Assembly (NCBI RefSeq): GCF_000306785.1 | Contig: NC_017955.1 | Location: forward strand, 4,774,001 to 4,838,000 | Direction of reading: 5' to 3' | DNA length: 64,000 nt | Origin: Modestobacter italicus | GTDB lineage: Bacteria > Actinomycetota > Actinomycetes > Mycobacteriales > Geodermatophilaceae | In this document: positions 1 to 64,000 of the stretch, in pieces | How positions within the stretch are numbered: position 1 is the stretch's first letter | How the letters are laid out: each line of letters opens with the position of its first letter | The notes under the pieces: generated by a model | Database searches by the model: none | The model's input: the letters and a program-made list of their open reading frames with translations, nothing else | Told to the model about the DNA's origin: nothing | Translations under genes and position numbers: made by a program

Positions 1-752
1 TCGGTGCGCAGCACCTTCTCGGCCCGGCCGCGCTCGGCGATCCGCCCGCCGCGGGACTGGAAGACCTCCTCGACCACGGCGGCGGCGTCGGCGTCCTCAC
101 CGGGCAGGACCTGGTCCCGGGAGGAGACCAGGGTGACCGGGACGCCGGCCTCCAGGTACCCGGAGGCGAACTCGGCGCCGGTGACGCCCGAGCCGACGAC
201 GACGAGGTGCTCGGGCAGCTCCTCGAGGTCGTAGACGTCGCGCCAGGACAGGATCCGCTCGCCGTCCGGCTCGGCGCCGGGCAGCACCCGGGGGTCGGCG
301 CCGGTGGCGATGAGGACCACGTCGCCCTCCAGCTCCTCGACCACCGTGCCGGCCCGGTCGAGCACCTCGACCCGGTGCGCGGCCAGGCCGCGCTCCTCGT
401 CGGAGAGCCGGCCCTGGCCGCTGACCAGCCGGACGCCCTCGGACTCCAGCCGGGCGTGGATGTCGGCGGACTGGGCGACCGCCAGCCCCTTGATCCGCTG
501 GTTCACCGCCGCGAGGTCCAGGCCCACGGTGCCCAGGTCGTTGCCGCGCAGCCCGAGGACGGCGGAGTCGCGGACGGCCGTCATGGCGCCGGCCGCGGCG
601 ATGAGCGTCTTGGACGGGACGCAGTCGGTGAGCACGCTCGCACCCCCGACGCCGTCGCGTTCGATCACGGTGACGTCCGCACCGAGCTGGGCGGCGACGA
701 GCGCGGCCTCGTAGCCGGCCGGGCCACCGCCGATGATGACGATGCGGGTCAT
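1..752 (-). CDS. lpdA: NAD(P)H:quinone oxidoreductase LpdA-like, C-terminus beyond the window
   Basis: FAD flavoprotein of the pyridine nucleotide-disulfide oxidoreductase family. About 250 N-terminal residues are present, and the C-terminal part lies beyond base 1. The FAD-binding GGGPAGYEAA motif lies near residues 8-17, and a second dinucleotide-binding VVVGSGVTGAEFASG motif lies near residue 180. The redox loop reads GGASVLTDCVPSKT, so only one cysteine remains where true lipoamide dehydrogenases have a CxxxxC pair. This is the hallmark of M. tuberculosis LpdA (Rv3303c), which reduces quinones rather than lipoamide. Starts at the ATG whose complement is at 750-752. It diverges from the gene at 858. 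The following genes of the window (M20 amidohydrolase, punA, pmmB-like) also accompany Rv3303c in mycobacteria, which supports the assignment. Confidence 0.88.
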   Translation of the reverse strand, partial: MTRIVIIGGGPAGYEAALVAAQLGADVTVIERDGVGGASVLTDCVPSKTLIAAAGAMTAVRDSAVLGLRGNDLGTVGLDLAAVNQRIKGLAVAQSADIHARLESEGVRLVSGQGRLSDEERGLAAHRVEVLDRAGTVVEELEGDVVLIATGADPRVLPGAEPDGERILSWRDVYDLEELPEHLVVVGSGVTGAEFASGYLEAGVPVTLVSSRDQVLPGEDADAAAVVEEVFQSRGGRIAERGRAEKVLRT

Positions 753-844
753 GTGTGCTGGTCTCCACTCTGGTCCGGTGATCGGTCCCCATTGTCCCCG
801 CTGCCGGCCACCGACGCGGGGAGGCCCCGGTGCAGGGCGCTCGC

Positions 845-850
845 TATCGT
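845..850 (+). promoter_or_regulatory. -10 box TATCGT, probable leaderless start
   Basis: A TANNNT hexamer ends 7 nt before the ATG at 858 and there is no Shine-Dalgarno sequence between them, so transcription probably begins at or next to the start codon. Confidence 0.55.
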
Positions 851-857
851 CAGCGGG

Positions 858-1316
858 ATGGCCCTCTACGCCGCGTACGGGTCGAACATGGACCCGGCGC
901 AGATGCTGCAGCGCTGCCCGTCCTCCCCGTTCTCCGGCACCGGCTGGATCCCGGGCTGGCGGCTGACCTTCGGCGCGGAGGAGTTCGGCTGGGACGGCGC
1001 GCTGGCCACCCTCGTCCCGGTCGACGACGGCTCACCGGGCGTCTTCGTCGCCCTCTACGACCTCACCGAGGCCGACGAGCGGACGCTGGACGCCTGGGAG
1101 GGCGTCGACCACGGGCTCTACCGCAAGGTGCGGCTGCGGGTGCACACCCTGGCCGGCGACGTGGTGGCCTTCGCGTACGCGCTGGACGCCTTCGAGGGCG
1201 GGCTGCCCTCGGCCCGCCACCTCGGCGCGATCGCCGACGCCGCCGAGGCCGCCGGGGCACCGGACGACTACCTGCTGGACCTCCGCCGGCGCGACTGCCG
1301 CTCCACCAGCACCTGA
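858..1316 (+). CDS. Gamma-glutamylcyclotransferase-like protein
   Basis: 152 residues. The N-terminus MALYAAYGSNMDPAQM carries the YGSN signature of the GGCT/AIG2 fold, which binds the gamma-glutamyl moiety. A downstream acidic stretch (ALDAFEGG, near residue 115) could supply the catalytic glutamate. Family members release 5-oxoproline from gamma-glutamyl amino acids or related conjugates. The substrate here is unknown, and actinobacteria usually make mycothiol rather than glutathione. The ATG at 858 is preferred over longer in-frame extensions because the family motif begins at once and a -10 box sits immediately upstream. It is a single gene between the divergent lpdA and the operon starting at 1431. 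Confidence 0.8.
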   Translation: MALYAAYGSNMDPAQMLQRCPSSPFSGTGWIPGWRLTFGAEEFGWDGALATLVPVDDGSPGVFVALYDLTEADERTLDAWEGVDHGLYRKVRLRVHTLAGDVVAFAYALDAFEGGLPSARHLGAIADAAEAAGAPDDYLLDLRRRDCRSTST

Positions 1317-1372
1317 CGCCCCACCCGTCGCGGGCGTCGTCCGCGGGCGGCGGGCGGCCGCCCCGCCCCGGT

Positions 1373-1425
1373 TACCCTCGAGCCGCCTGCGGTTCCGCTC
1401 CCCGTCCCCTCAGCCAGGCAGAGGA
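1373..1425 (+). promoter_or_regulatory. Promoter and ribosome binding site of the ribitol-type operon
   Basis: GTTACCCTCG (1371-1380) contains a TACCCT -10 candidate at 1373-1378. GAGGA at 1421-1425 is spaced 5 nt from the GTG at 1431. The same 10-mer GTTACCCTCG recurs upstream of the CAP-domain gene at 54376. Confidence 0.4.
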
Positions 1426-1430
1426 TCAAC

Positions 1431-2114
1431 GTGTACACACTCGTGCTGCTCAACGGCGGCAGTGGACGGCGGATGGGTGCCCCGCAGCCCAAGCAGTTCA
1501 TCAAGGTGAACGGCATCCCGATCCTGGTGTACTCGCTGGTGGCCGCCGACGCCGTGCCGGAGATCGACCAGATCGTGCTGAACTACCCCGAGGGCTGGCG
1601 CGACGACGTCGCGGGCCTGGTGCACGACTACGCGATCCGCACCCGGGTCGACCTCGTCCCCGCCGGCGCGACCCGGCAGGCCTCCGTGGCCGCCTCGCTG
1701 GACCTGTGCGCCCACGACGACGTGGTGCTGCACGAGGCCGCCCGCCCGCTGGTCCGGTCCGCCGACTTCGCCCGGCTCATCGCCGCACCCGAGCGGAACG
1801 TGAGCTACATGGCCCCGCTGTCGTTCACCGTGGCGCCGGTCGACCCGGCGACGCACCGGGTCACCGGGTACCTGGACCGCGACCAGCTGCGCAACGTCCA
1901 GCTGCCGCAGAAGTTCAGCCTGGCCGACCTGCGCAAGGCGCACGCGTTCGCCGCCGGGCAGGACGTCGTCTTCACCGAGGACGCGACGCTGCTCGCCGCC
2001 GCCGGGCTGGAGGTCCACTTCGTGGACGGCGCGGACACGAACATCAAGGTGACCACGCCGACCGACATCCACCTGGCGGTCTCCCTGCTGCACGCCCAGG
2101 CCGACGATGAGTGA
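1431..2114 (+). CDS. IspD/TarI-like cytidylyltransferase, probable ribitol-5-phosphate type
   Basis: 227 residues. The N-terminal nucleotide-binding LLNGGSGRRMG, the following PKQF and the HEAARPLV segment are typical of the IspD/TarI family, which transfers CMP from CTP to a sugar- or polyol-phosphate. It overlaps the next gene, an SDR, by 8 nt. A cytidylyltransferase coupled to an SDR is the architecture of the fused Haemophilus Bcs1/Acs1 enzyme (ribulose-5-phosphate reductase and CDP-ribitol pyrophosphorylase), so CDP-ribitol synthesis is inferred here rather than the IspD step of the MEP pathway. No ispF lies nearby, which also argues against IspD. GTG start with GAGGA 5 nt upstream. A housekeeping IspD elsewhere in the genome would fit this reading. 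Substrate assignment is tentative. Confidence 0.75.
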   Translation: MYTLVLLNGGSGRRMGAPQPKQFIKVNGIPILVYSLVAADAVPEIDQIVLNYPEGWRDDVAGLVHDYAIRTRVDLVPAGATRQASVAASLDLCAHDDVVLHEAARPLVRSADFARLIAAPERNVSYMAPLSFTVAPVDPATHRVTGYLDRDQLRNVQLPQKFSLADLRKAHAFAAGQDVVFTEDATLLAAAGLEVHFVDGADTNIKVTTPTDIHLAVSLLHAQADDE

Positions 2115-2820
2115 CCGCCGGCGCACGGTGCTGGTCACCGGTGCCTCGCGCGGCATCGGCCTGGCCACCGCCGAGCGCTTCGCCCGCCGGGACGACGTCG
2201 AGCAGGTCGTCCTCGTCGCCCGCGACTCCCCCGCCTTCGACGCCGCGGTCGCCCACCTCACCGAGGTCGCCTCCCCCGCGGTGAAGGTGTGGCCCTACCG
2301 GCTCGACCTGGCCGACCGGGCCGGCGTCCTGGAGCTGGTCGACCAGGTCCACGCCACCCATGGCAACGTCGACGTCCTGGTCAACAACGCCGGCTACACC
2401 AAGCCCGAGCCCGTGCACCAGATCGACTTCGCCGAGTTCGAGCGGACGATGGCGGTCAACCTGTACGCGCCGTTCAGCGTGATCCAGGGCCTGCTGCACG
2501 CCGGCAACCGGTTCAGCCTGATCGTCAACATCGCCTCGACCGCCGGCCTGCACGGCCGGTCGGGGTGGCTCACCTACTCGGCGTCCAAGGCAGCGGTGAT
2601 CAACATGAGCGAGGTCCTCCGCGAGGAGCTGGCCATCTACGGCACCCGCGTCGCGTGCATCTCCCCCGGCCGCACCGCGACCGACCTGCGCCGCACCCTG
2701 GCGCCCGAGGAGGACCCGACCACGATCATGCAGCCCGAGGACGTCGCCGCGGTCATCGAGATGCTCAGCACCGACGTCGGCAGGTTCGTCGACAGCACCA
2801 ACCTGGTGGTACGGCAGTGA
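2107..2820 (+). CDS. Short-chain dehydrogenase/reductase, probable ribulose-5-phosphate reductase partner
   Basis: 237 residues, classical SDR. Visible motifs are the TGASRGIG cofactor loop near residues 11-18, NNAGYT near residue 94, the catalytic serine in NIASTAG and the YSASKAA active-site Tyr-x-x-x-Lys near residue 157. It begins 8 nt inside the cytidylyltransferase and its stop overlaps the GtrA start (GTGA), so the three genes are probably translationally coupled. By analogy with Bcs1/Acs1 it may reduce D-ribulose-5-phosphate to D-ribitol-5-phosphate to feed the upstream enzyme. SDR substrates cannot be read from sequence alone, so this rests on context. Confidence 0.8.
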   Translation: MSDRRRTVLVTGASRGIGLATAERFARRDDVEQVVLVARDSPAFDAAVAHLTEVASPAVKVWPYRLDLADRAGVLELVDQVHATHGNVDVLVNNAGYTKPEPVHQIDFAEFERTMAVNLYAPFSVIQGLLHAGNRFSLIVNIASTAGLHGRSGWLTYSASKAAVINMSEVLREELAIYGTRVACISPGRTATDLRRTLAPEEDPTTIMQPEDVAAVIEMLSTDVGRFVDSTNLVVRQ

Positions 2821-3242
2821 AGCCCGTGGACGAGCAGCCGACGACGGCCGCTCCGCGCAAGAACGACCTGTGGGGCCAGGTCATCCGGTTCGGCGTGGTC
2901 GGCGCGTTCAGCGCGATCGTCGACCTCGGGGTCTACACCCTGGCGCTGCACCTGGGCCTGTGGGTGCACGCCGCCCGGGCGCTGAGCTTCATCTGCGGCA
3001 CCAGCACCGCCTACGCGCTCAACCGCCGGTGGGCGTTCGGGGTGGAGGGCGGCCGGCGCCGGGCGCTCGGGTTCGTGCTGCTCTACGGGACGACGTTCTT
3101 CGTCATCCTCGGCGTCAACGCGCTGGCCCTCGCCGTCCTGCCGGACCGCTGGTGGACGGTGACGCTGGCCTGGGCCATCTCGCAGGGCTTCGGCACGGTC
3201 TGCAACTTCGTGATGCTGCGGACCGTCGTCTTCAAGGACTGA
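2817..3242 (+). CDS. GtrA-family membrane protein
   Basis: 141 residues with four predicted hydrophobic segments. The N-terminal RFGVVGAFSAIVDLGVY and the SFICGTSTAYALNRRWAF stretch are characteristic of the GtrA/DPMS family, small polytopic proteins thought to help flip lipid-linked sugars during O-antigen, arabinogalactan or teichoic-type glycosylation. The GTG at 2817 overlaps the stop codon of the SDR by 4 nt. Longer in-frame upstream extensions merely shadow the SDR. As third gene of the operon it suggests that the CDP-ribitol or related product is used for an envelope polymer or glycolipid. Confidence 0.78.
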   Translation: MKPVDEQPTTAAPRKNDLWGQVIRFGVVGAFSAIVDLGVYTLALHLGLWVHAARALSFICGTSTAYALNRRWAFGVEGGRRRALGFVLLYGTTFFVILGVNALALAVLPDRWWTVTLAWAISQGFGTVCNFVMLRTVVFKD

Positions 3243-3247
3243 GCCGC

Positions 3248-4294
3248 TCAGCCCGCCGGCCGTTCGAGGAACGCGTCGAGCAGCCGGCGGGCGGCCAGCG
3301 CCGGGGTGAGCCGGCCCGCGGTCACCGCCGCCTCCAGCTCCGGGGTGAGTGCCCGGACGCCGGGGTCGCTGCGCAGCCGGTGCTCCAGGCCGTCGCGCAC
3401 CATCTGCCAGACCCAGCGCACCTGCTGGGCCCGGCGCCGCTCGTCGAGCTCCCCGGACGCACGCATCCGGTCCTGGTGCTCGACGACCTTGGCCCAGACC
3501 TCGTCGAGCCCCTCCCCGGTGAGCCCCGCGCAGGTGAGCACCGGGACCTCCCAGCCGTCACCGCGCCCGCGCAGCATCCGGATCGCCCCGCCCAGCTCGC
3601 GGGCGGCGCGGCGGGCGTCGACCTCGCCGGGCCCGTCGGCCTTGTTCACCGCGATGACGTCGGCGATCTCCAGGATGCCGCGCTTGATGCCCTGCAGCTG
3701 GTCACCGGTGCGGGCGAGGGTGAGGAACAGGAAGGAGTCGACCATCTCCGCGACGGTCACCTCCGACTGGCCGACGCCGACGGTCTCCACCAGCACGACG
3801 TCGTGACCGGCGGCCTCGACCACCACCATCGACTCCCGGGTCGCCTGCGCCACCCCGCCCAGCGTGCCGGCGGTCGGCGCCGGCCGGATGAACGCGCGCT
3901 CGTCGACCGCCAGCCGGGACATCCGGGTCTTGTCGCCCAGGATCGACCCGCCCGACCGCGCCGACGAGGGGTCGACGGCCAGGACGGCGACCTTGGAGCC
4001 GGCCGCGGTCAGCGAGATGCCGAGGGTGTCGATGAACGTCGACTTCCCGACCCCGGGCACGCCGCTGATCCCGACCCGGCGAGCCCCGCCGGCGTGCGGC
4101 AGCAGCGCGACGAGCAGCTCCTGGGCCGCCTCCCGGTGGTCGGCGCGCCGGGACTCGACCAGCGTGATGGCCCGCGCCATCGCCCGCCGGTCCCCCGCCA
4201 GCACGCCGTCCGCGAGCCCTGCGACGTCCACCCCCGGGGCTTTCTGTACCGAGAGCCCCGGGCTTTCGGTACCGGAAGCCCGGGAGTCGCTCAC
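3248..4294 (-). CDS. meaB: Methylmalonyl-CoA mutase-associated GTPase MeaB
   Basis: 348 residues from the GTG at 4294, which overlaps the mutB stop by 4 nt. The G1 loop GVPGVGKST, the [18 protein letters not shown] segment typical of MeaB/ArgK, the ETVGVGQSE switch region and the NKADG guanine motif are all present. MeaB gates cobalamin loading and protects methylmalonyl-CoA mutase, which is encoded just upstream. The first 20 or so residues are unusual: they are encoded by two near-palindromic GGTACC-centred repeats (4236-4281). An alternative GTG at 4231 would begin directly at the conserved [14 protein letters not shown] region and would leave the palindromes untranslated, but I see no good ribosome binding site there. 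Confidence 0.92.
4236..4281. repeat. Tandem GGTACC-type palindromes at the meaB start
   Basis: Two adjacent imperfect palindromes, GGGGCTTTCTGT...CCCC (4236-4259) and GGGCTTTCGGTA...CCC (4260-4281), are centred on GTAC. Translated, they make the odd [14 protein letters not shown] stretch of MeaB. They could be a small repeat insertion or a mutB-meaB intergenic hairpin if the true start is at 4231. Confidence 0.6.
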
Positions 4295-6501
4295 GAGTGG
4301 CCGAGCCGGGCGGCGAGCGTGCGGAGGAGGTCCTGGGCGGCGTCGGCGATGACGGTGCCGGGTGGGAAGACGGCGGCGGCGCCCATCTCGCGCAGCGTCG
4401 GGACGTCGTCGGGTGGGATGACCCCGCCGACCACGACCAGGACGTCGTCGGCGCCGAGCGCGGCGAGGGCGTCGCGCAGCGCGGGCACGAGAGTGAGGTG
4501 GCCGGCGGCGAGGGAGGAGACGCCGACGACGTGCACGTCGGCCTCCACCGCCTGGCGGGCGACCTCGTCGGGGGTCTGGAACAGCGGGCCGACGTCGACG
4601 TCGAAGCCGAGGTCGGCGAACGCGGTGGCGATGACCTTCTGGCCGCGGTCGTGGCCGTCCTGGCCCATCTTGGCCACCAGGATCCGCGGGCGGCGGCCCT
4701 CGGCCTCGGCGAACTCCGCGGCCATCGCCCGGGTCTCCTCCACGGGCGCCGATCCTCCGGCTTCGTCGCGGTACACACCGGAGATGGTGCGCACCTGCCC
4801 GGCGTGCCGGCCGTAGACCGCCTCCAGCGCGTCGGAGATCTCCCCCACCGTGGCCTTGGCCCGCGCCGCATCGACGGCGAGCTTCAGCAGGTTCGCGTCC
4901 AGGTCGTTCCCACGTCGTCCCTCCGCCGCGGCCCGCGCGGCGTCGGTCAGCCGGGCCAGCGACTCCCCCACGGCACGGGAGTCGCGGGAGGCGCGGAGCT
5001 CGGTCAGCCGGGCCTTCTGCTGGGCCAGCACGTCGGCGTTGTCCACCCGGAGCACGTCGACGGCCTCGTCGGCGGCGACCCGGTACTTGTTGACCCCGAT
5101 CACCGGCTGCCGGCCGGAGTCGATCCGCGCCTGGGTGCGCGCGGCGGCCTCCTCGATGCGCAGCTTGGGGATGCCGTCGTCGATCGCCTGCGCCATGCCG
5201 CCGTGCGCGGCGACCTCCTGGATGTGCGCCCACGCGCGGCGGGCGAGGTCGTAGGTGAGGCGCTCCACGTACGCCGACCCGCCCCACGGGTCGATCACCC
5301 GCGTCGTCCCCGACTCCTGCTGCAGCAGCAGCTGGGTGTTGCGGGCGATCCGGGCGGAGAAGTCCGTGGGCAGCGCGAGCGCCTCGTCCAGGGCGTTGGT
5401 GTGCAGCGACTGGGTGTGCCCCTGGGTGGCGGCCATCGCCTCCAGGCAGGTGCGGACGACGTTGTTGTAGACGTCCTGGGCGGTCAGCGACCACCCGGAG
5501 GTCTGCGAGTGGGTGCGCAGCGACATGGACTTGTCCTTCTGCGCACCGGCCTCGCGCACCAGCTTGGCCCACAGCAACCTGCCGGCGCGGAGCTTGGCGA
5601 CCTCCATGAAGAAGTTCATGCCGATGCCCCAGAAGAAGGACAGCCGGGGGGCGAACACGTCGACGTCCATGCCCGCGGCCTTGCCGGCCTGCAGGTACTC
5701 CACGCCGTCGGCGAGGGTGTAGGCCAGCTCCAGGTCGGCCGTCGCCCCGGCCTCCTGGATGTGGTAGCCGGAGATGGAGATCGAGTTGTACCGCGGCATC
5801 TGCGTGGAGGTGAACGCGAAGATGTCGCTGATGATCTGCATCGAGGGCTTGGGCGGGTAGATGTAGGTGTTGCGGACCATGAACTCCTTGAGGATGTCGT
5901 TCTGGATCGTCCCCGTGAGCTGGTCCGGGCTCACCCCCTGCTCCTCCGCGGCCACGACGTAGAGCGCCAGCACCGGCAGCACCGCGCCGTTCATCGTCAT
6001 CGACACGCTCATCCGGTCCAGCGGGATGCCGTCGAACAGCTGCCGCATGTCCAGGATCGAGTCGATCGCCACCCCCGCCATCCCGACGTCACCGACCACC
6101 CGGGGGTGGTCGGAGTCGTACCCGCGGTGGGTGGGCAGGTCGAAGGCGACGGAGAGCCCCTTCTGCCCGGCGGCCAGGTTGCGCCGGTAGAACGCGTTGG
6201 ACTCCGCCGCGGTGGAGAAGCCGGCGTACTGCCGCACCGTCCACGGCTGGGTCGTGTACATCGTCGGATAGGGCCCGCGCAGGTACGGGACGATGCCGGG
6301 ATAGGTGCCCAGGAAGTCCACGTCGGCCAGGTCCGCGGCGGTGGCCAGCGGCGGTACCGCGATGCCCTCCGGCGTCTCCCAGGTCGCCTCCGCCACGCTC
6401 CGCCCGGTCGCCGCCTCGTACGCCGCCGTCCAGTCCTCACCCGTGGCGTGGACGGTGGGCCGGCCCAGCTCCAGGTCGCCGAAGTCGGGGATGCCGCTCA
6501 T
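4291..6501 (-). CDS. mutB: Methylmalonyl-CoA mutase large (catalytic) subunit
   Basis: 736 residues, the usual length of the actinobacterial alpha subunit. The N-terminal TIM barrel includes [20 protein letters not shown] and the substrate-contacting [14 protein letters not shown] region. The C-terminal cobalamin-binding domain has the DGHDRG base-off motif (DxHxxG) with VGVSSLAAG and the following VVVGGVIPP. It interconverts (R)-methylmalonyl-CoA and succinyl-CoA with adenosylcobalamin, serving propionate, odd-chain fatty acid and branched-chain amino acid breakdown. It overlaps mutA and meaB by 4 nt each, so the three genes form one translationally coupled unit. Confidence 0.96.
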
Positions 6502-8420
6502 GTCGTGACCTCCTCCTGCTCACCGAGAGCGCGCTTGTGGTGGATCCCGAGCTGGTCGAGGACGGTTGTCAGGACGGCGATCGCGTCGCAGCCGGCGTAC
6601 ACGTACCCGTCGACGCCGTCGATCCCCAGGGACGGCGGCCCGGCGAGCCACACCTGGGCTGCGCCGGCGGCCCGCAGCTCGGCGGCCAGCGCCGCGGCAC
6701 CGTCGGCGTAGTCGCGGTCGGTGCCGCAGATGCAGACCACGGAGGCCCCGTCGAGGCTCGCGGCGCCGTCACCGGTGGTGGTCTGCAGGCCGCCGGCGCC
6801 GAAGAGGTTGGCCGCGAACGTCGCCCGGGCGGTGTGCCGCGCGACCGGGCCCAGGGTGGCCAGGTGCACCCGCGGCCGGGGCTCGACCGCCTCGACCGCG
6901 TCGCGCAGGTCCTCGAACGCCGCGGCCGCCCGCACCCGGGGCAGGCCCCCGGACGGCGGGGCGGCGGCCGGACGGCGGGAGGGCAGCACCTCCGCGGGGT
7001 TGGGGAACTCGCTGACCCCGGTGAGCGCGTCGGCGCGGGTGGCCAGCCGCCGCTCGCGCTCGGACCAGGCCGCGGCGATCCGCTCGCCGACCAGGCCGGA
7101 GTCCAGCGCCGCGGCCAGGCCACCGGCCCGCTCGATCTCGGTGAACCACGCCCACGCGGTCTGGGCCAGCTCCTCGGTGAGCGACTCGACGTACCAGGAG
7201 CCACCGGCCGGGTCGAGCACCCGGGCCAGCGACCCCTCCTCCACCAGCAGGCTCTGGGTGTTGCGGGCGGTCCGCCGGGCGAAGGCGTCGGGCAGGCCGA
7301 GAGCGGCGTCGAAGGGCTGCACGGTGACGACGTCCGCGCCGCCCACCCCCGCGGCGAAGCAGGCCACCGTGGTGCGCAGCATGTTCACCCACGGGTCGTG
7401 CCGGGTGGTCATCACCGACGAGGTCACCGCGTGCTGCCGCATCGCCCGCGCCTGCGGCGACGCCCCGCTGGCCTCGCCCACCCGGTCCCACAGCCGGCGG
7501 GCGGCCCGCAGCCCGGCGATCGTCGTGAACTGGTCCGCCGACGCGGAGAACCGGAACTCCAGCTGGCCGAACGCCTCGTCCACGCCCAGCCCCGCGTCGG
7601 TCAGACCCCGCAGGTAGGCCACCCCGGCGGCGACCGCGCAGCCGAGCTCCTCCACCGCCGAGGCGCCCGCGTCGGCGAACACCGTGCCGTCGACCACCAC
7701 GCTGCGCCACCCGGCCGGCGTCCGGCGGGCCAGGTCGGCCAGCCCGGAGAGGTCCTGCGCCTGCCCGGTCGCGGCCTGCAGGCCGAGCGGGTCCAGGCCC
7801 AGGCAGCCCCCCGGCGCCAGGTCGGTGCGGCCCTCGACCAGGGCGAGGAACGCCTCGGCCGCCGGGACACCACCGGACAGGGTCAGCGGCGCGAGGTCCA
7901 GCAGCACGTCGGCGAGCACGTCGCCCAGCGACCCGACCGGCACCGCGCCCTCGCCGAGCACCAGCCACAGCGAGGAGACGCCGTTCTCCAGGTCCGCCGC
8001 GATCGCCTCGCGGGTGGCTGCGACGTCCGGGTCGGCGTGCCGCTGCCGGACGTCCCAGCCGGCGGGCACCTCGGTGTCGGCGCCAGCAGCGGCGGTCACC
8101 CCCGCCGCACCGGCCCGGGCGCCGCGCACGAACGGCGGCAGACCGGGCACCCCGGCCAGCGCCGGCAGGTCGCCGGCGTCCTCGGCGGTGTACAGCGGGG
8201 CGACGCTGACGCCGGTGGCGACCGGCACCCGCAGCGCCTCCTCGACCGGGTCGGGCAGCTCGTCCCGGCCGGCCTTGCGGAGCACCCCGGCGACCAGGTC
8301 GCGCCACTGCGCCCGGCTCGCGGCCGGGAACTCCCCGGCGAGCTCGAGCACCGCGGGGGCCGCCGGTTCGGCCGGCGGCGCTCCCTCGGGTCTCGCGGTC
8401 TGCTGGTCGGTGGAACGCAT
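6498..8420 (-). CDS. mutA: Methylmalonyl-CoA mutase small subunit
   Basis: 640 residues, matching the non-catalytic beta subunit. It keeps the mutase barrel (for example [18 protein letters not shown] and the RNTQSLL segment shared with the large subunit). The C-terminal cobalamin-like domain lacks the DxHxxG histidine motif, as expected for MutA. It heterodimerises with MutB, whose start overlaps its stop by 4 nt. The first 30 residues are a low-complexity Pro/Ala-rich leader. The start is the ATG at 8420. The upstream gap to the amidohydrolase is only 36 nt, which leaves no room for a cobalamin riboswitch, so the mutase genes are probably expressed with the upstream minus-strand genes. Confidence 0.94.
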
Positions 8421-8456
8421 CGTCGGGTCCCTGCCTCTCAGGTGCCTGTGCAGCCT

Positions 8457-9677
8457 CTACCCGGGCACGTTACCGAGCACCGCAGCGGCGTCCGCCGTCA
8501 GCGCGTGCAGCGCGGTGCGGGCCATCAGCCGCACGCCCACGTCGATCGCCCGCTCGTCGACGTCGAAGGTGCCGCGGTGCAGGTCCAACGGCTCGCCGGA
8601 GCCGTGCGTGCCCAGCCGGGCCAGCGCGATCGGCAGCACCTCGGCGAACCAGCCGAAGTCCTCCCCGCCCATGCTCTGCGGCGACTGCGCCAGCCCCTCG
8701 CCGCCGACCGTCTCCAGCGCCGCGGAGCGCAGCAGCGCGACGCTGCGCGGGTCGTTGACCACCGGCGGCACGCCGCGCACGTACTCGATGTCCACCCCGG
8801 CGCCGGAGAGCTGGGCCACCTCGGTGACCAGCCGGCGCACCAGGTCCTCCGCCTCGCTCCAGACCGCGCGGTCCAGCACGCGCAGCGTGCCGCGCAGGGT
8901 GCCGGTCTGCGGGATCGCGTTGGGCGCCACCCCGGAGCTGACCGCGCCCCAGACCAGCGAGACGCTGGAGCGGGGGTCGACCAGCCGGGACAGCAGCCCC
9001 GGCACCTCGGTGACCACCCGGCCCAGCGCGTGCACCAGGTCGACGGTCAGCTGCGGGCGGGCGGTGTGCCCGCCGGGCCCGGTGAGCGTGACCTCGACCC
9101 GGTCGCAGGCCGCGGTGATCGAGCCGGTGCGCAGGCCGACCATGCCGACCGGCAGCGACGGGTCGCAGTGCAGCGCGAAGGCCCGGCTCGCGCCGGCGAG
9201 CAGGCCCTCGTCGACGACCTGCAGGCCACCGCCGGGCACCTGCTCCTCGGCCGGCTGGAAGACGCAGCGCACCGTGCCGGGGAACTCCTCCAGCGCGGCC
9301 AGCGCCAGCGCGACGCCGAGCAGCACGGTGGTGTGCACGTCGTGCCCGCAGGCGTGGCAGAGCCCGTCGCGGGTCGAGGCGTAGGGCACGTCCTTGAGGT
9401 CGTGCAGCGGCAGCGCGTCGATGTCGGCCCGCAGCACCACGACCGGGCCCTCGCCGCCGACGACGTCGCAGACCAGCCCGGTGCCGCCCATGAGACGCCG
9501 CGGCTGCAGCCCGGCGGCGGCCAGCCGGGCCTCGAGGAAGGCGGTGGTCTCCCGCTCGGCGAAGCCCAGCTCGGGGTGCGCGTGCAGGTGCCGGCGGACG
9601 GCGACCAGCTCGTCGTGGTGGGCCCGGGACCAGGCGTCCACCGCCGCGCCGGCGTCGTCCCCGGGCCGGTCGGTCAC
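8457..9677 (-). CDS. M20 family N-acyl-amino-acid amidohydrolase (AmiA1/AmiB1-like)
   Basis: 406 residues from the GTG at 9677, which has GGGGGAGG 5 nt upstream. A second GTG at 9701 overlaps the stop of the preceding ligase (GTGA) and would add 8 residues. Zn-peptidase landmarks are RRHLHAHPELGFAE, the LRADIDALP aspartate, CHACGHDVHTT, the PAEEQVPGG glutamates and a lid domain with TLTGPGGHTARP. The family removes acyl groups from amino acids or indole conjugates. M. tuberculosis has two such genes (amiA1, amiB1) at the same place between lpdA and the purine nucleoside phosphorylase, so this is the conserved neighbour. The substrate is unknown. Confidence 0.85.
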   Translation of the reverse strand: MTDRPGDDAGAAVDAWSRAHHDELVAVRRHLHAHPELGFAERETTAFLEARLAAAGLQPRRLMGGTGLVCDVVGGEGPVVVLRADIDALPLHDLKDVPYASTRDGLCHACGHDVHTTVLLGVALALAALEEFPGTVRCVFQPAEEQVPGGGLQVVDEGLLAGASRAFALHCDPSLPVGMVGLRTGSITAACDRVEVTLTGPGGHTARPQLTVDLVHALGRVVTEVPGLLSRLVDPRSSVSLVWGAVSSGVAPNAIPQTGTLRGTLRVLDRAVWSEAEDLVRRLVTEVAQLSGAGVDIEYVRGVPPVVNDPRSVALLRSAALETVGGEGLAQSPQSMGGEDFGWFAEVLPIALARLGTHGSGEPLDLHRGTFDVDERAIDVGVRLMARTALHALTADAAAVLGNVPG

Positions 9678-9697
9678 GTCGCCCTCCCCCGGCACCG

Positions 9698-10852
9698 TCA
9701 CGGGCGGGCCGGCGACGCCGCGGGCAGCCCGTCGCGCATCTCGGCCAGCAGGCTGTCCACGACCGGCAGCAGGTCGCCGTCGGCGGCGGCGGCCACGGCC
9801 CGCTGGCGCTGGTAGGAGGCACCGACGGCGAGCACCCGCGTGACGTCGGCGAGCTCGGCCTCGCAGCCGAGCCGGCGGGCGACCGGCATGAGCTCCTCGA
9901 CCAGGTGGGCGATCTCCTGCCGGACCGGCGCGACGGTGCCCTGCTCGTCGACGACGATCTCGGCGTCCAGCCCGTAGCGGACCGCCCGCCACTTGTTCTC
10001 CCGCAGGACCCACTCGGTGGGCGCGGGCAGCGTGTAGCCGCGGTCGAGCTGGGTGTCGAACTGCTCGACCAGGCACTGCGCCAGCGCGGCGACGGCACCG
10101 ATCTCGTCCAGGGTGGGCAGGCCGTCGCAGACCCGCAGCTCCACGGTGCCGAAGTCCGGGTGCGGGCGGACGTCCCACCACACCTCGCGGACGCTCTCGA
10201 TGGCCCCTGCCCGGATCAGGGTCTCCATGTACTCCTCGAACTCGGCCCAGTCGGCGAGCTGGTGCGGGAGCCCGCCGGTCGGCATCCCCTCGAAGACCTT
10301 GGTGCGCGAGGAGGCGAGCCCGGTGTCGCAGCCGGCCCAGAACGGCGAGGACGCCGACAGCGCGAGGAAGTGCGGCAGGTACTGGGACAGCGCGTTGACG
10401 ATCGGGATCGCCTTCTCCGGCGACTGAACGCCGACGTGCACGTGCACCCCGAAGATCTGCAGCCGGCGGGCGAGCCACTGCATCCGCTCGACGAGCTGGG
10501 CGTACCGCTCCTTCGGCGAGATCTGCTGGGAGTCCCAGCGGGTGAAGGGGTGGCTGCCGGCGCACATCACGCCCAGCCCGCGGCGCTCGGCGGCGGCCAC
10601 GACCTCGGCCAGGGTGCCGGCCAGGTCGGCCTTGGCCTCCCCCACGGTGGTGCAGACGCCGGTGATGATCTCGATCGTCGACTGCAGCAGCTCGTGCTTG
10701 GCCTTGGGGTGCTCGTCGAGGCCGTCGGGGGTGATGTCGGCGAGGATCTCGGTGGCCCCCGCAGTGAGCTCGCGGCTCTGCGGGTCGATGAGCTGGAGCT
10801 CCCACTCGACGCCCAGGCTCGAGCGCTCGGAGGAGTGGAAGGGAATCTGCAC
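9698..10852 (-). CDS. GCS2-type carboxylate-amine ligase (YbdK family)
   Basis: 384 residues. The GVEWELQLIDP start, QSTIEIITGVC and the FGVHVHVGV segment are typical of the glutamate-cysteine ligase type 2 family. Some members make gamma-glutamylcysteine weakly. In a mycothiol-type actinobacterium the physiological substrate is uncertain, and a gamma-glutamyl-amine or ergothioneine-related role cannot be excluded. The GTG at 10852 sits 6 nt downstream of a TAGACT box, which points to a leaderless transcript and fixes the start. The stop at 9698 overlaps the alternative start of the amidohydrolase, so both genes are probably one transcription unit. Confidence 0.82.
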   Translation of the reverse strand: MQIPFHSSERSSLGVEWELQLIDPQSRELTAGATEILADITPDGLDEHPKAKHELLQSTIEIITGVCTTVGEAKADLAGTLAEVVAAAERRGLGVMCAGSHPFTRWDSQQISPKERYAQLVERMQWLARRLQIFGVHVHVGVQSPEKAIPIVNALSQYLPHFLALSASSPFWAGCDTGLASSRTKVFEGMPTGGLPHQLADWAEFEEYMETLIRAGAIESVREVWWDVRPHPDFGTVELRVCDGLPTLDEIGAVAALAQCLVEQFDTQLDRGYTLPAPTEWVLRENKWRAVRYGLDAEIVVDEQGTVAPVRQEIAHLVEELMPVARRLGCEAELADVTRVLAVGASYQRQRAVAAAADGDLLPVVDSLLAEMRDGLPAASPARP

Positions 10853-10858
10853 GCGGCG

Positions 10859-10864
10859 AGTCTA
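10859..10864 (-). promoter_or_regulatory. -10 box TAGACT, probable leaderless start of the GCS2 ligase
   Basis: The minus-strand TAGACT ends 6 nt before the GTG at 10852 and no Shine-Dalgarno sequence intervenes. Confidence 0.6.
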
Positions 10865-11026
10865 AGGACGACCACGATCACCCGCCGGACGGCGGCCGCT
10901 CCCACCCCTCGCGGCGCCAGGCAGCGGCAACCGGACCGCAACCCACCGGATGAGGACCACAACCGCCTCCGGCTGTGCTCAGGGCGTCGCCGGGACTCCC
11001 CCGGCCCGCTCTCCGGAGGTCCGGCC

Positions 11027-11290
11027 ATGTCCACCCGCCGATCCGTCCTGCAGCGCACCGCCGCGCTCACCGCCGCCGCCGTCCTCGCCACCGGGCTGGC
11101 CGGTGCAGGCCCCGCCGGGGCAGCCGCCCCGGCACCGGTCGCCGACCCCACTGCCTGCGCGGCCCTGCTGGCGCAGGTGCTGTCCTGGCCAGGGGGCGTC
11201 CACGCGCCGGGCAGCCCGCAGGTCGTCTCCGACGCCTACGAGAGCCACCTGCTCCGGCAGCCGGCGTGCCGGGCCCTCCCCGCAGGCTGA
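11027..11290 (+). CDS. Small exported protein with Tat-like signal peptide, function unknown
   Basis: 87 residues. A perfect GGAGGT lies 8 nt before the ATG. The N-terminus STRRSVLQRTAALTAAAV has twin arginines followed by a hydrophobic core and an Ala-rich cleavage region (GPAGAAAPA), so the protein is probably exported, possibly by the Tat route. The mature part is only about 52 residues, with two cysteines (near residues 44 and 82) that could form one disulfide. No domain is recognised. It is an isolated gene between a divergent ligase and a convergent regulator. Confidence 0.7.
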   Translation: MSTRRSVLQRTAALTAAAVLATGLAGAGPAGAAAPAPVADPTACAALLAQVLSWPGGVHAPGSPQVVSDAYESHLLRQPACRALPAG

Positions 11291-11314
11291 CGTCCCGCCG
11301 ACCGAGGACTGGGG

Positions 11315-14300
11315 TCAGCCGAGGTCGCTGCAGGTGGGTCCGACGTCCCGGCCGGGCAGGTAGCGGTCCCGCTCGGCGGCGGTGAGGTCGCGGCCGACGA
11401 CCGCGCACGCCTCGGACAGCCAGACGGCGGGGTCCAGCGGGTACCGCCAGCCGGGGCGCTCGCCGCTGAGGACGACGACCTCCTCCACCGGCGACGGGAC
11501 GAGGTGGGCGAAGCCCCCACCGGGCACGGCGGACCCGGGCAGCCGCCGTGCCCGCACGAGCCCCCGGTCGACGTCGAACAGCGACACCGTGCCGTCCCGG
11601 CCGGTGGTGACCACGGTCCGGCTGTCGGGCAACCACTCGACCTGCAGCAGCGACTCGTCGTGCACGGCCGCCGGCTCCCCCACCGGCCGCCACGTGGCCG
11701 TGTCGAACACGTGCAGCAGGCCTCTGTCTCCCCCGGCGGCCAGCAGGCTGCCGTCGGGCGAGAAGGCGAGCGCCCCCACCAGGTCGAACACGGCCAGCGG
11801 CACCGCTCGCTCGACGTCCAGGGTGCGGGCGTCGAGGAGCCGGATCCCCGGCTGGAGGGTGCTCCCCAGGGCGATCAGCCGGTCGTCGGGCGAGGTCGCC
11901 ATCCCCTCCGCGGGACCCTGGACGTCCACCGGTGGCTGCGGCTGCCACGTCCCGGTGTCGACGACGAGGAGCCCCCCTGCCGCGCCGTCGAGGACGGGCC
12001 CCTCCGCGCACAGCAGCAGCCGGGCGCCGTCGGGCGTCCAGCCGGCGCAGTAGACGACGGTGTCGGGCGGCAGCGGCACCGTGGTCACCACCTCGCGGGT
12101 GCGGGCGTCCAGCACGGTGACGCCCCGCACCCAGGTGACGGCGACCAGGCTGCGGTCGGGGCTGACCGCCACCGACGAGCCGAAGGCCAGTGGCAGCGTG
12201 TCGCCCACGGGCACGGAGTCCACGACCCGTCCGGACCTCGGGTCGAGGAAGGTGGCCTCCACGCTGACCGTCTCGGGGCCGGCCTCCCCGACGCGCGCAC
12301 CAGCGCTGGTCCCCGGGCGGGTCGGCGCGACGACGAGGCGACCGGGCTCGACCACCTGCGGCCGGTTGGAGATCCACCGGCCGTCGAGGCCCGGCACGGA
12401 CCGGCCGAAGCCGCCGTCGGCGGACATGTCCCAGCTGATGACGGTCTCGTCCTTCGACATCGTGACGACCCGGCGCTCGTCGACGGTCACGGCGACGACG
12501 TCGCCGCCGTGGCCGGTGAGCTCCTCGCGCTGGGACCAGCGACCGCTGGTCCGGTCGACGTCCCAGACGACCACGGCGGGGCCGTCCCCGACCGTGACCG
12601 CCCAGCTCCCGTCGGGGGCGACGGCGATGTCCCGCACCGGCTGGTCGTGGGCATCGAGCTGCTGGACCGCGGTGCCGTCGCCGTCCAGCAGGGTCACCCC
12701 GCCGTCGGCCCACAGCTGCGCCGCACCCCGGGGCAGCGCCAGGACGCCCGCGCTCGCCTCCGGGCGGGCCGGGGCAGTGGCGACGGTCGTCCGCCCGTCG
12801 GTCATCCCGATGAGCAGCGGCGGCTGCGCGGACGCGGCGTCCCACAGGACGGCGGAGCTGCCGTCGTCGGCGAAGGAGACGGCCAGGTCCTCCACCGCAC
12901 CGGGGAAGACGCCGCCGACACCGGTCTGCCGGGACGCACCGTCCGCCACGTCGACCTCGGTGACGCTCCAGCCCGTGGCCGTGTCCGGCACGGCGTCGTC
13001 CGGCGCGGCGTCGCCCGGGACGGCCACGACCAGGTGGACCAGCCGACCGTCCGCACTGAACGCGCCGCCCACCGGGAGCCCACCGATCGCCGGACCGTCC
13101 GCGACGAGCCGGGTCGACCCGTCCGCGGCGACGGTCCGCAGCCACGGCCCGTCGTCGTCCTGACCGGCGACCATGAGCACGTCCTCCGTCGGGGAGGGGT
13201 CCGACAGCCGTCCTACGCCCCAGTCCCGGGGGGCGTCCAGGACGACCGGCGGTGTGGCCGAGCCGACCCGCCACACCGAGACGTCGGCGCCCGACTCGAG
13301 GAACGCCACCCGGCCACGGTCGGCGAGGTGGACCGCCCACGGGTAGCCGTCGAAGCGGACGACCTGCTCCACCCGCCGGTGCTCGGTGAGCGCAGCGAGC
13401 AACCCGTCCTGCGTGTCCGGGGTGTCGGCCAGCCGGACGGCCTGGGCGGCCAGGAGCAGGGAGTGGTCGAGCGTGTCGGCGTTGGCCGACAGCGCGGCCA
13501 GCCGGTTCGCGTCGGCCGCCAGCGACGTCCGCTGGGCGTCCTGCCGGGCGACCACCGCCAGCACGGTGGTGATCAGTGCGAGCACGAGGACGACGGCCAG
13601 CGCTCCCGCAAGCCGGCGGGTCCGGTGCCGGGCCGCGGCCTCCCGGTCGCCGCGCTGCCGGGCCTCGGTGAGCTCCTCGTCGGCACGGGACCGCGACGCG
13701 TCCAGGAACCCCCGCTCCACCGGGGTGAGCTCGGCGTCGGCGCCGGCCGCCCAGTCGAGCGCGGCCGACAGCCGGGCACCCCGGTAGAGCTCGTCGTCCG
13801 GGCGTCCGCCGTCCGCCCAGTCCCGGGCCGCCGGGGCGAGGTGCCGCCGCACTGCGCGGCCGGCCGCGTCGTCCTCCAGCCACCCCGCCAGCCGGGGCCA
13901 CCCGCTGAGCAGCGCCTCGTGCGTGACCTCGAGCCGGTCCTCGTGCACCGCGAGCAGCCGGCGGCCGACGAACGCCGCCACCACCGCCCGTCGCGCCGCC
14001 CCGGTGTCGCTGTCGAGGTCCAGCTCCCGCAGCGGGACCGGGCGCCGGACGAGCGCTCCGCCGTCGCCCGGGTCGGCGAGCCGCACCAGGAGGTGGTGGG
14101 CCTGCTCCCGACCGGCGTCGTCGAGGGCCGCGTACGCCAGCTCGGCGGAGCGGGTCAGCGCCCCGGCCACCCCGCCGGCCCCGAGGTAGCCCGCGAGCGT
14201 CAGCCGGTCCCCGAGACGCCGCTCCCAGGTCCCGACGAGCGCCGTGGACAGCAGCGGCAGGGCGCCCGGCTCACCCAGCACGTCGGCGACCACGGCGTCC

Positions 14301-15703
14301 AACAGCTCCGGGTCGGCGACCAGCCCGACGGTCCGCGCCGGCTCACGCACGACCTCGCGGAGCTCCGGGTCGGTCAGAGGCGGGACGAGGACGACCGCGG
14401 CGTCGAGCCGCTCCGCGAACGCGGCGTGCTCGGCGAGCCGTCCCACGTGGTCGCCGCGGACCACGGCGATGCAGCGCACGACGACCCCGTCGTCGAGCAG
14501 GGCGAGCACGGCGTCCAGGAACGCCGTCCGCTCCGCCGGGTCGGCCCCCGGCGACCAGAGCTCCTCGAACTGGTCGCAGACGAGGACGACGGGTGCGGCG
14601 GGCGGCGGGTCCCCCGTCAGGCCCGCCAGCACGTCGACCGGGCGCGGGCCGGGGGTGACCACCACCGGGAGCCACGTCCCGCTGCCCGGCAGGACCCCCT
14701 GGGCGAGGGCCGGGAGCAACCCGGCCCGCACGACCGAGGACTTGCCCGCCCCGCTCGAGCCGGAGACGACGAGCAGTGACCGGTCCACCAGCCGGGCCAC
14801 CAGCCCCGTGACGAGTCGCTGCCGACCGTGGAACAGACCGGCGTCGGCCTCCTGGTAGGCGGCCAGGCCCTTGTACGGGCAGGGCGCCGGGTGCGCGGGG
14901 GCGTCGGGGAGCTGCGGCGGGGCTCTCCCCGCCGGCAGCTCCAGCCGGGGGTCCTGCGCCAGGACGGCCGTCTCCATGTCGCGCAGGGCCGGCCCGGGGT
15001 CCGCCCCGATCTCCTCGGTCAGCAGGGCGCGGGCACGCCGCCCGGCGGCCAGGGCGTCCGCCTGCCGGCCGCCCCGGTAGAGGGCCAGCATGAGCAGGCG
15101 CCACCAGTCCTCGCGCAGCGGGTTCTCCGCGACCAACCGCTCGAGCTCGGGGAGCACCTCGGTGTGCCGGCCGAGCTCGAGCCGGGCCTCGATCAGCCCG
15201 GCGAGAGCGCCGGCCCGGACGTCGGCCAGCCGCGCCCGCTCGGCCTCGGCGAAGGGGGCGTCCGGCCAGTCCGCGTAGGGCTCACCCCGCCACGCGCCGA
15301 CCACGGCGTCCAGTTCCCGCAGCGCTCCGGTGGCGTCGCCCGACGCGAGGAGCGCGTGGCCCCGGGCAGCCCGGTCGACGACCTGGAGCGCGTCGATGCG
15401 CGACCGGTCCAGGGTGAGGGCGTACCCCGGTCCCCGCCGCACGACGTACCGCCCGGTCGACCCCTTCGGGCGACCTGGCTCCAGGGCGGTGCGCAGCCGG
15501 ACCACGTGGGCCTGCAACGACCGCCGGGCCGACGCCGGCGCGGAGCCGTCCCACAGCGACTCGACGATGCGGTCGACGCTGACCACCTCGGGCGCGCCCG
15601 CGGTCAGGACGGCGAGGAGCAGGCGTTCCTTCGCGCCGGGTACCGGCACCGGCGCGGTGTCGTCCGTCAGGACCTCCAGCGGTCCCAGGACCGCGATGCG
15701 CAT
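11315..15703 (-). CDS. SARP-family regulator with STAND NTPase, one transmembrane segment and WD40-like repeats
   Basis: 1462 residues. Residues 1-95 form a Trans_reg_C winged helix (LGPLEVLTDD, SVDRIVESLWDG). Residues about 100-245 form the BTAD helical repeat domain of AfsR/SARP activators. A linker leads to PYKGLAAYQEADAGLFHGR and a Walker A GSSGAGKSS near residue 318, as in the nSTAND1 family. A strong hydrophobic segment (AGALAVVLVLALITTVLAVVA, about 696-716) follows the basic RHRTRR. The remaining 730 residues carry repeated beta-propeller-like signatures (HDQPVRDIAVAPDGSWAVT, ALAFSPDGSLLAAGG). Basic residues before the membrane segment suggest that the DNA-binding half is cytoplasmic and the propeller lies outside. 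The start is the ATG at 15703, 6 nt after a TACCGT box. The target is unknown, and no secondary-metabolite cluster is visible nearby. Confidence 0.88.
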   Translation of the reverse strand: MRIAVLGPLEVLTDDTAPVPVPGAKERLLLAVLTAGAPEVVSVDRIVESLWDGSAPASARRSLQAHVVRLRTALEPGRPKGSTGRYVVRRGPGYALTLDRSRIDALQVVDRAARGHALLASGDATGALRELDAVVGAWRGEPYADWPDAPFAEAERARLADVRAGALAGLIEARLELGRHTEVLPELERLVAENPLREDWWRLLMLALYRGGRQADALAAGRRARALLTEEIGADPGPALRDMETAVLAQDPRLELPAGRAPPQLPDAPAHPAPCPYKGLAAYQEADAGLFHGRQRLVTGLVARLVDRSLLVVSGSSGAGKSSVVRAGLLPALAQGVLPGSGTWLPVVVTPGPRPVDVLAGLTGDPPPAAPVVLVCDQFEELWSPGADPAERTAFLDAVLALLDDGVVVRCIAVVRGDHVGRLAEHAAFAERLDAAVVLVPPLTDPELREVVREPARTVGLVADPELLDAVVADVLGEPGALPLLSTALVGTWERRLGDRLTLAGYLGAGGVAGALTRSAELAYAALDDAGREQAHHLLVRLADPGDGGALVRRPVPLRELDLDSDTGAARRAVVAAFVGRRLLAVHEDRLEVTHEALLSGWPRLAGWLEDDAAGRAVRRHLAPAARDWADGGRPDDELYRGARLSAALDWAAGADAELTPVERGFLDASRSRADEELTEARQRGDREAAARHRTRRLAGALAVVLVLALITTVLAVVARQDAQRTSLAADANRLAALSANADTLDHSLLLAAQAVRLADTPDTQDGLLAALTEHRRVEQVVRFDGYPWAVHLADRGRVAFLESGADVSVWRVGSATPPVVLDAPRDWGVGRLSDPSPTEDVLMVAGQDDDGPWLRTVAADGSTRLVADGPAIGGLPVGGAFSADGRLVHLVVAVPGDAAPDDAVPDTATGWSVTEVDVADGASRQTGVGGVFPGAVEDLAVSFADDGSSAVLWDAASAQPPLLIGMTDGRTTVATAPARPEASAGVLALPRGAAQLWADGGVTLLDGDGTAVQQLDAHDQPVRDIAVAPDGSWAVTVGDGPAVVVWDVDRTSGRWSQREELTGHGGDVVAVTVDERRVVTMSKDETVISWDMSADGGFGRSVPGLDGRWISNRPQVVEPGRLVVAPTRPGTSAGARVGEAGPETVSVEATFLDPRSGRVVDSVPVGDTLPLAFGSSVAVSPDRSLVAVTWVRGVTVLDARTREVVTTVPLPPDTVVYCAGWTPDGARLLLCAEGPVLDGAAGGLLVVDTGTWQPQPPVDVQGPAEGMATSPDDRLIALGSTLQPGIRLLDARTLDVERAVPLAVFDLVGALAFSPDGSLLAAGGDRGLLHVFDTATWRPVGEPAAVHDESLLQVEWLPDSRTVVTTGRDGTVSLFDVDRGLVRARRLPGSAVPGGGFAHLVPSPVEEVVVLSGERPGWRYPLDPAVWLSEACAVVGRDLTAAERDRYLPGRDVGPTCSDLG

Positions 15704-15709
15704 GGCGGC

Positions 15710-15715
15710 ACGGTA
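15710..15715 (-). promoter_or_regulatory. -10 box TACCGT, probable leaderless start of the SARP regulator
   Basis: TACCGT on the minus strand ends 6 nt before the ATG at 15703. Confidence 0.5.
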
Positions 15716-15799
15716 GCGCCGGCGGGGGGTCGCGGCGGCCGTTCCGCCGCGGCGACGGTGCCGGTCGTTCCCGCCGCGGGCCGGTCCGGTGCGCTGGGC

Positions 15800-15805
15800 T
15801 AGTTT
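15800..15805 (+). promoter_or_regulatory. -10 box TAGTTT, probable leaderless start of punA
   Basis: TAGTTT ends 6 nt before the GTG at 15812, and there is no Shine-Dalgarno sequence between them. Confidence 0.6.
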
Positions 15806-15811
15806 CCCGGT

Positions 15812-16660
15812 GTGGCCGAGCAGATCCCCTCCCCGCACACTCAGCGGGGGACCCCCACCCGCCTCTCCGACCCGGCCGCCCTCGCGGCCCGGGCGGCCGA
15901 CGACCTCACCGCCGCCCTGGGCGGTGCCCGGCACGACGTCGCGGTGGTGATGGGGTCGGGCTGGGCGCCCGCCGCCGAGGCCTTCGGGCCGGCGTCGGGC
16001 AGCGTCGCCATCGGCGAGCTGCCGGGCTTCGCCGCCCCGACGGTGACCGGGCACGGCGGGGAGATCCGCTCGGTCCGGGTCGGGCAGCAGCGGGTGCTGC
16101 TGTTCCTGGGCCGCACCCACCTGTACGAGGGCCGGGGCGTGGAGCCGGTGGTGCACGGCATCCGCACCGCCGCCGCGGCCGGTGTGCGCACCGTCGTCCT
16201 CACCAACGCCGCCGGCGGGCTGCGGCCCGACCACCGGGTCGGCCAGCCGGTGCTGATCAGCGACCACCTCAACCTGACCGCGCGCTCGCCGCTGGTCGGT
16301 GCGGAGTTCGTCGACCTGACCGACCTGTACTCCGCGCGGCTGCGGGCGCTGGCCAAGGAGATCGACCCGTCGCTGGCCGAGGGTGTCTACGCGGCCCTGC
16401 CCGGCCCGCACTTCGAGACCCCGGCCGAGATCCGGATGCTGACCACCCTCGGGGCCGACCTGGTCGGCATGTCCACCGCGCTGGAAGCCATCGCCGCCCG
16501 CGCCGCGGGGGTGGAGGTGTTCGGCCTGTCGATGGTCACCAACGCCGCCGCCGGGATCACCGGCGAGGCGCTGGACCACCTCGAGGTGCTCGCCGCGGGC
16601 AAGGCCGCGGCCGGGCGGCTCGGTGAGTTCCTGGTGGAGTTGATCGGCCGGATGCCGTGA
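15812..16660 (+). CDS. punA: Purine nucleoside phosphorylase
   Basis: 282 residues. Features of the trimeric PNP/MTAP family are VVMGSGW (phosphate loop), [30 protein letters not shown] and the [10 protein letters not shown] nucleoside-binding segment. It splits purine (deoxy)ribonucleosides with phosphate into base and (deoxy)ribose-1-phosphate in the cytosol. Orthologue of M. tuberculosis deoD/punA (Rv3307), which is also followed by a phosphohexomutase. The first 30 residues are a variable leader. The start is fixed by the -10 box 6 nt upstream. Its stop overlaps the next gene by 4 nt, so the epimerase and mutase are co-expressed. Confidence 0.95.
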
Positions 16661-17520
16661 GCGGTGGGGCGGCTCGCGGTGGTCCGGTTCTGGTCACCGG
16701 TGCGGCTGGGCTGATCGGCGGCTGGCTGCGCGGCGGGCTGCCCGAGCGCGGCTGGGCGCTGCGCAGCACGGACGTCGTCCCGGTGCCCGACCCGCGGCCC
16801 GGTGAGGAGCACCTCGTCGCCGACGTCACCGACCTGCCGGCGATGGTCGAGGCCGCGACCGGCGCCGCAGCCGTCGTCCACCTGGCCGGGGTCGTCGGCG
16901 AGTCGACCTGGCCGGCGATCAGCGCGACCAACATCGAGGGCGCGTACTGCGTGCTGGAGGCCGCCCGCCGGGCCGGCGTGCCGCGCGTGGTGCTGGCCAG
17001 CAGCAACCACGCCACCGGGTACACCCCCCGCCCCGGGCACGGGCTGCTCACCGAGGCCGACTCCCCGCCCCGGCCGGACAGCTTCTACGGCGTCTCCAAG
17101 GTCGCCATGGAGGCGCTCGGCTCGCTGTACGCCGACCGGCACGGCATGGACGTCGTCTGCCTGCGGATCGGCAGCGCCTTCCCCCGCCCGACGACCGTCC
17201 GCCACCTCGCCACCTGGCTCTCCCCCGCCGACGCGATCGCGCTGGTCGACGCCGCGCTGACCGCTCCCGCGCCCGGGTTCGCCGTCGTGTGGGGCGTCTC
17301 GGACAACACCCGTCGCTGGTGGGACCTCACCGCCGCGCAGGCGCTGGGCTACCGCTCGGTCGACGACGCCGAGGCCCACGCCGAGGCCGTCCTCGCCGCG
17401 CACGGCGAGCCCGACCCGGCCGACCCGGTGCTCACCCGGGTGGGCGGCGAGTACACCACCGACACCGCCGTCGACGACGTCGTCGACCGCGAGCACCACG
17501 CCCGGGAGCTGCCGTCATGA
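16657..17520 (+). CDS. NAD-dependent epimerase/dehydratase family protein (extended SDR)
   Basis: 287 residues. The glycine-rich [10 protein letters not shown] lies near residue 10, with [11 protein letters not shown], an ASSNHATGY strand with the catalytic Ser/Thr region, and [13 protein letters not shown] giving the Tyr-x-x-x-Lys dyad. The family comprises sugar-nucleotide epimerases, uronate dehydrogenases and reductases. The short length and the [10 protein letters not shown] stretch recall NAD-dependent uronate dehydrogenase-like members, but I would not assign a substrate. It overlaps punA and the mutase by 4 nt each, forming the middle of a three-gene operon. Confidence 0.8.
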
Positions 17521-19145
17521 CCGACCTGCTGACCACCGCCCGGGAGTGGGCCGCCGCCGACCCGCACGCCGGCGACCGGGCGGAGATCGAGGCGCTGGTC
17601 GAGGCCGGCGACACCGCCGAGCTGGCCCGCCGCTTCACCGGGCCGCTGACCTTCGGGACGGCGGGGCTGCGCGGACCGCTGCGCGCCGGTCCGGCCGGGA
17701 TGAACGCCGCCGTGGTCAGCCGCGCCGCCGCCGGGCTCGGCTCCTGGCTGGCCGCCCACGGCCACGCCGGCGGCGGCGTCGTCATCGGCTACGACGCCCG
17801 GCACCGCTCCGACGAGTTCGCGCACGCCTCCGCCGCGGTGCTGGCCGGCGCCGGTTTCGCCGTGCAGGTGCTGCCCCGGCCGCTGCCGACGCCGGCGCTG
17901 TCCTTCGCCGTCCGGCACCTGGGCTGCGTCGCCGGCGTGATGGTGACCGCCAGCCACAACCCGCCCCAGGACAACGGCTACAAGGTCTACCTGGGCGACG
18001 GCGCGCAGCTCGTGCCGCCGGCCGACCGGGAGATCGAGGCGGCGATCGCCGCCGTCGGCCCGGCCCGCGAGCTGCCGCTCTCCGACGAGTGGCTGACCCT
18101 CGGCGACGACGTCGAGACCGACTACGTGGCGGCGGTCGTCGACGCGCTGCAGCCGGGCCGGGTCGCGCTGGCGGACCGGCAGCGGCTGCGGGTCGCCTAC
18201 ACCGCGATGCACGGTGTGGGCTCGGCGACGACCCGCCGGGTGTTCGACGCGGCCGGCTTCGGCCCGCTGCACTCGGTGGCCCAGCAGGACCGGCCGGACC
18301 CGGCGTTCCCGACCGTGTCCTTCCCCAACCCGGAGGAGCCCGGGGCGGTCGACCTGCTGGTCGACCTGGCGGTGCAGGTGGACGCCGACGTGGCGATCGC
18401 CGAGGACCCCGACGCCGACCGCTGCTCGGTGGTGGTGGGCGACCGGCAGCTGACCGGCGACGAGGTCGGCGCGCTGCTGGCCGACTGGCTGCTGCGCCGC
18501 GGCGTGCGCGGCACCTACGCGTGCTCCCTGGTCAGCGGCTCGCTGCTGCACGAGCTGACCCGGGCGCACGGCGTGCGGTCCGAGGAGACCCCGACCGGCT
18601 TCAAGTGGATCATCCGGGCCGGCACGGCCGAGGCCCCGCTCGTGTTCGGGTACGAGGAGGCGCTCGGCTACGCGGTCACCCCCGGCGTGGCCCACGACAA
18701 GGACGGCATCTCCGCGGCGCTCGCCGTCGCGCTGCTCGCGGCCGAGCTGGTCGCCGAGGGCCGCACGCTCGGCGACCGGCTGGACGAGCTGGCGCTCGAG
18801 CACGGCCTGTTCGCCACCGGCCAGCTGTCGGCGCGGGTGGAGGACCTGTCGCTGATCTCCGACGCGATGGTCCGGCTGCGCGCCCGGCCCCCGGCGCGGC
18901 TGCTCGGCCGGGACGTCACGGCCACCGACCTCGCCGACGCCCAGCCTCCGGTGGACGCGGTGCGGCTGGCCGGGGACGGCGTCCGGGTGATCGTCCGGCC
19001 CAGCGGGACCGAGCCGAAGCTCAAGGCCTACCTGGAGGTCGTCGTCCCGGTGCCCGACGCCGACGGCGTGCCGGCTGCCCGCGAGCGGGGCAGCGACGAG
19101 CTGGACCGGCTGCGCGCCGAGATGTCCGCCGCGTTGGGGCTCTAG
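17517..19145 (+). CDS. pmmB: Phosphohexomutase (PMM/PGM family), PmmB-like, possible phosphopentomutase
   Basis: 542 residues in the four-domain alpha-D-phosphohexomutase fold. The catalytic phosphoserine loop is VTASHNPPQDNGYK, the metal loop DPDADR, the sugar loop GYEEALGY, and the phosphate-binding RPSGTEPKLKAY lies near the C-terminus. It lies directly after punA, as Rv3308 (pmmB) follows Rv3307. PNP produces ribose-1- and deoxyribose-1-phosphate, and no dedicated deoB is visible in the window. A phosphopentomutase role linking PunA/DeoA to DeoC is therefore an attractive inference, and phosphoglucomutase or phosphomannomutase activity is equally compatible with the sequence. The ATG overlaps the epimerase stop by 4 nt. 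Confidence 0.9.
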   Translation: MTDLLTTAREWAAADPHAGDRAEIEALVEAGDTAELARRFTGPLTFGTAGLRGPLRAGPAGMNAAVVSRAAAGLGSWLAAHGHAGGGVVIGYDARHRSDEFAHASAAVLAGAGFAVQVLPRPLPTPALSFAVRHLGCVAGVMVTASHNPPQDNGYKVYLGDGAQLVPPADREIEAAIAAVGPARELPLSDEWLTLGDDVETDYVAAVVDALQPGRVALADRQRLRVAYTAMHGVGSATTRRVFDAAGFGPLHSVAQQDRPDPAFPTVSFPNPEEPGAVDLLVDLAVQVDADVAIAEDPDADRCSVVVGDRQLTGDEVGALLADWLLRRGVRGTYACSLVSGSLLHELTRAHGVRSEETPTGFKWIIRAGTAEAPLVFGYEEALGYAVTPGVAHDKDGISAALAVALLAAELVAEGRTLGDRLDELALEHGLFATGQLSARVEDLSLISDAMVRLRARPPARLLGRDVTATDLADAQPPVDAVRLAGDGVRVIVRPSGTEPKLKAYLEVVVPVPDADGVPAARERGSDELDRLRAEMSAALGL

Positions 19146-19154
19146 GACGAACCA

Positions 19155-19183
19155 GCCGCGGCCCGTCGTGCCCGGGCCGCGGC
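19155..19183. terminator. Bidirectional hairpin terminator
   Basis: A perfect 11-bp stem, GCCGCGGCCCG (19155-19165) with its complement (19173-19183) and a 7-nt loop, lies between the convergent mutase and DUF805 genes. It has no T-tract, as is common in high-G+C actinobacteria. Confidence 0.7.
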
Positions 19184-19200
19184 CAGTGGTCGGTGGGCGG

Positions 19201-19596
19201 TCAGCTGTAGGACTGCGGGTACCCGGGATCGGCCAGCGGCCCACCGACCGGCGCCGGCGGCGGGCCGTAGCTGTTCGGCCCCTCGGTGCCGGGCAGGAAG
19301 CCGGTCTGGATCAGCAGCAGGATGCCGCCGACGAGCGGGATGAGGCCGAACAGCAGCCACCAGGCGGAGTGGTCCCGGTCGTGCAGCCGGGTGACGGTCG
19401 AGCTGATCGACGGCACGATCGTCGCCAGCGCCACCAGGGCCCCGACGATGCCGTAGCCGGCACCGTAGTCAGAGCCGATCAGGGCGTCGATGACGGCAGC
19501 GACGATCGATGCCCCCAGGATCGGCAGGACGTAGGTCAACCAGAAGGTGCGGCGGGTGATCCGCCCGCGGGACACGTACCACTGACCGATGCTCAT
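19201..19596 (-). CDS. DUF805 membrane protein
   Basis: 131 residues. The N-terminal IGQWYVSRGRITRRTFWL, followed by about four hydrophobic segments and the TRLHDRDHSAWWLLFGLIPL signature, is typical of DUF805. The C-terminal tail is hydrophilic and Pro/Tyr/Gly-rich. Function unknown, integral to the cytoplasmic membrane. The paralogue at 21579 lies on the far side of the M20 peptidase and Lrp genes. The start is the ATG at 19596, preceded by AGGAGGAG. Confidence 0.85.
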   Translation of the reverse strand: MSIGQWYVSRGRITRRTFWLTYVLPILGASIVAAVIDALIGSDYGAGYGIVGALVALATIVPSISSTVTRLHDRDHSAWWLLFGLIPLVGGILLLIQTGFLPGTEGPNSYGPPPAPVGGPLADPGYPQSYS

Positions 19597-19700
19597 ATCG
19601 GCTCCTCCTACCAGTCCGAAGCCGTTCCGGATCCGGGCGGCGGCTCATCCTGGCGGCGCGGAGCCCCGCTGTCCTCCCCCGGGAGGGTGACCTCCCGCGG

Positions 19701-20972
19701 TCAGTCCGCGCCGCAGGAGCGCAGCACCGCCAGCACCAGCGCGCGGGTGACGGTGACGACCTCGTCGAGTTCCACCGCCTCGTGCGGGCCGTGCGCCAGC
19801 CGGACGTCGCCCGGGCCGTAGTGCAGCGTCGGGATCCCGGCGCCGGCGTACAGCCGCAGGTCGCTGCCGTAGGGCGCACCGCGCTCGCGCAGCTGGTCGC
19901 CGCCGGTGACGTCGGCGTGCCCGCCGGCGACAAGGTCGCGCAGCCCGACCCCGGCGGGCAGGTGGCCTCCGGCGAACTGGCCGCCGGACCAGCTGAGCAC
20001 CGGCGGGTGGTCGCGCAGGAAGGGGTCGCGCGCGGCCACCTCGGCCACGCACTGCTCCAGCTCGCGGCGGGCGGCGTCCGGGTCCTCCTCGATCCGCAGC
20101 CCCAGCCGGCCCTCGGCGACCAGCAGGTCCGGCACGCTGCTGGACCAGTCACCGGCGCGCACCCGGCCGACGACGATCGGGTACGGCACCGGGTACTCCC
20201 GCATGAGCGGCTCGACCGTGCGGTTGCGCCGTTCCGCCAGCTCGGCGAAGGCGCGGTGGAACGGCAGGTAGGAGTCCAGCGCGCTGTGCCCGGCGTAGGG
20301 CGTGCTGGCGTGGGTGGCCAGGCCGGACAGCTGCAGGGTGAACGTCAGCGCGCCGGCCGCACCGGTGATCAGGGTGCCGCTGGTCGGCTCGGTGATGATG
20401 CAGGCGTCCCCGGTGTGCCCGCGCTGCAGGGTGCCGAAGGCGCCCAGCCCGCCGTCCTCCTCGCCGATGACGAACTGCAGCGCCAGCCCGCGGCGCAGCC
20501 GGACGCCGGACCGGGCGACGGCCGCGTACGCCGCCAGGTTGGCCGCCACCCCGGCCTTCATGTCGCACGCGCCCCGGCCGTGCACCCGGGTCCCCCGCCA
20601 GGTCGGCTCGAACGGGTCGCTGCGCCAGGGCGCCAGGTCGCCGGGCGGGACGACGTCGACGTGCCCCTGCAGGACCAGCGCCGGCCGCTCGCCCGCGCCG
20701 TGCGCGGTGCCCACCAGCCCCCACGCCTCGCTGCGGTCGGCCTCCGTGCCGGGGAAGCCGGGCGCAGCGGTGAGCGCCGGCAGGTCCAGCGGCCACAGGT
20801 CGACGTCCAGGCCGAGGGCGGTCAGCTGCTTGGCCAGCACGTGCTGCACGTCGGACTCGGCGTCGGAACCGGTGACGCTGGGGACGGCGAGCAGCTCGGT
20901 CAGCGAGGCGGCCAGGCCGTCCCGGTCGACGGCGTCCACCGCCCGGGCCTCGAGGTCTGCCAGTCGCGACAT
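19701..20972 (-). CDS. M20 family peptidase/deacylase (ArgE/DapE type)
   Basis: 423 residues. Metal ligands are visible in LQGHVDVVPPGD, GRGACDMKAG, VIGEEDGG and a late AHGPHEAVE histidine, and a dimerisation/lid domain lies between about residues 190 and 300. The family hydrolyses amide bonds of N-acyl amino acids or dipeptides (acetylornithine, succinyl-DAP and others). The distance from arg and dap genes and the divergent Lrp regulator 138 nt away suggest a catabolic amino-acid deacylase under Lrp control rather than biosynthesis. ATG start with AGGAGG upstream. Confidence 0.85.
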   Translation of the reverse strand: MSRLADLEARAVDAVDRDGLAASLTELLAVPSVTGSDAESDVQHVLAKQLTALGLDVDLWPLDLPALTAAPGFPGTEADRSEAWGLVGTAHGAGERPALVLQGHVDVVPPGDLAPWRSDPFEPTWRGTRVHGRGACDMKAGVAANLAAYAAVARSGVRLRRGLALQFVIGEEDGGLGAFGTLQRGHTGDACIITEPTSGTLITGAAGALTFTLQLSGLATHASTPYAGHSALDSYLPFHRAFAELAERRNRTVEPLMREYPVPYPIVVGRVRAGDWSSSVPDLLVAEGRLGLRIEEDPDAARRELEQCVAEVAARDPFLRDHPPVLSWSGGQFAGGHLPAGVGLRDLVAGGHADVTGGDQLRERGAPYGSDLRLYAGAGIPTLHYGPGDVRLAHGPHEAVELDEVVTVTRALVLAVLRSCGAD

Positions 20973-21110
20973 GGGTCCTCCTGCGCTCGACGATCATTTT
21001 GTTGCTGAGCGTAGGAAGCAGGTCGTTTCGCGCATGTTGCGGCGCGCACGCGTCCGTGTGCGATCTTCTGCCGTTTCAGGCCTTTTCACGCAAGGAACTA
21101 CGATGCAGCG
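20973..21110. promoter_or_regulatory. Divergent promoter region with candidate Lrp operator and -10 box TACGAT
   Basis: This 138-nt gap is visibly richer in A and T than its surroundings. TACGAT (21099-21104) ends 6 nt before the Lrp GTG, indicating a leaderless transcript. CGCAC...GTGTGCG around 21048-21065 is a weak dyad that could bind the regulator. The site is a guess. Confidence 0.45.
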
Positions 21111-21569
21111 GTGGACGACATCGACCGCCAGCTGGTGTCCCGCCTGGTCCGCGACGGGCGCGAGCCCTACGCCGACCTCGCGCGCGCGGTCGGGCTCTCG
21201 CTGTCGGCCACCAAGCGCCGGGTCGACCGGCTCGTCGACGAGGGGGCGATCCGCGGCTTCACCGCGGTGGTCGACCCGGTGGTCATGGGCTGGGCGCTGT
21301 CGGCGTCCGTCGAGCTGTTCACCACCGGCACGGTGCCGTTCGAGCGGATGCGCCGGGACCTGGACGCCATGCCCGAGGTGGTGTCCGCCTCGACGGTCTC
21401 CGGCGGGGCCGACGCCATGCTGCGGGTGGTCGCCTCCGACGCCGGGCACCTGGAGCGGGTGATCAGCCGGCTGCGCGACCTGCCCTACGTGCAGCAGACC
21501 AACACCGTGCTGCTGCTGAGCAGCCTGCTGTCCCGACCGACGCCGCTGACGACCGACGGCCCGCGCTGA
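21111..21569 (+). CDS. Lrp/AsnC family transcriptional regulator
   Basis: 152 residues. The N-terminal helix-turn-helix (DDIDRQLVSRLVRDGREPYA, then ARAVGLSLSATKRRVDRL) is followed by a beta-alpha sandwich RAM/AsnC ligand-binding domain (about residues 60-140). Such regulators bind amino acids and usually control a neighbouring transport or catabolic gene, here most likely the divergent M20 hydrolase. GTG start 6 nt after the TACGAT box. The last 15 residues are a Thr/Pro-rich tail. Confidence 0.9.
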   Translation: MDDIDRQLVSRLVRDGREPYADLARAVGLSLSATKRRVDRLVDEGAIRGFTAVVDPVVMGWALSASVELFTTGTVPFERMRRDLDAMPEVVSASTVSGGADAMLRVVASDAGHLERVISRLRDLPYVQQTNTVLLLSSLLSRPTPLTTDGPR

Positions 21570-21578
21570 GCCCGGGGC

Positions 21579-22049
21579 TCAGCCCCAGTAGGGCGGTGCG
21601 GACGGCGGCGGGACCGGCGGGCCGGACGGCGGCGCCGCCGGCGGCGGGAACACCGGCTGCTGGAACAGCGGGGGCTGGGCGGAGCCGTTGCGCGGGCCGT
21701 ACCGGTTGGGTCCCGCCTGCCCGGGCAGGAAGCCGTTGAGGACCAGCAGCGCGAAGCCGCCGACGAGGGGCACGAAGGCGAGCAGCAACCACCACGCCGG
21801 CATGCCGAGGTCGTGCAGCCGTGCCGCGCTGGAGGAGACGGACGCCGGCAGGGTCAGCAGTGCGACGGCGACCACCATCGGCCCGTAGGGCGAGGCGCCG
21901 GCCGCGATCGCGTCGAGGTCGCTGTTGCCCATCGCCAGGTCGGCGAACAGGCCCAGCACCGCCAGGCCGGCCAGCGGCAGCGTGTAGTGCAACCACCAGG
22001 TCCGCCGGTCGATGCGCCCGCGGCGCACGTACCACTGCCAGAAGCTCAC
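21579..22049 (-). CDS. DUF805 membrane protein (second copy)
   Basis: 156 residues, paralogous to the protein at 19201: FWQWYVRRGRIDRRTWWLHY at the N-terminus, SAARLHDLGMPAWWLLLAFVPLVG and LLVLNGFLPGQAGPNRYGP. About four membrane segments plus a longer cytoplasmic Pro-rich tail ([16 protein letters not shown]). It converges with the Lrp gene, whose stop is only 10 nt away. Function unknown. Confidence 0.85.
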   Translation of the reverse strand: MSFWQWYVRRGRIDRRTWWLHYTLPLAGLAVLGLFADLAMGNSDLDAIAAGASPYGPMVVAVALLTLPASVSSSAARLHDLGMPAWWLLLAFVPLVGGFALLVLNGFLPGQAGPNRYGPRNGSAQPPLFQQPVFPPPAAPPSGPPVPPPSAPPYWG

Positions 22050-22110
22050 GCCACCAGTCTCCCCCGTCCCGGCCGCCGCGCGGCGGAGGCGTCCGCGGAA
22101 ACTCGCGCGG

Positions 22111-23001
22111 TCAGTCGACGACGGGCTCCCGGCGGCCGGAGCCCAGTGCCCGCTGCGCCGCCGCGAGCACCGCGACGACGTCCCGGCCGAAGTGCACGTC
22201 GCAGGGGTGGGCGCCCCCGGTGAGCGCGGCCGCCTGCAGCTCGGTGACCGCGACCTGGTGGGCCTCCACCGCCACCCGCCCCTCCGGCAGCAGCACCAGC
22301 CGGCCGGCGTCGCCGTGCACCCAGGTCTCGATGCCCGAGGCCAGCGGGGCGGCCGTGGACGACACGGTCACCGTGCTCGCCCGGTCGTCGGGGTGGGTGA
22401 GCACCAGGTGGACGGTGTCGCCGCGACCCGCGCCGGCCTGCACCGCGCTGACCGGGCCCAGCGCCGGAACCAGCAGCGCCAGCGCGTGCGGCCCGACGTC
22501 CCACAGCGCGCCGTGCTCGTGCCGCCAGGGCGAGGCGTCGAACGGGGAGCCGGCCAGCGAGCCGAGCCAGGTCACCGCGCCGCCGGCGAGGGTGGTCCGG
22601 GCGGCCTGCTCCAGCCAGGTCGACGTCGCCGTCCGGAACCGGTTGGTGAAGAAGACCAGCGAGGCGACGCCGGCGGCGTCGACGGCGGCGACCACCCGGT
22701 CGGCAGCGGCGGTCGAGAGCGCGACCGGCTTCTCCAGCAGCAGGTGCTTGCCGGCGGCCGCCGCGCGCTCGGCGAGCGGGGCCTGCACGTCCGGCGGCAG
22801 CGCGAAGCTCACCGCGTCGACGTCGGCGAGCAGGGCGTCGAGATCGTCGGTGCCGTACACGTCGAACTGGGCGCCGACCGCCTTGGCCTTCGCCAGGTCC
22901 CGGCCCCAGACGCCGACCAGCTCCGCGTCGGGGTGCCCGGCCAGCGACGAGGCGTGCACGTCGCTGGCCCAGAACCCGGTGCCGAGCACGCCGAAGCGCA
23001 T
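22111..23001 (-). CDS. Gfo/Idh/MocA family oxidoreductase
   Basis: 296 residues. The N-terminal Rossmann fold has MRFGVLGTGFWASDVHASSL and LLEKPVALS, the EKP motif typical of the family, with the C-terminal mixed beta-sheet substrate domain after residue 120. Members oxidise or reduce sugars, inositols or bile pigments with NAD(P). No substrate can be assigned. Its ATG at 23001 lies one base after the upp stop, so it is probably translated from the upp transcript. Confidence 0.85.
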   Translation of the reverse strand: MRFGVLGTGFWASDVHASSLAGHPDAELVGVWGRDLAKAKAVGAQFDVYGTDDLDALLADVDAVSFALPPDVQAPLAERAAAAGKHLLLEKPVALSTAAADRVVAAVDAAGVASLVFFTNRFRTATSTWLEQAARTTLAGGAVTWLGSLAGSPFDASPWRHEHGALWDVGPHALALLVPALGPVSAVQAGAGRGDTVHLVLTHPDDRASTVTVSSTAAPLASGIETWVHGDAGRLVLLPEGRVAVEAHQVAVTELQAAALTGGAHPCDVHFGRDVVAVLAAAQRALGSGRREPVVD

Positions 23002-23002
23002 G

Positions 23003-23626
23003 TCAGACGGCGCCGAACTGGCGGTCGCCGGCGTCGCCGAGCCCGGGGACGATGTAGGCGTTCTCGTTGAGCCGCTCGTCGACGCTGGCGGTGAAGACGC
23101 GCAGCGGCAACCCGCTCTCCTCCAGCCGGCGCAGGCCCTCGGGGGCGGCCAGCGCGCAGAGCACGGTGATGTCGGTGGCGCCCCGGTCGGTGAGCAGGGT
23201 GCAGCAGTTCACCAGCGAGCCGCCGGTGGCCAGCATCGGGTCGAGGACGAACACCGCGCGGCCGACCAGCGACTCCGGCAGCGAGGCCATGTAGGGCTCC
23301 GGCTCGAAGGTGACCTCGTTGCGGGCCAGCCCGACGAAGCCCATCTGCGACTCGGGGAGCATCCCGTGGGCGGTGTCGGCCATGCCGAGCCCGGCGCGCA
23401 GCACCGGCACGATCAGCGGCGGGGCGGCCAGCCGGAAGCCGATCGTGTCGGTGACCGGGGTGGTGATCGGCTCCTCGGCGACCTCGAGGTCGCGGGTGGC
23501 CTCGTAGACCAGCATCTGGGTGAGCTCGCGCAGCGCGGCGCGGAACGTCGCGTTGTCCGTGCGCTCGTCGCGCATGCGGGACAGGCGGGCGCGGGCGATC
23601 GGGTGGTCGACGACGGTCAGCTGCAC
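23003..23626 (-). CDS. upp: Uracil phosphoribosyltransferase
   Basis: 207 residues from the GTG at 23626 (VQLTVVDHP). A GTG three codons further upstream is possible but would overlap the inferred transcription start. The PRPP loop DPMLATGGS, the YEATRDL and [10 protein letters not shown] segments and the C-terminal [12 protein letters not shown] uracil-binding region are all present. It converts uracil and PRPP to UMP. Uracil can come from Cdd and the phosphorylases encoded elsewhere in the window. M. tuberculosis upp (Rv3309c) is likewise next to pmmB. Confidence 0.95.
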
Positions 23627-23633
23627 GCCGCAC

Positions 23634-23639
23634 ACCGTA
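23634..23639 (-). promoter_or_regulatory. -10 box TACGGT, probable leaderless start of upp
   Basis: TACGGT on the minus strand ends 7 nt before the GTG at 23626, which supports that start over the GTG at 23635. Confidence 0.55.
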
Positions 23640-23715
23640 ACGGCCGCGCCCCCGGCCCCCCGCCCCGTGGAGCGGCACGGCCCGATGGGGAGCCGTGCCG
23701 CAGCGCGGCTCCCCC

Positions 23716-24159
23716 TCAGGTGGCGCGGCGCTCCAGCCCGGCCGGGCCCGGGACCGCGTCGTGGTGGCAGCGCGCCTGGTAGGCCAGCAGGTCGGCCAGC
23801 CTGACCCGGCGGTGCCGGCGCGGCTGGTCGTAGGGGAGGACGCCGGAGTCCAGCAGCCGGACGAGGGTGGGCCGGCTGATGCCGAGCAGGTCGGCGGCCT
23901 CCTGGGTGGACAGCACCGGCTCGTGGCAGGACAGCGTGACCGGGCGCCCCTCGGCCAGGGCCTCCGCGGCGAGCCCGAGGACCTCCAGCAGCTCCGGAGG
24001 CAGGGCGAGGGGGCCACCTCCGGCACCCGAGACGGTCCAGGAGGTGCCCGCCGGGAGGGCCGCGACCAGCTCCCGCAGCTGCTGGGTGGCGGCCCCGTCG
24101 GCCGGCGGGTCGATGGTGTGTTCAGCAGCAGCAGCCGGGGAGTGCACGTCGCGCAGCAT
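23716..24159 (-). CDS. Excisionase/MerR-like helix-turn-helix regulator
   Basis: 147 residues. The C-terminal half carries [20 protein letters not shown] followed by a wing with [14 protein letters not shown], the excisionase-family HTH found in many VapB-like antitoxins and small regulators. The N-terminal half is an uncharacterised helical region. Such proteins are often paired with a PIN-domain toxin, but none is adjacent here: upp lies downstream and the mrp operon diverges. An AT-rich dyad just upstream (24178-24192) could be its operator, so it may regulate itself or the mrp genes. The start is the ATG at 24159, and the ribosome binding site is weak. Confidence 0.75.
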
Positions 24160-24177
24160 AGGCCGATCCCGTCCCAA

Positions 24178-24207
24178 TTCGAACAAATCGAAAGACGTTG
24201 TTAGGCT
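24178..24207. promoter_or_regulatory. Candidate operator dyad and mrp promoter
   Basis: TTCGA-ACAAA-TCGAA (24178-24192) is a perfect 5-bp dyad in an unusually AT-rich patch, 19 nt from the regulator start. TAGGCT at 24202-24207 fits a plus-strand -10 box serving mrpA, with a leader of about 70 nt. Confidence 0.45.
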
Positions 24208-24281
24208 GTCCTGGTCGCCGCGTCGTCCACGACCGTCGCGCCGTCCCCCCGAGCCGCCGTCCGTCCGACCCCGGGAGACGC

Positions 24282-27164
24282 ATGACCGCACTGCTCGCCC
24301 TGCACCTCGTGGCCGCCGTGGCCGCTCCCCTGCTCGTGCGCTGGTGGGGGCGGTCGGCCCTCCTCGTCCTGGCGCTCGTGCCGGCGGTGGCCTTCGGCTG
24401 GGTGCTGGCGCAGCTGGGTGCGGTCACCGGCGGCGACGCGGTCACCGAGACGACGCCGTGGGTGCCCACGCTCGGCCTGTCGATCACGCTCCGGCTGGAC
24501 GCGCTGTCGCTCACCCTGGCGGGCCTGGTCACCGGCGTGGGCGCGCTGGTGCTGGTCTACTGCGCGCGCTACTTCGAGCCCGGCGACGAGGGGCTGGGCC
24601 GGTTCGCCGGGAACCTGACCGCGTTCGCCGGCTCCATGCTCGGCCTGGTCCTGGCCGACGACATGCTCCTGCTCTACGTCTTCTGGGAGCTCACCACCGT
24701 CTTCTCGTTCCTGCTGATCGGCGGCTCGGGCCGGCGGCTCGCCGGGCGGCGCGCGGCCAGCCAGGCGCTGGTGCTCACCACCGCCGGCGGGCTGGCGATG
24801 CTCGTCGGGCTGATCCTGCTCGGGCAGGCCAGCGGCAGCTACCTGCTGTCCGAGGTCGTCGCCGACCCGGGCAGCGGCCCGCTGGTGACCGCCGGCGCGC
24901 TGCTGGTGCTGGTCGGCGCGATCACCAAGTCGGCGATGGTGCCCTTCCACTTCTGGCTGCCCGCCGCGATGGAGGCGCCCACCCCGGTCAGCGCCTACCT
25001 GCACGCCGCTGCGATGGTGAAGGCCGGGATCTACCTCGTCGCCCGGCTGGCCCCCGGCCTGGCCGACGTGCCGGGTTGGCGGCCGGTCGTGCTGGGCCTG
25101 GGCGTGGCCACCATGCTGGTGGGCGGGTACCGGGCGCTGCGGCAGCACGACCTGAAGCTGCTGCTGGCGTTCGGCACGGTCAGCCAGCTGGGCTTCCTCA
25201 TGGTGCTGGTCGGCGCCGGCAGCGCCGAGCTGGCCGCCGCCGGGCTGACGATGACCGTCGCCCACGCGCTGTTCAAGTCCACCCTCTTCCTCACCGTCGG
25301 CGTCATCGACCACGCCACCGGCGTCCGCGACCTGCGCCGGCTGTCCGGGCTGGGCCGGCGGCTCCCGGCGCTCGCGGTGATCGGCACGCTGGCCACCGCG
25401 TCGATGGCCGGGCTGCCCCCGCTGCTGGGCTTCGTCGGCAAGGAGGCCGCCTTCACCGCCCTGCTGGACGGCGGCCTCGCCGACCGCACCGCCGCGCTGC
25501 TGGTGCTGGCCGGCATCGTGCTCGGCTCGGTGCTCACCGCGGCCTACTCGGCCCGCTTCCTCTGGGGCGCCTTCGCCCGCAAGCCGGGGCTGGCCGCGAC
25601 CGAGCCCGCCGAGCTCGTGCACCCGCCCGGGGCGCTGTTCCTGGCCGCGCCCGCGCTGCTGGCGCTGGCCGGCCTGGTCGCCGGCCCGGCCAGCCCGCTG
25701 CTGGACCCGCTCGTCGCCGCCTACGCGGAGACGCTGCCGCTCGTCGCCGACGAGGCCGAGCACCTGGCGCTGTGGCACGGCCTGCAGCCCGCCCTCGCCC
25801 TCTCCGCGCTGACCGTGCTCGGCGGCGCCGCGCTGTTCGCGCTCCGGGAGCGGGTCGGCCGGGTGCAGCAGCGGCTGGCGGTCGGGGCCTCGGCCGACGA
25901 GGGCTACTGGAACACCATGCAGGCCCTCGACCGGGTCGCGGTGCTGGTCACCGGCACCACCCAGCGCGGCTCGCTGCCGGCCTACCTGGGCACCATCCTG
26001 GTCGTCGTCCTGGCGCTGCCCGGCTCGGTCCTGCTGTTCCGGGCGCCGTGGCCGGACGAGTGGCGCGCGTGGGACTCCCCGGTCCAGGCGCTGGTGGGTG
26101 CGACCGCGCTGGTCGCCGCGGTGCTGGCCATCCGGATCCGGCAGCGGCTGTCGGCCGTGCTGGTCGTCGGGGTCACCGGCTACATGCTCGGCGTGCTCTT
26201 CATCCTGCAGGGCGCGCCCGACCTGGCGCTGACCCAGTTCCTGGTCGAGACGCTGACGCTGGTCACCTTCGTGCTGGTGCTGCGCAAGCTGCCCAAGGAC
26301 ATCACCGAGCGGCACCGCCCCCGGGAGCGCGCCTTCCGCGGGGTGGTCGCGGTCTGCGTCGGGGCGTTCATGGCCGCCGTCGGCGCCGTGGCGCTGGCCT
26401 CACGGACCGCCGAGCCGGTGTCGGTCGACTACCCCGCGGAGGCCTACGCCTTCGGCGGCGGGCAGAACATCGTCAACGTCACCCTGGTGGACATCCGCGC
26501 CTGGGACACCCTCGGCGAGATCTCGCTGCTGGTCGTGGCGGCCACCGGCGTGGCCAGCCTGGTGTTCCTGCGCCGCCGCACCGGCGCCGTCGAGCGCGCC
26601 TCCGGCGAGGTCCGGACCACCCCGGCCCGGGCCCGGTGGGCCCCGCGCAACCAGTGGCTGGCCGCCAGCGCCCTGCTGCCGCCGCAGCGGCGGTCGGTGG
26701 TGCTCGAGGTCGTCACCCGGGTGCTGTTCCACACGATCATCGTGTTCTCCCTCTACCTGCTGTTCACCGGGCACAACCAGCCCGGCGGCGGTTTCGCCGG
26801 CGGGCTGGTGGCCGGGCTCGCGCTGGTGCTCCGCTACCTGGCCGGCGGCCGGTACGAGCTGGGCGAGGCCGCGCCGGTCGACCCGGGCCTGCTGCTCGGC
26901 GCCGGGCTGCTGTTCTCCGGGGTCACCGGGGTGGTCGGGCTGGCGCTGGGCGCCGAGGTGCTGCAGACGGCGATCCTCGAGACGACGCTGCCGGTGCTGG
27001 GCGACGTCAAGCTCGTGACCTCGCTGTTCTTCGACATCGGCGTCTACCTGATCGTGCTCGGCCTGGTGCTCGACGTGCTCCGCAGCCTGGGCGCGGAGCT
27101 GGACCGCCAGGTCGACGAGGACGACCCCATCGACTCCGCTCCCGACGAGGTGATCGTGCGATGA
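24282..27164 (+). CDS. mrpA: Multisubunit Na+/H+ antiporter MrpA with fused MrpB domain
   Basis: 960 residues. The N-terminal proton-translocating core resembles NuoL: ELTTVFSFLLIG, the SAMVPFHFWLPAAMEAPTPV motif and the HAAAMVKAGIYL helix lie within residues 100-270. A DUF4040-type MrpA region (QGAPDLALTQFLVETLTLV, about residue 645) follows. The last 170 residues (FHTIIVFSLYLLFTGHNQPG, GGGFAGGLVAG) are an MnhB domain fused in frame, so there is no separate mrpB. The complex exchanges cytoplasmic Na+ for external H+, for pH and salt homeostasis. The ATG at 24282 has GGGAG upstream, and the longer TTG start at 24198 lacks a site. The stop overlaps mrpC by 4 nt. Confidence 0.95.
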   Translation: MTALLALHLVAAVAAPLLVRWWGRSALLVLALVPAVAFGWVLAQLGAVTGGDAVTETTPWVPTLGLSITLRLDALSLTLAGLVTGVGALVLVYCARYFEPGDEGLGRFAGNLTAFAGSMLGLVLADDMLLLYVFWELTTVFSFLLIGGSGRRLAGRRAASQALVLTTAGGLAMLVGLILLGQASGSYLLSEVVADPGSGPLVTAGALLVLVGAITKSAMVPFHFWLPAAMEAPTPVSAYLHAAAMVKAGIYLVARLAPGLADVPGWRPVVLGLGVATMLVGGYRALRQHDLKLLLAFGTVSQLGFLMVLVGAGSAELAAAGLTMTVAHALFKSTLFLTVGVIDHATGVRDLRRLSGLGRRLPALAVIGTLATASMAGLPPLLGFVGKEAAFTALLDGGLADRTAALLVLAGIVLGSVLTAAYSARFLWGAFARKPGLAATEPAELVHPPGALFLAAPALLALAGLVAGPASPLLDPLVAAYAETLPLVADEAEHLALWHGLQPALALSALTVLGGAALFALRERVGRVQQRLAVGASADEGYWNTMQALDRVAVLVTGTTQRGSLPAYLGTILVVVLALPGSVLLFRAPWPDEWRAWDSPVQALVGATALVAAVLAIRIRQRLSAVLVVGVTGYMLGVLFILQGAPDLALTQFLVETLTLVTFVLVLRKLPKDITERHRPRERAFRGVVAVCVGAFMAAVGAVALASRTAEPVSVDYPAEAYAFGGGQNIVNVTLVDIRAWDTLGEISLLVVAATGVASLVFLRRRTGAVERASGEVRTTPARARWAPRNQWLAASALLPPQRRSVVLEVVTRVLFHTIIVFSLYLLFTGHNQPGGGFAGGLVAGLALVLRYLAGGRYELGEAAPVDPGLLLGAGLLFSGVTGVVGLALGAEVLQTAILETTLPVLGDVKLVTSLFFDIGVYLIVLGLVLDVLRSLGAELDRQVDEDDPIDSAPDEVIVR

Positions 27165-27688
27165 CCCCGACCGTCGTCCTGCCGGTGGTCATCGGCGGCC
27201 TCTACGCCGCCGGCGTCTACCTGCTCCTGGACCGCAGCCTGACCCGCGTCCTGCTCGGCTTCCTGCTGCTGGGCAACGCCACCAACCTGCTGCTGCTCTC
27301 CTCCGGCGGGCCGGCCGGGCTCGCGCCGATCCTCGGGGTCGCCGAGCCCGAGGAGATGAGCGACCCGCTGCCGCAGGCGTTCGTGCTCACCGCGATCGTG
27401 ATCACCTTCGGCATCTCCGCCTTCCTGCTGGCGATGATCTACCGCTCCTGGCGGCTGGTCCGCCAGGAGGTGGTCGGCGTTGACGAGGAGGACCGCCGGG
27501 TCGCCGCCCGGGAGGCGATGGACGCCGACGACCTCGACCCCGACGACCTCGACCCCGACGACCGGCCGGCCGCGCACGCCGACAGCCTGCCCGGCGACCG
27601 GGACGCCGAGGCCGCGCTGCAGCGCCTGCACCCGGGCATCGCCTCCGACGACGTGGGCCTGCCCCCGACCCTGCGGAGCCGCTCGTGA
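27161..27688 (+). CDS. mrpC: Na+/H+ antiporter subunit MrpC
   Basis: 175 residues. Three membrane helices of the NuoK-like MrpC family lie in residues 5-100 (GLYAAGVYLLLDRSLTRVLL, LLGNATNLLLL, ALTAIVITFGISAFLLA-like segment). The remaining 70 residues are a hydrophilic, strongly acidic cytoplasmic tail with repeated DDLDP units, longer than in most MrpC proteins. It overlaps mrpA and mrpD by 4 nt. Confidence 0.93.
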   Translation: MTPTVVLPVVIGGLYAAGVYLLLDRSLTRVLLGFLLLGNATNLLLLSSGGPAGLAPILGVAEPEEMSDPLPQAFVLTAIVITFGISAFLLAMIYRSWRLVRQEVVGVDEEDRRVAAREAMDADDLDPDDLDPDDRPAAHADSLPGDRDAEAALQRLHPGIASDDVGLPPTLRSRS

Positions 27689-29355
27689 CCAGCGTCCTCA
27701 CCCCGCTGCCGGTGCTGCTGCCGCTGCTCGGCGCGGCCGGCGCGCTGCTGGTCGGCCGGCACCCCCGGACCCAGCGGACGCTGAGCATCCTGGTGCTCTC
27801 CGCGGTGCTCGCCGTCTCGGTCGCGCTGCTGCTGCTCGCCGACGCGAACGGCGCCGAGGCGGTGTCGGTCGGGGGCTGGCCGGTGCCGCTGGGCATCGTG
27901 CTGGTCGTCGACCGGCTGTCCGCGCTGATGCTCGTGGTGGCCAGCACCGTCGCCCTCGGCGTCCTGGTGTTCGCCGTCGGCCAGGGCTCGGCGGACGGCG
28001 ACGAGGAGACGCCGCTGTCGATCTTCCACCCGACGTTCCTGGTGCTGATCGCCGGCGTGAGCAACGCGTTCCTCGCCGGCGACCTGTTCAACCTCTACGT
28101 CGGCTTCGAGATCCTGCTGACCGCCAGCTACGTGCTGCTGACCCTGGGCGGCTCCGCGCCGCGCATCCGGGCCGGCATCACCTACATCGTGGTCAGCCTG
28201 CTCAGCTCGCTGCTCTTCCTCGCCGCGATCGCCCTGGTGTACGCCTCGACCGGCACGGTGAACATGGCCCAGCTCGCCGTCCGGCTGGCCGAGCTGCCCG
28301 CCGGCACCCAGCTGCTGCTGCAGTCGATGCTGCTCATCGCCTTCTGCATCAAGGCCGCGGTCTTCCCGCTGTCGGCGTGGCTGCCGGACAGCTACCCGAC
28401 CGCGCCGGCGCCGGTGACCGCGGTGTTCGCCGGTCTGCTCACCAAGGTCGGCGTGTACGCGATCATCCGCACCCAGACGCTGCTGTTCCCCGGCGGCGCG
28501 CTGGACGACGTGCTGATGTGGGCGGCGCTGGCGACCATGCTGATCGGCATCCTGGGTGCGGTCGCGCAGACCGACATCCGGCGGATCCTGTCCTTCACCC
28601 TGGTCAGCCACATCGGCTACATGGTCTTCGGCATCGCCCTCGGGACGACCGCGGGCCTGGCCGGGGCGGTGTTCTACGTGGCCCACCACATCGCCATCCA
28701 GACGACGCTGTTCCTGGTGGCGGGGCTGGTGGAACGGCAGGGCGGGTCGACCTCGGTCGACCGGCTGGGCGGGCTGGCCCGGTCCTCCCCGCTGCTGGCG
28801 CTGCTGTTCTTCGTGCCGGCGATGAACCTGGCCGGCATCCCCCCGCTGTCGGGGTTCATCGGCAAGCTCGGCCTGCTGGAGGCCGGCGTCGCCGAGGGCA
28901 GCTGGCTGGCGATGGTGCTGGTCGCCGGCGGCGTGGTCACCAGCCTGCTCACGCTGGTGGCGATCGCGCGGGTGTGGACCCGGGCCTTCTGGCGACCCGC
29001 CGCCGGCGAGACCCCGGCGGCTGCGCAGCCGGAGCCGGTGGGGGCGACGGCCACCGACGGCCGTCCCGCCCGCGCGGCCGCCCGCCAGCGGGCCTGGGCG
29101 CGGCACACCGCGGTCGCCACCGACACCACCCCGTCGCAGGACGGGTTCGGTGACGCACCGCGCGGCCGCCGGCCCAGCCCGGCGCGCCCGCTGCCCGGGG
29201 TCATGCTCGGCGCGACGACGGCCATGGTCGCGGTCACCGCCGCCCTGACCGTGATCGCCGGCCCGCTCTACGGCTACACCGACCGCGCCGCCGCCGATCT
29301 GCGCGACCGGACCCCGTACCTGGAGTCGGTGTTCGGCGAGGAGGCGGGACGATGA
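27685..29355 (+). CDS. mrpD: Na+/H+ antiporter subunit MrpD
   Basis: 556 residues, NuoM/N-like proton channel subunit. Landmarks are VGFEILLTASYVLLTLGG, the KAAVFPLSAWLPDSYPTAPAP motif, FAGLLTKVGVYAI and the HIGYMVFGIALG segment. Between the penultimate and last membrane helices (about residues 435-505) there is a hydrophilic insertion rich in Ala, Arg and Pro, which makes the protein longer than the roughly 490-500 residues common for MrpD. GTG start overlapping mrpC by 4 nt. Confidence 0.94.
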   Translation: MTSVLTPLPVLLPLLGAAGALLVGRHPRTQRTLSILVLSAVLAVSVALLLLADANGAEAVSVGGWPVPLGIVLVVDRLSALMLVVASTVALGVLVFAVGQGSADGDEETPLSIFHPTFLVLIAGVSNAFLAGDLFNLYVGFEILLTASYVLLTLGGSAPRIRAGITYIVVSLLSSLLFLAAIALVYASTGTVNMAQLAVRLAELPAGTQLLLQSMLLIAFCIKAAVFPLSAWLPDSYPTAPAPVTAVFAGLLTKVGVYAIIRTQTLLFPGGALDDVLMWAALATMLIGILGAVAQTDIRRILSFTLVSHIGYMVFGIALGTTAGLAGAVFYVAHHIAIQTTLFLVAGLVERQGGSTSVDRLGGLARSSPLLALLFFVPAMNLAGIPPLSGFIGKLGLLEAGVAEGSWLAMVLVAGGVVTSLLTLVAIARVWTRAFWRPAAGETPAAAQPEPVGATATDGRPARAAARQRAWARHTAVATDTTPSQDGFGDAPRGRRPSPARPLPGVMLGATTAMVAVTAALTVIAGPLYGYTDRAAADLRDRTPYLESVFGEEAGR

Positions 29356-29918
29356 CCGCGCCCGACGTCGCACTGCGCCGGCTCCGCGACCAGCTGCCGC
29401 TGCTGGCCGCCCTGGTCCTGGTCTGGAACCTGCTCTGGGGCACCTGGTCGTGGGCCAACCTGCTGTCCGGGGTCGTCGTCGCGGTCGCCGTCACCTGGCT
29501 GCTGCCGCTGCCGCCGGTGACCGGCGGTGCCGGCTTCCACCCCGCAGCCGCGCTCCGGTACCTGGCGCGGTTCGCGACCGACCTGGCCACCTCCAGCGCC
29601 GAGGTGGCCTGGTCGGCGCTGCGGCCGCGGGGCCTGTCCTCCGGCGCGATCATCTCGGTGCCGCTGCGGACCGACTCCGACCTGCTGCTCACCATGATCA
29701 CCGAGTCGCTGTGCCTGGTGCCCGGCTCGATCGTCATCGACCTGGACCGGGAGGCGCGCACCGTCGCCCTGCACCTGCTGTCGGTGCGCGACCTGGCCGA
29801 GGTCGAGCGCCAGCGCGCCGAGGTGCTCGCCACCGAGGAGCGCGTGGTGCGCGCCTTCGGCTCGGCCGCCGACATCGCCGCCCTGGACACCGCGCCCGAC
29901 CGGAGGACCGCCCCGTGA
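29352..29918 (+). CDS. mrpE: Na+/H+ antiporter subunit MrpE
   Basis: 188 residues. Two N-terminal membrane helices (LPLLAALVLVWNLLWGTWSW, GVVVAVAVTWLL) precede a cytosolic domain with TDSDLLLTMITESLCLVPGS, typical of MrpE/MnhE. It is a structural subunit of the seven-part antiporter. ATG start overlapping mrpD by 4 nt. Confidence 0.92.
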   Translation: MTAPDVALRRLRDQLPLLAALVLVWNLLWGTWSWANLLSGVVVAVAVTWLLPLPPVTGGAGFHPAAALRYLARFATDLATSSAEVAWSALRPRGLSSGAIISVPLRTDSDLLLTMITESLCLVPGSIVIDLDREARTVALHLLSVRDLAEVERQRAEVLATEERVVRAFGSAADIAALDTAPDRRTAP

Positions 29919-30226
29919 CCGTCGTCTCCGTGCTCGCCTTCACGATGCTCGGCGCCGGGGTGCTGCTCGCGCTCGTCCGCCTGGCGCTGGGGCCCTCGCT
30001 GTTGGACCGGGTGGTCGCCACCGACGCGCTGCTGGTGATCATCTCCGCCGGGCTGGCCGTCTACGCCGCGCTGACCCGCAACCCGACCGTCGTCCCGGTG
30101 TTGGTCGTGGTGTCGCTGCTGGGGTTCGTCGGGTCGGTCTCGGTGGCCCGCTACATCGGCGGCATGCTGTCGGACGCCGCGGACGACGACCGGCGCGCCG
30201 ACCCCGTCCCGGAGGCCCGGCCGTGA
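29915..30226 (+). CDS. mrpF: Na+/H+ antiporter subunit MrpF
   Basis: 103 residues with three membrane helices. RLALGPSLLDRVVATDALLV is the conserved MrpF core. GTG start overlapping mrpE by 4 nt, with GGAGGACC just upstream. The acidic C-terminal tail is short. Confidence 0.92.
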   Translation: MTVVSVLAFTMLGAGVLLALVRLALGPSLLDRVVATDALLVIISAGLAVYAALTRNPTVVPVLVVVSLLGFVGSVSVARYIGGMLSDAADDDRRADPVPEARP

Positions 30227-30624
30227 ACGACGTCGACTCGGTCGCCGACGTGGTCGCCGTGGCCTGCCTGCTGCTGGGCGCGCTGCTGTGCCTGACCGCC
30301 GGGCTGGGGCTGCTCCGCTTCCCCGACGTGCTGTCCCGGATGCACGCCGGCACCAAGCCGCAGGCGGTCGGCGTGCTGCTGATCATGGTCGGCAGCGCCA
30401 TCCGGCTGACCGGCTCCTCCGTGGTGTGGATGCTGCTGCTGGTCGCGGTCTTCCAGCTGCTCACCGCACCGGTGAGCGCGCACATGATCGGCCGCATCGC
30501 CTACCGGCGCCGACACGTGCGGCGCGACCGGCTGCTGGTCGACGAGCTGGGCAGCGCGCCGGGCAGCAGCAGCGGGCCGCAGGGCGACGAGCCGGCCGAC
30601 GGCGACGCGCGCCACGGGCGCTGA
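30223..30624 (+). CDS. mrpG: Na+/H+ antiporter subunit MrpG
   Basis: 133 residues. LLRFPDVLSRMHAGTKPQAV is the MrpG/PhaG signature between membrane helices 1 and 2, and a third helix ends near residue 90. The C-terminal tail is hydrophilic. GTG start overlapping mrpF by 4 nt. It is the last gene of the operon, with deoC 44 nt downstream. Confidence 0.92.
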   Translation: MNDVDSVADVVAVACLLLGALLCLTAGLGLLRFPDVLSRMHAGTKPQAVGVLLIMVGSAIRLTGSSVVWMLLLVAVFQLLTAPVSAHMIGRIAYRRRHVRRDRLLVDELGSAPGSSSGPQGDEPADGDARHGR

Positions 30625-30668
30625 CCGGCCGGACCACCCGCCCCGGCGGGCAGTGGAGAATGCCCGGC

Positions 30669-31664
30669 ATGACCCACGTGCTGGACCCGAGCGCGCTCAC
30701 CGGCGGGGGGAGCCTGACCGGCCCCCTCCCGGACCCGTTCGCCGACGTGACCCGTTCGGACGACGCCTTCCGTGCCTTCCTGCACGGCCTGCCCGGCGTC
30801 GACCAGGTCGGCGCCGAGAACCGGGTGAAGGTGCTGGGCACCCGCTCGATCAAGACCACCGCCAAGGCGTGGGCGATCGACACCGCCATCTCGATGGTCG
30901 ACCTGACCACGCTGGAGGGCTCGGACACCCCCGGCAAGGTCCGGTCGCTCGCCGCCAAGGCCCGCCGTCCCGACCCCGAGGACCCCGGCTGCCCGCCCGT
31001 CGCCGCGGTCTGCGTCTACGGCGACCTGGCCGGCGTCGCGAAGGAGGCCCTGGCCGGCACCGGCATCAAGGTGGCCGCCGTCGCCACCGCGTTCCCCAGC
31101 GGCCGGGCCAGCCGGGCGGTGAAGCTCGCCGACGTGGCCGACGCCGTGAGCGGGGGCGCCGACGAGATCGACATGGTCATCGACCGCGGCGCCTTCCTGG
31201 CCGGCCGCTACCTCGACGTGTTCGAGGAGATCGTCGCGGTGAAGGAGGCGTGCGGGGCCGCCCACCTCAAGGTCATCCTGGAGACCGGCGAGCTGGTCAC
31301 CCTGGACGCCGTCCGCCGCGCCTCCTGGCTGGCGATGCTGGCCGGCGGCGACTTCATCAAGACCTCCACCGGCAAGATCTCCCCCGCCGCCACGCTGCCG
31401 GTCTGCCTGGTGATGCTCGAGGCGGTGCGCGACTTCCGCGCCGCCACCGGCCGCCAGGTCGGCGTCAAGCCCGCCGGCGGCATCCGGACGACGAAGGACG
31501 CCGTCAAGCACCTCGTGCTGGTCAACGAGACCGCCGGGGCCGACTGGCTCTCCCCCGACTGGTTCCGCTTCGGCGCCTCCAGCCTGCTCAACGACCTGCT
31601 CCTGCAGCGGCAGAAGCTCCGCACCGGCCACTACTCCGGCCCCGACCACGTGAGCGTCGACTGA
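30669..31664 (+). CDS. deoC: Deoxyribose-phosphate aldolase
   Basis: 331 residues. The Schiff-base lysine lies in FIKTSTGK, and a second active-site lysine in GVKPAGGIRTT. It cleaves 2-deoxyribose-5-phosphate to acetaldehyde and glyceraldehyde-3-phosphate. The first 60 residues extend beyond the compact E. coli enzyme, as in other actinobacterial and animal-type DeoC proteins. The ATG at 30669 is chosen because GGAG lies 10 nt upstream. GAGAAT 7 nt upstream is also a possible -10 box. Another ATG 9 nt earlier sits too close to the GGAG. The two aldehyde dehydrogenase-family genes follow directly, fitting removal of the acetaldehyde product. Confidence 0.95.
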   Translation: MTHVLDPSALTGGGSLTGPLPDPFADVTRSDDAFRAFLHGLPGVDQVGAENRVKVLGTRSIKTTAKAWAIDTAISMVDLTTLEGSDTPGKVRSLAAKARRPDPEDPGCPPVAAVCVYGDLAGVAKEALAGTGIKVAAVATAFPSGRASRAVKLADVADAVSGGADEIDMVIDRGAFLAGRYLDVFEEIVAVKEACGAAHLKVILETGELVTLDAVRRASWLAMLAGGDFIKTSTGKISPAATLPVCLVMLEAVRDFRAATGRQVGVKPAGGIRTTKDAVKHLVLVNETAGADWLSPDWFRFGASSLLNDLLLQRQKLRTGHYSGPDHVSVD

Positions 31665-31665
31665 G

Positions 31666-33108
31666 ATGAGCATCTTCGAGTACGCCCCCGCGCCCGAGTC
31701 GCGGTCGATCGTCGACGTCCGGCCGAGCTACGGGCTGTTCATCGACGGTGAGTTCACCGACGGCACCGGCACCCCGCTGAAGACCGTCAACCCGGCCACC
31801 GAGGAGGTGCTCAGCGAGGTCGCCACCGGCAGCGACGCCGACGTCGACCGCGCCGTCCGGGCCGCCCGCCGCGCCTTCACCCGGGTCTGGGGGCCGATGC
31901 GCCCGGCCGACCGCGGCAAGTACCTGTTCCGGATCGCCCGGCTGCTGCAGGAGCGCGCGCGGGAGTTCGCCGTCCTGGAGACCCTGGACAACGGCAAGCC
32001 GATCCGGGAGAGCCGGGACGTCGACGTCCCGCTGGCCGCGGCGCACTTCTTCTACCATGCGGGCTGGGCCGACAAGCTCGAGCACGCGGGCCTCGGCCCG
32101 GCTCCGCGCCCGCTCGGCGTGGCCGGGCAGGTCATCCCGTGGAACTTCCCGCTGCTGATGCTGGCCTGGAAGGTCGCCCCGGCGCTGGCCACCGGCAACA
32201 CCGTCGTCCTGAAGCCGGCCGAGACCACCCCGCTGACCGCGCTGCTGTTTGCCGAGGTCTGCCGGCAGGCCGACCTGCCCCCGGGCGTGGTCAACATCGT
32301 CACCGGCGCCGGCGAGACCGGCCGCGCGGTGATCAGCCACCCCGACGTGGACAAGGTGGCCTTCACCGGCTCCACGGAGGTCGGCCGGTCGATCGCCCGC
32401 GCGGTCGCCGGGACGTCGAAGCGGCTCACCCTCGAGCTCGGCGGCAAGGCGGCGAACATCGTGTTCGACGACGCCCCCATCGACCAGGCCGTCGAGGGCA
32501 TCGTGCGCGGGATCTTCTTCAACCAGGGCCACGTCTGCTGCGCGGGCTCCCGGCTGCTGGTGCAGGAGAACGTGCACGACGAGGTGGTCGCGGCCCTGCA
32601 GCGCCGGATCGGCACGCTGCGGGTCGGTGACCCGATGGACAAGAACACCGACCTCGGCGCGATCAACTCCGCCGAGCAGCTCGCCCGGGTCCGCGAGCTG
32701 ACCGCCTTCGGCGTCGATGAGGGCGCCACCTGCTGGCAGCCCGAGGGCGAGCTGCCGGGCCGTGGGTTCTGGTTCAAGCCGACCGTGTTCACCGACGTCT
32801 CCCCCGCCCACCGGATCGCCCGGGACGAGGTGTTCGGCCCGGTGCTCTCGGTGATGACCTTCCGCACGCCCGACGAGGCGGTGGCCAAGGCGAACAACAC
32901 GACCTACGGGCTCTCGGCCGGCATCTGGTCGGAGAAGGGCTCGCGGATCCTGAAGATCACCGACCAGCTGCGCGCCGGGGTGGTCTGGGCCAACACCTTC
33001 AACGAGTTCGACCCGACCTCGCCGTTCGGCGGCTACAAGCAGTCCGGCTACGGCCGCGAGGGCGGCCGGCAGGGCCTCGCGGCCTACCTCCAGGGAGAGA
33101 CCAAGTGA
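31666..33108 (+). CDS. Aldehyde dehydrogenase, probably oxidising DeoC-derived acetaldehyde
   Basis: 480 residues, full-length ALDH superfamily. VIPWNFPLLMLAWKVAPALA binds the cofactor with the KPAE motif, FTGSTEVG follows the Rossmann glycine, LELGGKAANIVF contains the general-base glutamate near residue 256, and GHVCCAGS carries the catalytic cysteine near residue 289. C-terminal NTFNEFDPTSPFGGYKQSG is canonical. It starts one base after the deoC stop and ends overlapping the truncated ALDH-like gene by 4 nt, so the three are co-translated. Acetaldehyde to acetate is the likely reaction, inferred from context. Confidence 0.9.
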   Translation: MSIFEYAPAPESRSIVDVRPSYGLFIDGEFTDGTGTPLKTVNPATEEVLSEVATGSDADVDRAVRAARRAFTRVWGPMRPADRGKYLFRIARLLQERAREFAVLETLDNGKPIRESRDVDVPLAAAHFFYHAGWADKLEHAGLGPAPRPLGVAGQVIPWNFPLLMLAWKVAPALATGNTVVLKPAETTPLTALLFAEVCRQADLPPGVVNIVTGAGETGRAVISHPDVDKVAFTGSTEVGRSIARAVAGTSKRLTLELGGKAANIVFDDAPIDQAVEGIVRGIFFNQGHVCCAGSRLLVQENVHDEVVAALQRRIGTLRVGDPMDKNTDLGAINSAEQLARVRELTAFGVDEGATCWQPEGELPGRGFWFKPTVFTDVSPAHRIARDEVFGPVLSVMTFRTPDEAVAKANNTTYGLSAGIWSEKGSRILKITDQLRAGVVWANTFNEFDPTSPFGGYKQSGYGREGGRQGLAAYLQGETK

Positions 33109-33971
33109 CCGACCGCCTGGCCGTGCGCAAGACCTACAAGCTCTACCTGGGCGGGGCGTTCCCCCGGTCGGAGTCCGGCCGCACCTACGAGGTCACCGAC
33201 GCCAAGGGCCACTTCCTGGCCAACGCCGCCTGGGCCTCCCGCAAGGACGCCCGGGACGCCGTCGTGGCCGCGCGCGGTGCGTTCGCGAAGTGGTCGGGTG
33301 CCACCGCCTACAACCGCGGCCAGGTGCTCTACCGGGTCGCCGAGGTGATGGAGGGCCGTGCGGCGCAGTTCGCCGAGGAGGTGGCCGCAGGCGAGGGGAT
33401 CTCCTCGTCCAAGGCCCGGGCCGAGGTCGACGCCGCGATCGACCGGTGGGTCTGGTACGCCGGGTGGACCGACAAGCTCGCCGCGGTCCTGGGCAGCACC
33501 AACCCGGTCGCCGGCCCGTACTTCGGCTTCTCCGTGCCCGAGCCGACCGGGGTGGTCGCCGTGCTGGCACCCCAGCGGTCCAGCCTGCTCGGCCTGGTCA
33601 GCGTGCTGGCCCCGGTGCTGGCCGCCGGCAACACCGCCGTCGTGGTCAGCTCGAAGGACCGCCCGCTGCCGGCGATCACCCTCGGCGAGGTGCTGGCGAC
33701 CTCCGACGTCCCGGGCGGGGTGGTCAACCTGCTGACCGGGGACGCCGCGGAGATCGGGCCGTGGCTGGCCGAGCACGCCGACGTGGACGCGATCGACCTC
33801 GCGGGCGCGCCCGCGCCGCTGGCCATGGAGCTGGAGCGCTCGGCGGCCGGGACCGTCAAGCGGGTGCTCCGAGCGGCGGCCGAGGAGCCGGACTGGACCG
33901 CCGATCCGGGGCTCTCCCGGCTGCGGCCGTTCCTGGAGACCAAGAGCGTCTGGCACCCCATCGGCCTCTGA
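33105..33971 (+). CDS. Short aldehyde dehydrogenase-family protein lacking catalytic residues
   Basis: 288 residues, aligning with the N-terminal 60% of ALDH. The YKLYLGGAFPRSESGRTYEV start, PTGVVAVLAPQRSSLLGLVS and LAAGNTAVVVSS are recognisable. The protein ends after the VDAIDLAGAP/GTVKRV region and lacks the LELGG glutamate and the catalytic cysteine segment, so it cannot be a working ALDH. There is no frameshifted remainder downstream. Because deoC-ALDH-short ALDH is a compact overlapping operon, it looks like a kept subunit or regulator of the full-length partner rather than a fresh pseudogene. A repeat copy starts one base after its stop. Confidence 0.85.
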   Translation: MTDRLAVRKTYKLYLGGAFPRSESGRTYEVTDAKGHFLANAAWASRKDARDAVVAARGAFAKWSGATAYNRGQVLYRVAEVMEGRAAQFAEEVAAGEGISSSKARAEVDAAIDRWVWYAGWTDKLAAVLGSTNPVAGPYFGFSVPEPTGVVAVLAPQRSSLLGLVSVLAPVLAAGNTAVVVSSKDRPLPAITLGEVLATSDVPGGVVNLLTGDAAEIGPWLAEHADVDAIDLAGAPAPLAMELERSAAGTVKRVLRAAAEEPDWTADPGLSRLRPFLETKSVWHPIGL

Positions 33972-33972
33972 T

Positions 33973-34030
33973 GAAGGACCCCGTCCTCCTCACCCCTCGC
34001 AAGCTCGGGGCGAGCCTCTGGACGGGGCCG
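33973..34030 (+). repeat. Stop-linked palindromic repeat, copy A
   Basis: 58 nt starting GAAGGACCCC and ending GGGGCCG, one base after the TGA of the short ALDH gene. Outer arms GGACCCCGTCC and GGACGGGGCC pair over 10 bp with a bulged A. The core CTCGCAAGCTCG is shared with the copies at 40451, 55539 and 57696. It is identical over all 58 nt to copy B at 55539. Confidence 0.85.
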
Positions 34031-34083
34031 AAGGGCCGTCAACCGCCATGCGGACGCACAGCGTGATCGGGCAGGATCGTCCC

Positions 34084-35532
34084 GTGGCCCGCCCCAGCAT
34101 CGTCCCCATCGCCCTGACCCTCGACGACCGCACGGGCTACACGCTCTGGGCGCCGCCGTGGGAGGAGGACGGCGAGGAGTGGCAGGCGTTCCTCGGCAGC
34201 ACCGTCGACCTGCCGGCCGACATCAACGACGACGACCCGGAGGCCCCCGGGCCCACCGCCGTCGTGCACCTGTTCCCCTCCCCGGCAGCGCTGGCCGCCT
34301 TCTGCCGGGTGAGCACCGACCACGACCTGGCCGACCACCCGGTCTGGCCGGTCGTGGCGACGCTCGGGCCCGAGGACCTGACCCCGGACGAGGACCACCG
34401 CTTCGACCTCGACGGCGTCTACGACGTGGTCGCGGAGAACCCCGACCGGTGGGCGGTCGACGAGCTGGCCGCGACCCTGGACATCGTGGGCCGGCTGGCC
34501 GAGTGCTGCGAGACCCCCGTCGACGACGACGACGACGACGACGAGGACGACGACGATGAGACGGCGTTCGAGTCCGTCGCCGAGCTGGTCTCCCGCCCCG
34601 AGGTCGCCGCGCTGGGCCTGGGCATCGACGCCTTCCTCGGCCGCGACGGCGAGGGGGCCTGGGCGCGGCTGGGCACCGCGGTCGACGAGCTGTGGGAGGA
34701 CGTCCTCGAGGAGCTCGACGACCACCTCGACTGGACCGGTGCCGGGACCGTCACCACCGAGGACTACCCGTCCGCCGCCGAGGAGGCCGAGGCGCGGGCC
34801 GCCGAGCCGGAGGACGACGACGAGGACGACGACGAGGACCTGGACGACGCCCCGGCCCGGCCCGCCGCCGGCTCGACCGCAGCCGCCCCGGCCGAGGCCG
34901 CGACCGCCGGCATCCGGACGATCCGCGGCGGCAGCGAGCTCGCCGCCACCCCGGCCGCCGTCGCCGCCGCGCAGGAGTTCTGGGAGGCGGTCGGCATCCT
35001 GCCGGTGGAGGTCGTCGTCCCCGAGGGCCAGGGGGTGACGCTGCGCTGCTACGTCGAGGACCGGGCCCGGTTCCTCGGCCGCGAGGGCCAGGTCTTCGTG
35101 TTCCCGACCCCGGTGGCCCTGGCCCGGTTCTGCGCCGGCGACGAGGCCCACGACCTCACCGAGATCGCCTCCTGGGCCGAGGTCGCCGACACCGACACCC
35201 TGCCGCTGCCGGCCGACCAGGACCGCTACGACCTGGTGGAGATCTCCGAGGTGCTCGCCGAGGTCGCCCAGGGGGCCGGCGGCCTGGTCGAGCTGCGGGC
35301 GCTGCTGCAGCCGGTCGAGGGCGTGCTCGACCTCGCCGAGTACGCCGAGCTGCCCCGGGTGCAGCAGCAGCTCGCCGCGGACGCACCGCTGGGCCGGGTG
35401 GTGGCCCGCGCCGAGACCGACCCGCGCGCGCCGCTGTCCGCCGAGGAGGCGCCGGCGCTGGTGACCGCCTGGCAGCAGATCGTGGACGACATCGGCACCG
35501 CGCTGGTCTTCCGCTCCGACCTGGCGCGCTGA
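34084..35532 (+). CDS. Highly acidic actinobacterial protein of unknown function
   Basis: 482 residues from the GTG at 34084, which has AGGA 7 nt upstream. An ATG at 34048 lacks a site. Two copies of a globular module, one near residues 1-140 (LWAPPWEEDGEEWQAFLGS, VVHLFPSPAALAAFCR) and one near 300-450 (CYVEDRARFLGREGQVFVFP, PVALARFCAGDEAHDL), flank low-complexity linkers. The linkers contain Asp runs encoded by a GAC microsatellite (about 34520-34560) and a second DDDEDDDED stretch. No catalytic motif is evident. Similar proteins in this group of bacteria are sometimes labelled primosomal protein, without evidence that I know of. It is cytosolic, with no signal or membrane segment. Confidence 0.75.
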   Translation: MARPSIVPIALTLDDRTGYTLWAPPWEEDGEEWQAFLGSTVDLPADINDDDPEAPGPTAVVHLFPSPAALAAFCRVSTDHDLADHPVWPVVATLGPEDLTPDEDHRFDLDGVYDVVAENPDRWAVDELAATLDIVGRLAECCETPVDDDDDDDEDDDDETAFESVAELVSRPEVAALGLGIDAFLGRDGEGAWARLGTAVDELWEDVLEELDDHLDWTGAGTVTTEDYPSAAEEAEARAAEPEDDDEDDDEDLDDAPARPAAGSTAAAPAEAATAGIRTIRGGSELAATPAAVAAAQEFWEAVGILPVEVVVPEGQGVTLRCYVEDRARFLGREGQVFVFPTPVALARFCAGDEAHDLTEIASWAEVADTDTLPLPADQDRYDLVEISEVLAEVAQGAGGLVELRALLQPVEGVLDLAEYAELPRVQQQLAADAPLGRVVARAETDPRAPLSAEEAPALVTAWQQIVDDIGTALVFRSDLAR

Positions 35533-35544
35533 GCGATCACTTGC

Positions 35545-35609
35545 CGTTGATCATCGGCAGGTGGTCGCCGCTGCCGGCGTGGCGAGCGACCACTTGCCGA
35601 TGATCAACG
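35545..35609. repeat. 24-bp inverted repeat with TTGATCAT cores
   Basis: Arm 35545-35568 (CGTTGATCATCGGCAGGTGG...) and arm 35586-35609 are reverse complements with one mismatch. Each arm extends into its own smaller dyad (CACTTGCCG / CGGCAGGTG). It lies 12 nt after the stop of the acidic protein gene and before the helicase terminator. Confidence 0.75.
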
Positions 35610-35628
35610 CCGTCCGGACCCCCTGAGA

Positions 35629-35673
35629 ACGGCAACGGCCGGCCCCCGCAGTGCGGGGACCGGCCGTTGCCGT
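35629..35673. terminator. Strong hairpin terminator of the DEAD-box helicase gene
   Basis: Perfect 14-bp arms ACGGCAACGGCCGG (35629-35642) and the complement (35660-35673), plus an inner CCCCGC/GCGGGG stem. It sits 14 nt beyond the helicase stop and may also terminate the convergent gene. Confidence 0.8.
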
Positions 35674-35686
35674 CAGTGCTGCTGGC

Positions 35687-37330
35687 TCAGAAGCTCCGAG
35701 CCGGGCGGGCGGGGCGGCCGCCGGGGCGGTGCCCCTCACCCGAGCTGCGGTAGCCACCGGGACGACGGTCCCGGTCGCCGCCACCCGCGGAGCGATCCCG
35801 ATCGCCGTAGGAGCGCTCGCCCGAGGGGCGGCCTCCGTACGAGCGGTCGCGGTCGCCACCGGCAGGCCGGTCGGCAGCGGAGCGATCCCGATCGCCGTAG
35901 GAGCGCTCGCCCGAGGGGCGGTCTCCGTACGTGCGCTCGCGGTCGCCGGCGGGCCGACGCGGGCCACCCCGGTAGCCGGGACGGTCACCGGTGGGACGAC
36001 GCCCGTCGCGACCGCCGGCCGGACGGCGCGACTCGCGCACCGGACGGACGATCGGCTCGACGAACGTGCCACCGGCGACGAGGTCGGTGATGGGCGCGTC
36101 ACCCGGACGGATCCGGGTCACCTGCGGGTCCAGCTTGGCCTGGCGGAACCGGCGCTTGGCCTGCCCCACCTGGTCGGGCAGCAGCAGCGAGACCACGACA
36201 CCCGCGGCACCGGCGCGCGCGGTGCGGCCGGAGCGGTGCAGGTAGGTCTTGTGGTCTGCCGGCGGGTCGTAGTGCAGCACCAGCGACACGTCGTCGACGT
36301 GGATGCCACGCGCGGCGACGTCGGTGGCCACCAGCACCGGGCTGCGGGCGTCGGTGAACGCCTCCAGGGCCCGGCGGCGGGCCGACTGCGGCAGGCCACC
36401 GTGGATGGCCTCGGCCTTGATGCCGACCATCTGCAGGTTGTCGGCCAGCCGGTCGGCACCGTGCTGGGTGCGCACGAAGATGATGATCCGGCCCGGACGG
36501 GCGGCCATCGCCTCCGCGATCTTCAGCTTGTCCGGGAAGGACACGCTGTAGGCCAGGTGCTCGGCCTGCGGGCCGGTGTCAGCGGCCTTGGCGACCTCGT
36601 GCCGCGCCGGGTCCTTGAGGTAGCGACGCACCAGGGTGTCGACCTCGCCGTCCAGCGTGGCCGAGAACAGCAGCCGCTGACCGTCGGAGCGCGTCTGGTC
36701 GAGCAGCTCCTTGACCACCGGCAGGAAGCCGAGGTCGGACATGAAGTCGGCCTCGTCGATGACCGAGACGACGACCTCGGCGAGGGTCGCCTCGCCCTGG
36801 TTGATCAGGTCCTGCAGCCGCCCGGGGGTGGCGATGAGGACGTCGACGCCGCGGCGCAGCTGCTGGATCTGGCGGTACATCGAGGCACCGCCGTAGACGG
36901 CCGCCAGCTGCACGCCGTTGCTCTGGCCGAGGGGGGCCAGGTTGTCGTGCACCTGCTGGGCCAGCTCGCGGGTCGGCACGAGGATCAGGCCGCGGGGTGC
37001 GCGGCGACCCTGCTGCGGCTCCGCGCCGAGGCGGGCCAGCAGCGGCAGGCCGAAGGCCAGCGTCTTGCCCGAGCCGGTGGCGGCCTTGCCGAGCACGTCG
37101 CGCCCGGCGAGGGCGTCCGGCAGGGCGCTGGTCTGGATGGCGAACGGGTGGCGGATGCCCTTGCGCTCGAGCGCGGTGACCAGCGGCTGGGGCAGGCCCA
37201 GCTGGGCGAAGGTCGGGCCGGTGGGCTCGGCGGGGATCTCGGGGGTCTCCTCGGTCACGGCAGCCGTGTTCTCGGGGAGGTCGTTCGGGATTGCGGTGTT
37301 CTGGACGTCGACAGAGTCGAACGAGGACAA
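35687..37330 (-). CDS. DEAD-box ATP-dependent RNA helicase
   Basis: 547 residues from a TTG at 37330 with GGAG spaced 7 nt. The Q motif (GIRHPFAIQTSALPDALAGR), Walker A AATGSGKT, PTRELAQQ, TPGRL, the DEAD-position motif as DEAD in VIDEADFM, SAT, and the C-terminal RecA motifs (ATDVAARGIHV, HRSGRTARAG) are complete. The last 120 residues are an RG/RS/DR-rich tail with duplicated GERSYGDRDRS units, typical of cold-shock and ribosome-assembly helicases that bind RNA non-specifically. A 213-nt leader lies upstream. A longer in-frame extension to 37483 has atypical composition and is rejected. Confidence 0.93.
   Translation of the reverse strand: MSSFDSVDVQNTAIPNDLPENTAAVTEETPEIPAEPTGPTFAQLGLPQPLVTALERKGIRHPFAIQTSALPDALAGRDVLGKAATGSGKTLAFGLPLLARLGAEPQQGRRAPRGLILVPTRELAQQVHDNLAPLGQSNGVQLAAVYGGASMYRQIQQLRRGVDVLIATPGRLQDLINQGEATLAEVVVSVIDEADFMSDLGFLPVVKELLDQTRSDGQRLLFSATLDGEVDTLVRRYLKDPARHEVAKAADTGPQAEHLAYSVSFPDKLKIAEAMAARPGRIIIFVRTQHGADRLADNLQMVGIKAEAIHGGLPQSARRRALEAFTDARSPVLVATDVAARGIHVDDVSLVLHYDPPADHKTYLHRSGRTARAGAAGVVVSLLLPDQVGQAKRRFRQAKLDPQVTRIRPGDAPITDLVAGGTFVEPIVRPVRESRRPAGGRDGRRPTGDRPGYRGGPRRPAGDRERTYGDRPSGERSYGDRDRSAADRPAGGDRDRSYGGRPSGERSYGDRDRSAGGGDRDRRPGGYRSSGEGHRPGGRPARPARSF
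35787..35921. repeat. 90-nt period direct repeat in the helicase tail
   Basis: 45 nt at 35787-35831 recur exactly at 35877-35921. They encode the duplicated PSGERSYGDRDRSA unit, so the tail can expand or contract by 30 residues through recombination. Confidence 0.85.
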
Positions 37331-37543
37331 GCGGGAACTCCGATACAGATCGGTGCGCGTCCCGTGGTGATGCTTTCCGCCGGATGACCGGCGTCCACAC
37401 TGGTGATCGCCGCCGTCTGCGATGACGCGTGATCTGCACGGATGCGCTGCCCGGACAGGACCGTCCGGGAGGATGACCGGCACTCACCGGCACGATCAGG
37501 TTAGCAGCGCCGGCCCCGGAATGATTCCCGAGGCGGCGTGACC
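37331..37543 (-). promoter_or_regulatory. Long leader of the helicase gene
   Basis: 213 nt without a gene between add and the helicase. The Shine-Dalgarno GGAG lies at 37338-37341. The segment is less G+C-rich than its neighbours. I see no strong terminator, and long leaders are usual for cold-inducible DEAD-box genes, which is the basis for this call. Confidence 0.35.
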
Positions 37544-38617
37544 TCACTCGCGCAGGGCGGCGTACCCCGGTCGGACGACGTCGTGCAGCAGCCGCGTCCG
37601 CTCGCCGTCGTCGAGGAAGGCGCCGGTCAGCGCGCGCTCGGTGACCGTCTGGACGTCGTTCCAGCTCCAGCCGTGGGTGGCCACGACGTCGGCGAACTCG
37701 CTGGTCAGCGACACCCCGCTCATCAGCCGGTTGTCGGTGTTGAGGGTCACGGTGAAGCCGCCGCGGTGCAGCCGGCCGACCGGGTGCGCGGCGAGCGAGG
37801 GGTAGGCGCCGGTCTGCACGTTGGACGAGGGGGCGACCTCCAGCGGCACCCGCTCCTCCAGGACACGCCGCGCGACCGGGCCCAGCGGGCCGTCCAGCGG
37901 CACCTCGTCGGCGATCCGCACGCCGTGGCCGAGACGCTCGGCACCCGCGCCGTCCAGGGCCGCCCGGATGGACTCGATGCCGGCCGCCTCACCGGCATGG
38001 ATGGTGCGGTGCGCACCGGCCCGGTCGAGCAGCGCCAGGGCGTCGGGGATACGGTCCGGCGGGAAGCCGTCCTCGGGCCCGGCGAGGTCGAAGCCCACCA
38101 CGCCGGCGTCCCGGAAGGCGACGACCTGCTCGGCGACCTCGACCCAGCGGTCGGCCTGGCGCATGGCGCACAGCAGGGCGCCGACGACGATCGGCCGGCC
38201 CGCCGCGGCGGCCTCCCGGCTGCCCTGGGCGTACCCGTCGAGCATCGCCTCGACCGCGGCCTGCAGCGGCATGGCGGTGAGCAGCTCGGGGGCCATCCGC
38301 ACCTCGGCGTAGACGACGCCGTCGGCCGCCAGGTCCAGCGCGCACTCGCGCGCCACCCGCTGCACCGCCTCGGGCCGCTGCATCACCCCGACGGTGTGCG
38401 CGAAGGTGAGCAGGTAGCGCTCCAGCGAGCCGGAGTACGCGGCCTCGCGGAACCACCGGCCCAGCGCCTCCGGCTCGTCGGCCGGCAGCGCGCCGTAGCC
38501 CACCTCGTCGGCGAGCTCGAGGACGGTCTGCGGGCGCAGCCCGCCGTCGAGGTGGTCGTGCAGCAGCACCTTGGGCGCGCGGGCGAGGGTGGTGGCGTCC
38601 AGTGGTGCGGCGGGCAT
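37544..38617 (-). CDS. add: Adenosine deaminase
   Basis: 357 residues. Zinc ligands and catalytic residues are visible as KVLLHDHLDGGLRP (HxH), the EVRMAPEL strand, the HAGEAAG histidine/glutamate, GHGVRI and NTDNRLMSGVS with the late aspartate. It deaminates adenosine and deoxyadenosine to (deoxy)inosine, which PunA then phosphorolyses. add, deoA and cdd are also neighbours in M. tuberculosis (Rv3313c-Rv3315c). Here an exporter pair has come between add and deoA. The ATG at 38617 is 6 nt after a TAGCGT box. Confidence 0.95.
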   Translation of the reverse strand: MPAAPLDATTLARAPKVLLHDHLDGGLRPQTVLELADEVGYGALPADEPEALGRWFREAAYSGSLERYLLTFAHTVGVMQRPEAVQRVARECALDLAADGVVYAEVRMAPELLTAMPLQAAVEAMLDGYAQGSREAAAAGRPIVVGALLCAMRQADRWVEVAEQVVAFRDAGVVGFDLAGPEDGFPPDRIPDALALLDRAGAHRTIHAGEAAGIESIRAALDGAGAERLGHGVRIADEVPLDGPLGPVARRVLEERVPLEVAPSSNVQTGAYPSLAAHPVGRLHRGGFTVTLNTDNRLMSGVSLTSEFADVVATHGWSWNDVQTVTERALTGAFLDDGERTRLLHDVVRPGYAALRE

Positions 38618-38623
38618 CCCCGC

Positions 38624-38629
38624 ACGCTA
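38624..38629 (-). promoter_or_regulatory. -10 box TAGCGT, probable leaderless start of add
   Basis: TAGCGT on the minus strand ends 6 nt before the ATG at 38617. Confidence 0.6.
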
Positions 38630-38651
38630 CCCAGCCCCCCCGTCCGGTCCA

Positions 38652-38710
38652 GGCATAGGTACCTATACCTGCGGATCTGCCGCCAGAACGCAGGTAAAGG
38701 TACCTATGCC
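38652..38710. repeat. 22-bp inverted repeat centred on GGTACC palindromes
   Basis: GGCATAGGTACCTATACCTG... (38652-38673) and its complement at 38689-38710 differ at one base and enclose 15 nt. Each arm contains an AGGTACCT palindrome. The region is markedly less G+C-rich than its surroundings. It separates the exporter permease stop from the add promoter and may work as terminator, operator or mobile repeat. Confidence 0.8.
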
Positions 38711-38722
38711 CGGCGGGCGGGG

Positions 38723-39535
38723 TCAGCGGTCGATCTTGTCCTGCCAGCGGAACGTGCGGACGCAGAGCACCAGCCCGACGACGCACCAGATGCCCAGCAC
38801 CAGCGCGACCCGGCCCAGCTCCCAGCTGCCGGCCGGCTCCTGCGCGGCGAGCGCGTCGGGCAGGAACACCGAGCGCAGGCCCTGCGCCATCCACTTGAGC
38901 GGGAACAGCGCGGCGATCGTCTGCAGCCAGGTCGGCACCTGGCTGAACAGGAAGAAGACGCCGGAGATGAACTGCAATACCAGCGCGATCGGGGTGACCG
39001 TCGCCGAGGCCGACCGGCCGTTGCGGGCCAGGCTCGAGACGGCGATGCCCAGCAGGGTGCAGGCCGCCGAGCCCAGCCCGGCGACCCAGACGAAGGTGAT
39101 CCAGTCCGACCCCGACGGCAGGTCGACGCCGTAGAAGACCGCGCCGATGGCCAGCAGGATCGCGATGATCGCCACCGTGACGGCGAAGACCTGCACGACC
39201 TTGCCGACGAAGTAGGCGGCCTTCGGCATCGGGGTGCCGGCCAGGCCCTTGAGCGTGCCGTCGCTGCGCTCGGTGGCGATGTTGATCGCCATGTTCTGCA
39301 GGCTGGCGCCGAGGATGCCGGCGGCGATCACCCCGGCCATGAAGTACTGGGTGAAGGAGACGCCGCTGCCCAGGTCGTAGTCCAGGACCGCGCCGAAGAC
39401 CAGCAGCAGGATCACCGGGAACATCAGGGTGAAGACGACGGACTCGCGCTGCCGGAAGAACTCCTTGAGCTCCACCCCGGCACGGGTGCGGCAGACGCTG
39501 CCGACCGAGGGCAGCGGGCGGTCGACGGTCGTCAT
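38723..39535 (-). CDS. ABC-2 type exporter permease
   Basis: 270 residues with six predicted membrane helices. The N-terminal ELKEFFRQRESVVFTLMFPV amphipathic region and the C-terminal FPLKWMAQGLRSVFLPD motif are typical of drug or lipid ABC-2 permeases. Its ATG overlaps the stop of the ATPase gene by 4 nt, so the two form an exporter half-pair that presumably dimerises. Substrate unknown. Confidence 0.88.
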   Translation of the reverse strand: MTTVDRPLPSVGSVCRTRAGVELKEFFRQRESVVFTLMFPVILLLVFGAVLDYDLGSGVSFTQYFMAGVIAAGILGASLQNMAINIATERSDGTLKGLAGTPMPKAAYFVGKVVQVFAVTVAIIAILLAIGAVFYGVDLPSGSDWITFVWVAGLGSAACTLLGIAVSSLARNGRSASATVTPIALVLQFISGVFFLFSQVPTWLQTIAALFPLKWMAQGLRSVFLPDALAAQEPAGSWELGRVALVLGIWCVVGLVLCVRTFRWQDKIDR

Positions 39536-40422
39536 GAGGGCTCGCCGATCATCCGCAGGTACACGTCTTCCAGGGTCGGGCGGGCGACGGCCAGGTCCGG
39601 CACCTCGCCGGGGAACCGCGCCGCCAGCTCGGCGACGAACGCGGTGGGGGTGGCGGTCTCGGCCGCGCGCCGGACGCCGCCCTCGGTCCAGTGCACGACA
39701 GCCGGAGCCTGGCCGCGGCCGCCCAGCTCACTGGGGACGGCGACCTCGACCAGCCGGCCGCGGGCGATGACGCCCACCCGGTCGGCGAGCTCCTCGGCCT
39801 CGTCCAGGTAGTGCGTGGTGAGCAACATCGTCGTCCCCAGGTCGCGCAGGGAGCGGATGAGCGACCAGAACTGCCGGCGCGCCTCGGGGTCGAACCCGGT
39901 GGTCGGCTCGTCGAGGAAGAGCAGCCGGGGGCGGCCGACGATGCCCAGCGCGACGTCCAGCCGGCGCCGCTGCCCGCCGGAGAGGGTGCGCCCGCGGGCA
40001 CCGGCCTTCTCGGTCAGGCCGACCAGCTCGAGCACCTCGGCCGGGTCGCGCGGGTCGGGGTAGTAGGCGGCGTGCGCCCGGAGCAGCTCCAGGCAGGTCA
40101 GCTGGCTGTCCCCGGCGCCGGACTGCAGCACGATGCCGATGTCGGCCTTCCACCGGCGGCCACCGCGGGCCGGGTCGACCCCGAGCACCTGGACCTCCCC
40201 GCCGTCCCGCTCGCGGTAGCCCTCGAGCACCTCGACGGTGGTGGTCTTGCCGGCGCCGTTGGGGCCCAGCAGCGCGAAGATCTCCCCGCGCGCGATGTCG
40301 AGGTCCAGCCCGTCGACGGCGTTGCGGTCGCCGTAGCGCTTCACCAGGCCGCGCACCGAGATGGCGGCATCGGGGTCCACCGGGCTCATGACCGGCGCGG
40401 ACACGGTCGACGGACGGCTCAC
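39532..40422 (-). CDS. ABC exporter ATP-binding protein
   Basis: 296 residues. Walker A LGPNGAGKTTT, signature LSGGQRRRLDVALG, Walker B LLFLDEPTTG with H-loop TTHYLDE. The C-terminal 70 residues match the tail of DrrA-like ATPases. GTG start at 40422 with GGGGGAG about 12 nt upstream. An ATG at 40389 is an alternative. The promoter side abuts repeat copy C, which separates it from deoA. Confidence 0.9.
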   Translation of the reverse strand: MSRPSTVSAPVMSPVDPDAAISVRGLVKRYGDRNAVDGLDLDIARGEIFALLGPNGAGKTTTVEVLEGYRERDGGEVQVLGVDPARGGRRWKADIGIVLQSGAGDSQLTCLELLRAHAAYYPDPRDPAEVLELVGLTEKAGARGRTLSGGQRRRLDVALGIVGRPRLLFLDEPTTGFDPEARRQFWSLIRSLRDLGTTMLLTTHYLDEAEELADRVGVIARGRLVEVAVPSELGGRGQAPAVVHWTEGGVRRAAETATPTAFVAELAARFPGEVPDLAVARPTLEDVYLRMIGEPS

Positions 40423-40450
40423 GAAGGGTCAGTCTCCCCCATGCCCCTGT

Positions 40451-40509
40451 GGCCCCCTCGCAGGGTCCCGCCGCGAGCTTGCGAGTGGTGGGGGGCGAGG
40501 GGGTCCTTC
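40451..40509 (-). repeat. Stop-linked palindromic repeat, copy C
   Basis: 59 nt beginning GAAGGACCCC (minus strand), one base after the deoA TGA. Outer arms GGACCCCCTCGC and GCGAGGGGGCC pair with the same bulged A as the other copies, but with different stem bases. The core CTCGCAAGCTCGCGGCGGGA is shared with copy D. Confidence 0.85.
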
Positions 40510-40510
40510 G

Positions 40511-41794
40511 TCACGCGGTGATGCGGTCCAGGACCAGGGGGAGCGGCTCGTCGGCGGTGTCGACGCCGATCGCGCCCTCCAGCGCCTCCAGCGCCCGCGG
40601 GATCCGAGCGGCGTCGTCGGTCTGCAGCTCCAGCAGCGGCTGACCGGCGGTCACCTGCTCCCCCACCCCGGCGGTCCACACCACACCGGCCGCGGCCGAG
40701 ACCGGGTCCTCCTTGCGCGCCCGGCCGGCGCCCAGCCGCCAGGCCGCGACGCCGAGGGCGTAGGCGTCGAGCCGGGTCAGCGTGCCGGTGGCCGGGGCGG
40801 TGACCACGTGCCGCTCGGCCGGCTGCGGCAGCGCGGCGTCCGGATCGCCGCCCTGGGCGGCGATCATCCGGCGCCACACGTCCATGGCGCGGCCGTCGGC
40901 GAGGGCGTCGGCGGGGTCGACGTCGTCCCGGCCGACCCCGGCGAGCATCTCCCGGGCCAGCGCGAGGGTGAGCTCGACGACGTCGGCCGGGCCACCGCCG
41001 GCCAGCACCTCGACGGACTCGGCGACCTCCACGGCGTTGCCCGCGGCCCTGCCCAGCGGCCGGTCCATGGCGGTGACCAGGGCGACCGTGCGCACCCCGG
41101 CGGCCTCGCCCAGACCGACCATGGTGCGGGCCAGCGTGCGGGCGTCGTCGGGGTCGCGCATGAACGCGCCCGACCCGGTCTTCACGTCGAGCACCAGCGC
41201 GTCGGCGCCCTCGGCGATCTTCTTGCTCATGATCGAGCTGGCGATCAGCGGGATCGACTCGACCGTGCCGGTGACGTCGCGCAGCGCGTACAGCACCTTG
41301 TCGGCCGGGGCGAGGTCGTTGCCGGCCGCGCAGATGACCGCGCCGACGTCCCGCAGCTGAGACACGTACTCCTCGTCGCTCAGCGCCGCGCGCCAGCCGG
41401 GGACGGCCTCCAGCTTGTCCAGCGTCCCTCCGGTGTGGCCCAGGCCGCGGCCGGACAGCTGCGGCACAGCCACCCCGCAGGCGGCGACCAGCGGCGCGAG
41501 CGGCAGGGTGACCTTGTCCCCGACGCCGCCGGTGGAGTGCTTGTCGGCGGTCGGCCGGCCGAGCCCGGAGAGGTCCTTGCGGACGCCGGAGTCGATCATG
41601 GCCTGGGTCCAGACGGCCAGCTCCTCGGGCGTCATGCCGCGGAAGAACACCGCCATGAGCAGCGCGCTCATCTGCTCGTCGGGCACCTGCCCACCGGTGT
41701 AGGCACCGATCACCCAGCGGATCTGCTCGGCGGAGAGGACGACGCCGTCCCGCTTGGCACGGATGACGTCGATCGCGTCGAACGGCGCCGTCAT
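40511..41794 (-). CDS. deoA: Thymidine phosphorylase (pyrimidine-nucleoside phosphorylase)
   Basis: 427 residues. KHSTGGVGDKVTLPLAPLVA is the phosphate-binding signature, SGRGLGHTGGTLDKLEAVPG the family motif, and DVKTGSGAFM is part of the active site. The C-terminal PYNP domain is complete. It phosphorolyses thymidine and deoxyuridine to base and deoxyribose-1-phosphate. The ATG overlaps the cdd stop by 4 nt. Confidence 0.95.
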   Translation of the reverse strand: MTAPFDAIDVIRAKRDGVVLSAEQIRWVIGAYTGGQVPDEQMSALLMAVFFRGMTPEELAVWTQAMIDSGVRKDLSGLGRPTADKHSTGGVGDKVTLPLAPLVAACGVAVPQLSGRGLGHTGGTLDKLEAVPGWRAALSDEEYVSQLRDVGAVICAAGNDLAPADKVLYALRDVTGTVESIPLIASSIMSKKIAEGADALVLDVKTGSGAFMRDPDDARTLARTMVGLGEAAGVRTVALVTAMDRPLGRAAGNAVEVAESVEVLAGGGPADVVELTLALAREMLAGVGRDDVDPADALADGRAMDVWRRMIAAQGGDPDAALPQPAERHVVTAPATGTLTRLDAYALGVAAWRLGAGRARKEDPVSAAAGVVWTAGVGEQVTAGQPLLELQTDDAARIPRALEALEGAIGVDTADEPLPLVLDRITA

Positions 41795-42210
41795 GCCCTG
41801 GCCGCCGCCGCGACGAGGTCCTCGGGACCGAACGCGTCGGGCAGCACCTCGCGCATCATCACGATGCCCAGCGAGACGGTCTCGATGAGCATGTCCGCGC
41901 CGCCGTGCTCCCAGAGCAGCTGCCGGCAGCGGCCGCAGGGCATCAGCGGCTGGCCGTCCCCGCCGACGCAGGCCACCGCCACCAGCCGGCCGCCGCCGGT
42001 GCGGGCGAGGTCGCTGACCATGCCGCACTCGGCGCACAGGCCCAGCCCGTAGGAGGCGTTCTCGACGTTGCAGCCGGTGACGACCCGACCGTCGTCCACC
42101 AGCCCGGCGACGCCGACCGGGAACTGCGAGTACGGCGCGTAGGCGTGCGTCATCGCCTCCCGGGCCGCCGCGCGCAGCGCGTCCCAGTCCAGGTCGGGTA
42201 CCTGTGCCAC
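41791..42210 (-). CDS. cdd: Cytidine deaminase
   Basis: 139 residues. Zinc site NVENASYGLGLCAECG (CAE) and MPCGRCRQLL (PCxxC), the homotetrameric CDA type. It converts (deoxy)cytidine to (deoxy)uridine ahead of DeoA. GTG start with GGAG spaced 7 nt. The first base of its start is shared with the last base of the upstream permease stop. Confidence 0.95.
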   Translation of the reverse strand: MAQVPDLDWDALRAAAREAMTHAYAPYSQFPVGVAGLVDDGRVVTGCNVENASYGLGLCAECGMVSDLARTGGGRLVAVACVGGDGQPLMPCGRCRQLLWEHGGADMLIETVSLGIVMMREVLPDAFGPEDLVAAAARA

Positions 42211-43499
42211 TAGTGCTCTCCTCGTCGGTAGACCAGGCCGTCGGCCTTCGGTGGGCGCAGCCGCTGGGAGGCCAGCGACAGCACCAGCAGCGTGACCAGG
42301 TGCGGGGTGAACGACACGATGCCGGTCGGCAGCTCGTCGATGGTCAGGTAGCCGACCAGCGCCAGGACGGCGAACACCACGGCCAGCGACCCCTGCACCC
42401 AGCGCCGCCGCGGGAACTGGAAGACGGCCACCACGGCGAGGATCAGCGCGACGATCAGCAGCAGCGCCACCACGGCGCTGCGGCTGCGCAGCTGCAGGCC
42501 GTCGGCGAAGCCGAACAGGAACGCTCCGCCGGTCAGGCCGCCCGGGCGCCAGTTGCCGAAGATCAGCGCGGCCAGGCCGATGTACCCGCGCCCGTTGGTC
42601 TGCCCCTCGCGGTAGATGTTGGCCACGAAGACCAGCACCACGCCGCCCAGCCCGGCCAGCGCCCCGGAGACGACCACCGCGATGTACTTGATCCGGTAGA
42701 CCGGCACGCCCAGCGAGTCGGCCGCGGCCGGGTTCTCCCCGCACGAGCGCAGCCGGAGCCCGAAGGCTGTACGCCACAGCAGCAGGTAGGTGGCCGGCAC
42801 GAGGAGCACCGCCACCAGGGTGAGCACCCCGACGTCGGAGGTGAAGCCGCGCACGATGCCGGCGACGTCGCTGACCAGGAACCAGTGCTTGGCCTCGAGG
42901 TCTCCGAGCAGGTCCGGACCGCTGGACAGCACCGGCAGCGAGAACGACGGCGGCTTGGACGACAGCGACGGCGACTGGGTGATGCCCGCGCCGTCGCTCC
43001 GGCCGCTGTACAGCGACTCGGAGAGGAACCGGACGACGCCGGCCGCCAGGATGTTGATCGCGACGCCGGAGATGGTGTGGTCGACGCCGAAGGTGACCGT
43101 GGCGAGCGCGTGCAGGAGCCCGCCCAGCGCGCCCATCAGCAGGCCGCCGACGATCGCCGCCGTCCAGCCCCACTGGTAGCCGGCGTACCCGGCGCCCCAG
43201 GTGCCGAGGATCATCATGCCCTCGAGGCCGATGTTGACCACGCCCGCGCGCTCGGAGAACAGCCCGCCGAGGGCCACCAACAGCAGCGGGGTGCTCAGCA
43301 GCAGCGCCGCCGTCATCACCGACGACGACGTCAGCGCGTCCTGCCCGCTGACCACCCGGACGACGGAGAAGAGCACGACCAGCCCGGCCAGCGCGATCGC
43401 CAGCCGGCCCGGCGTGCCGGCGGCCTGCAGCCGGCGCAGCGCCGAGGGCCGGCCGGCCGCAGGGCCGCCGGTCTCCGTCGTCGTCACAGACGTGCTCAT
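42210..43499 (-). CDS. BMP-type nucleoside ABC transporter permease 2
   Basis: 429 residues in the BPD_transp_2 family (like RbsC and the B. subtilis NupQ permease), with about nine to ten helices. ERAGVVNIGLEGMMILGTW is the conserved permease motif, and FGLRLRSCGENPAAADSLGV is the cytoplasmic coupling loop. A hydrophilic extracellular insertion lies near residues 150-195. The ATG overlaps the first permease by 4 nt. The operon neighbours cdd and deoA imply nucleoside uptake. Confidence 0.92.
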   Translation of the reverse strand: MSTSVTTTETGGPAAGRPSALRRLQAAGTPGRLAIALAGLVVLFSVVRVVSGQDALTSSSVMTAALLLSTPLLLVALGGLFSERAGVVNIGLEGMMILGTWGAGYAGYQWGWTAAIVGGLLMGALGGLLHALATVTFGVDHTISGVAINILAAGVVRFLSESLYSGRSDGAGITQSPSLSSKPPSFSLPVLSSGPDLLGDLEAKHWFLVSDVAGIVRGFTSDVGVLTLVAVLLVPATYLLLWRTAFGLRLRSCGENPAAADSLGVPVYRIKYIAVVVSGALAGLGGVVLVFVANIYREGQTNGRGYIGLAALIFGNWRPGGLTGGAFLFGFADGLQLRSRSAVVALLLIVALILAVVAVFQFPRRRWVQGSLAVVFAVLALVGYLTIDELPTGIVSFTPHLVTLLVLSLASQRLRPPKADGLVYRRGEH

Positions 43500-44662
43500 G
43501 GGGTCCCCTCCGAGACGACACCGGGGATCCGGCGGGTGGTCATCGAGTCGTCCGGGGGCGGACCGGAGGACTGCCGGCTGGCCCGTTCCGCGGCCCGCCG
43601 GGTGATCCGGCCGGCGATCTCGTTGGCGACCACGACGGCCAGCACGATCGTGCCCTGGATGATCGTGACCACCGAGGAGGGCAGGCTCGCGGCCTGCAGC
43701 GGCACCGAGGCCCGGTCCAGGAAGGCGTAGAGGACCGCGGCGAGCGCGATGCCGCCGGGGTTGTTCCGGCCCAGCAGCGCGACGGCGATGCCGAGGAAGC
43801 CCAGCCCGGAGGTGAAGTCGGTGTTGTAGTCGTAGGTGCGGCCCAGTAGGTCCGGCAGCCCGATCAGGCCGGCGACCGCGCCGGACAGCAGCATCGCCTT
43901 GACCACCATCCGGCGGGCGTCGACCCCGCTGGCGCTCGCCGCGGACGGCGAGAGGCCGGTGGCCCGCAGGTCGAACCCGAAGCGGGTGCGCTGCAGCAGC
44001 ACCCAGACCACGATGCCGACCACGACGGCGACGACGAGGAAGCCGTAGAGCTGGCGCGGCGGGTTGGCCAGCCCCAGCACGTCGAAGATCCCGTTGAGCC
44101 CGCCCAGCCGGCCGGACTCCGGGATCGGCGCGGTGCTCACCGTCGAGGCGCCCTCCGGGCTGCCCCGGAACGGGCCGGTGAGCAGGTAGGAGGCCAGGCC
44201 CAGCGCGATGAAGTTCAGCATGATCGAGCTGATCACCTCGCTGACCCCGCGGGTGACCTTGAGGACCGCGACGATGCCGGCCCAGATCGCCCCGACCGCC
44301 ATCCCGACCACGATGATCAGCAGCACGTGCAGCGGGCCCGGCAGGGTGACCGCTGCGCCGGCCGCGGCGGCCATGATCGTGGCCATCCGGTACTGGCCCT
44401 CGACGCCGATGTTGAACAGGCTCATCCGGAAGCCGATGGCCACCGCCAGCCCGGCCAGGAACAGCGGCAGCGCGCGGTTGAGGATCGCCACGACGGCGGT
44501 GATCTGCTGGCTCGGGGTGTCGCCCAGGTCGACCATCACCGAGAGGACCTGCAACGGGTCGACCCCCAGCAAGGCCATGACCGCCGCCGAGATCGCGACG
44601 GCGATCAGCACCGCCAGGGCGGGGGCGAGCAGCAGGGTGCCGATCCGGCGGAGCACGGTCAC
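43496..44662 (-). CDS. BMP-type nucleoside ABC transporter permease 1
   Basis: 388 residues, BPD_transp_2 family. MSLFNIGVEGQYRMATIMAA is the conserved motif, VLKVTRGVSEVISSIMLNFI follows, and FGFDLRATGLSPSAASASGV is the coupling loop. GTG start overlapping the ATPase stop by 4 nt. Confidence 0.92.
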   Translation of the reverse strand: MTVLRRIGTLLLAPALAVLIAVAISAAVMALLGVDPLQVLSVMVDLGDTPSQQITAVVAILNRALPLFLAGLAVAIGFRMSLFNIGVEGQYRMATIMAAAAGAAVTLPGPLHVLLIIVVGMAVGAIWAGIVAVLKVTRGVSEVISSIMLNFIALGLASYLLTGPFRGSPEGASTVSTAPIPESGRLGGLNGIFDVLGLANPPRQLYGFLVVAVVVGIVVWVLLQRTRFGFDLRATGLSPSAASASGVDARRMVVKAMLLSGAVAGLIGLPDLLGRTYDYNTDFTSGLGFLGIAVALLGRNNPGGIALAAVLYAFLDRASVPLQAASLPSSVVTIIQGTIVLAVVVANEIAGRITRRAAERASRQSSGPPPDDSMTTRRIPGVVSEGTP

Positions 44663-46203
44663 GCCGCACCCGCCGGGGCGTTCTCGTGCCCGCCGGTCAT
44701 GTACCCGCCGAGCACCTCCGGGGTGACCTGCCGCGGGTCGACGGTCGCGACCAGCTTCCCGCGGAGCATGACGTGCAGGGTGTCGGACAGGCCGATCAGC
44801 TCCTCGAGGTCGGCGGAGACCAGCAGGATGCCCAGCCCCTCGGCCCGGGCGTCCTTGAGCAGTTCCCAGATCACCGACTGCGCGCCGACGTCGACGCCGC
44901 GGGTCGGGTGCGCGGCCAGCAGCACGCGCGGCGAGGCGCTCATCTCGCGGCCGACGATCAGCTTCTGCTGGTTGCCGCCGGAGAGCGCGACCGCCGGGGT
45001 GTTCGGGCCCGGTGCGCGGACGTCGTACTCGCGCATGATCCGGGAGGTGTCGGTGCGGGCGGCCCGGCGGTCGATGAAGGCCCCCTTGACCGCCGGCGGG
45101 CGGGTCTGGTGGCCCAGGATGCGGTTCTCCCAGAGCGGGGCGTCCAGCAGCATCCCCTGCCGGTGGCGGTCCTCGGGGATGAAGCCGACGCCGCCCTCCC
45201 GGCGGCGCCGGGTGGACCAGTCGGTGATCTCCTCCTCGCCCAGCAGCACCGTGCCCGCGGTGGGCAGCCGCAGCCCGAGGACGGCGTCGATCAGCTCGGA
45301 CTGCCCGTTGCCCTCGACCCCGGCGATGCCGACGACCTCGCCCTCGCGGACGGTCATCGACACGTCGTCGACCACCGCCCGGCTGCCGGCGCCGCCGGGC
45401 ACGGTGAGGTGGCTGATCCGCAGCACCGGGGTCTCGCGGACCGTGGAGTCGCGGGTTACCGGGGTGGGCAGCTCCGCGCCGACCATCATCTCGGCCAGCT
45501 GCCGGGCGGTCGTCGTCGCCGGGTCGGCGGTGCCGACGGTGGTGCCGCGGCGGATGACGGTGATCGAGTCGGCCACCTTCCGCACCTCGTCGAGCTTGTG
45601 CGAGATGAAGATGACGGTGAGGCCCTCGCGCTTGAGCTCCGCGAGGTTGCCGAAGAGCTCGTCGACCTCCTGCGGGACGAGGACGGCGGTCGGCTCGTCG
45701 AGGATGAGGATCGTGGCGCCGCGGTAGAGGACCTTGGCGATCTCCACCCGCTGCCGGTCGCCGACGCCGAGGTCCTCGACGAGCGCGTCGGGCTCCAGCC
45801 CCAGGGAGTAGCTGTCGGAGATCTCGGTGATCCGGCGGCGGGCGGTCGCCCGGTCCAGCCGGCCGCCCTTCGTGGGCTCGCTGCCCAGGACGATGTTCTC
45901 CAGGACGGTGAAGTTGTCAGCCAGCATGAAGTGCTGGTGCACCATGCCGATGCCGGCCGCGATCGCGTCGTTGGGGCTGCGCAGGTGCACCTCGCGGCCG
46001 TCGACGAGGATCTGGCCCTCGTCCGGGCGGTGCATGCCGTACAGCGTCTTCATCAACGTGGACTTGCCCGCGCCGTTCTCACCGACGATGGCGTGCACCT
46101 CGCCGCGGGCGACCCGCAGCTCGATGTCCTTGTTCGCGACCACGCCCGGGAAGCGCTTGGTGATGCCGCGCAGCTCCACCGCCAGCGGTGTCGACTCGGT
46201 CAA
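44659..46203 (-). CDS. Nucleoside ABC importer ATPase with two nucleotide-binding domains
   Basis: 514 residues, tandem NBDs of the sugar/nucleoside type. The first domain has GENGAGKSTLMKTLYG and a Q-loop MVHQHFMLADNFTVLENI. The second has the degenerate GVEGNGQSELIDAV Walker A, SGGNQQKLIVGREM and HPTRGVDVGAQ. It powers the two permeases encoded downstream. The gap of 179 nt to the BMP lipoprotein gene holds a hairpin at 46317-46353, which probably lowers ABC expression relative to the lipoprotein. Confidence 0.93.
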   Translation of the reverse strand: MTESTPLAVELRGITKRFPGVVANKDIELRVARGEVHAIVGENGAGKSTLMKTLYGMHRPDEGQILVDGREVHLRSPNDAIAAGIGMVHQHFMLADNFTVLENIVLGSEPTKGGRLDRATARRRITEISDSYSLGLEPDALVEDLGVGDRQRVEIAKVLYRGATILILDEPTAVLVPQEVDELFGNLAELKREGLTVIFISHKLDEVRKVADSITVIRRGTTVGTADPATTTARQLAEMMVGAELPTPVTRDSTVRETPVLRISHLTVPGGAGSRAVVDDVSMTVREGEVVGIAGVEGNGQSELIDAVLGLRLPTAGTVLLGEEEITDWSTRRRREGGVGFIPEDRHRQGMLLDAPLWENRILGHQTRPPAVKGAFIDRRAARTDTSRIMREYDVRAPGPNTPAVALSGGNQQKLIVGREMSASPRVLLAAHPTRGVDVGAQSVIWELLKDARAEGLGILLVSADLEELIGLSDTLHVMLRGKLVATVDPRQVTPEVLGGYMTGGHENAPAGAA

Positions 46204-46316
46204 CGGGGCTCCTCGGGGGCCGGGTGGGCAGGGAGGCGGGCGGACCGGAGGTCTTCCGGCCGCACGGTGGCCGGACGGTGTCCTCGTCCGACGCGGAGAC
46301 GGTACACACGGAAAAC

Positions 46317-46353
46317 GGCGGGCCCGGGGGCGTGTGTCGCGCCCAGGCCCGCC
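46317..46353 (-). terminator. Attenuating hairpin after the BMP lipoprotein gene
   Basis: GGCGGGCC (46317-46324) pairs with GGCCCGCC (46346-46353), with additional G-C pairs inside. It lies 30 nt beyond the lipoprotein stop and ahead of the ABC ATPase gene. Confidence 0.55.
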
Positions 46354-46382
46354 GCCGTCAGTCCGTGCTCACGACGCCCGTG

Positions 46383-47450
46383 TCACGGGGTCGTGGGGAC
46401 CTCGATGTCACCGGAGATGATCTGCTGGGTGTAGTCGTCCAGCTGGGTCTTGATGTCGTCGATCTGGCCACCGGAGGTGGACAGGCCCACGCCGTCGCTC
46501 TCCAGGTCGTTGACGACGTCGCTGCCGCCCTCGACCGACCCCTCGGAGTAGTCGGTGATGAAGGTCTGGATCGCGACGTCGACCCGCTTGAGCACCGACG
46601 TCATGATCACGGCCTGCAGGGCCGGGTCACCGACGGTCTCGTACTGGTCGGAGTCGACACCGATCGCCCGGCCACCCGCCTCGGCGGCCGCCTCGAACAC
46701 GCCCTGACCCGAGCCACCCGCGGCGTGGTAGACGATGTCGGCGCCGGCCTGGAACATGCCCTGGGCGAGGATCTTGCCGCGCGCCGGGTCGGCGAAGCCG
46801 GAGAAGTCACCGGCGGCCGAGATGTACTGGCGGTCGATGACGATGCCCGGCTTGGCCGCCTGGGCACCGGCGACGAAGCCGGCCTCGAACTCCTGGATCA
46901 GCGTGGTCTCGACGCCGCCGACGAAGCCGATGTGGCCGGACTCGGACTTCAGCGCCGCCGCCACACCACCGAGGAACGAGCCCTCGTTGGCCGCGAACAG
47001 CAGGCCGGTCGCGTTGTCCAGGCCCATGTCGGCGACCGACTGGTCGACGATGGCGAACTCGGTGTCCGGGTACTGCGGGGCGACCTCGGCCAGCGCATCG
47101 GCGAAGGCGAAGCCCACGGCGATGACCGGGTTGTTGCCGTCGTCGGCGAGCTGGGTCAGCAGGTCGACCCGGTTGGAGCCGTCGGCGTTCGGCGACAGCT
47201 CGGTGACCTCACCGCCGAGGTCCCCGATCGCGGCCTCGACACCGGCGTAGGCCGAGTCGTTGAACGACTTGTCGCCACGGCCGCCGGTGTCGTAGGCGAG
47301 GCCGATCTGCAGGTCGCCGCTGGCGGCGCTGCTCTCGCCGCTGCCACCCCCGCTGCCGCTGCTGGTGTCCTCGTCGCTGGCGCAGGCCGCCAGGGCCATG
47401 CTCCCGGCCAGCAGCAGCGCTGCGGCCTTCATCCCACGCACTCGGCGCAA
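46383..47450 (-). CDS. BMP-family nucleoside-binding lipoprotein
   Basis: 355 residues from a TTG at 47450 that has GGAG spaced 6 nt and gives a basic n-region. The ATG at 47432 is an alternative. Signal peptide GMKAAALLLAGSMALAAC with an LAAC lipobox, then a Ser/Gly-rich linker. The BMP/PnrA domain starts at LQIGLAYDTGGRGDKSFND, with NPVIAVGFAFADALAEVAPQ and YHAAGGSGQGVFEAA. It captures nucleosides at the membrane face for the ABC permeases. It is the first gene of the bmp-cdd-deoA operon. Confidence 0.93.
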   Translation of the reverse strand: MRRVRGMKAAALLLAGSMALAACASDEDTSSGSGGGSGESSAASGDLQIGLAYDTGGRGDKSFNDSAYAGVEAAIGDLGGEVTELSPNADGSNRVDLLTQLADDGNNPVIAVGFAFADALAEVAPQYPDTEFAIVDQSVADMGLDNATGLLFAANEGSFLGGVAAALKSESGHIGFVGGVETTLIQEFEAGFVAGAQAAKPGIVIDRQYISAAGDFSGFADPARGKILAQGMFQAGADIVYHAAGGSGQGVFEAAAEAGGRAIGVDSDQYETVGDPALQAVIMTSVLKRVDVAIQTFITDYSEGSVEGGSDVVNDLESDGVGLSTSGGQIDDIKTQLDDYTQQIISGDIEVPTTP

Positions 47451-47634
47451 GACGGTCTCCTCTCTCGGAGGGCACGGCCGGCCCTCGGCAGGCCCGCGCC
47501 CCGGTGCTGTGTCGTCCAGGTTCCCCCGCCGTCCGGCTCCCGCGGTGAGGCGGCTCGGCCAGCGACGGCGACCTCGGCACGCTAACTGCGGCTCCGCCGC
47601 CGATGGCCGCCCGGGAACGGATAGAGACCCGATC

Positions 47635-47730
47635 GTTGCCAACGGGCAACACCGGGCACACACGGCCGGTGAGCCCGGCCACACCGCCGTCCGGGCCCCG
47701 CCTCCCGGCCTCCCCGCGCCGGGTTAGCGT
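47635..47730 (+). promoter_or_regulatory. Divergent control region: GTTGCC dyad and leaderless -10 of the carboxypeptidase
   Basis: The 286-nt gap 47451-47736 separates the bmp operon from the carboxypeptidase. GTTGCC-AACG-GGCAAC (47635-47650) is a perfect 6-bp dyad that may bind a regulator. TAGCGT at 47725-47730 ends 6 nt before the GTG at 47737, indicating a leaderless transcript. Nothing else is recognised in the gap. Confidence 0.5.
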
Positions 47731-47736
47731 CCTGGG

Positions 47737-49083
47737 GTGCGCCGACCTCCCCCGCTGCGCCGGCTCACCGCCGGGGTCCTGGTCACCGCGACGCTCCTGG
47801 TGGGCGCCGCCGGTCCGGCGCTGGCCGAGGGGAGCCGGCCGACGGTGGACCCGTCGGCGCCGACCCCCACCGCCCCCTTCCCCGGGCTGCCACCGCAGGG
47901 CAGCGCCCCGGACGGGAGCACCGTCGGCGGCCCGGGGCTGGCCACCCGCGGGATCGCCACCGTCCCCGGCGCGCCGGTGCTGCCGGCGGGGACCGACGCG
48001 CGCGGCTGGCTGGTCGCCGACGCCGGCACCGGGGAGGTGCTGGCCGCATCGGACCCGCACGGCCGCTACTACCCGGCCAGCACGCTCAAGACGCTGACCC
48101 TGCTGACCCTCGCGCCGGTCCTGGACCACGGCCTGGTCGTCGAGGGGACCACCGACGACGAGGCGGTCGAGGGCAGCCGGGTGGGGCTGGTCCACGGCGG
48201 GCAGTACCCGGTCGACCTGCTGTTCCGGGCGCTGGTCATGCAGTCGGGCAACGACGCGGCCAACGCGCTGGCCCGGGCCGCGGGCGGGGTGGGGCCCACC
48301 CTGGCGGCGATGAACACCACCGCGGAGCGGCTCGGCGCGTTCGACACGGTCGCCGGCACCCCCTCGGGGCTGGACGTGGCCGGCCAGTCGTCCTCGCCCT
48401 ACGACCTGGCGCTCATCATGCGGCAGCTGGTCGCCGACCCGTACACCCTCGACGTGCTGCAGACCCGCACCGCGCAGATGCCCGCCGTCGCCGACCTCAC
48501 CCCCGGCTACCAGATCCAGAGCCAGGACACCCTGCTCGACAGCTACCCCGGCACGCTGGGCGGCAAGACCGGGTTCACCGACGCCGCCCGGCACACCTTC
48601 GTGGCCGCGGCCGAGCGCGGCGGCCGGCGGCTCGTGGTCAGCCTCATGCAGGCCGAGCGCCGGCCGGTGCCCGAGCTGCAGCAGGCGGTGAACCTGCTGG
48701 ACTGGGGGTTCAGCACCGCGCCCGACGCGTCCGGGCTCGGCCGGCTCGTCGAGCCCGGCGAGGTGTCGGCGGTGAGCACCCCGACGGTGCCCACCCCCAC
48801 CGCCGCGGCGGACGGCCGGCTGTCCGGGGAGGAGGCCGCGTCCGCCTCGGCGGCGACGGCGGCGCCCACGCCGAGGCCCACCGCGGAGCAGACCGGCTCC
48901 GGGTCCCCGGCCGTCCCGCTCGCGCTGGCCGGGGGGGCGCTGCTCATCGTGGCCGCCACCGTGCTCGGCGTGCGCCGGGCGCTGCGCCCGGTGCCCCGTC
49001 CCGGCGCCCCGGCCGCGCACCCGGCGTCGCGACCCGGTCCGGCCGAGGGGCCACCCGCGGCTCCGGGCAGGCCTGCCGGCTGA
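47737..49083 (+). CDS. dacB: D-alanyl-D-alanine carboxypeptidase (S11, DacB1-like)
   Basis: 448 residues. Signal peptide RRLTAGVLVTATLLVGAAG with an ALAEG cleavage region. Penicillin-binding motifs are YYPASTLKTLTLL (SxxK), MQSGNDAANALA (SxN) and GGKTGFTDAAR (KTG). After the peptidase domain (ending near residue 345) comes a low-complexity Ala/Thr/Pro linker, one membrane helix (VPLALAGGALLIVAATVLG) and a basic cytoplasmic tail, so the enzyme is anchored at its C-terminus facing the wall. It trims pentapeptide stems. Similar to M. tuberculosis Rv3330, which also lies near trpS. Confidence 0.92.
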   Translation: MRRPPPLRRLTAGVLVTATLLVGAAGPALAEGSRPTVDPSAPTPTAPFPGLPPQGSAPDGSTVGGPGLATRGIATVPGAPVLPAGTDARGWLVADAGTGEVLAASDPHGRYYPASTLKTLTLLTLAPVLDHGLVVEGTTDDEAVEGSRVGLVHGGQYPVDLLFRALVMQSGNDAANALARAAGGVGPTLAAMNTTAERLGAFDTVAGTPSGLDVAGQSSSPYDLALIMRQLVADPYTLDVLQTRTAQMPAVADLTPGYQIQSQDTLLDSYPGTLGGKTGFTDAARHTFVAAAERGGRRLVVSLMQAERRPVPELQQAVNLLDWGFSTAPDASGLGRLVEPGEVSAVSTPTVPTPTAAADGRLSGEEAASASAATAAPTPRPTAEQTGSGSPAVPLALAGGALLIVAATVLGVRRALRPVPRPGAPAAHPASRPGPAEGPPAAPGRPAG

Positions 49084-49092
49084 CGGGGTCGG

Positions 49093-49689
49093 TCAGCGGG
49101 CGGGGCCGGTGAGCGGGTACTCGCGGGCCACGGCCCACGCGCCGTCGGGGAGCTGCTCGAACTCGGTGAACGAGGAGACCCGGAACTCCGCCTGCAGGTC
49201 CGCCAGCCCGGCCGAGGCCATGTCGAGCATGTCGGTCGGGACGTCGTGGGCGACGGTCACGTGCGGGTGGTACGGGAAGGTCAGCGGCCGGGCCAGCGGT
49301 CCGCGGCGGACGTCGCCGGCGATCCGCGCGCACTCCGCCACCCCGCGGGCGACGGCGACGAAGACGACCTCGGAGACCGGGCGGAAGGTGTCCGTGCCCG
49401 CCAGGTGCAGGTCGAAGGGCGGGTGCGCGGCGGCCACCGTGGCCAGGTGCGTGGTGATCGCGGCCCGGTCGTCGACCAGCACCTCGGTCGGCGGCAGCAA
49501 CGTCACGTGCGGTGGCACCAGGCTGGCCTGGGGGTCGCCGCACTTGCCCCGCCACTCCACCAGCAGCTGCGCCCACGGCTCCGGGATCGACACGACCACG
49601 CCGAGCACCGCCGTCTCCGGCGCGGTCCGCGGGAGGGTGATCGACCTGTGCACGAAGGTGTCGTCGGCGCGCAGCGGTCGGCCGGTCAC
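49093..49689 (-). CDS. 2H phosphoesterase (2'-5' RNA ligase family)
   Basis: 198 residues. Two HxT motifs, PPHVTLLPP and HPHVTVAHD, are the paired catalytic histidines of the 2H superfamily (LigT/ThpR-like), which acts on 2'-5' or cyclic phosphate bonds in RNA or small metabolites. The GTG at 49689 has GGAGG spaced 9 nt and begins one base beyond the trpS stop, so it is co-transcribed with trpS. Substrate unknown. Confidence 0.85.
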   Translation of the reverse strand: MTGRPLRADDTFVHRSITLPRTAPETAVLGVVVSIPEPWAQLLVEWRGKCGDPQASLVPPHVTLLPPTEVLVDDRAAITTHLATVAAAHPPFDLHLAGTDTFRPVSEVVFVAVARGVAECARIAGDVRRGPLARPLTFPYHPHVTVAHDVPTDMLDMASAGLADLQAEFRVSSFTEFEQLPDGAWAVAREYPLTGPAR

Positions 49690-49690
49690 G

Positions 49691-50740
<1,050 letters not shown>

Positions 50741-51865
50741 TCAGGTGCCTGCAGCTCCTGCGGGCTCGCTGGTCAGGACCTCGTCCAGCGCGCCGAGGAA
50801 GACGTCGTCCTCCTCCGGGGTCCCGACGGTCACCCGCAGCCCCTCGCCTGCGAAGGGCCGGGTGATCACCGCCCGCGCCTCGAGCGCCGCCGCCACGTCG
50901 GTGGTGCGCTCCCCCAGCGGCAGCCAGACGAAGTTGGCCTGGCTGTCGGCGACTGCGAGGCCGCGGCGGCGCAGCTCGGCGGTCAGCCGCGCCCGCTCCG
51001 CCACGACGGCGGCGCAGCGGGCCCGCACCTCGTCCTCGCTGGCCAGCGCGGCCACCGCGGCGGCCTGGGCGAGGGTCGAGACGCTGAACGGCACGTGCGT
51101 GCGGCGGACGGCGTCGGCGACGGCCGGGTCCTCGGCCAGCAGGTAGCCCACCCGCAGCCCGGCCAGGCCCCAGGCCTTGGAGAAGGTGCGCAGGACCGCG
51201 ACGTTGGGCCGGCCGCGCATCAGCTCGACGCCGTCGGGCACGTCGGGGTCGGTGACGAACTCGCGGTAGGCCTCGTCCAGCACGACGAGGGTGGCGGCGG
51301 GCACCTCGTCGAGGAAGCGCTCCAGCTCCGCCCGGCGCACCGCCGTCCCGGTGGGGTTGTTCGGGTTGCAGACGAAGACCAGCCGGGTCGTCCCGTCGAT
51401 CGCCGCGGCCAGCGCGGGCAGGTCGTGGGTGTCCGGTGCCGCGCCGGGCGACCCGGGGACGAGCGGCACCTGCTGGGTGCGCGCGCCGGCGACCTGGGCG
51501 AGCAGCGGGTACATCTCGAACGACCGCCAGGCGAAGGCGATGCTGGTGCCCGGGTCATTGTATGCCTGCGCCAGCTGCTGGCAGACGGTCACCGCGCCGC
51601 AGCCGACGGCGACCTGCGCCGGCTGCACGCCGTACCGCTCGGCGAGCGCCGCGGTGAGCACGGTGGCCCCGTTGTCGGGGTACCGGTTGGTCTCGGCGGC
51701 GGTGGTGGCGATCGCCTGCAGGACGGCGGGCAGCGGCGGGAAGGCGACCTCGTTGCTGGCCAGCTTCACCGCCCGCTCGACGCCGATCTCCCGGGCCAGG
51801 TCGGCGGGGTTGCGACCGGGCCGGTACGCCGGCATCGCGGCCACGGCGGGACGTGCGCTGACCAC
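50741..51865 (-). CDS. pat: Aromatic/histidinol-phosphate-type aminotransferase (Pat/HisC2)
   Basis: 374 residues, PLP fold type I. LASNEVAFPPLPAVLQA at the N-terminus, the CNPNNPTGT motif, DEAYREF, and the PLP lysine in RTFSKAWGLAGLRVGY. The subfamily covers HisC and the actinobacterial phenylalanine aminotransferase Pat. Absence of his genes nearby favours Pat, a weak argument. GTG start with GGAGGAG 7 nt upstream. It is divergent from galE. Confidence 0.88.
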   Translation of the reverse strand: MVSARPAVAAMPAYRPGRNPADLAREIGVERAVKLASNEVAFPPLPAVLQAIATTAAETNRYPDNGATVLTAALAERYGVQPAQVAVGCGAVTVCQQLAQAYNDPGTSIAFAWRSFEMYPLLAQVAGARTQQVPLVPGSPGAAPDTHDLPALAAAIDGTTRLVFVCNPNNPTGTAVRRAELERFLDEVPAATLVVLDEAYREFVTDPDVPDGVELMRGRPNVAVLRTFSKAWGLAGLRVGYLLAEDPAVADAVRRTHVPFSVSTLAQAAAVAALASEDEVRARCAAVVAERARLTAELRRRGLAVADSQANFVWLPLGERTTDVAAALEARAVITRPFAGEGLRVTVGTPEEDDVFLGALDEVLTSEPAGAAGT

Positions 51866-51915
51866 GCGGGCTCCTCCTCCGCACGTCCGGGCCGCACCCC
51901 GGACGGGGCGCTGTC

Positions 51916-51921
51916 TAGGCT
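51916..51921 (+). promoter_or_regulatory. -10 box TAGGCT, probable leaderless start of galE
   Basis: TAGGCT ends 6 nt before the ATG at 51928, with no Shine-Dalgarno sequence. Confidence 0.65.
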
Positions 51922-51927
51922 CGCACC

Positions 51928-52881
<954 letters not shown>

Positions 52882-52885
52882 GGCG

Positions 52886-54223
52886 CTACCGGCGGGTGTG
52901 CTCCTGCGGCGCCGGTTCCGTCTCGTCGGTGTCCGGCTGCGGTGCGGCGCTGACCGAGATCCGGGCGATCCGCCGTCCGTCGAGCTCGAGCACGGTCAGC
53001 GTGCGGCCCTCGACGTCGACGGTGTCCCCCACCACCGGCAGCCGGCCGAGCTCGGCCAGCACGTAGCCCGCGACGGTCTCGTAGGGCCCCTCGGGGAGCT
53101 TGAGCCCGGTCGCGTCGGCGAAGTCGTCGAGGTTCCACAGCCCGTCGACCTCGTGCGGCCCCTCGGCCGGCTCGTCGGACTCGGCGGTGACGTCGTCGTC
53201 GTACTCGTCGTAGATGTCACCGATGACCTCCTCGATGAGGTCCTCGAGGGTGACGATCCCGTCGGTGCCGCCGTACTCGTCGACCACGATCGCGAAGTGC
53301 CGGTTCTCCTTGCGCATCTCCGACAGCGCGGTGAGCACCCGCGCCGTGCCCGGCAGCCGCTTCACCTCGCGGGCCAGGTCGCCGACGGTCGCGGCGCGGC
53401 CGGCCGGGTGGTTGGGCAGGAAGAGGTCGCGCACGTGCACGAAGCCGACGACGTCGTCCTCGTTGCGGCCGGCGACCGGGTACCGGGACCAGCTGGAGTC
53501 GGCGACCTGCTTGGCCGCGCGGCTGGCGGTGGTGCCCGCGTCGAGGAAGTGGACCTCGGTGCGGGGGGTCATGACCTCGCGCACCTCGCGGTCACCGGCC
53601 CGGAAGACCTCGTCGATCAGCCGGCGCTCGTCGGAGGACAGCGACTCGTGCGCGGCGACCAGGTCGCGCAGCTCCTCCTGGCTGATCGACTCACCGCTCG
53701 CCCGCGGGTCACCGCCGAGCAGCCGCACCAGCACGTTGGTCGACGCCGAGAGGAACCAGATGATCGGCCGGAACAGCGTGGCGATGGCGTTGAGCGGGGC
53801 GGCCACGACCAGCGAGAACCCCTCGGCGCGCTGCAGCGCCAGCCGCTTGGGGGTCAGCTCGCCGACGACCAGCGACAGGTAGCTGATCGCGATCGTGACG
53901 GCGACGAAGGCGAGCGGGTCGGCCAGGCCGCGGGACATCCCCCGGCTCGGCACCCCCCCATTCGGCCCAGGGGTCCGAAAAGGGGCCTCCCCCCCAACGG
54001 GGCGGAAAAAAAACCGCCCCGGGGGACCCCCCCCCGGGGGCGGGGAGGAACTGGTTGGGTTCGGGAAGGGGCTTTTTAAGGCCCTCCCCCCGGGGGCCCT
54101 TTTCGGCAAGTGGGGGGCCTTGGACTCACGGAGGGACACCAGTGCGATCTCGGCGCCGGAGAAGGCGCCGCCGATCAGCACGAAGGCGATCACCATGACG
54201 ATGTTGAGCCAGACGTCGCTCAC
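52886..54223 (-). CDS. CNNM/CorC-type protein with CBS pair; N-terminal domain appears corrupted in this assembly
   Basis: 445 residues from the GTG at 54223. A DUF21 membrane domain (SDVWLNIVMVIAFVLIGGAF, then LADPLAFVAVTIAISYLSL) is followed by GELTPKRLALQRAEGFS, a CBS pair (REVMTPRTEVHFLDAG to TDGIVTLEDLIEEVIGD) and a C-terminal CorC_HlyC domain. Family members move or sense Mg2+/Co2+ at the membrane. Residues about 35-96 (53937-54121) are not believable: the conserved Q-V-R region, DPNRFL and VGVTLAGF helix are replaced by Pro/Gly/Phe runs of the same length. The gene is probably intact in the cell. No clear Shine-Dalgarno site precedes the GTG. Confidence 0.85.
   Translation of the reverse strand: MSDVWLNIVMVIAFVLIGGAFSGAEIALVSLRESKAPHLPKRAPGGRALKSPFPNPTSSSPPPGGGPPGRFFFRPVGGEAPFRTPGPNGGVPSRGMSRGLADPLAFVAVTIAISYLSLVVGELTPKRLALQRAEGFSLVVAAPLNAIATLFRPIIWFLSASTNVLVRLLGGDPRASGESISQEELRDLVAAHESLSSDERRLIDEVFRAGDREVREVMTPRTEVHFLDAGTTASRAAKQVADSSWSRYPVAGRNEDDVVGFVHVRDLFLPNHPAGRAATVGDLAREVKRLPGTARVLTALSEMRKENRHFAIVVDEYGGTDGIVTLEDLIEEVIGDIYDEYDDDVTAESDEPAEGPHEVDGLWNLDDFADATGLKLPEGPYETVAGYVLAELGRLPVVGDTVDVEGRTLTVLELDGRRIARISVSAAPQPDTDETEPAPQEHTRR
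53937..54121. other. Probable sequence-quality artefact (homopolymer-rich stretch)
   Basis: Runs such as eight A, nine C, six G and TTTTTAAGG occur here and nowhere else in the window. The reading frame stays open and the residue count matches the conserved family alignment, with Gly and Pro positions largely kept, which suggests substitutions toward the neighbouring base rather than real divergence or insertion. Confidence 0.75.
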
Positions 54224-54375
54224 GAGCGGCGTGCTCCTCCAAGATGTGGTCCTCGACGGGAGTGTCCCGTGGTCGACCACGGTAGTGGCTGCGGCAGGGC
54301 GCCGATCCCACTGATCAACTCGCACGTCCCACCGGGGTGTTCCCCGCGCGACACTCCGGTGACGGAACGCACCCA

Positions 54376-54394
54376 GTTACCCTCGCTCGGTAAC
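54376..54394 (+). promoter_or_regulatory. GTTACC-N7-GGTAAC palindrome over a -10 candidate
   Basis: GTTACC (54376-54381) and GGTAAC (54389-54394) form a perfect 6-bp dyad. TACCCT inside the first arm could be the -10 box of the CAP-domain gene. A repressor site overlapping the promoter is a reasonable guess. Confidence 0.45.
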
Positions 54395-54424
54395 GATTCG
54401 TGATCTGCCGTGAGGACCTCCACC

Positions 54425-55333
54425 GTGCCCTTCCGCTCCCTCCCCTCCCCCGCCCGACTGCGCGGGTGGCGCCGGCTCTGGGCCCCCCTGGCGCTGTCCT
54501 GCTCGGTGGGCTCGGTGGCGCTCACCGCCGCGATCGGCGGGGGCCAGCTGCCGGGCACGCACGACGCCGCGAGCGCATCGGCCGCGCAGCAGAGCGGCTG
54601 GGCATCGCCGGCCCCGAGCAGCAGCCCCTCCTCCCCGGTGGCGCCGGTCGTGGTGCCGACGACCGCCGCCCCGTCGTCCGCCGTCCCGACGACCGCCGCC
54701 CCGACGACCGCCGTCCCCACCACCCCGGCCCCGTCGACCGTGTCGACGCAGCCCTCGACCGCCGCCCCGACGACCCGCGCGGTCCCGGCGCCCCGGACGA
54801 CGGCGACCTCCGCGGCGCCGGTGACCCGCTCGACCCCCACCGCGCCCGCCCCGGCGGCCAGCACGACGGCGACCCCCGCGCCCGAGCCGGCACCGGCTCC
54901 CGCACCGGCTCCCGTCGCTCCTGCGCCCGCGCCGGCTCCTGCCGCCCCGGCGGCCGCGCCCGGGCCGGAGGGGCAGGTGCTCGCCCTGGTCAACGCCCAG
55001 CGGGCGACGGCCGGGTGCGGCCCGGTCGCCGCCGACGACCGGCTGGCCGCGGTCGCCCGGGCGCACAGCGCCGACATGCGGGACCGCCGCTACTTCGCGC
55101 ACACCAACCCCGACGGCCTGGACCCGTTCGCGCGGGCGCGGGCGGCCGGCATCACGTACGCGCGGGCCGAGAACATCGCCTACGGGCAGCCGGACGCCGC
55201 CGCCGTCATGGCGGCGTGGATGGCCAGCCCCGGGCACCGGGCGAACATCCTGAACTGCGAGCTGCGCACGCTGGGCGTCGGCGTGGCCCAGGGCGCCGGC
55301 GGCCCGTGGTGGACCCAGCTCTTCGGCGGCTGA
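54425..55333 (+). CDS. Secreted CAP-domain (SCP/PR1-like) protein
   Basis: 302 residues from the GTG at 54425, with AGGA spaced 10 nt. A GTG at 54410 would add five residues but lacks a site. An N-terminal signal/anchor (APLALSCSVGSVALTAAIGG) is followed by a disordered Ala/Pro/Thr/Ser linker of about 125 residues. The C-terminal CAP domain (about 180-302) has LVNAQRATAGCGPV, ARAHSADMRDRRYFAHTNPD, RAENIAYG and MASPGHRANILNCELRTLGV, with the conserved His and Glu positions and two cysteines likely to pair. CAP proteins are extracytoplasmic. The function of bacterial ones is mostly unknown. The stop codon lies inside an inverted repeat. Confidence 0.88.
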   Translation: MPFRSLPSPARLRGWRRLWAPLALSCSVGSVALTAAIGGGQLPGTHDAASASAAQQSGWASPAPSSSPSSPVAPVVVPTTAAPSSAVPTTAAPTTAVPTTPAPSTVSTQPSTAAPTTRAVPAPRTTATSAAPVTRSTPTAPAPAASTTATPAPEPAPAPAPAPVAPAPAPAPAAPAAAPGPEGQVLALVNAQRATAGCGPVAADDRLAAVARAHSADMRDRRYFAHTNPDGLDPFARARAAGITYARAENIAYGQPDAAAVMAAWMASPGHRANILNCELRTLGVGVAQGAGGPWWTQLFGG

Positions 55334-55384
55334 TCACCTCGGGTCCGCCGGTGCCTCCCGCGGCCGGTGGACCCGAGGTGATCA
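55331..55384. repeat. GATC-type inverted repeat sharing two stop codons, copy 1
   Basis: TGATCACCTCGGGTCC (55331-55346) and its exact complement (55369-55384). The first three bases are the CAP gene stop and the last three are the stop of the convergent DUF559-type gene. It probably also serves as a bidirectional terminator. Confidence 0.85.
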
Positions 55385-56272
55385 CCAGGCGAGAGCGGCG
55401 GCGATGCCGGCCAGCAGCTCGGCGGGACGGCGCACGTCCTGCTTCGTCACGAAGTGCACGCGCCAGCCTGCTGCGGTGATCCGGTTGAGGCGGCGCCGGT
55501 CCTCCGGGAACTGCGCCACGTCGCCGTGCCAGGCACCCGGCCCCGTCCAGAGGCTCGCCCCGAGCTTGCGAGGGGTGAGGAGGACGGGGTCCTTCCGGAA
55601 GCGGCCGTCGACGCGGACTTGGTACTGGGCGACCGGCCGGGGCAGCTCCGAGCGGTGCAGCAGCAGCCGCAAGCGGGTCTCCGGCGGGGACTCCGCGAGA
55701 CCGTCGGCGAGCGACGCCGTCCGCCGCGCGGCGACGGTGCCCCGCCCACCCGGCGGCAGGGCGGCCACCGCCGCCCGCACGTCGGCGAGCGCCACCACCC
55801 GAGCCGTGACCAGCCGGTCCAGCAGCACCACGGACTCGTCGCCCTCGTCCCGGCGGATCAGGTCCACCGCGGTGCGCACCCGGCTCGTCCAGCGCAGCAC
55901 CCGCCCGGACCGGACGACGTCACCGGCCAGCGGCGCGCTGCGCACCCGCACGCCCGGACCCGGCGTCCAGCGGGTGCCGGGCGGTACGACGACCTCGACC
56001 GGGTCGTCGACCGACGCCAGGTCGTCGAGCCCCCACAGGACCGCGGCGGTGCGGCCGCCGAGCGCCGCGGCGCGGGGCATCACCAGGCTCACCCCGCGGG
56101 CCAGCAGCTGGTGGTCGACGGCCAGGTCCGCGTCGGCGTAGACGTCCCGGCGCAGCCGGCGCCACGCGCTGCTGCGCAGCTGCTGCTCGGTCAGCAGTCC
56201 GGCGCCGACCGCCCAGGTGCCGCGGAAGACGCGGCCACGCAGCTCGGCGGGGCGCAGCGGGGGCACGGGCAC
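55382..56272 (-). CDS. DUF559/AbiEi-like protein with a repeat element in its endonuclease-fold domain
   Basis: 296 residues. The N-terminal part (GAGLLTEQQLRSSAWRRLRR, ALGGRTAAVLWGLDDL) resembles the AbiEi-like domain of actinobacterial proteins whose C-terminus is a DUF559, Vsr-like nuclease fold. The C-terminus keeps YQVRVDGRF and then GAWHGDVAQFPEDRRRLNRI and AAGWRVHFVT. Between them, where family members have the VD...W...EYDG acidic core, stands KDPVLLTPRKLGASLWTGP, encoded exactly by repeat copy B. The presumed active-site acidic residues are therefore lost although the frame is intact. The protein is probably non-functional as a nuclease. GTG start at 56272, with a second GTG two codons later. 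Confidence 0.72.
   Translation of the reverse strand: MPVPPLRPAELRGRVFRGTWAVGAGLLTEQQLRSSAWRRLRRDVYADADLAVDHQLLARGVSLVMPRAAALGGRTAAVLWGLDDLASVDDPVEVVVPPGTRWTPGPGVRVRSAPLAGDVVRSGRVLRWTSRVRTAVDLIRRDEGDESVVLLDRLVTARVVALADVRAAVAALPPGGRGTVAARRTASLADGLAESPPETRLRLLLHRSELPRPVAQYQVRVDGRFRKDPVLLTPRKLGASLWTGPGAWHGDVAQFPEDRRRLNRITAAGWRVHFVTKQDVRRPAELLAGIAAALAW
55539..55596 (-). repeat. Stop-linked palindromic repeat, copy B, inside a coding sequence
   Basis: 58 nt identical to copy A at 33973 but on the opposite strand. It is read in frame by the DUF559-type gene and lacks the preceding TGA seen at the other three copies. Confidence 0.9.
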
Positions 56273-56325
56273 CGGCGGAGCGTGCCGGACGAGCGCACCG
56301 GGCCGCTGGCGTCGTCCACAGGTCG

Positions 56326-56390
56326 GTGATCATCTCGGCTCCACCGTTGCCTCCCGCGGTTGGAGGCAACGCTGGACCCGAGGTGATCAC
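56326..56390. repeat. GATC-type inverted repeat, copy 2
   Basis: GTGATCATCTCGGCTCC (56326-56342) and GGACCCGAGGTGATCAC (56374-56390) are imperfect arms. An inner perfect stem GTTGCCTCC/GGAGGCAAC lies at 56346-56370. Copy 1 shares the outer arm and the CCTCCCGCGG centre. The two copies bracket the DUF559-type gene. Confidence 0.8.
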
Positions 56391-56408
56391 GGCCCCGGAC
56401 GCACCGCA

Positions 56409-56435
56409 GCCCCCTCACCCGGGAGGTGAGGGGGC
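56409..56435 (-). terminator. icd terminator hairpin
   Basis: An 11-bp stem GCCCCCTCACC (56409-56419) with GGTGAGGGGGC (56425-56435), 20 nt beyond the icd stop. Confidence 0.75.
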
Positions 56436-56454
56436 CGCGGTCACGGGGTGGTGC

Positions 56455-57669
56455 TCAGGCCATGGCCTTCTGCAGGTTGGCGTCGATGGCCGCCAGGAAG
56501 TCCTGGGTGGTCAGCCAGGGGGCGTCCTTGCTGATCAGCAGGGCGAGGTCCTTGGTCATCTGACCGCTCTCGACGGTCTCGACGCAGACGCGCTCGAGGG
56601 TCTCCGCGAAGCGGGTCACCTCGGGGGTGCCGTCGAGCACGCCGCGGTGGGCCAGGCCCCGGGTCCAGGCGAAGATCGACGCGATCGGGTTGGTCGAGGT
56701 CTCCTTGCCCTGCTGGTGCTGGCGGTAGTGCCGGGTCACCGTGCCGTGGGCGGCCTCGGCCTCGACGACCTTGCCGTCCGGGGTGGCCAGGACCGAGGTC
56801 ATCAGGCCGAGCGAGCCGAAGCCCTGCGCCACGGTGTCGGACTGCACGTCACCGTCGTAGTTCTTGCAGGCCCAGACGTAGCCGCCCTCCCACTTCAGCG
56901 AGGCGGCGACCATGTCGTCGATCAGCCGGTGCTCGTAGGTGATGCCGGCGGCGTCGAACTGCTCCTTGAACTCGGTCTGGTAGACCTCCTCGAAGATGTC
57001 CTTGAACCGGCCGTCGTAGGCCTTGAGGATCGTGTTCTTCGTGGACAGGTACACCGGGTAGCCGCGGTTGAGCCCGTAGTTCAGCGAGGCCCGCGCGAAG
57101 TCGTAGATCGACTCGTCGAGGTTGTACATCGACAGCGAGACACCGGCGCCCGGCGCCTGGAAGACCTCGCGCTCGATGGGCTCGCCGCCGTCCTCGGGGG
57201 TGAAGACGACCTTCAGCGTGCCGGCGGTCGGGAAGGTGAAGTCGGTGGCGCGGTACTGGTCGCCGTAGGCGTGCCGGCCGATGATGATCGGCTTGGTCCA
57301 GCCCGGTACGAGCCGCGGCACGTTCTGCATGATGATCGGCTCGCGGAAGATGACGCCGCCGAGGATGTTGCGGATCGTCCCGTTCGGGGAGCGCCACATC
57401 TTCTTCAGGCCGAACTCCTCGACCCGCGCCTCGTCGGGGGTGATGGTGGCGCACTTGACGCCCACACCGTGCTGCTTGATGGCGTTGGCCGCGTCGATCG
57501 TGACCTGGTCGTCGGTCGCGTCGCGGTTCTCCATGCCGAGGTCGTAGTACTCGAGGTCGACGTCGAGGTACGGGAGGATCAGCTGGTCCTTGATGAACTG
57601 CCAGATGATCCGGGTCATCTCGTCGCCGTCGAGCTCGACGACCTTGCCCTCGACCTTGATCTTGCTCAC
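56455..57669 (-). CDS. icd: NADP-dependent isocitrate dehydrogenase
   Basis: 404 residues, the dimeric eukaryote-like type (M. tuberculosis Icd1). [18 protein letters not shown] at the N-terminus, [13 protein letters not shown] substrate phosphorylation-loop region, [20 protein letters not shown] with catalytic Lys and metal-binding Asp, and [20 protein letters not shown] for NADP. It decarboxylates isocitrate to 2-oxoglutarate. The GTG at 57669 has GGAG 9 nt upstream. Repeat copy D lies between mdh and icd, about 27 nt from the start codon. Confidence 0.96.
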
Positions 57670-57695
57670 AGACTTCTTCTCCTTGTGCTTCTCAT

Positions 57696-57753
57696 GGCCC
57701 CGCTGCAGGGTCCCGCCGCGAGCTTGCGAGGGGTGGGGGCAGTGGGGTCCTTC
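57696..57753 (-). repeat. Stop-linked palindromic repeat, copy D
   Basis: 58 nt beginning GAAGGACCCC (minus strand) one base after the mdh TGA. Outer arms GGACCCCACTGC and GCAGCGGGGCC pair with one mismatch and the same bulge. The core is nearly identical to copy C. It forms most of the mdh-icd spacer, so it can act as terminator or leader hairpin. Confidence 0.85.
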
Positions 57754-57754
57754 T

Positions 57755-58708
57755 TCAGAGGTCGGCCACGTCGGCCTGCTTGGCGCGGACGGCTTCGGCC
57801 GCCTCGCGCAGGCCTGCCAGCTCACTGTCGGACAGGTCGCCCTCGACGACCCGCCGCACCCCTGCCCGGCCGATCTCGGCCTCGACGCCGAGGTAGACCC
57901 CGGTGATCCCGTACTCGCCGTCGACCCAGGCGCACACCGGCATCACGGCACCGGAGTCCTCGATCACCGCGCGCGCCATCCGGGCGGCGGCCGCCGACGG
58001 CGCGTAGTACGCCGACCCGGTCTTGAGCAGGGCCACGACCTCGGCGCCGCCGTTGCGGGTGCGGTCGACCAGGTGGGCGATGCGGTCGGCGGCCAGCACG
58101 TCGGCCAGCGGCTTGCCGTCGACGGTGCACCGCGAGGGCACCGGGACCATCGTGTCGCCGTGCGAGCCGAGGGTCAGCGTGCGCACCGATCCGACCGGGA
58201 CGCCGAGCTCCTCGGCGACGTTGTTCGTGAAGCGGGCGGTGTCCAGCATCCCGGCCTGGCCCATGACCCGGGCCTTCGGGAAGCCGGTGGCCAGCTGCGC
58301 CAGCGCGGTCATCTCGTCGAGCGGGTTGGAGACGACGATGACGACGGCGTCCGGCGAGGTCCGCGCGACGTTCTCGGCGACCGAGCGGACGATGCCGGCG
58401 TTGGTCTCGATCAGGTCCATCCGGCTCATGCCGGGCTTGCGGGGCAGACCGGCCGTGATGACCACGACGTCGGAGCCCTCGGTGCCCTCGTACGAGCCGC
58501 CCCCGACCCCGACGACCCGGGTCTCGAAGCCCTCGATCGGGCGGGACTGGTTGATGTCGAGCGCCAGGCCCTCGGGCCGGCCCTCCACGATGTCGGTCAG
58601 GACGACGGTCTCGAACACGTCGTACTCCGCCAGTCGCAGGGCGGTGGTCGACCCGTAGAAACCGGCACCGACGACGGTCACCTTGCCGTTCCGGGCCCGC
58701 TCTGCCAT
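57755..58708 (-). CDS. mdh: Malate dehydrogenase (LDH-like type)
   Basis: 317 residues. [20 protein letters not shown] binds [22 protein letters not shown] with substrate arginines, [21 protein letters not shown] and the catalytic histidine in [12 protein letters not shown]. It oxidises malate to oxaloacetate. With icd it forms a TCA pair on the minus strand. The ATG at 58708 is 7 nt after a TAGGTT box. Confidence 0.95.
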
Positions 58709-58715
58709 GCCCGCC

Positions 58716-58721
58716 AACCTA
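58716..58721 (-). promoter_or_regulatory. -10 box TAGGTT, probable leaderless start of mdh
   Basis: TAGGTT on the minus strand ends 7 nt before the ATG at 58708. Confidence 0.6.
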
Positions 58722-58767
58722 GCCCCGGGCGGCGTCCCCCGGCCATGCGGGGCCTCCTCCGCGCTGG

Positions 58768-59109
58768 TCAGGTGTGCGGGATCGCCACCGCGAGGACCGC
58801 GACGGCCACCCCGGTGGCGACCATCAGGGTGACGTCGACCGGCCGGCTGCGGACGGCGAGGAAACCGATCCGGCGCAGCGGCAGGAACAGCCGGAAGAGC
58901 CCGGCGACGACCACCGCCAGCCCCATGACGACCAGCCCGCTGCGCCACCGCTCGGCCGCCACCAGCAGCAGGCCGCACCCGACGGTGACCAGGACGACGA
59001 GCAGCGGCCACTGCCGCACGAACCCGGCCAGCAGCGGCCGACGCAGGTACAGCGGCTGCCGCTGCGTGCTCCCCGGCCGCCGGGTCGGGCGGGTGGCCGG
59101 GCCGGTCAT
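58768..59109 (-). CDS. DUF3017 membrane protein
   Basis: 113 residues with about three hydrophobic segments ([53 protein letters not shown]) separated by basic loops with [11 protein letters not shown]. Matches the DUF3017 protein next to folD in mycobacteria (Rv3355c/Rv3356c). Its ATG overlaps the folD stop by 4 nt. Function unknown. Confidence 0.85.
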
Positions 59110-59975
59110 GCCGACAGCACCTCGACCGCGGCGGCCTGCTCCGCGGCGAGGACGACGTTGGCCAGCAGCATCGCCCGGGTCATCGGGCCGACGCCGCCGG
59201 GGTTGGGCGCCACGTGCCCGGCCACCTCGCGCACGTCGGCGGCGACGTCCCCGGCGATCCGGCCGTCGACCCGGCTGACCCCGACGTCGAGGACGGCGGC
59301 GCCCGGCTTGACCATGTCGGCGGTGACCAGTCCCGGGACGCCGGCCGCGGCGACGACCACGTCGGCGGCGCGGGTGTGCGCGGCCAGGTCGCGGGTGCCG
59401 GTGTGGCACAGGGTCACGGTGGCGTTCTCGCTGCGCCGGGTGAGCAGCAGCCCCAGCGGCCGGCCCACGGTGATGCCGCGACCGACGACGACCACCTCGG
59501 CGCCGTCCAGCGGGACGTCGAAGCGGCGGAGCAGCTCGACGATGCCCAGCGGGGTGCAGGGCAGCGCACCCGGGACGCCGAGGACCAGCCGGCCGAGGTT
59601 GACCGGGTGCAGGCCGTCGGCGTCCTTGGCCGGGTCGATCCGCTCGAGGACGACGCTCTCGTCGATCCCCCGCGGCAGCGGCAGCTGCACGATGTAACCG
59701 GTGCAGGCGGGGTCGGCGTTGAGCTCGTCGACGACCGCGAGGACCTCCTCGAGCGAGGCGGTGGCGGGCAGCTCGCGCTGGATGCTCGCGATGCCCACCT
59801 GCGCGCAGTCGGAGTGCTTCGCCGAGACGTACCAGCGGCTGCCCGGGTCGTCGCCGACGAGCAGGGTGCCGAGCCCCGGACGCCGTCCGACGGCGGCGAG
59901 CGCGGCCACCCGGTCGGTCAGCTCCGCCCGGATCGCCGCTGCTGTCGCCTTGCCGTCGAGAGTCGTCGCCACCAC
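59106..59975 (-). CDS. folD: Methylenetetrahydrofolate dehydrogenase/cyclohydrolase
   Basis: 289 residues. The catalytic lysine lies in [43 protein letters not shown], the [17 protein letters not shown] cofactor loop and [15 protein letters not shown]. It converts methylene-THF to formyl-THF, which PurN and PurH (encoded 1.4 kb away) consume. The GTG at 59975 follows CAGACT by 7 nt, a weak leaderless signature. A second GTG is the next codon. Confidence 0.94.
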
Positions 59976-60008
59976 GCGTCGCAGTCTGCCGCACGAGGCT
60001 GCCCGCCC

Positions 60009-60064
60009 TAGGCTCGACGCCATCGACAGCCCGCGGCTGTCACGCCGTCCGCGCGCGGAGGAGG
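60009..60064 (+). promoter_or_regulatory. Promoter TAGGCT and Shine-Dalgarno of the gene at 60070
   Basis: TAGGCT at 60009-60014 fits a -10 box. GGAGGAGG at 60057-60064 ends 5 nt before the ATG. Confidence 0.5.
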
Positions 60065-60069
60065 CCCCC

Positions 60070-60771
60070 ATGAGCGAGCCCGTCGGCCGGTACCGCGAGG
60101 ACGACGCGCCCCCGCACGGCAGTACCGGCTACACCGGCGCCCCGCTGCCCGGGCAGCCGCGCACCGAGCAGCCGACCGAGGTCGTCCCGCCGACGCCGAC
60201 CCGCGAGGACACGGTGGCGTACCCGTCCCCGCGGCCGGTCGACGACCAGCGATCGGAGGACCCGCTGGACGACATCGCGGAGTGGGAGGTCGACGGGGCC
60301 GCGACCGAGCCGGACTACCGGGACACCGCCGTCGTGGTGCGCCGGGCGGACACCCTCGCCGGCCTGCTGCTCCTGCTCGCCGGGATCGCGGCCGGGGTGA
60401 GCCTGCTCGTGGTGTGGGTGCACGGGGGCGCGACCGGGCTGGACCTGCTGCGCGACGGCACCGACGACCTGGACACCCCGCAGCAGCTGGTCGACACCGG
60501 CAGCTGGGAGGTGCCGGCGGTCGTGTTCGGCGGCGCGGTGCTGTTCGTGCTGGGCCTGCTGGCGTACGTGCCGGCGAAGACGCACCGGCTGCTGGGGGCG
60601 CTGGCCCTGCTGGTCAGCCTGGTGGTGGCCGCCGCCGTGCTCGTGCCGCTGGCCGACCTCGACTGGGACCTGCAGCGGTGGGCGGTCGGCTCGTGGCTGG
60701 CCGCCGCGGTCGCCGCGCTGGGCTTCCTCGGCGGGCTCAAGGCGCTGTCCACCTCCGCGCGGCTGAGGTGA
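60070..60771 (+). CDS. Membrane protein of unknown function with long acidic N-terminus
   Basis: 233 residues. About 95 N-terminal residues are hydrophilic, Pro/Asp/Glu-rich and probably disordered and cytoplasmic. Four membrane helices follow ([74 protein letters not shown]). A short extracellular loop contains a [18 protein letters not shown] stretch. No family recognised. It converges with the pentapeptide-repeat gene, 12 nt between stops. Confidence 0.75.
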
Positions 60772-60783
60772 CCCCGCCGGCGC

Positions 60784-61413
60784 TCAGTCGACCAGGGCCC
60801 CGTGCGCCCGGGCGAAGGAGACCGCCTGGAGGACGTCCACCCGGACCCCGGTGAGGTCGAACCCGCGCCAGTTGACCCCGTCGGTGTCCGCGCCGCGCAG
60901 GTCGGCGCCGCGCAGCCGGGTGGTCTGCAGCCGCGCGTGCCGCAGGTCGGCGCGGGTGAGGTCGGCGCCGGTCAAGTCCGCGTCGGTCAGGTCGGCCTCG
61001 CGGAGCTTCTGCCCGGAGAGGTCCACCCCGGACAGGTCGGCGCCGCGCAGCGAGGCGTAGGACCAGTCGGAGTCCACCGAGGTCATCGGCCGCATCGTGG
61101 CGCCGGGGAACTGCGAGCCGGTGAGCTTGCAGCCGGTCCAGCGCACGTCGAACAGCCGCGCCCGGTCGAACCGGCAGGACAGGAACGCCGTCCCGTCGTG
61201 GCTGGAGCCCGCCAGCGCCACCCCGGTGAGCACGCACCGCTCGAAGACGCACCGCCGGGTCACCAGCTCGGCCAGCTGCGCGTCGTCGAACCGGCAGTCG
61301 ACGAACGTCACCCGCTCGAGCACCGCGCCGTCCCAGTCGACCCGGGCGAGGTCCTCGTCCTCCCAGACGCTGTCCGGCTCCGGCGGCCCCACGTGCGGGC
61401 GGCTCCCCCGCAT
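60784..61413 (-). CDS. Pentapeptide repeat protein
   Basis: 209 residues. Repeating A(D/N)LxX units run through most of the protein, for example CRFDDAQLAELVTRRCVFER, LRGADLSGVDLSGQKLREAD and ADLTRADLRHARLQ, forming a right-handed quadrilateral beta-helix. Some such proteins mimic DNA and guard gyrase (MfpA, Qnr), others have no known role. I cannot tell which here. The ATG shares its first base with the last base of the purH stop, so it is translated with purH. Confidence 0.88.
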   Translation of the reverse strand: MRGSRPHVGPPEPDSVWEDEDLARVDWDGAVLERVTFVDCRFDDAQLAELVTRRCVFERCVLTGVALAGSSHDGTAFLSCRFDRARLFDVRWTGCKLTGSQFPGATMRPMTSVDSDWSYASLRGADLSGVDLSGQKLREADLTDADLTGADLTRADLRHARLQTTRLRGADLRGADTDGVNWRGFDLTGVRVDVLQAVSFARAHGALVD

Positions 61414-62963
61414 CAGTGGGCGAAGTGGCGGGTGCCGGTCAGGTACAGCGTGACGCCGGCGGCCTCGGCGGCGGCGACGACCTCGTCGTCGCGCACCGAC
61501 CCACCCGGCTGGACGACGGCGCGCACCCCGGCGTCCAGCAGCACCTGCAGGCCGTCGGCGAAGGGGAAGAACGCGTCGGAGGCGGCGACCGCACCGGTGG
61601 CCCGCTCCCCGGCCCGGGCGACCGCGAGCCGGGCGGAGTCCACCCGGTTGACCTGGCCCATCCCGACGCCCACCGTGGCCTTGTCGCTGGCCAGCAGGAT
61701 GGCGTTGCTCTTGACCGCCCGCACCGCGCGCCAGGCGAAGACCAGGTCGTCCATGCCGGCGGCGTCGACCGGCCGGCCGGTGGCCAGGGTCCAGCTGGTC
61801 GGGTCGTCACCGGGGGCGTCGATGCGGTCGGCGGTCTGCAGCAGCAGCCCGCCGCTGACCGGGCGCAGCTCGACCGTCAGCCTCGGCGCTTCGGGCATCA
61901 GCAGCAGCCGGACGCTCTTCTTCTGGGTCAGCACGCCCAGCGCGTCCTCGGTGAAGGACGGCGCGACGACGACCTCGGTGAAGACCTCGGCGATCTGCTC
62001 GGCCAGGGTCAGGTCGACCTCGCGGTTGGCCGCGATGACCCCACCGAAGGCGGAGACCGGGTCGCAGGCGTGCGCCTTGCGGTGCGCGGCCGCGATGTCG
62101 GCGCCGACGGCGATCCCGCACGGGTTCGCGTGCTTGATGATCGCCACGCAGGGGTCGTCGTGGTCGTGCGCGGCCCGCCAGGCGGCGTCGGTGTCGACGT
62201 AGTTGTTGTAGGACATCTGCTTGCCGTGCAGCTGCTCGGCGTCGGCGAGCCCGGGTTGGCCGCTGCGGTAGAGCGCCGCGCCCTGGTGCGGGTTCTCGCC
62301 GTAGCGGAGCACGTCGGCCCGCTCCCAGCTGCCGCCCACCCAGGTCGGGAAGCCGCTCTCGTCGTCCGGGCTGAGCACGTTGCCCATCCAGGAGGCGACC
62401 GCGACGTCGTAGGCGGCGGTGTGCCGGAACGCCTCGGCGGCCAGGCTCTGCCGCTGGGCGAGGGTGAAGCCGCCGGCGGTGACCGCCTCGACCACCTCGT
62501 CGTACCGGCCGGGGTCGACGACGACGGCGATCGACGGGTGGTTCTTCGCCGCGGCGCGCACCATCGCCGGGCCGCCGATGTCGATCTGCTCGATGCACTC
62601 GTCGGGCGAGGCGCCGGAGGCGACCGTGTCGCTGAACGGGTAGAGGTTGACCACGACGAGGTCGAACGGCGCGATGCCGAGCTCGTCGAGCTGGCGGACG
62701 TGGTCGGCCTTGCGCCGGTCGGCGAGGATCCCGGCGTGCACGGCGGGGTGCAGCGTCTTGACCCGCCCGTCCAGGCACTCGGGGAACCCGGTGACCTGCT
62801 CGACCGGGGTCACCGGCAGCCCGGCCGCGGCGATGCGGGCGGCGGTGGCGCCGGTGCTGACCAGCTCGACGCCGGCCGCTGCCAGCCCTCGGGCCAGCTC
62901 CTCCACGCCGTTCTTGTCGTAGACGCCGAGCAGCGCACGGCGGACGGGGATGCGATCGCTCAT
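61413..62963 (-). CDS. purH: Bifunctional AICAR transformylase/IMP cyclohydrolase
   Basis: 516 residues. The N-terminal MGS-like cyclohydrolase domain has [20 protein letters not shown] and STGAT, with [15 protein letters not shown]. The transformylase domain has [26 protein letters not shown] and a C-terminal FFPFADGLQ. It performs the last two steps of IMP synthesis using formyl-THF. The ATG overlaps the purN stop by 4 nt. Confidence 0.96.
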
Positions 62964-63613
62964 CGGGGGCTCTCCTCGGTGGTGGTCGTGGCAGTGGGGG
63001 GCAGCCCGGCGACCACCAGGTCGCCCAGGGTCTGCACCAGGAGCTCGCGCTCCACGGTCTTGATCCGCTCGTGCAGGCGGGCCTCGTCGTCGTCGGGCAG
63101 CACCGGGACGGGCCGCTGGGCGAGCACCGGCCCGGTGTCGAGGCCGGCGTCGACCAGGTGGACGGTGGCCCCGGTGGTCGTCACCCCGGCGGCCAGCGCG
63201 TCACGGACGGCGTGGGCCCCGGGGAACGCCGGCAGCAGGGCCGGGTGGGTGTTGAGCACGCGCCCCGGGAAGGCGCTGAGGACGGCCGGGCCGAGCAGCT
63301 TCATGAACCCGGCGCTGACCACCCAGTCCGGACGGCGGGCGGTGAGCTCCTCGGCCAGCGCACGGTCCCAGGCGGCGCGGTCCGGGTGCTCGCCCAGGAC
63401 CTGCACGAAGGTGTCGATGCCGCGCTCGCGGGCGTGGGCCAGGCCGGCGGCGCCGGCCCGGTCCGACCCGACGGCGACGACCTCGGCCGGGTAGCCGGGG
63501 TCGTCGGCCGCGGCCAGCAGCGCGGCGCACAGGCTGCCGGTGCCGGACAGCAGGACCACCACCCTCGACCGGGCGGTGCGCGGCCGCGGGACGGCGGGTG
63601 CGTCGGCGGACAC
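62960..63613 (-). CDS. purN: Phosphoribosylglycinamide formyltransferase
   Basis: 217 residues from the GTG at 63613. A GTG two codons earlier at 63619 is possible but lies within 2 nt of a TAGGGT box. [15 protein letters not shown] binds the phosphate. The catalytic motif [12 protein letters not shown] and DAGLDTGPV provide Asn, His and Asp. It formylates GAR in purine synthesis. purN-purH is a two-enzyme operon, with a PerM-like gene upstream as in M. tuberculosis Rv0955-Rv0957. Confidence 0.94.
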
Positions 63614-63621
63614 GGTCACTG

Positions 63622-63627
63622 ACCCTA
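63622..63627 (-). promoter_or_regulatory. -10 box TAGGGT upstream of purN
   Basis: TAGGGT on the minus strand ends 8 nt before the GTG at 63613, close to the leaderless spacing seen at other genes of the window. Confidence 0.4.
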
Positions 63628-63658
63628 GCCGTCGGGCCCGGAGGCCCGCCCGACCGCA

Positions 63659-64000
63659 TCAGCGGCGGGACCGCCAGCGGCTCACCGCGGCCGCCGGAGC
63701 AGCGGCGATGCCGGCCTGCGCGGCGATCGACAGCCCGGTCGCGAGCGCCGGTGCGCCGACCTCGGCCAGGCCCGCGTCGCCGAGCCGGCCACCGGCCACC
63801 AGCACCCAGAGGCCGCAGAGGACGCCGACCCCGACCCCGGCGACGACCCCCCACAACCCGGCGGTGAGGGCGCCGCCGTCGGCGTCCCCGAGCCGCCGGC
63901 CGAGCACCAGGCCGGCGACCAGGCCGGCGACCACCGGCAGCGCCTGGGCCAGGAAGGCCAGCAGCGGCACCGCCTGGGTGTCGGGCAGCGCGGCCATCAG
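63659..64000 (-). CDS. C-terminal part of a PerM/DUF6350-like membrane protein
   Basis: About 113 residues to the window edge. The N-terminus lies beyond base 64000, and the methionine at 63997 is probably internal. Hydrophobic helices include LAFLAQALPVVAGLVAGLVL, GLWGVVAGVGVGVLCGLWVL and ALATGLSIAAQAGIAAAPA, ending in a basic SRWRSRR tail. Position directly before purN matches perM (Rv0955), a cell-division-related membrane protein of actinobacteria. Identification rests mainly on position and helix pattern. Confidence 0.6.
   Translation of the reverse strand: MMAALPDTQAVPLLAFLAQALPVVAGLVAGLVLGRRLGDADGGALTAGLWGVVAGVGVGVLCGLWVLVAGGRLGDAGLAEVGAPALATGLSIAAQAGIAAAPAAAVSRWRSRR

Follow-up and report, generated by a model that had tools for sequence, protein, structure and literature searches.

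Palindromic repeat copies in the window

Four copies of a palindromic repeat are present in a 64,000-nt window of the Modestobacter italicus genome (NC_017955.1; the window denotes this whole stretch of analyzed DNA), all at the places given in the first-pass annotation. The features around them are as follows.

33105 to 33971, plus strand: gene of the Aldedh family (288 aa), with its TGA stop at 33969 to 33971
33973 to 34030, plus strand: repeat copy A, short sub-type, stem GTCC/GGAC, one base after the TGA (63.8 bits)
40451 to 40509, minus strand: repeat copy B, long sub-type, stem CTCGC/GCGAG, one base after a TGA (83.6 bits)
40511 to 41794, minus strand: pyrimidine nucleoside phosphorylase gene, deoA-like, with its TGA stop at 40511 to 40513
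55382 to 56272, minus strand: open reading frame (ORF) that hosts copy C, with no Pfam family match at E 0.1
55539 to 55596, minus strand: repeat copy C, inside the ORF and matching copy A exactly over 57 nt
56455 to 57669, minus strand: isocitrate/isopropylmalate dehydrogenase-family gene, downstream of copy D
57696 to 57753, minus strand: repeat copy D, stem CTGC/GCAG plus an A-C mismatch (67.7 bits)
57755 to 57757, minus strand: TGA stop of a lactate/malate dehydrogenase gene (mdh)

As first proposed, three copies begin one base behind a TGA, at 33973 (Aldedh family), 40509 (deoA-like), and 57753 (lactate/malate dehydrogenase, where copy D sits between mdh and the isocitrate dehydrogenase gene). 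The shared core CTCGCAAGCTCG was exact in all four copies, each of which also has the bulged A in the outer stem. The stems described earlier are real, while their labels had been misassigned: GTCC/GGAC belongs to the copies at 33973 and 55539, CTCGC/GCGAG to the one at 40451, and CTGC/GCAG to the one at 57696. A covariance model, with copy B (40451) as one of its ten seeds, scored the four copies at 62.8 to 83.6 bits (E-value of 1.3e-11 or better in a search of the window).

Structure, copy number, and distribution of the repeat

The repeat unit is about 60 nt long and forms a compound hairpin of fixed shape, composed of a foot NGAAGG, a bulged A, an outer stem whose middle varies freely, an A-C mismatch, a CTCGCNNGCTCG-type loop, and a one-sided CCCTG internal loop. 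Short and long sub-types are represented by the copies at 33973 and 40451, respectively. Among 138 aligned copies of the 148 described below (100 of 108 sources were used, with eight seed loci left out and two seeds remaining), the foot read N-G-A-A-G-G in most, the commonest ends were GAAGG and GGCCG, and the bulge, the loop, and the internal loop were conserved, the bulged A occurring in 133. Folding energies of seven copies ranged from -28.6 to -38.4 kcal/mol, or 1.2 to 3.1 standard deviations below shuffled sequence, which makes a weaker case in such GC-rich DNA, as expected. A known structured RNA family was rejected, as Rfam 15 gave no match for the window at gathering scores and none for one copy at E up to 1. 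Additionally, the genome G033 contains three identical 66-nt units in tandem.

The covariance model identified at least 148 copies in the 5.6-Mb M. italicus genome, where GAAGGACCCC occurred 100 times compared with 12 for the pattern read backwards, and the number of repeats is far beyond chance. In a survey with strict filters, where up to 56 candidates per genome were scored, the repeat was matched in 91 of 96 Geodermatophilaceae genomes, with one to five matches in four genomes and none in five. Many sequenced relatives carry dozens to more than 100 copies per genome. Across 298 genomes of the order, 60 were positive, 58 of them Geodermatophilaceae. Hence, the repeat is nearly confined to this family, within which its copy number is patchy.

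Neighboring copies were in mild excess (six under 1 kb with 3.9 expected, and 14 under 2.5 kb with 9.4 expected), and clustering as transposon pairs was rejected on this count. Carriage by phages or plasmids was also rejected, one 81-nt query having no match in either collection. No title among the literature matches listed describes the repeat, and the passages on palindromic or repeat sequence in PMC9686282 do not mention it.

Location at stop codons

An excess of copies at stop codons across the genome, the absence of which had been set beforehand as a refutation, proved to be massive: a gene stop was found at -15 to +1 in 121 of the 148 copies and at -6 to +1 in 113. A TGA stood at -3 in 76 copies, with TGA-N-GAAGG as the commonest form, and 71 of these 76 TGAs were gene stops. 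Targeting of any TGA combined with gene avoidance was rejected, since it predicts only 35% at stops for TGAs outside genes. The same seat was observed among relatives in 38 of 52 copies tested (54 matches minus L152:3009 and L149:16059), and in nine genomes of another genus, 150 listed places had a TCA no more than 20 nt from the foot, 96 of them at a spacing of exactly 1. The suggestion that GA forms part of the foot is weak, as the base after nine TAG stops at -4 was A in six cases, T in two, and C in one.

The hairpin mostly shares the strand of the gene upstream of it, with its 5' foot at the stop codon. When the 14 copies that have more than 20 nt in common with a called gene were set aside, tandem gene pairs included 69 sense and eight antisense copies, a strong strand bias. 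Between convergent genes, the spacing of pairs with an element peaks near the length of the element itself.

One explanation of this arrangement is a selected mRNA 3'-end element, in which a hairpin, four nt after the stop in its commonest form, would act in translation termination, ribosome stalling, or the blocking of 3' exonucleases. The seat at the stop, the strand bias, the conserved bulge and loop, and the folding energies all speak for such an element, and the conserved internal loop would likewise fit an RNA function. It is set against by the five family genomes without a match, and by the comparisons of site D and of wobble pairs described below, and is considered unlikely.

The repeat might instead be an off-the-shelf transcription terminator, as convergent ends that lack it also have strong hairpins behind the stop. 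At 48 such element-free ends, the 40 nt behind the stop had a mean folding energy of -20.2 kcal/mol, compared with about -14 elsewhere; these native hairpins also appeared by eye to have no U-tract, and the convergent spacing is in agreement. In contrast, four or more T within the next 10 nt were found behind none of the 148 copies, by which a U-tract intrinsic terminator was rejected, and of the 16 convergent pairs with 28 to 170 nt of room, 10 had a further perfect stem, separate from the element and 12 bp or longer, beyond it. As 69 copies moreover lie between tandem genes, a terminator role appears improbable.

Less probable again is that some host protein, for instance a factor connected with supercoiling or replication, recognizes the repeat as a DNA site at the ends of genes, by analogy with gyrase and BIME in E. 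coli. Strict Watson-Crick pairing, seats at gene 3' ends, and conserved unpaired features might be read in this way, whereas such a site would by itself leave the one-base distance to the stop unexplained, and orthologous sites do not retain their copies.

Comparison with known repeats

The MIRU of mycobacteria are also dispersed actinobacterial repeats, reported at TGA stop sites, but they are not known to be palindromes. Among palindromic repeats, the seat of the copies had been called unlike the ordinary scatter of REPs. It is indeed sharper here than in known REPs, but it has precedent and the claim was overstated: according to PMC3733652, REP families of other bacteria also lie near gene 3' ends (under 20 bp in the two species diagrammed), and a TAG stop is frequently contributed by them. 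E. coli REPs share a stable hairpin close behind the stop, and ribosome stalling has been reported for those within 15 nt of it, yet in PMC12306157 these are 446 of the 4,072 REPs listed (about 11%), compared with the 121 of 148 above.

The CGTC-tagged orphan REPs are likewise short palindromes of high copy number near gene 3' ends, sometimes intragenic, for which PMC3733652 gives no known dedicated transposase. The repeat here differs from them in being a compound hairpin of about 60 nt with the foot NGAAGG, commonest ends other than CGTC, and a seat most often one base after TGA. With GTAG REPs and REPINs it shares a one-sided foot, gene 3' ends, and termini that supply a TAG stop (PMC3733652), but neither of its ends is GTAG, and no cognate Y1 tyrosine transposase (RAYT) turned up in a search of 93 family genomes. 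It corresponds to a REP in the broad sense as a short, mostly extragenic palindrome of high copy number, while its unit exceeds the 20 to 40 bp of that class. Rickettsia palindromic elements are able to sit in frame inside genes (PMC3733652), as does copy C; here, however, the gene-overlapping copies are 14 of 148.

The Y1_Tnp family (PF01797, E 0.001) was found in none of the 93 family genomes, which represent 11 genera and include the genome of the window, while the control of this search matched in five of 14 genomes. RAYT/IS200-type mobilization was rejected on this basis. A classical REP mobilized by a RAYT-type Y1 tyrosine transposase that has since been lost is very improbable: the shape of foot and bulge, the 3'-end location, and the intragenic copies resemble GTAG and CGTC REPs as presented in PMC3733652, but there is no Y1_Tnp match, the foot is neither GTAG nor CGTC, and host DNA is missing at copy C.

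Variation at orthologous sites

Sites were compared among 19 relatives (21 searched, with G002 and G006 left out). Related species differed at the same site in whether they have the element, in its sub-type, and once in its orientation; an inverted copy was found at the orthologous site in L141. At site D, the element was absent from the same gene end in eight of the 19 relatives, where the alleles have other sequence behind the stop, and the A-C mismatch was kept in three species; both the absence and the mismatch count against a selected mRNA element. At site B, the repeat can change the protein end. At copy C, 64 nt replace 58 nt of the G021 orthologue with the frame kept, and the host ORF has lost the match to DUF559 (PF04480) that two orthologues tested show above its cut-off. 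At sites 1179322 and 4578542, the element adjoins a native hairpin, as in plain insertion, which counts against the orphan-repeat reading favored below.

Covariation of the stem

Two-sided stem changes across many copies, on which the earlier claim of compensatory change depended, are present: 91.8% of the stem cells were paired, compared with 42 to 56% when the arms were slid. The covariation is therefore real. A count of 1,481 stem cells gave 1,430 Watson-Crick pairs, 13 G-T wobbles, 22 A-C mismatches, and 16 others. Native hairpins served as the yardstick for the wobble comparison, as no tRNA lies within the window to serve as an RNA yardstick. Wobbles were no commoner than A-C mismatches, which speaks against an mRNA element, and their rarity may be due to young copies.

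Between species at sites D and B, outer-stem changes from the consensus were one-sided in eight cases and two-sided in none, a vertical comparison of two sites and eight changes in which cells and species are non-independent. Across sites, copies were compared with their nearest paralogue where it lay one to six differences away, as for 113 of the 138 copies; the change was one-sided in 32 cases and two-sided in 56. Paralogues were chosen by nucleotide distance, as event distance favors two-sided changes by construction. Between sites, both arms of the outer stem differ jointly; within the lineages compared at sites D and B, they do not. Two-sided differences were also observed at orthologous positions of sites E, F, H, and K (26, 10, 8, and 2 pairwise, respectively); these are read as probable whole-copy swaps, but could be counted as compensation instead.

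Selection on RNA is disfavored because wobbles are as rare as A-C mismatches and outer-stem changes at the two sites are one-sided. The covariation does not look like RNA selection, and the two halves of the repeat seem to be written together as a copy arises. Of the two options first offered, selection of the fold in RNA or of a hairpin in DNA, the latter fits better, with its usual enzyme (Y1/RAYT) missing. Covariation in repeats is often taken as proof of RNA selection; in this family the inference can be examined, and the initial results favor arms that are written jointly as copies disperse.

Proposed origin of the repeat

With somewhat better than even confidence, the copies are explained as an orphan, REP-like, non-autonomous palindromic repeat of Geodermatophilaceae that is seated at stop codons, spreads through a single-stranded or fold-back DNA form, and is then mostly tolerated. 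In that form, one arm would template the other or be co-selected with it. Stop-codon junctions would persist because a host T followed by the foot frequently yields a stop (TGA, TAG, or TAA), and a copy once in place would mostly be tolerated, not maintained. The orphan-repeat reading has evidence against it. The strand bias and the tight stop distance are expected of an RNA-level function, and a copying by-product need not explain the conserved unpaired features. Very recent copying is also rare, as full-length identity is seen in only one pair among 138 copies. The analysis revealed no donor, enzyme, or intermediate of dispersal, the enzyme search being that for Y1_Tnp in 93 family genomes.

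It is possible, if doubtful, that the repeat is a self-matching palindrome without a transposase of its own, in which a fold-back form would allow arm to be copied from arm, short patches to be replaced at stop codons, and the foot to rebuild the stop. New copies would then be born with matched but new arms, and host replication or repair would drive their dispersal, with the stop codon determining the seat. The question posed is what places the repeat within one or a few bases of the stop when the usual transposase is not found.

By a rough estimate, 148 copies in 5.6 Mb mark one gene end in a few dozen, and the repeat could usefully be annotated. Other palindromes behind stops, of the GTGGAGTG and CATGGAGCC types, were few in the DNA examined.

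Copies of the repeat in the window and in related genomes

The first-pass annotation had claimed four copies of a palindromic repeat in the window, of which three began one base after a TGA stop. All four copies were confirmed, as was the TGA-N start of copies A, B, and D:

33973-34030, plus strand: copy A, behind an Aldedh-family gene
40451-40509, minus strand: copy B, behind a pyrimidine nucleoside phosphorylase gene (site B)
55539-55596, minus strand: copy C, within an open reading frame
57696-57753, minus strand: copy D, behind a lactate/malate dehydrogenase gene and next to an isocitrate dehydrogenase gene (site D)

Copies A and C were identical over 57 nt and were the sole whole-element identical pair among 138 copies compared. 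At copy C, the window has 64 nt in the place of 58 nt of the gene in the relative G021. The window protein hosting this copy had no family match, unlike its two tested orthologues, which matched DUF559.

A covariance model built from ten seed copies identified at least 148 copies in the M. italicus genome, a single contig of 5,575,517 bases; the count is a lower bound because 150 candidates were scored. Copies were few between 1.5 and 2.5 Mb, with 8 and 1 per half-megabase, compared with 22 and 22 in the preceding two. Among the genomes of the genus, 23 of 23 were positive, with 18 to 153 matches each (likewise lower bounds). The repeat was found in 91 of 96 genomes of the family Geodermatophilaceae, where five had zero and four had one to five matches under stricter filters. 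In the order Mycobacteriales, 60 of 298 drawn genomes were positive, and all except two belonged to the same family. These two, G149 and G158, had two matches and one match, respectively (best E 3.6e-12 and 2.3e-11). The 80 matches listed from a pattern scan across named genomes were nearly all in Geodermatophilus, Blastococcus, Modestobacter, Klenkia, Goekera, or unnamed Geodermatophilaceae, besides one Aeromicrobium and one Frankiales record. Rfam, searched with the window and with one copy, and phage and plasmid collections, searched with one 81-nt query, had no match.

Position at stop codons

With positions counted from the base preceding GAAGG, 76 of the 148 copies had TGA at -3; neither TAG nor TAA occurred there. 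By an open reading frame criterion, a stop was found at -6 to +1 in 113 copies and at -15 to +1 in 121; visual inspection showed a stop triplet in position in several of the remaining 27. The TAG stops were mainly at -1, where the foot completes them, or at -4, where six of nine read TAGA. Since GA occupied -2 and -1 in 79 of the 121 stop copies (versus 12 of the 27 others), GA may be the first bases of the foot. A target composed of any TGA outside genes was rejected, as it predicts 35% stops and 71 of 76 were observed.

Gene neighborhoods were taken from gene calls made for this analysis, which comprised 664 genes over 597 kb. In fourteen copies the overlap with a gene exceeded 20 nt. Among the remaining 134, 122 were behind an own-strand gene, 112 of these at a gap of -4 to +2. 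Between convergent genes the 5' gap was tight (-4 to +2 in 50 of 53) and the 3' gap loose (16 of 53). Tandem gene pairs included 69 sense versus 8 antisense copies; of the latter, at least the one at 4582375 seems to trail a small gene missed by the gene caller.

In relatives, a stop was found by the same criterion in 38 of 52 tested copies. Additionally, a pattern search of 56 family genomes listed 150 places, all from nine genomes of one other genus. Each had a TCA no more than 20 nt from the foot; the spacing was exactly 1 at 96 places, and every other spacing occurred at 10 places or fewer.

Base pairing and the source of covariation

Among 138 copies, 91.8% of cells were paired, versus 42-56% with slid partners, and 372 cells were two-sided. 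The bulged A was present in 133, and the loop and internal loop varied little. The eleven variable pairs (1481 cells) included 1430 Watson-Crick, 13 wobble, 22 A-C, and 16 other combinations; if the columns were independent, about 121 wobbles and 127 A-C would be expected. Wobbles made up 1.1% of the element's predicted pairs, versus 6.9% in 26 native convergent-end hairpins. Of 39 distinct perfect outer arms, 35 had another perfect arm one pair away, including C-G to G-C flips.

Orthologous and paralogous copies differed in how the outer stem changed. Pairwise differences were 62 one-sided and one two-sided among 12 orthologous copies at site D, and five and zero among six at site B; against the consensus, the two sites had eight one-sided and no two-sided changes. 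In contrast, nearest paralogues (113 of 138 copies, with one to six differences) had 32 one-sided and 56 two-sided changes (Fisher p 0.0006, with non-independent cells). At site 4578542 of the M. italicus genome, where upstream flanks were 88-98% identical, six copies of differing sub-types had 26 two-sided versus five one-sided differences, which we read as replacement of whole copies. Under whole-copy replacement, the arms would be matched at the birth of a copy and drift later.

Turnover among relatives

The element was present in 11 of 19 relatives at site D, and in five of 19 at site B with one further degenerate copy. Visual inspection of the eight site D alleles without it showed, in five (L130, L132, L136, L138, and L139), a small hairpin, CTCTGACC...GGTCAGAG, which includes the stop codon itself. 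At site 1179322, the copy of the relative G003 was inverted. Short scars were apparently left behind some stops (by eye), a contig end of G033 carried a tandem of three identical 66-nt units, and 24 of 148 copies had a tail resembling GTTCCAGCACGTCACC. A GAAACAC sub-type was located inside an apparent coding region at 1174551 of the M. italicus genome and in a relative (L146:2764), and was absent from five other species compared; by eye, this region resembles a 2'-5' RNA ligase gene.

Possible function and dispersal

A U-tract was found in none of the 148 copies. Of 16 convergent pairs that offered enough space, 10 had a separate perfect stem of at least 12 bp beyond the copy. Native convergent ends have hairpins immediately behind the stop, hence the element occupies a place common to both. 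Precedents include ribosome stalling by stop-proximal REPs (PMC12306157) and REPs near gene 3' ends that supply stops (PMC3733652).

A gene of the RAYT type, the Y1 tyrosine transposase of GTAG REPs, was found in none of the 93 family genomes searched. We infer, as the preferred mechanism, that the repeat would disperse via a DNA form that folds back on itself, with replacement of short patches. Five family members (G023, G051, G039, G029, and G088) had zero to five matches while their genera include copy-rich genomes, and this contrast would be helpful in hunting a partner gene.

Other palindromes also occurred behind stops. Those of the GTGGAGTG type, with few copies in the fetched DNA, were directly 3' of stops in L121 and L130 at site B and at about 253415-253466 in the M. 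italicus genome. Three site B loci of relatives without the repeat (L131, L132, and L134) had a long palindrome behind the stop, with the ends CATGGAGC and GCTCCATG.
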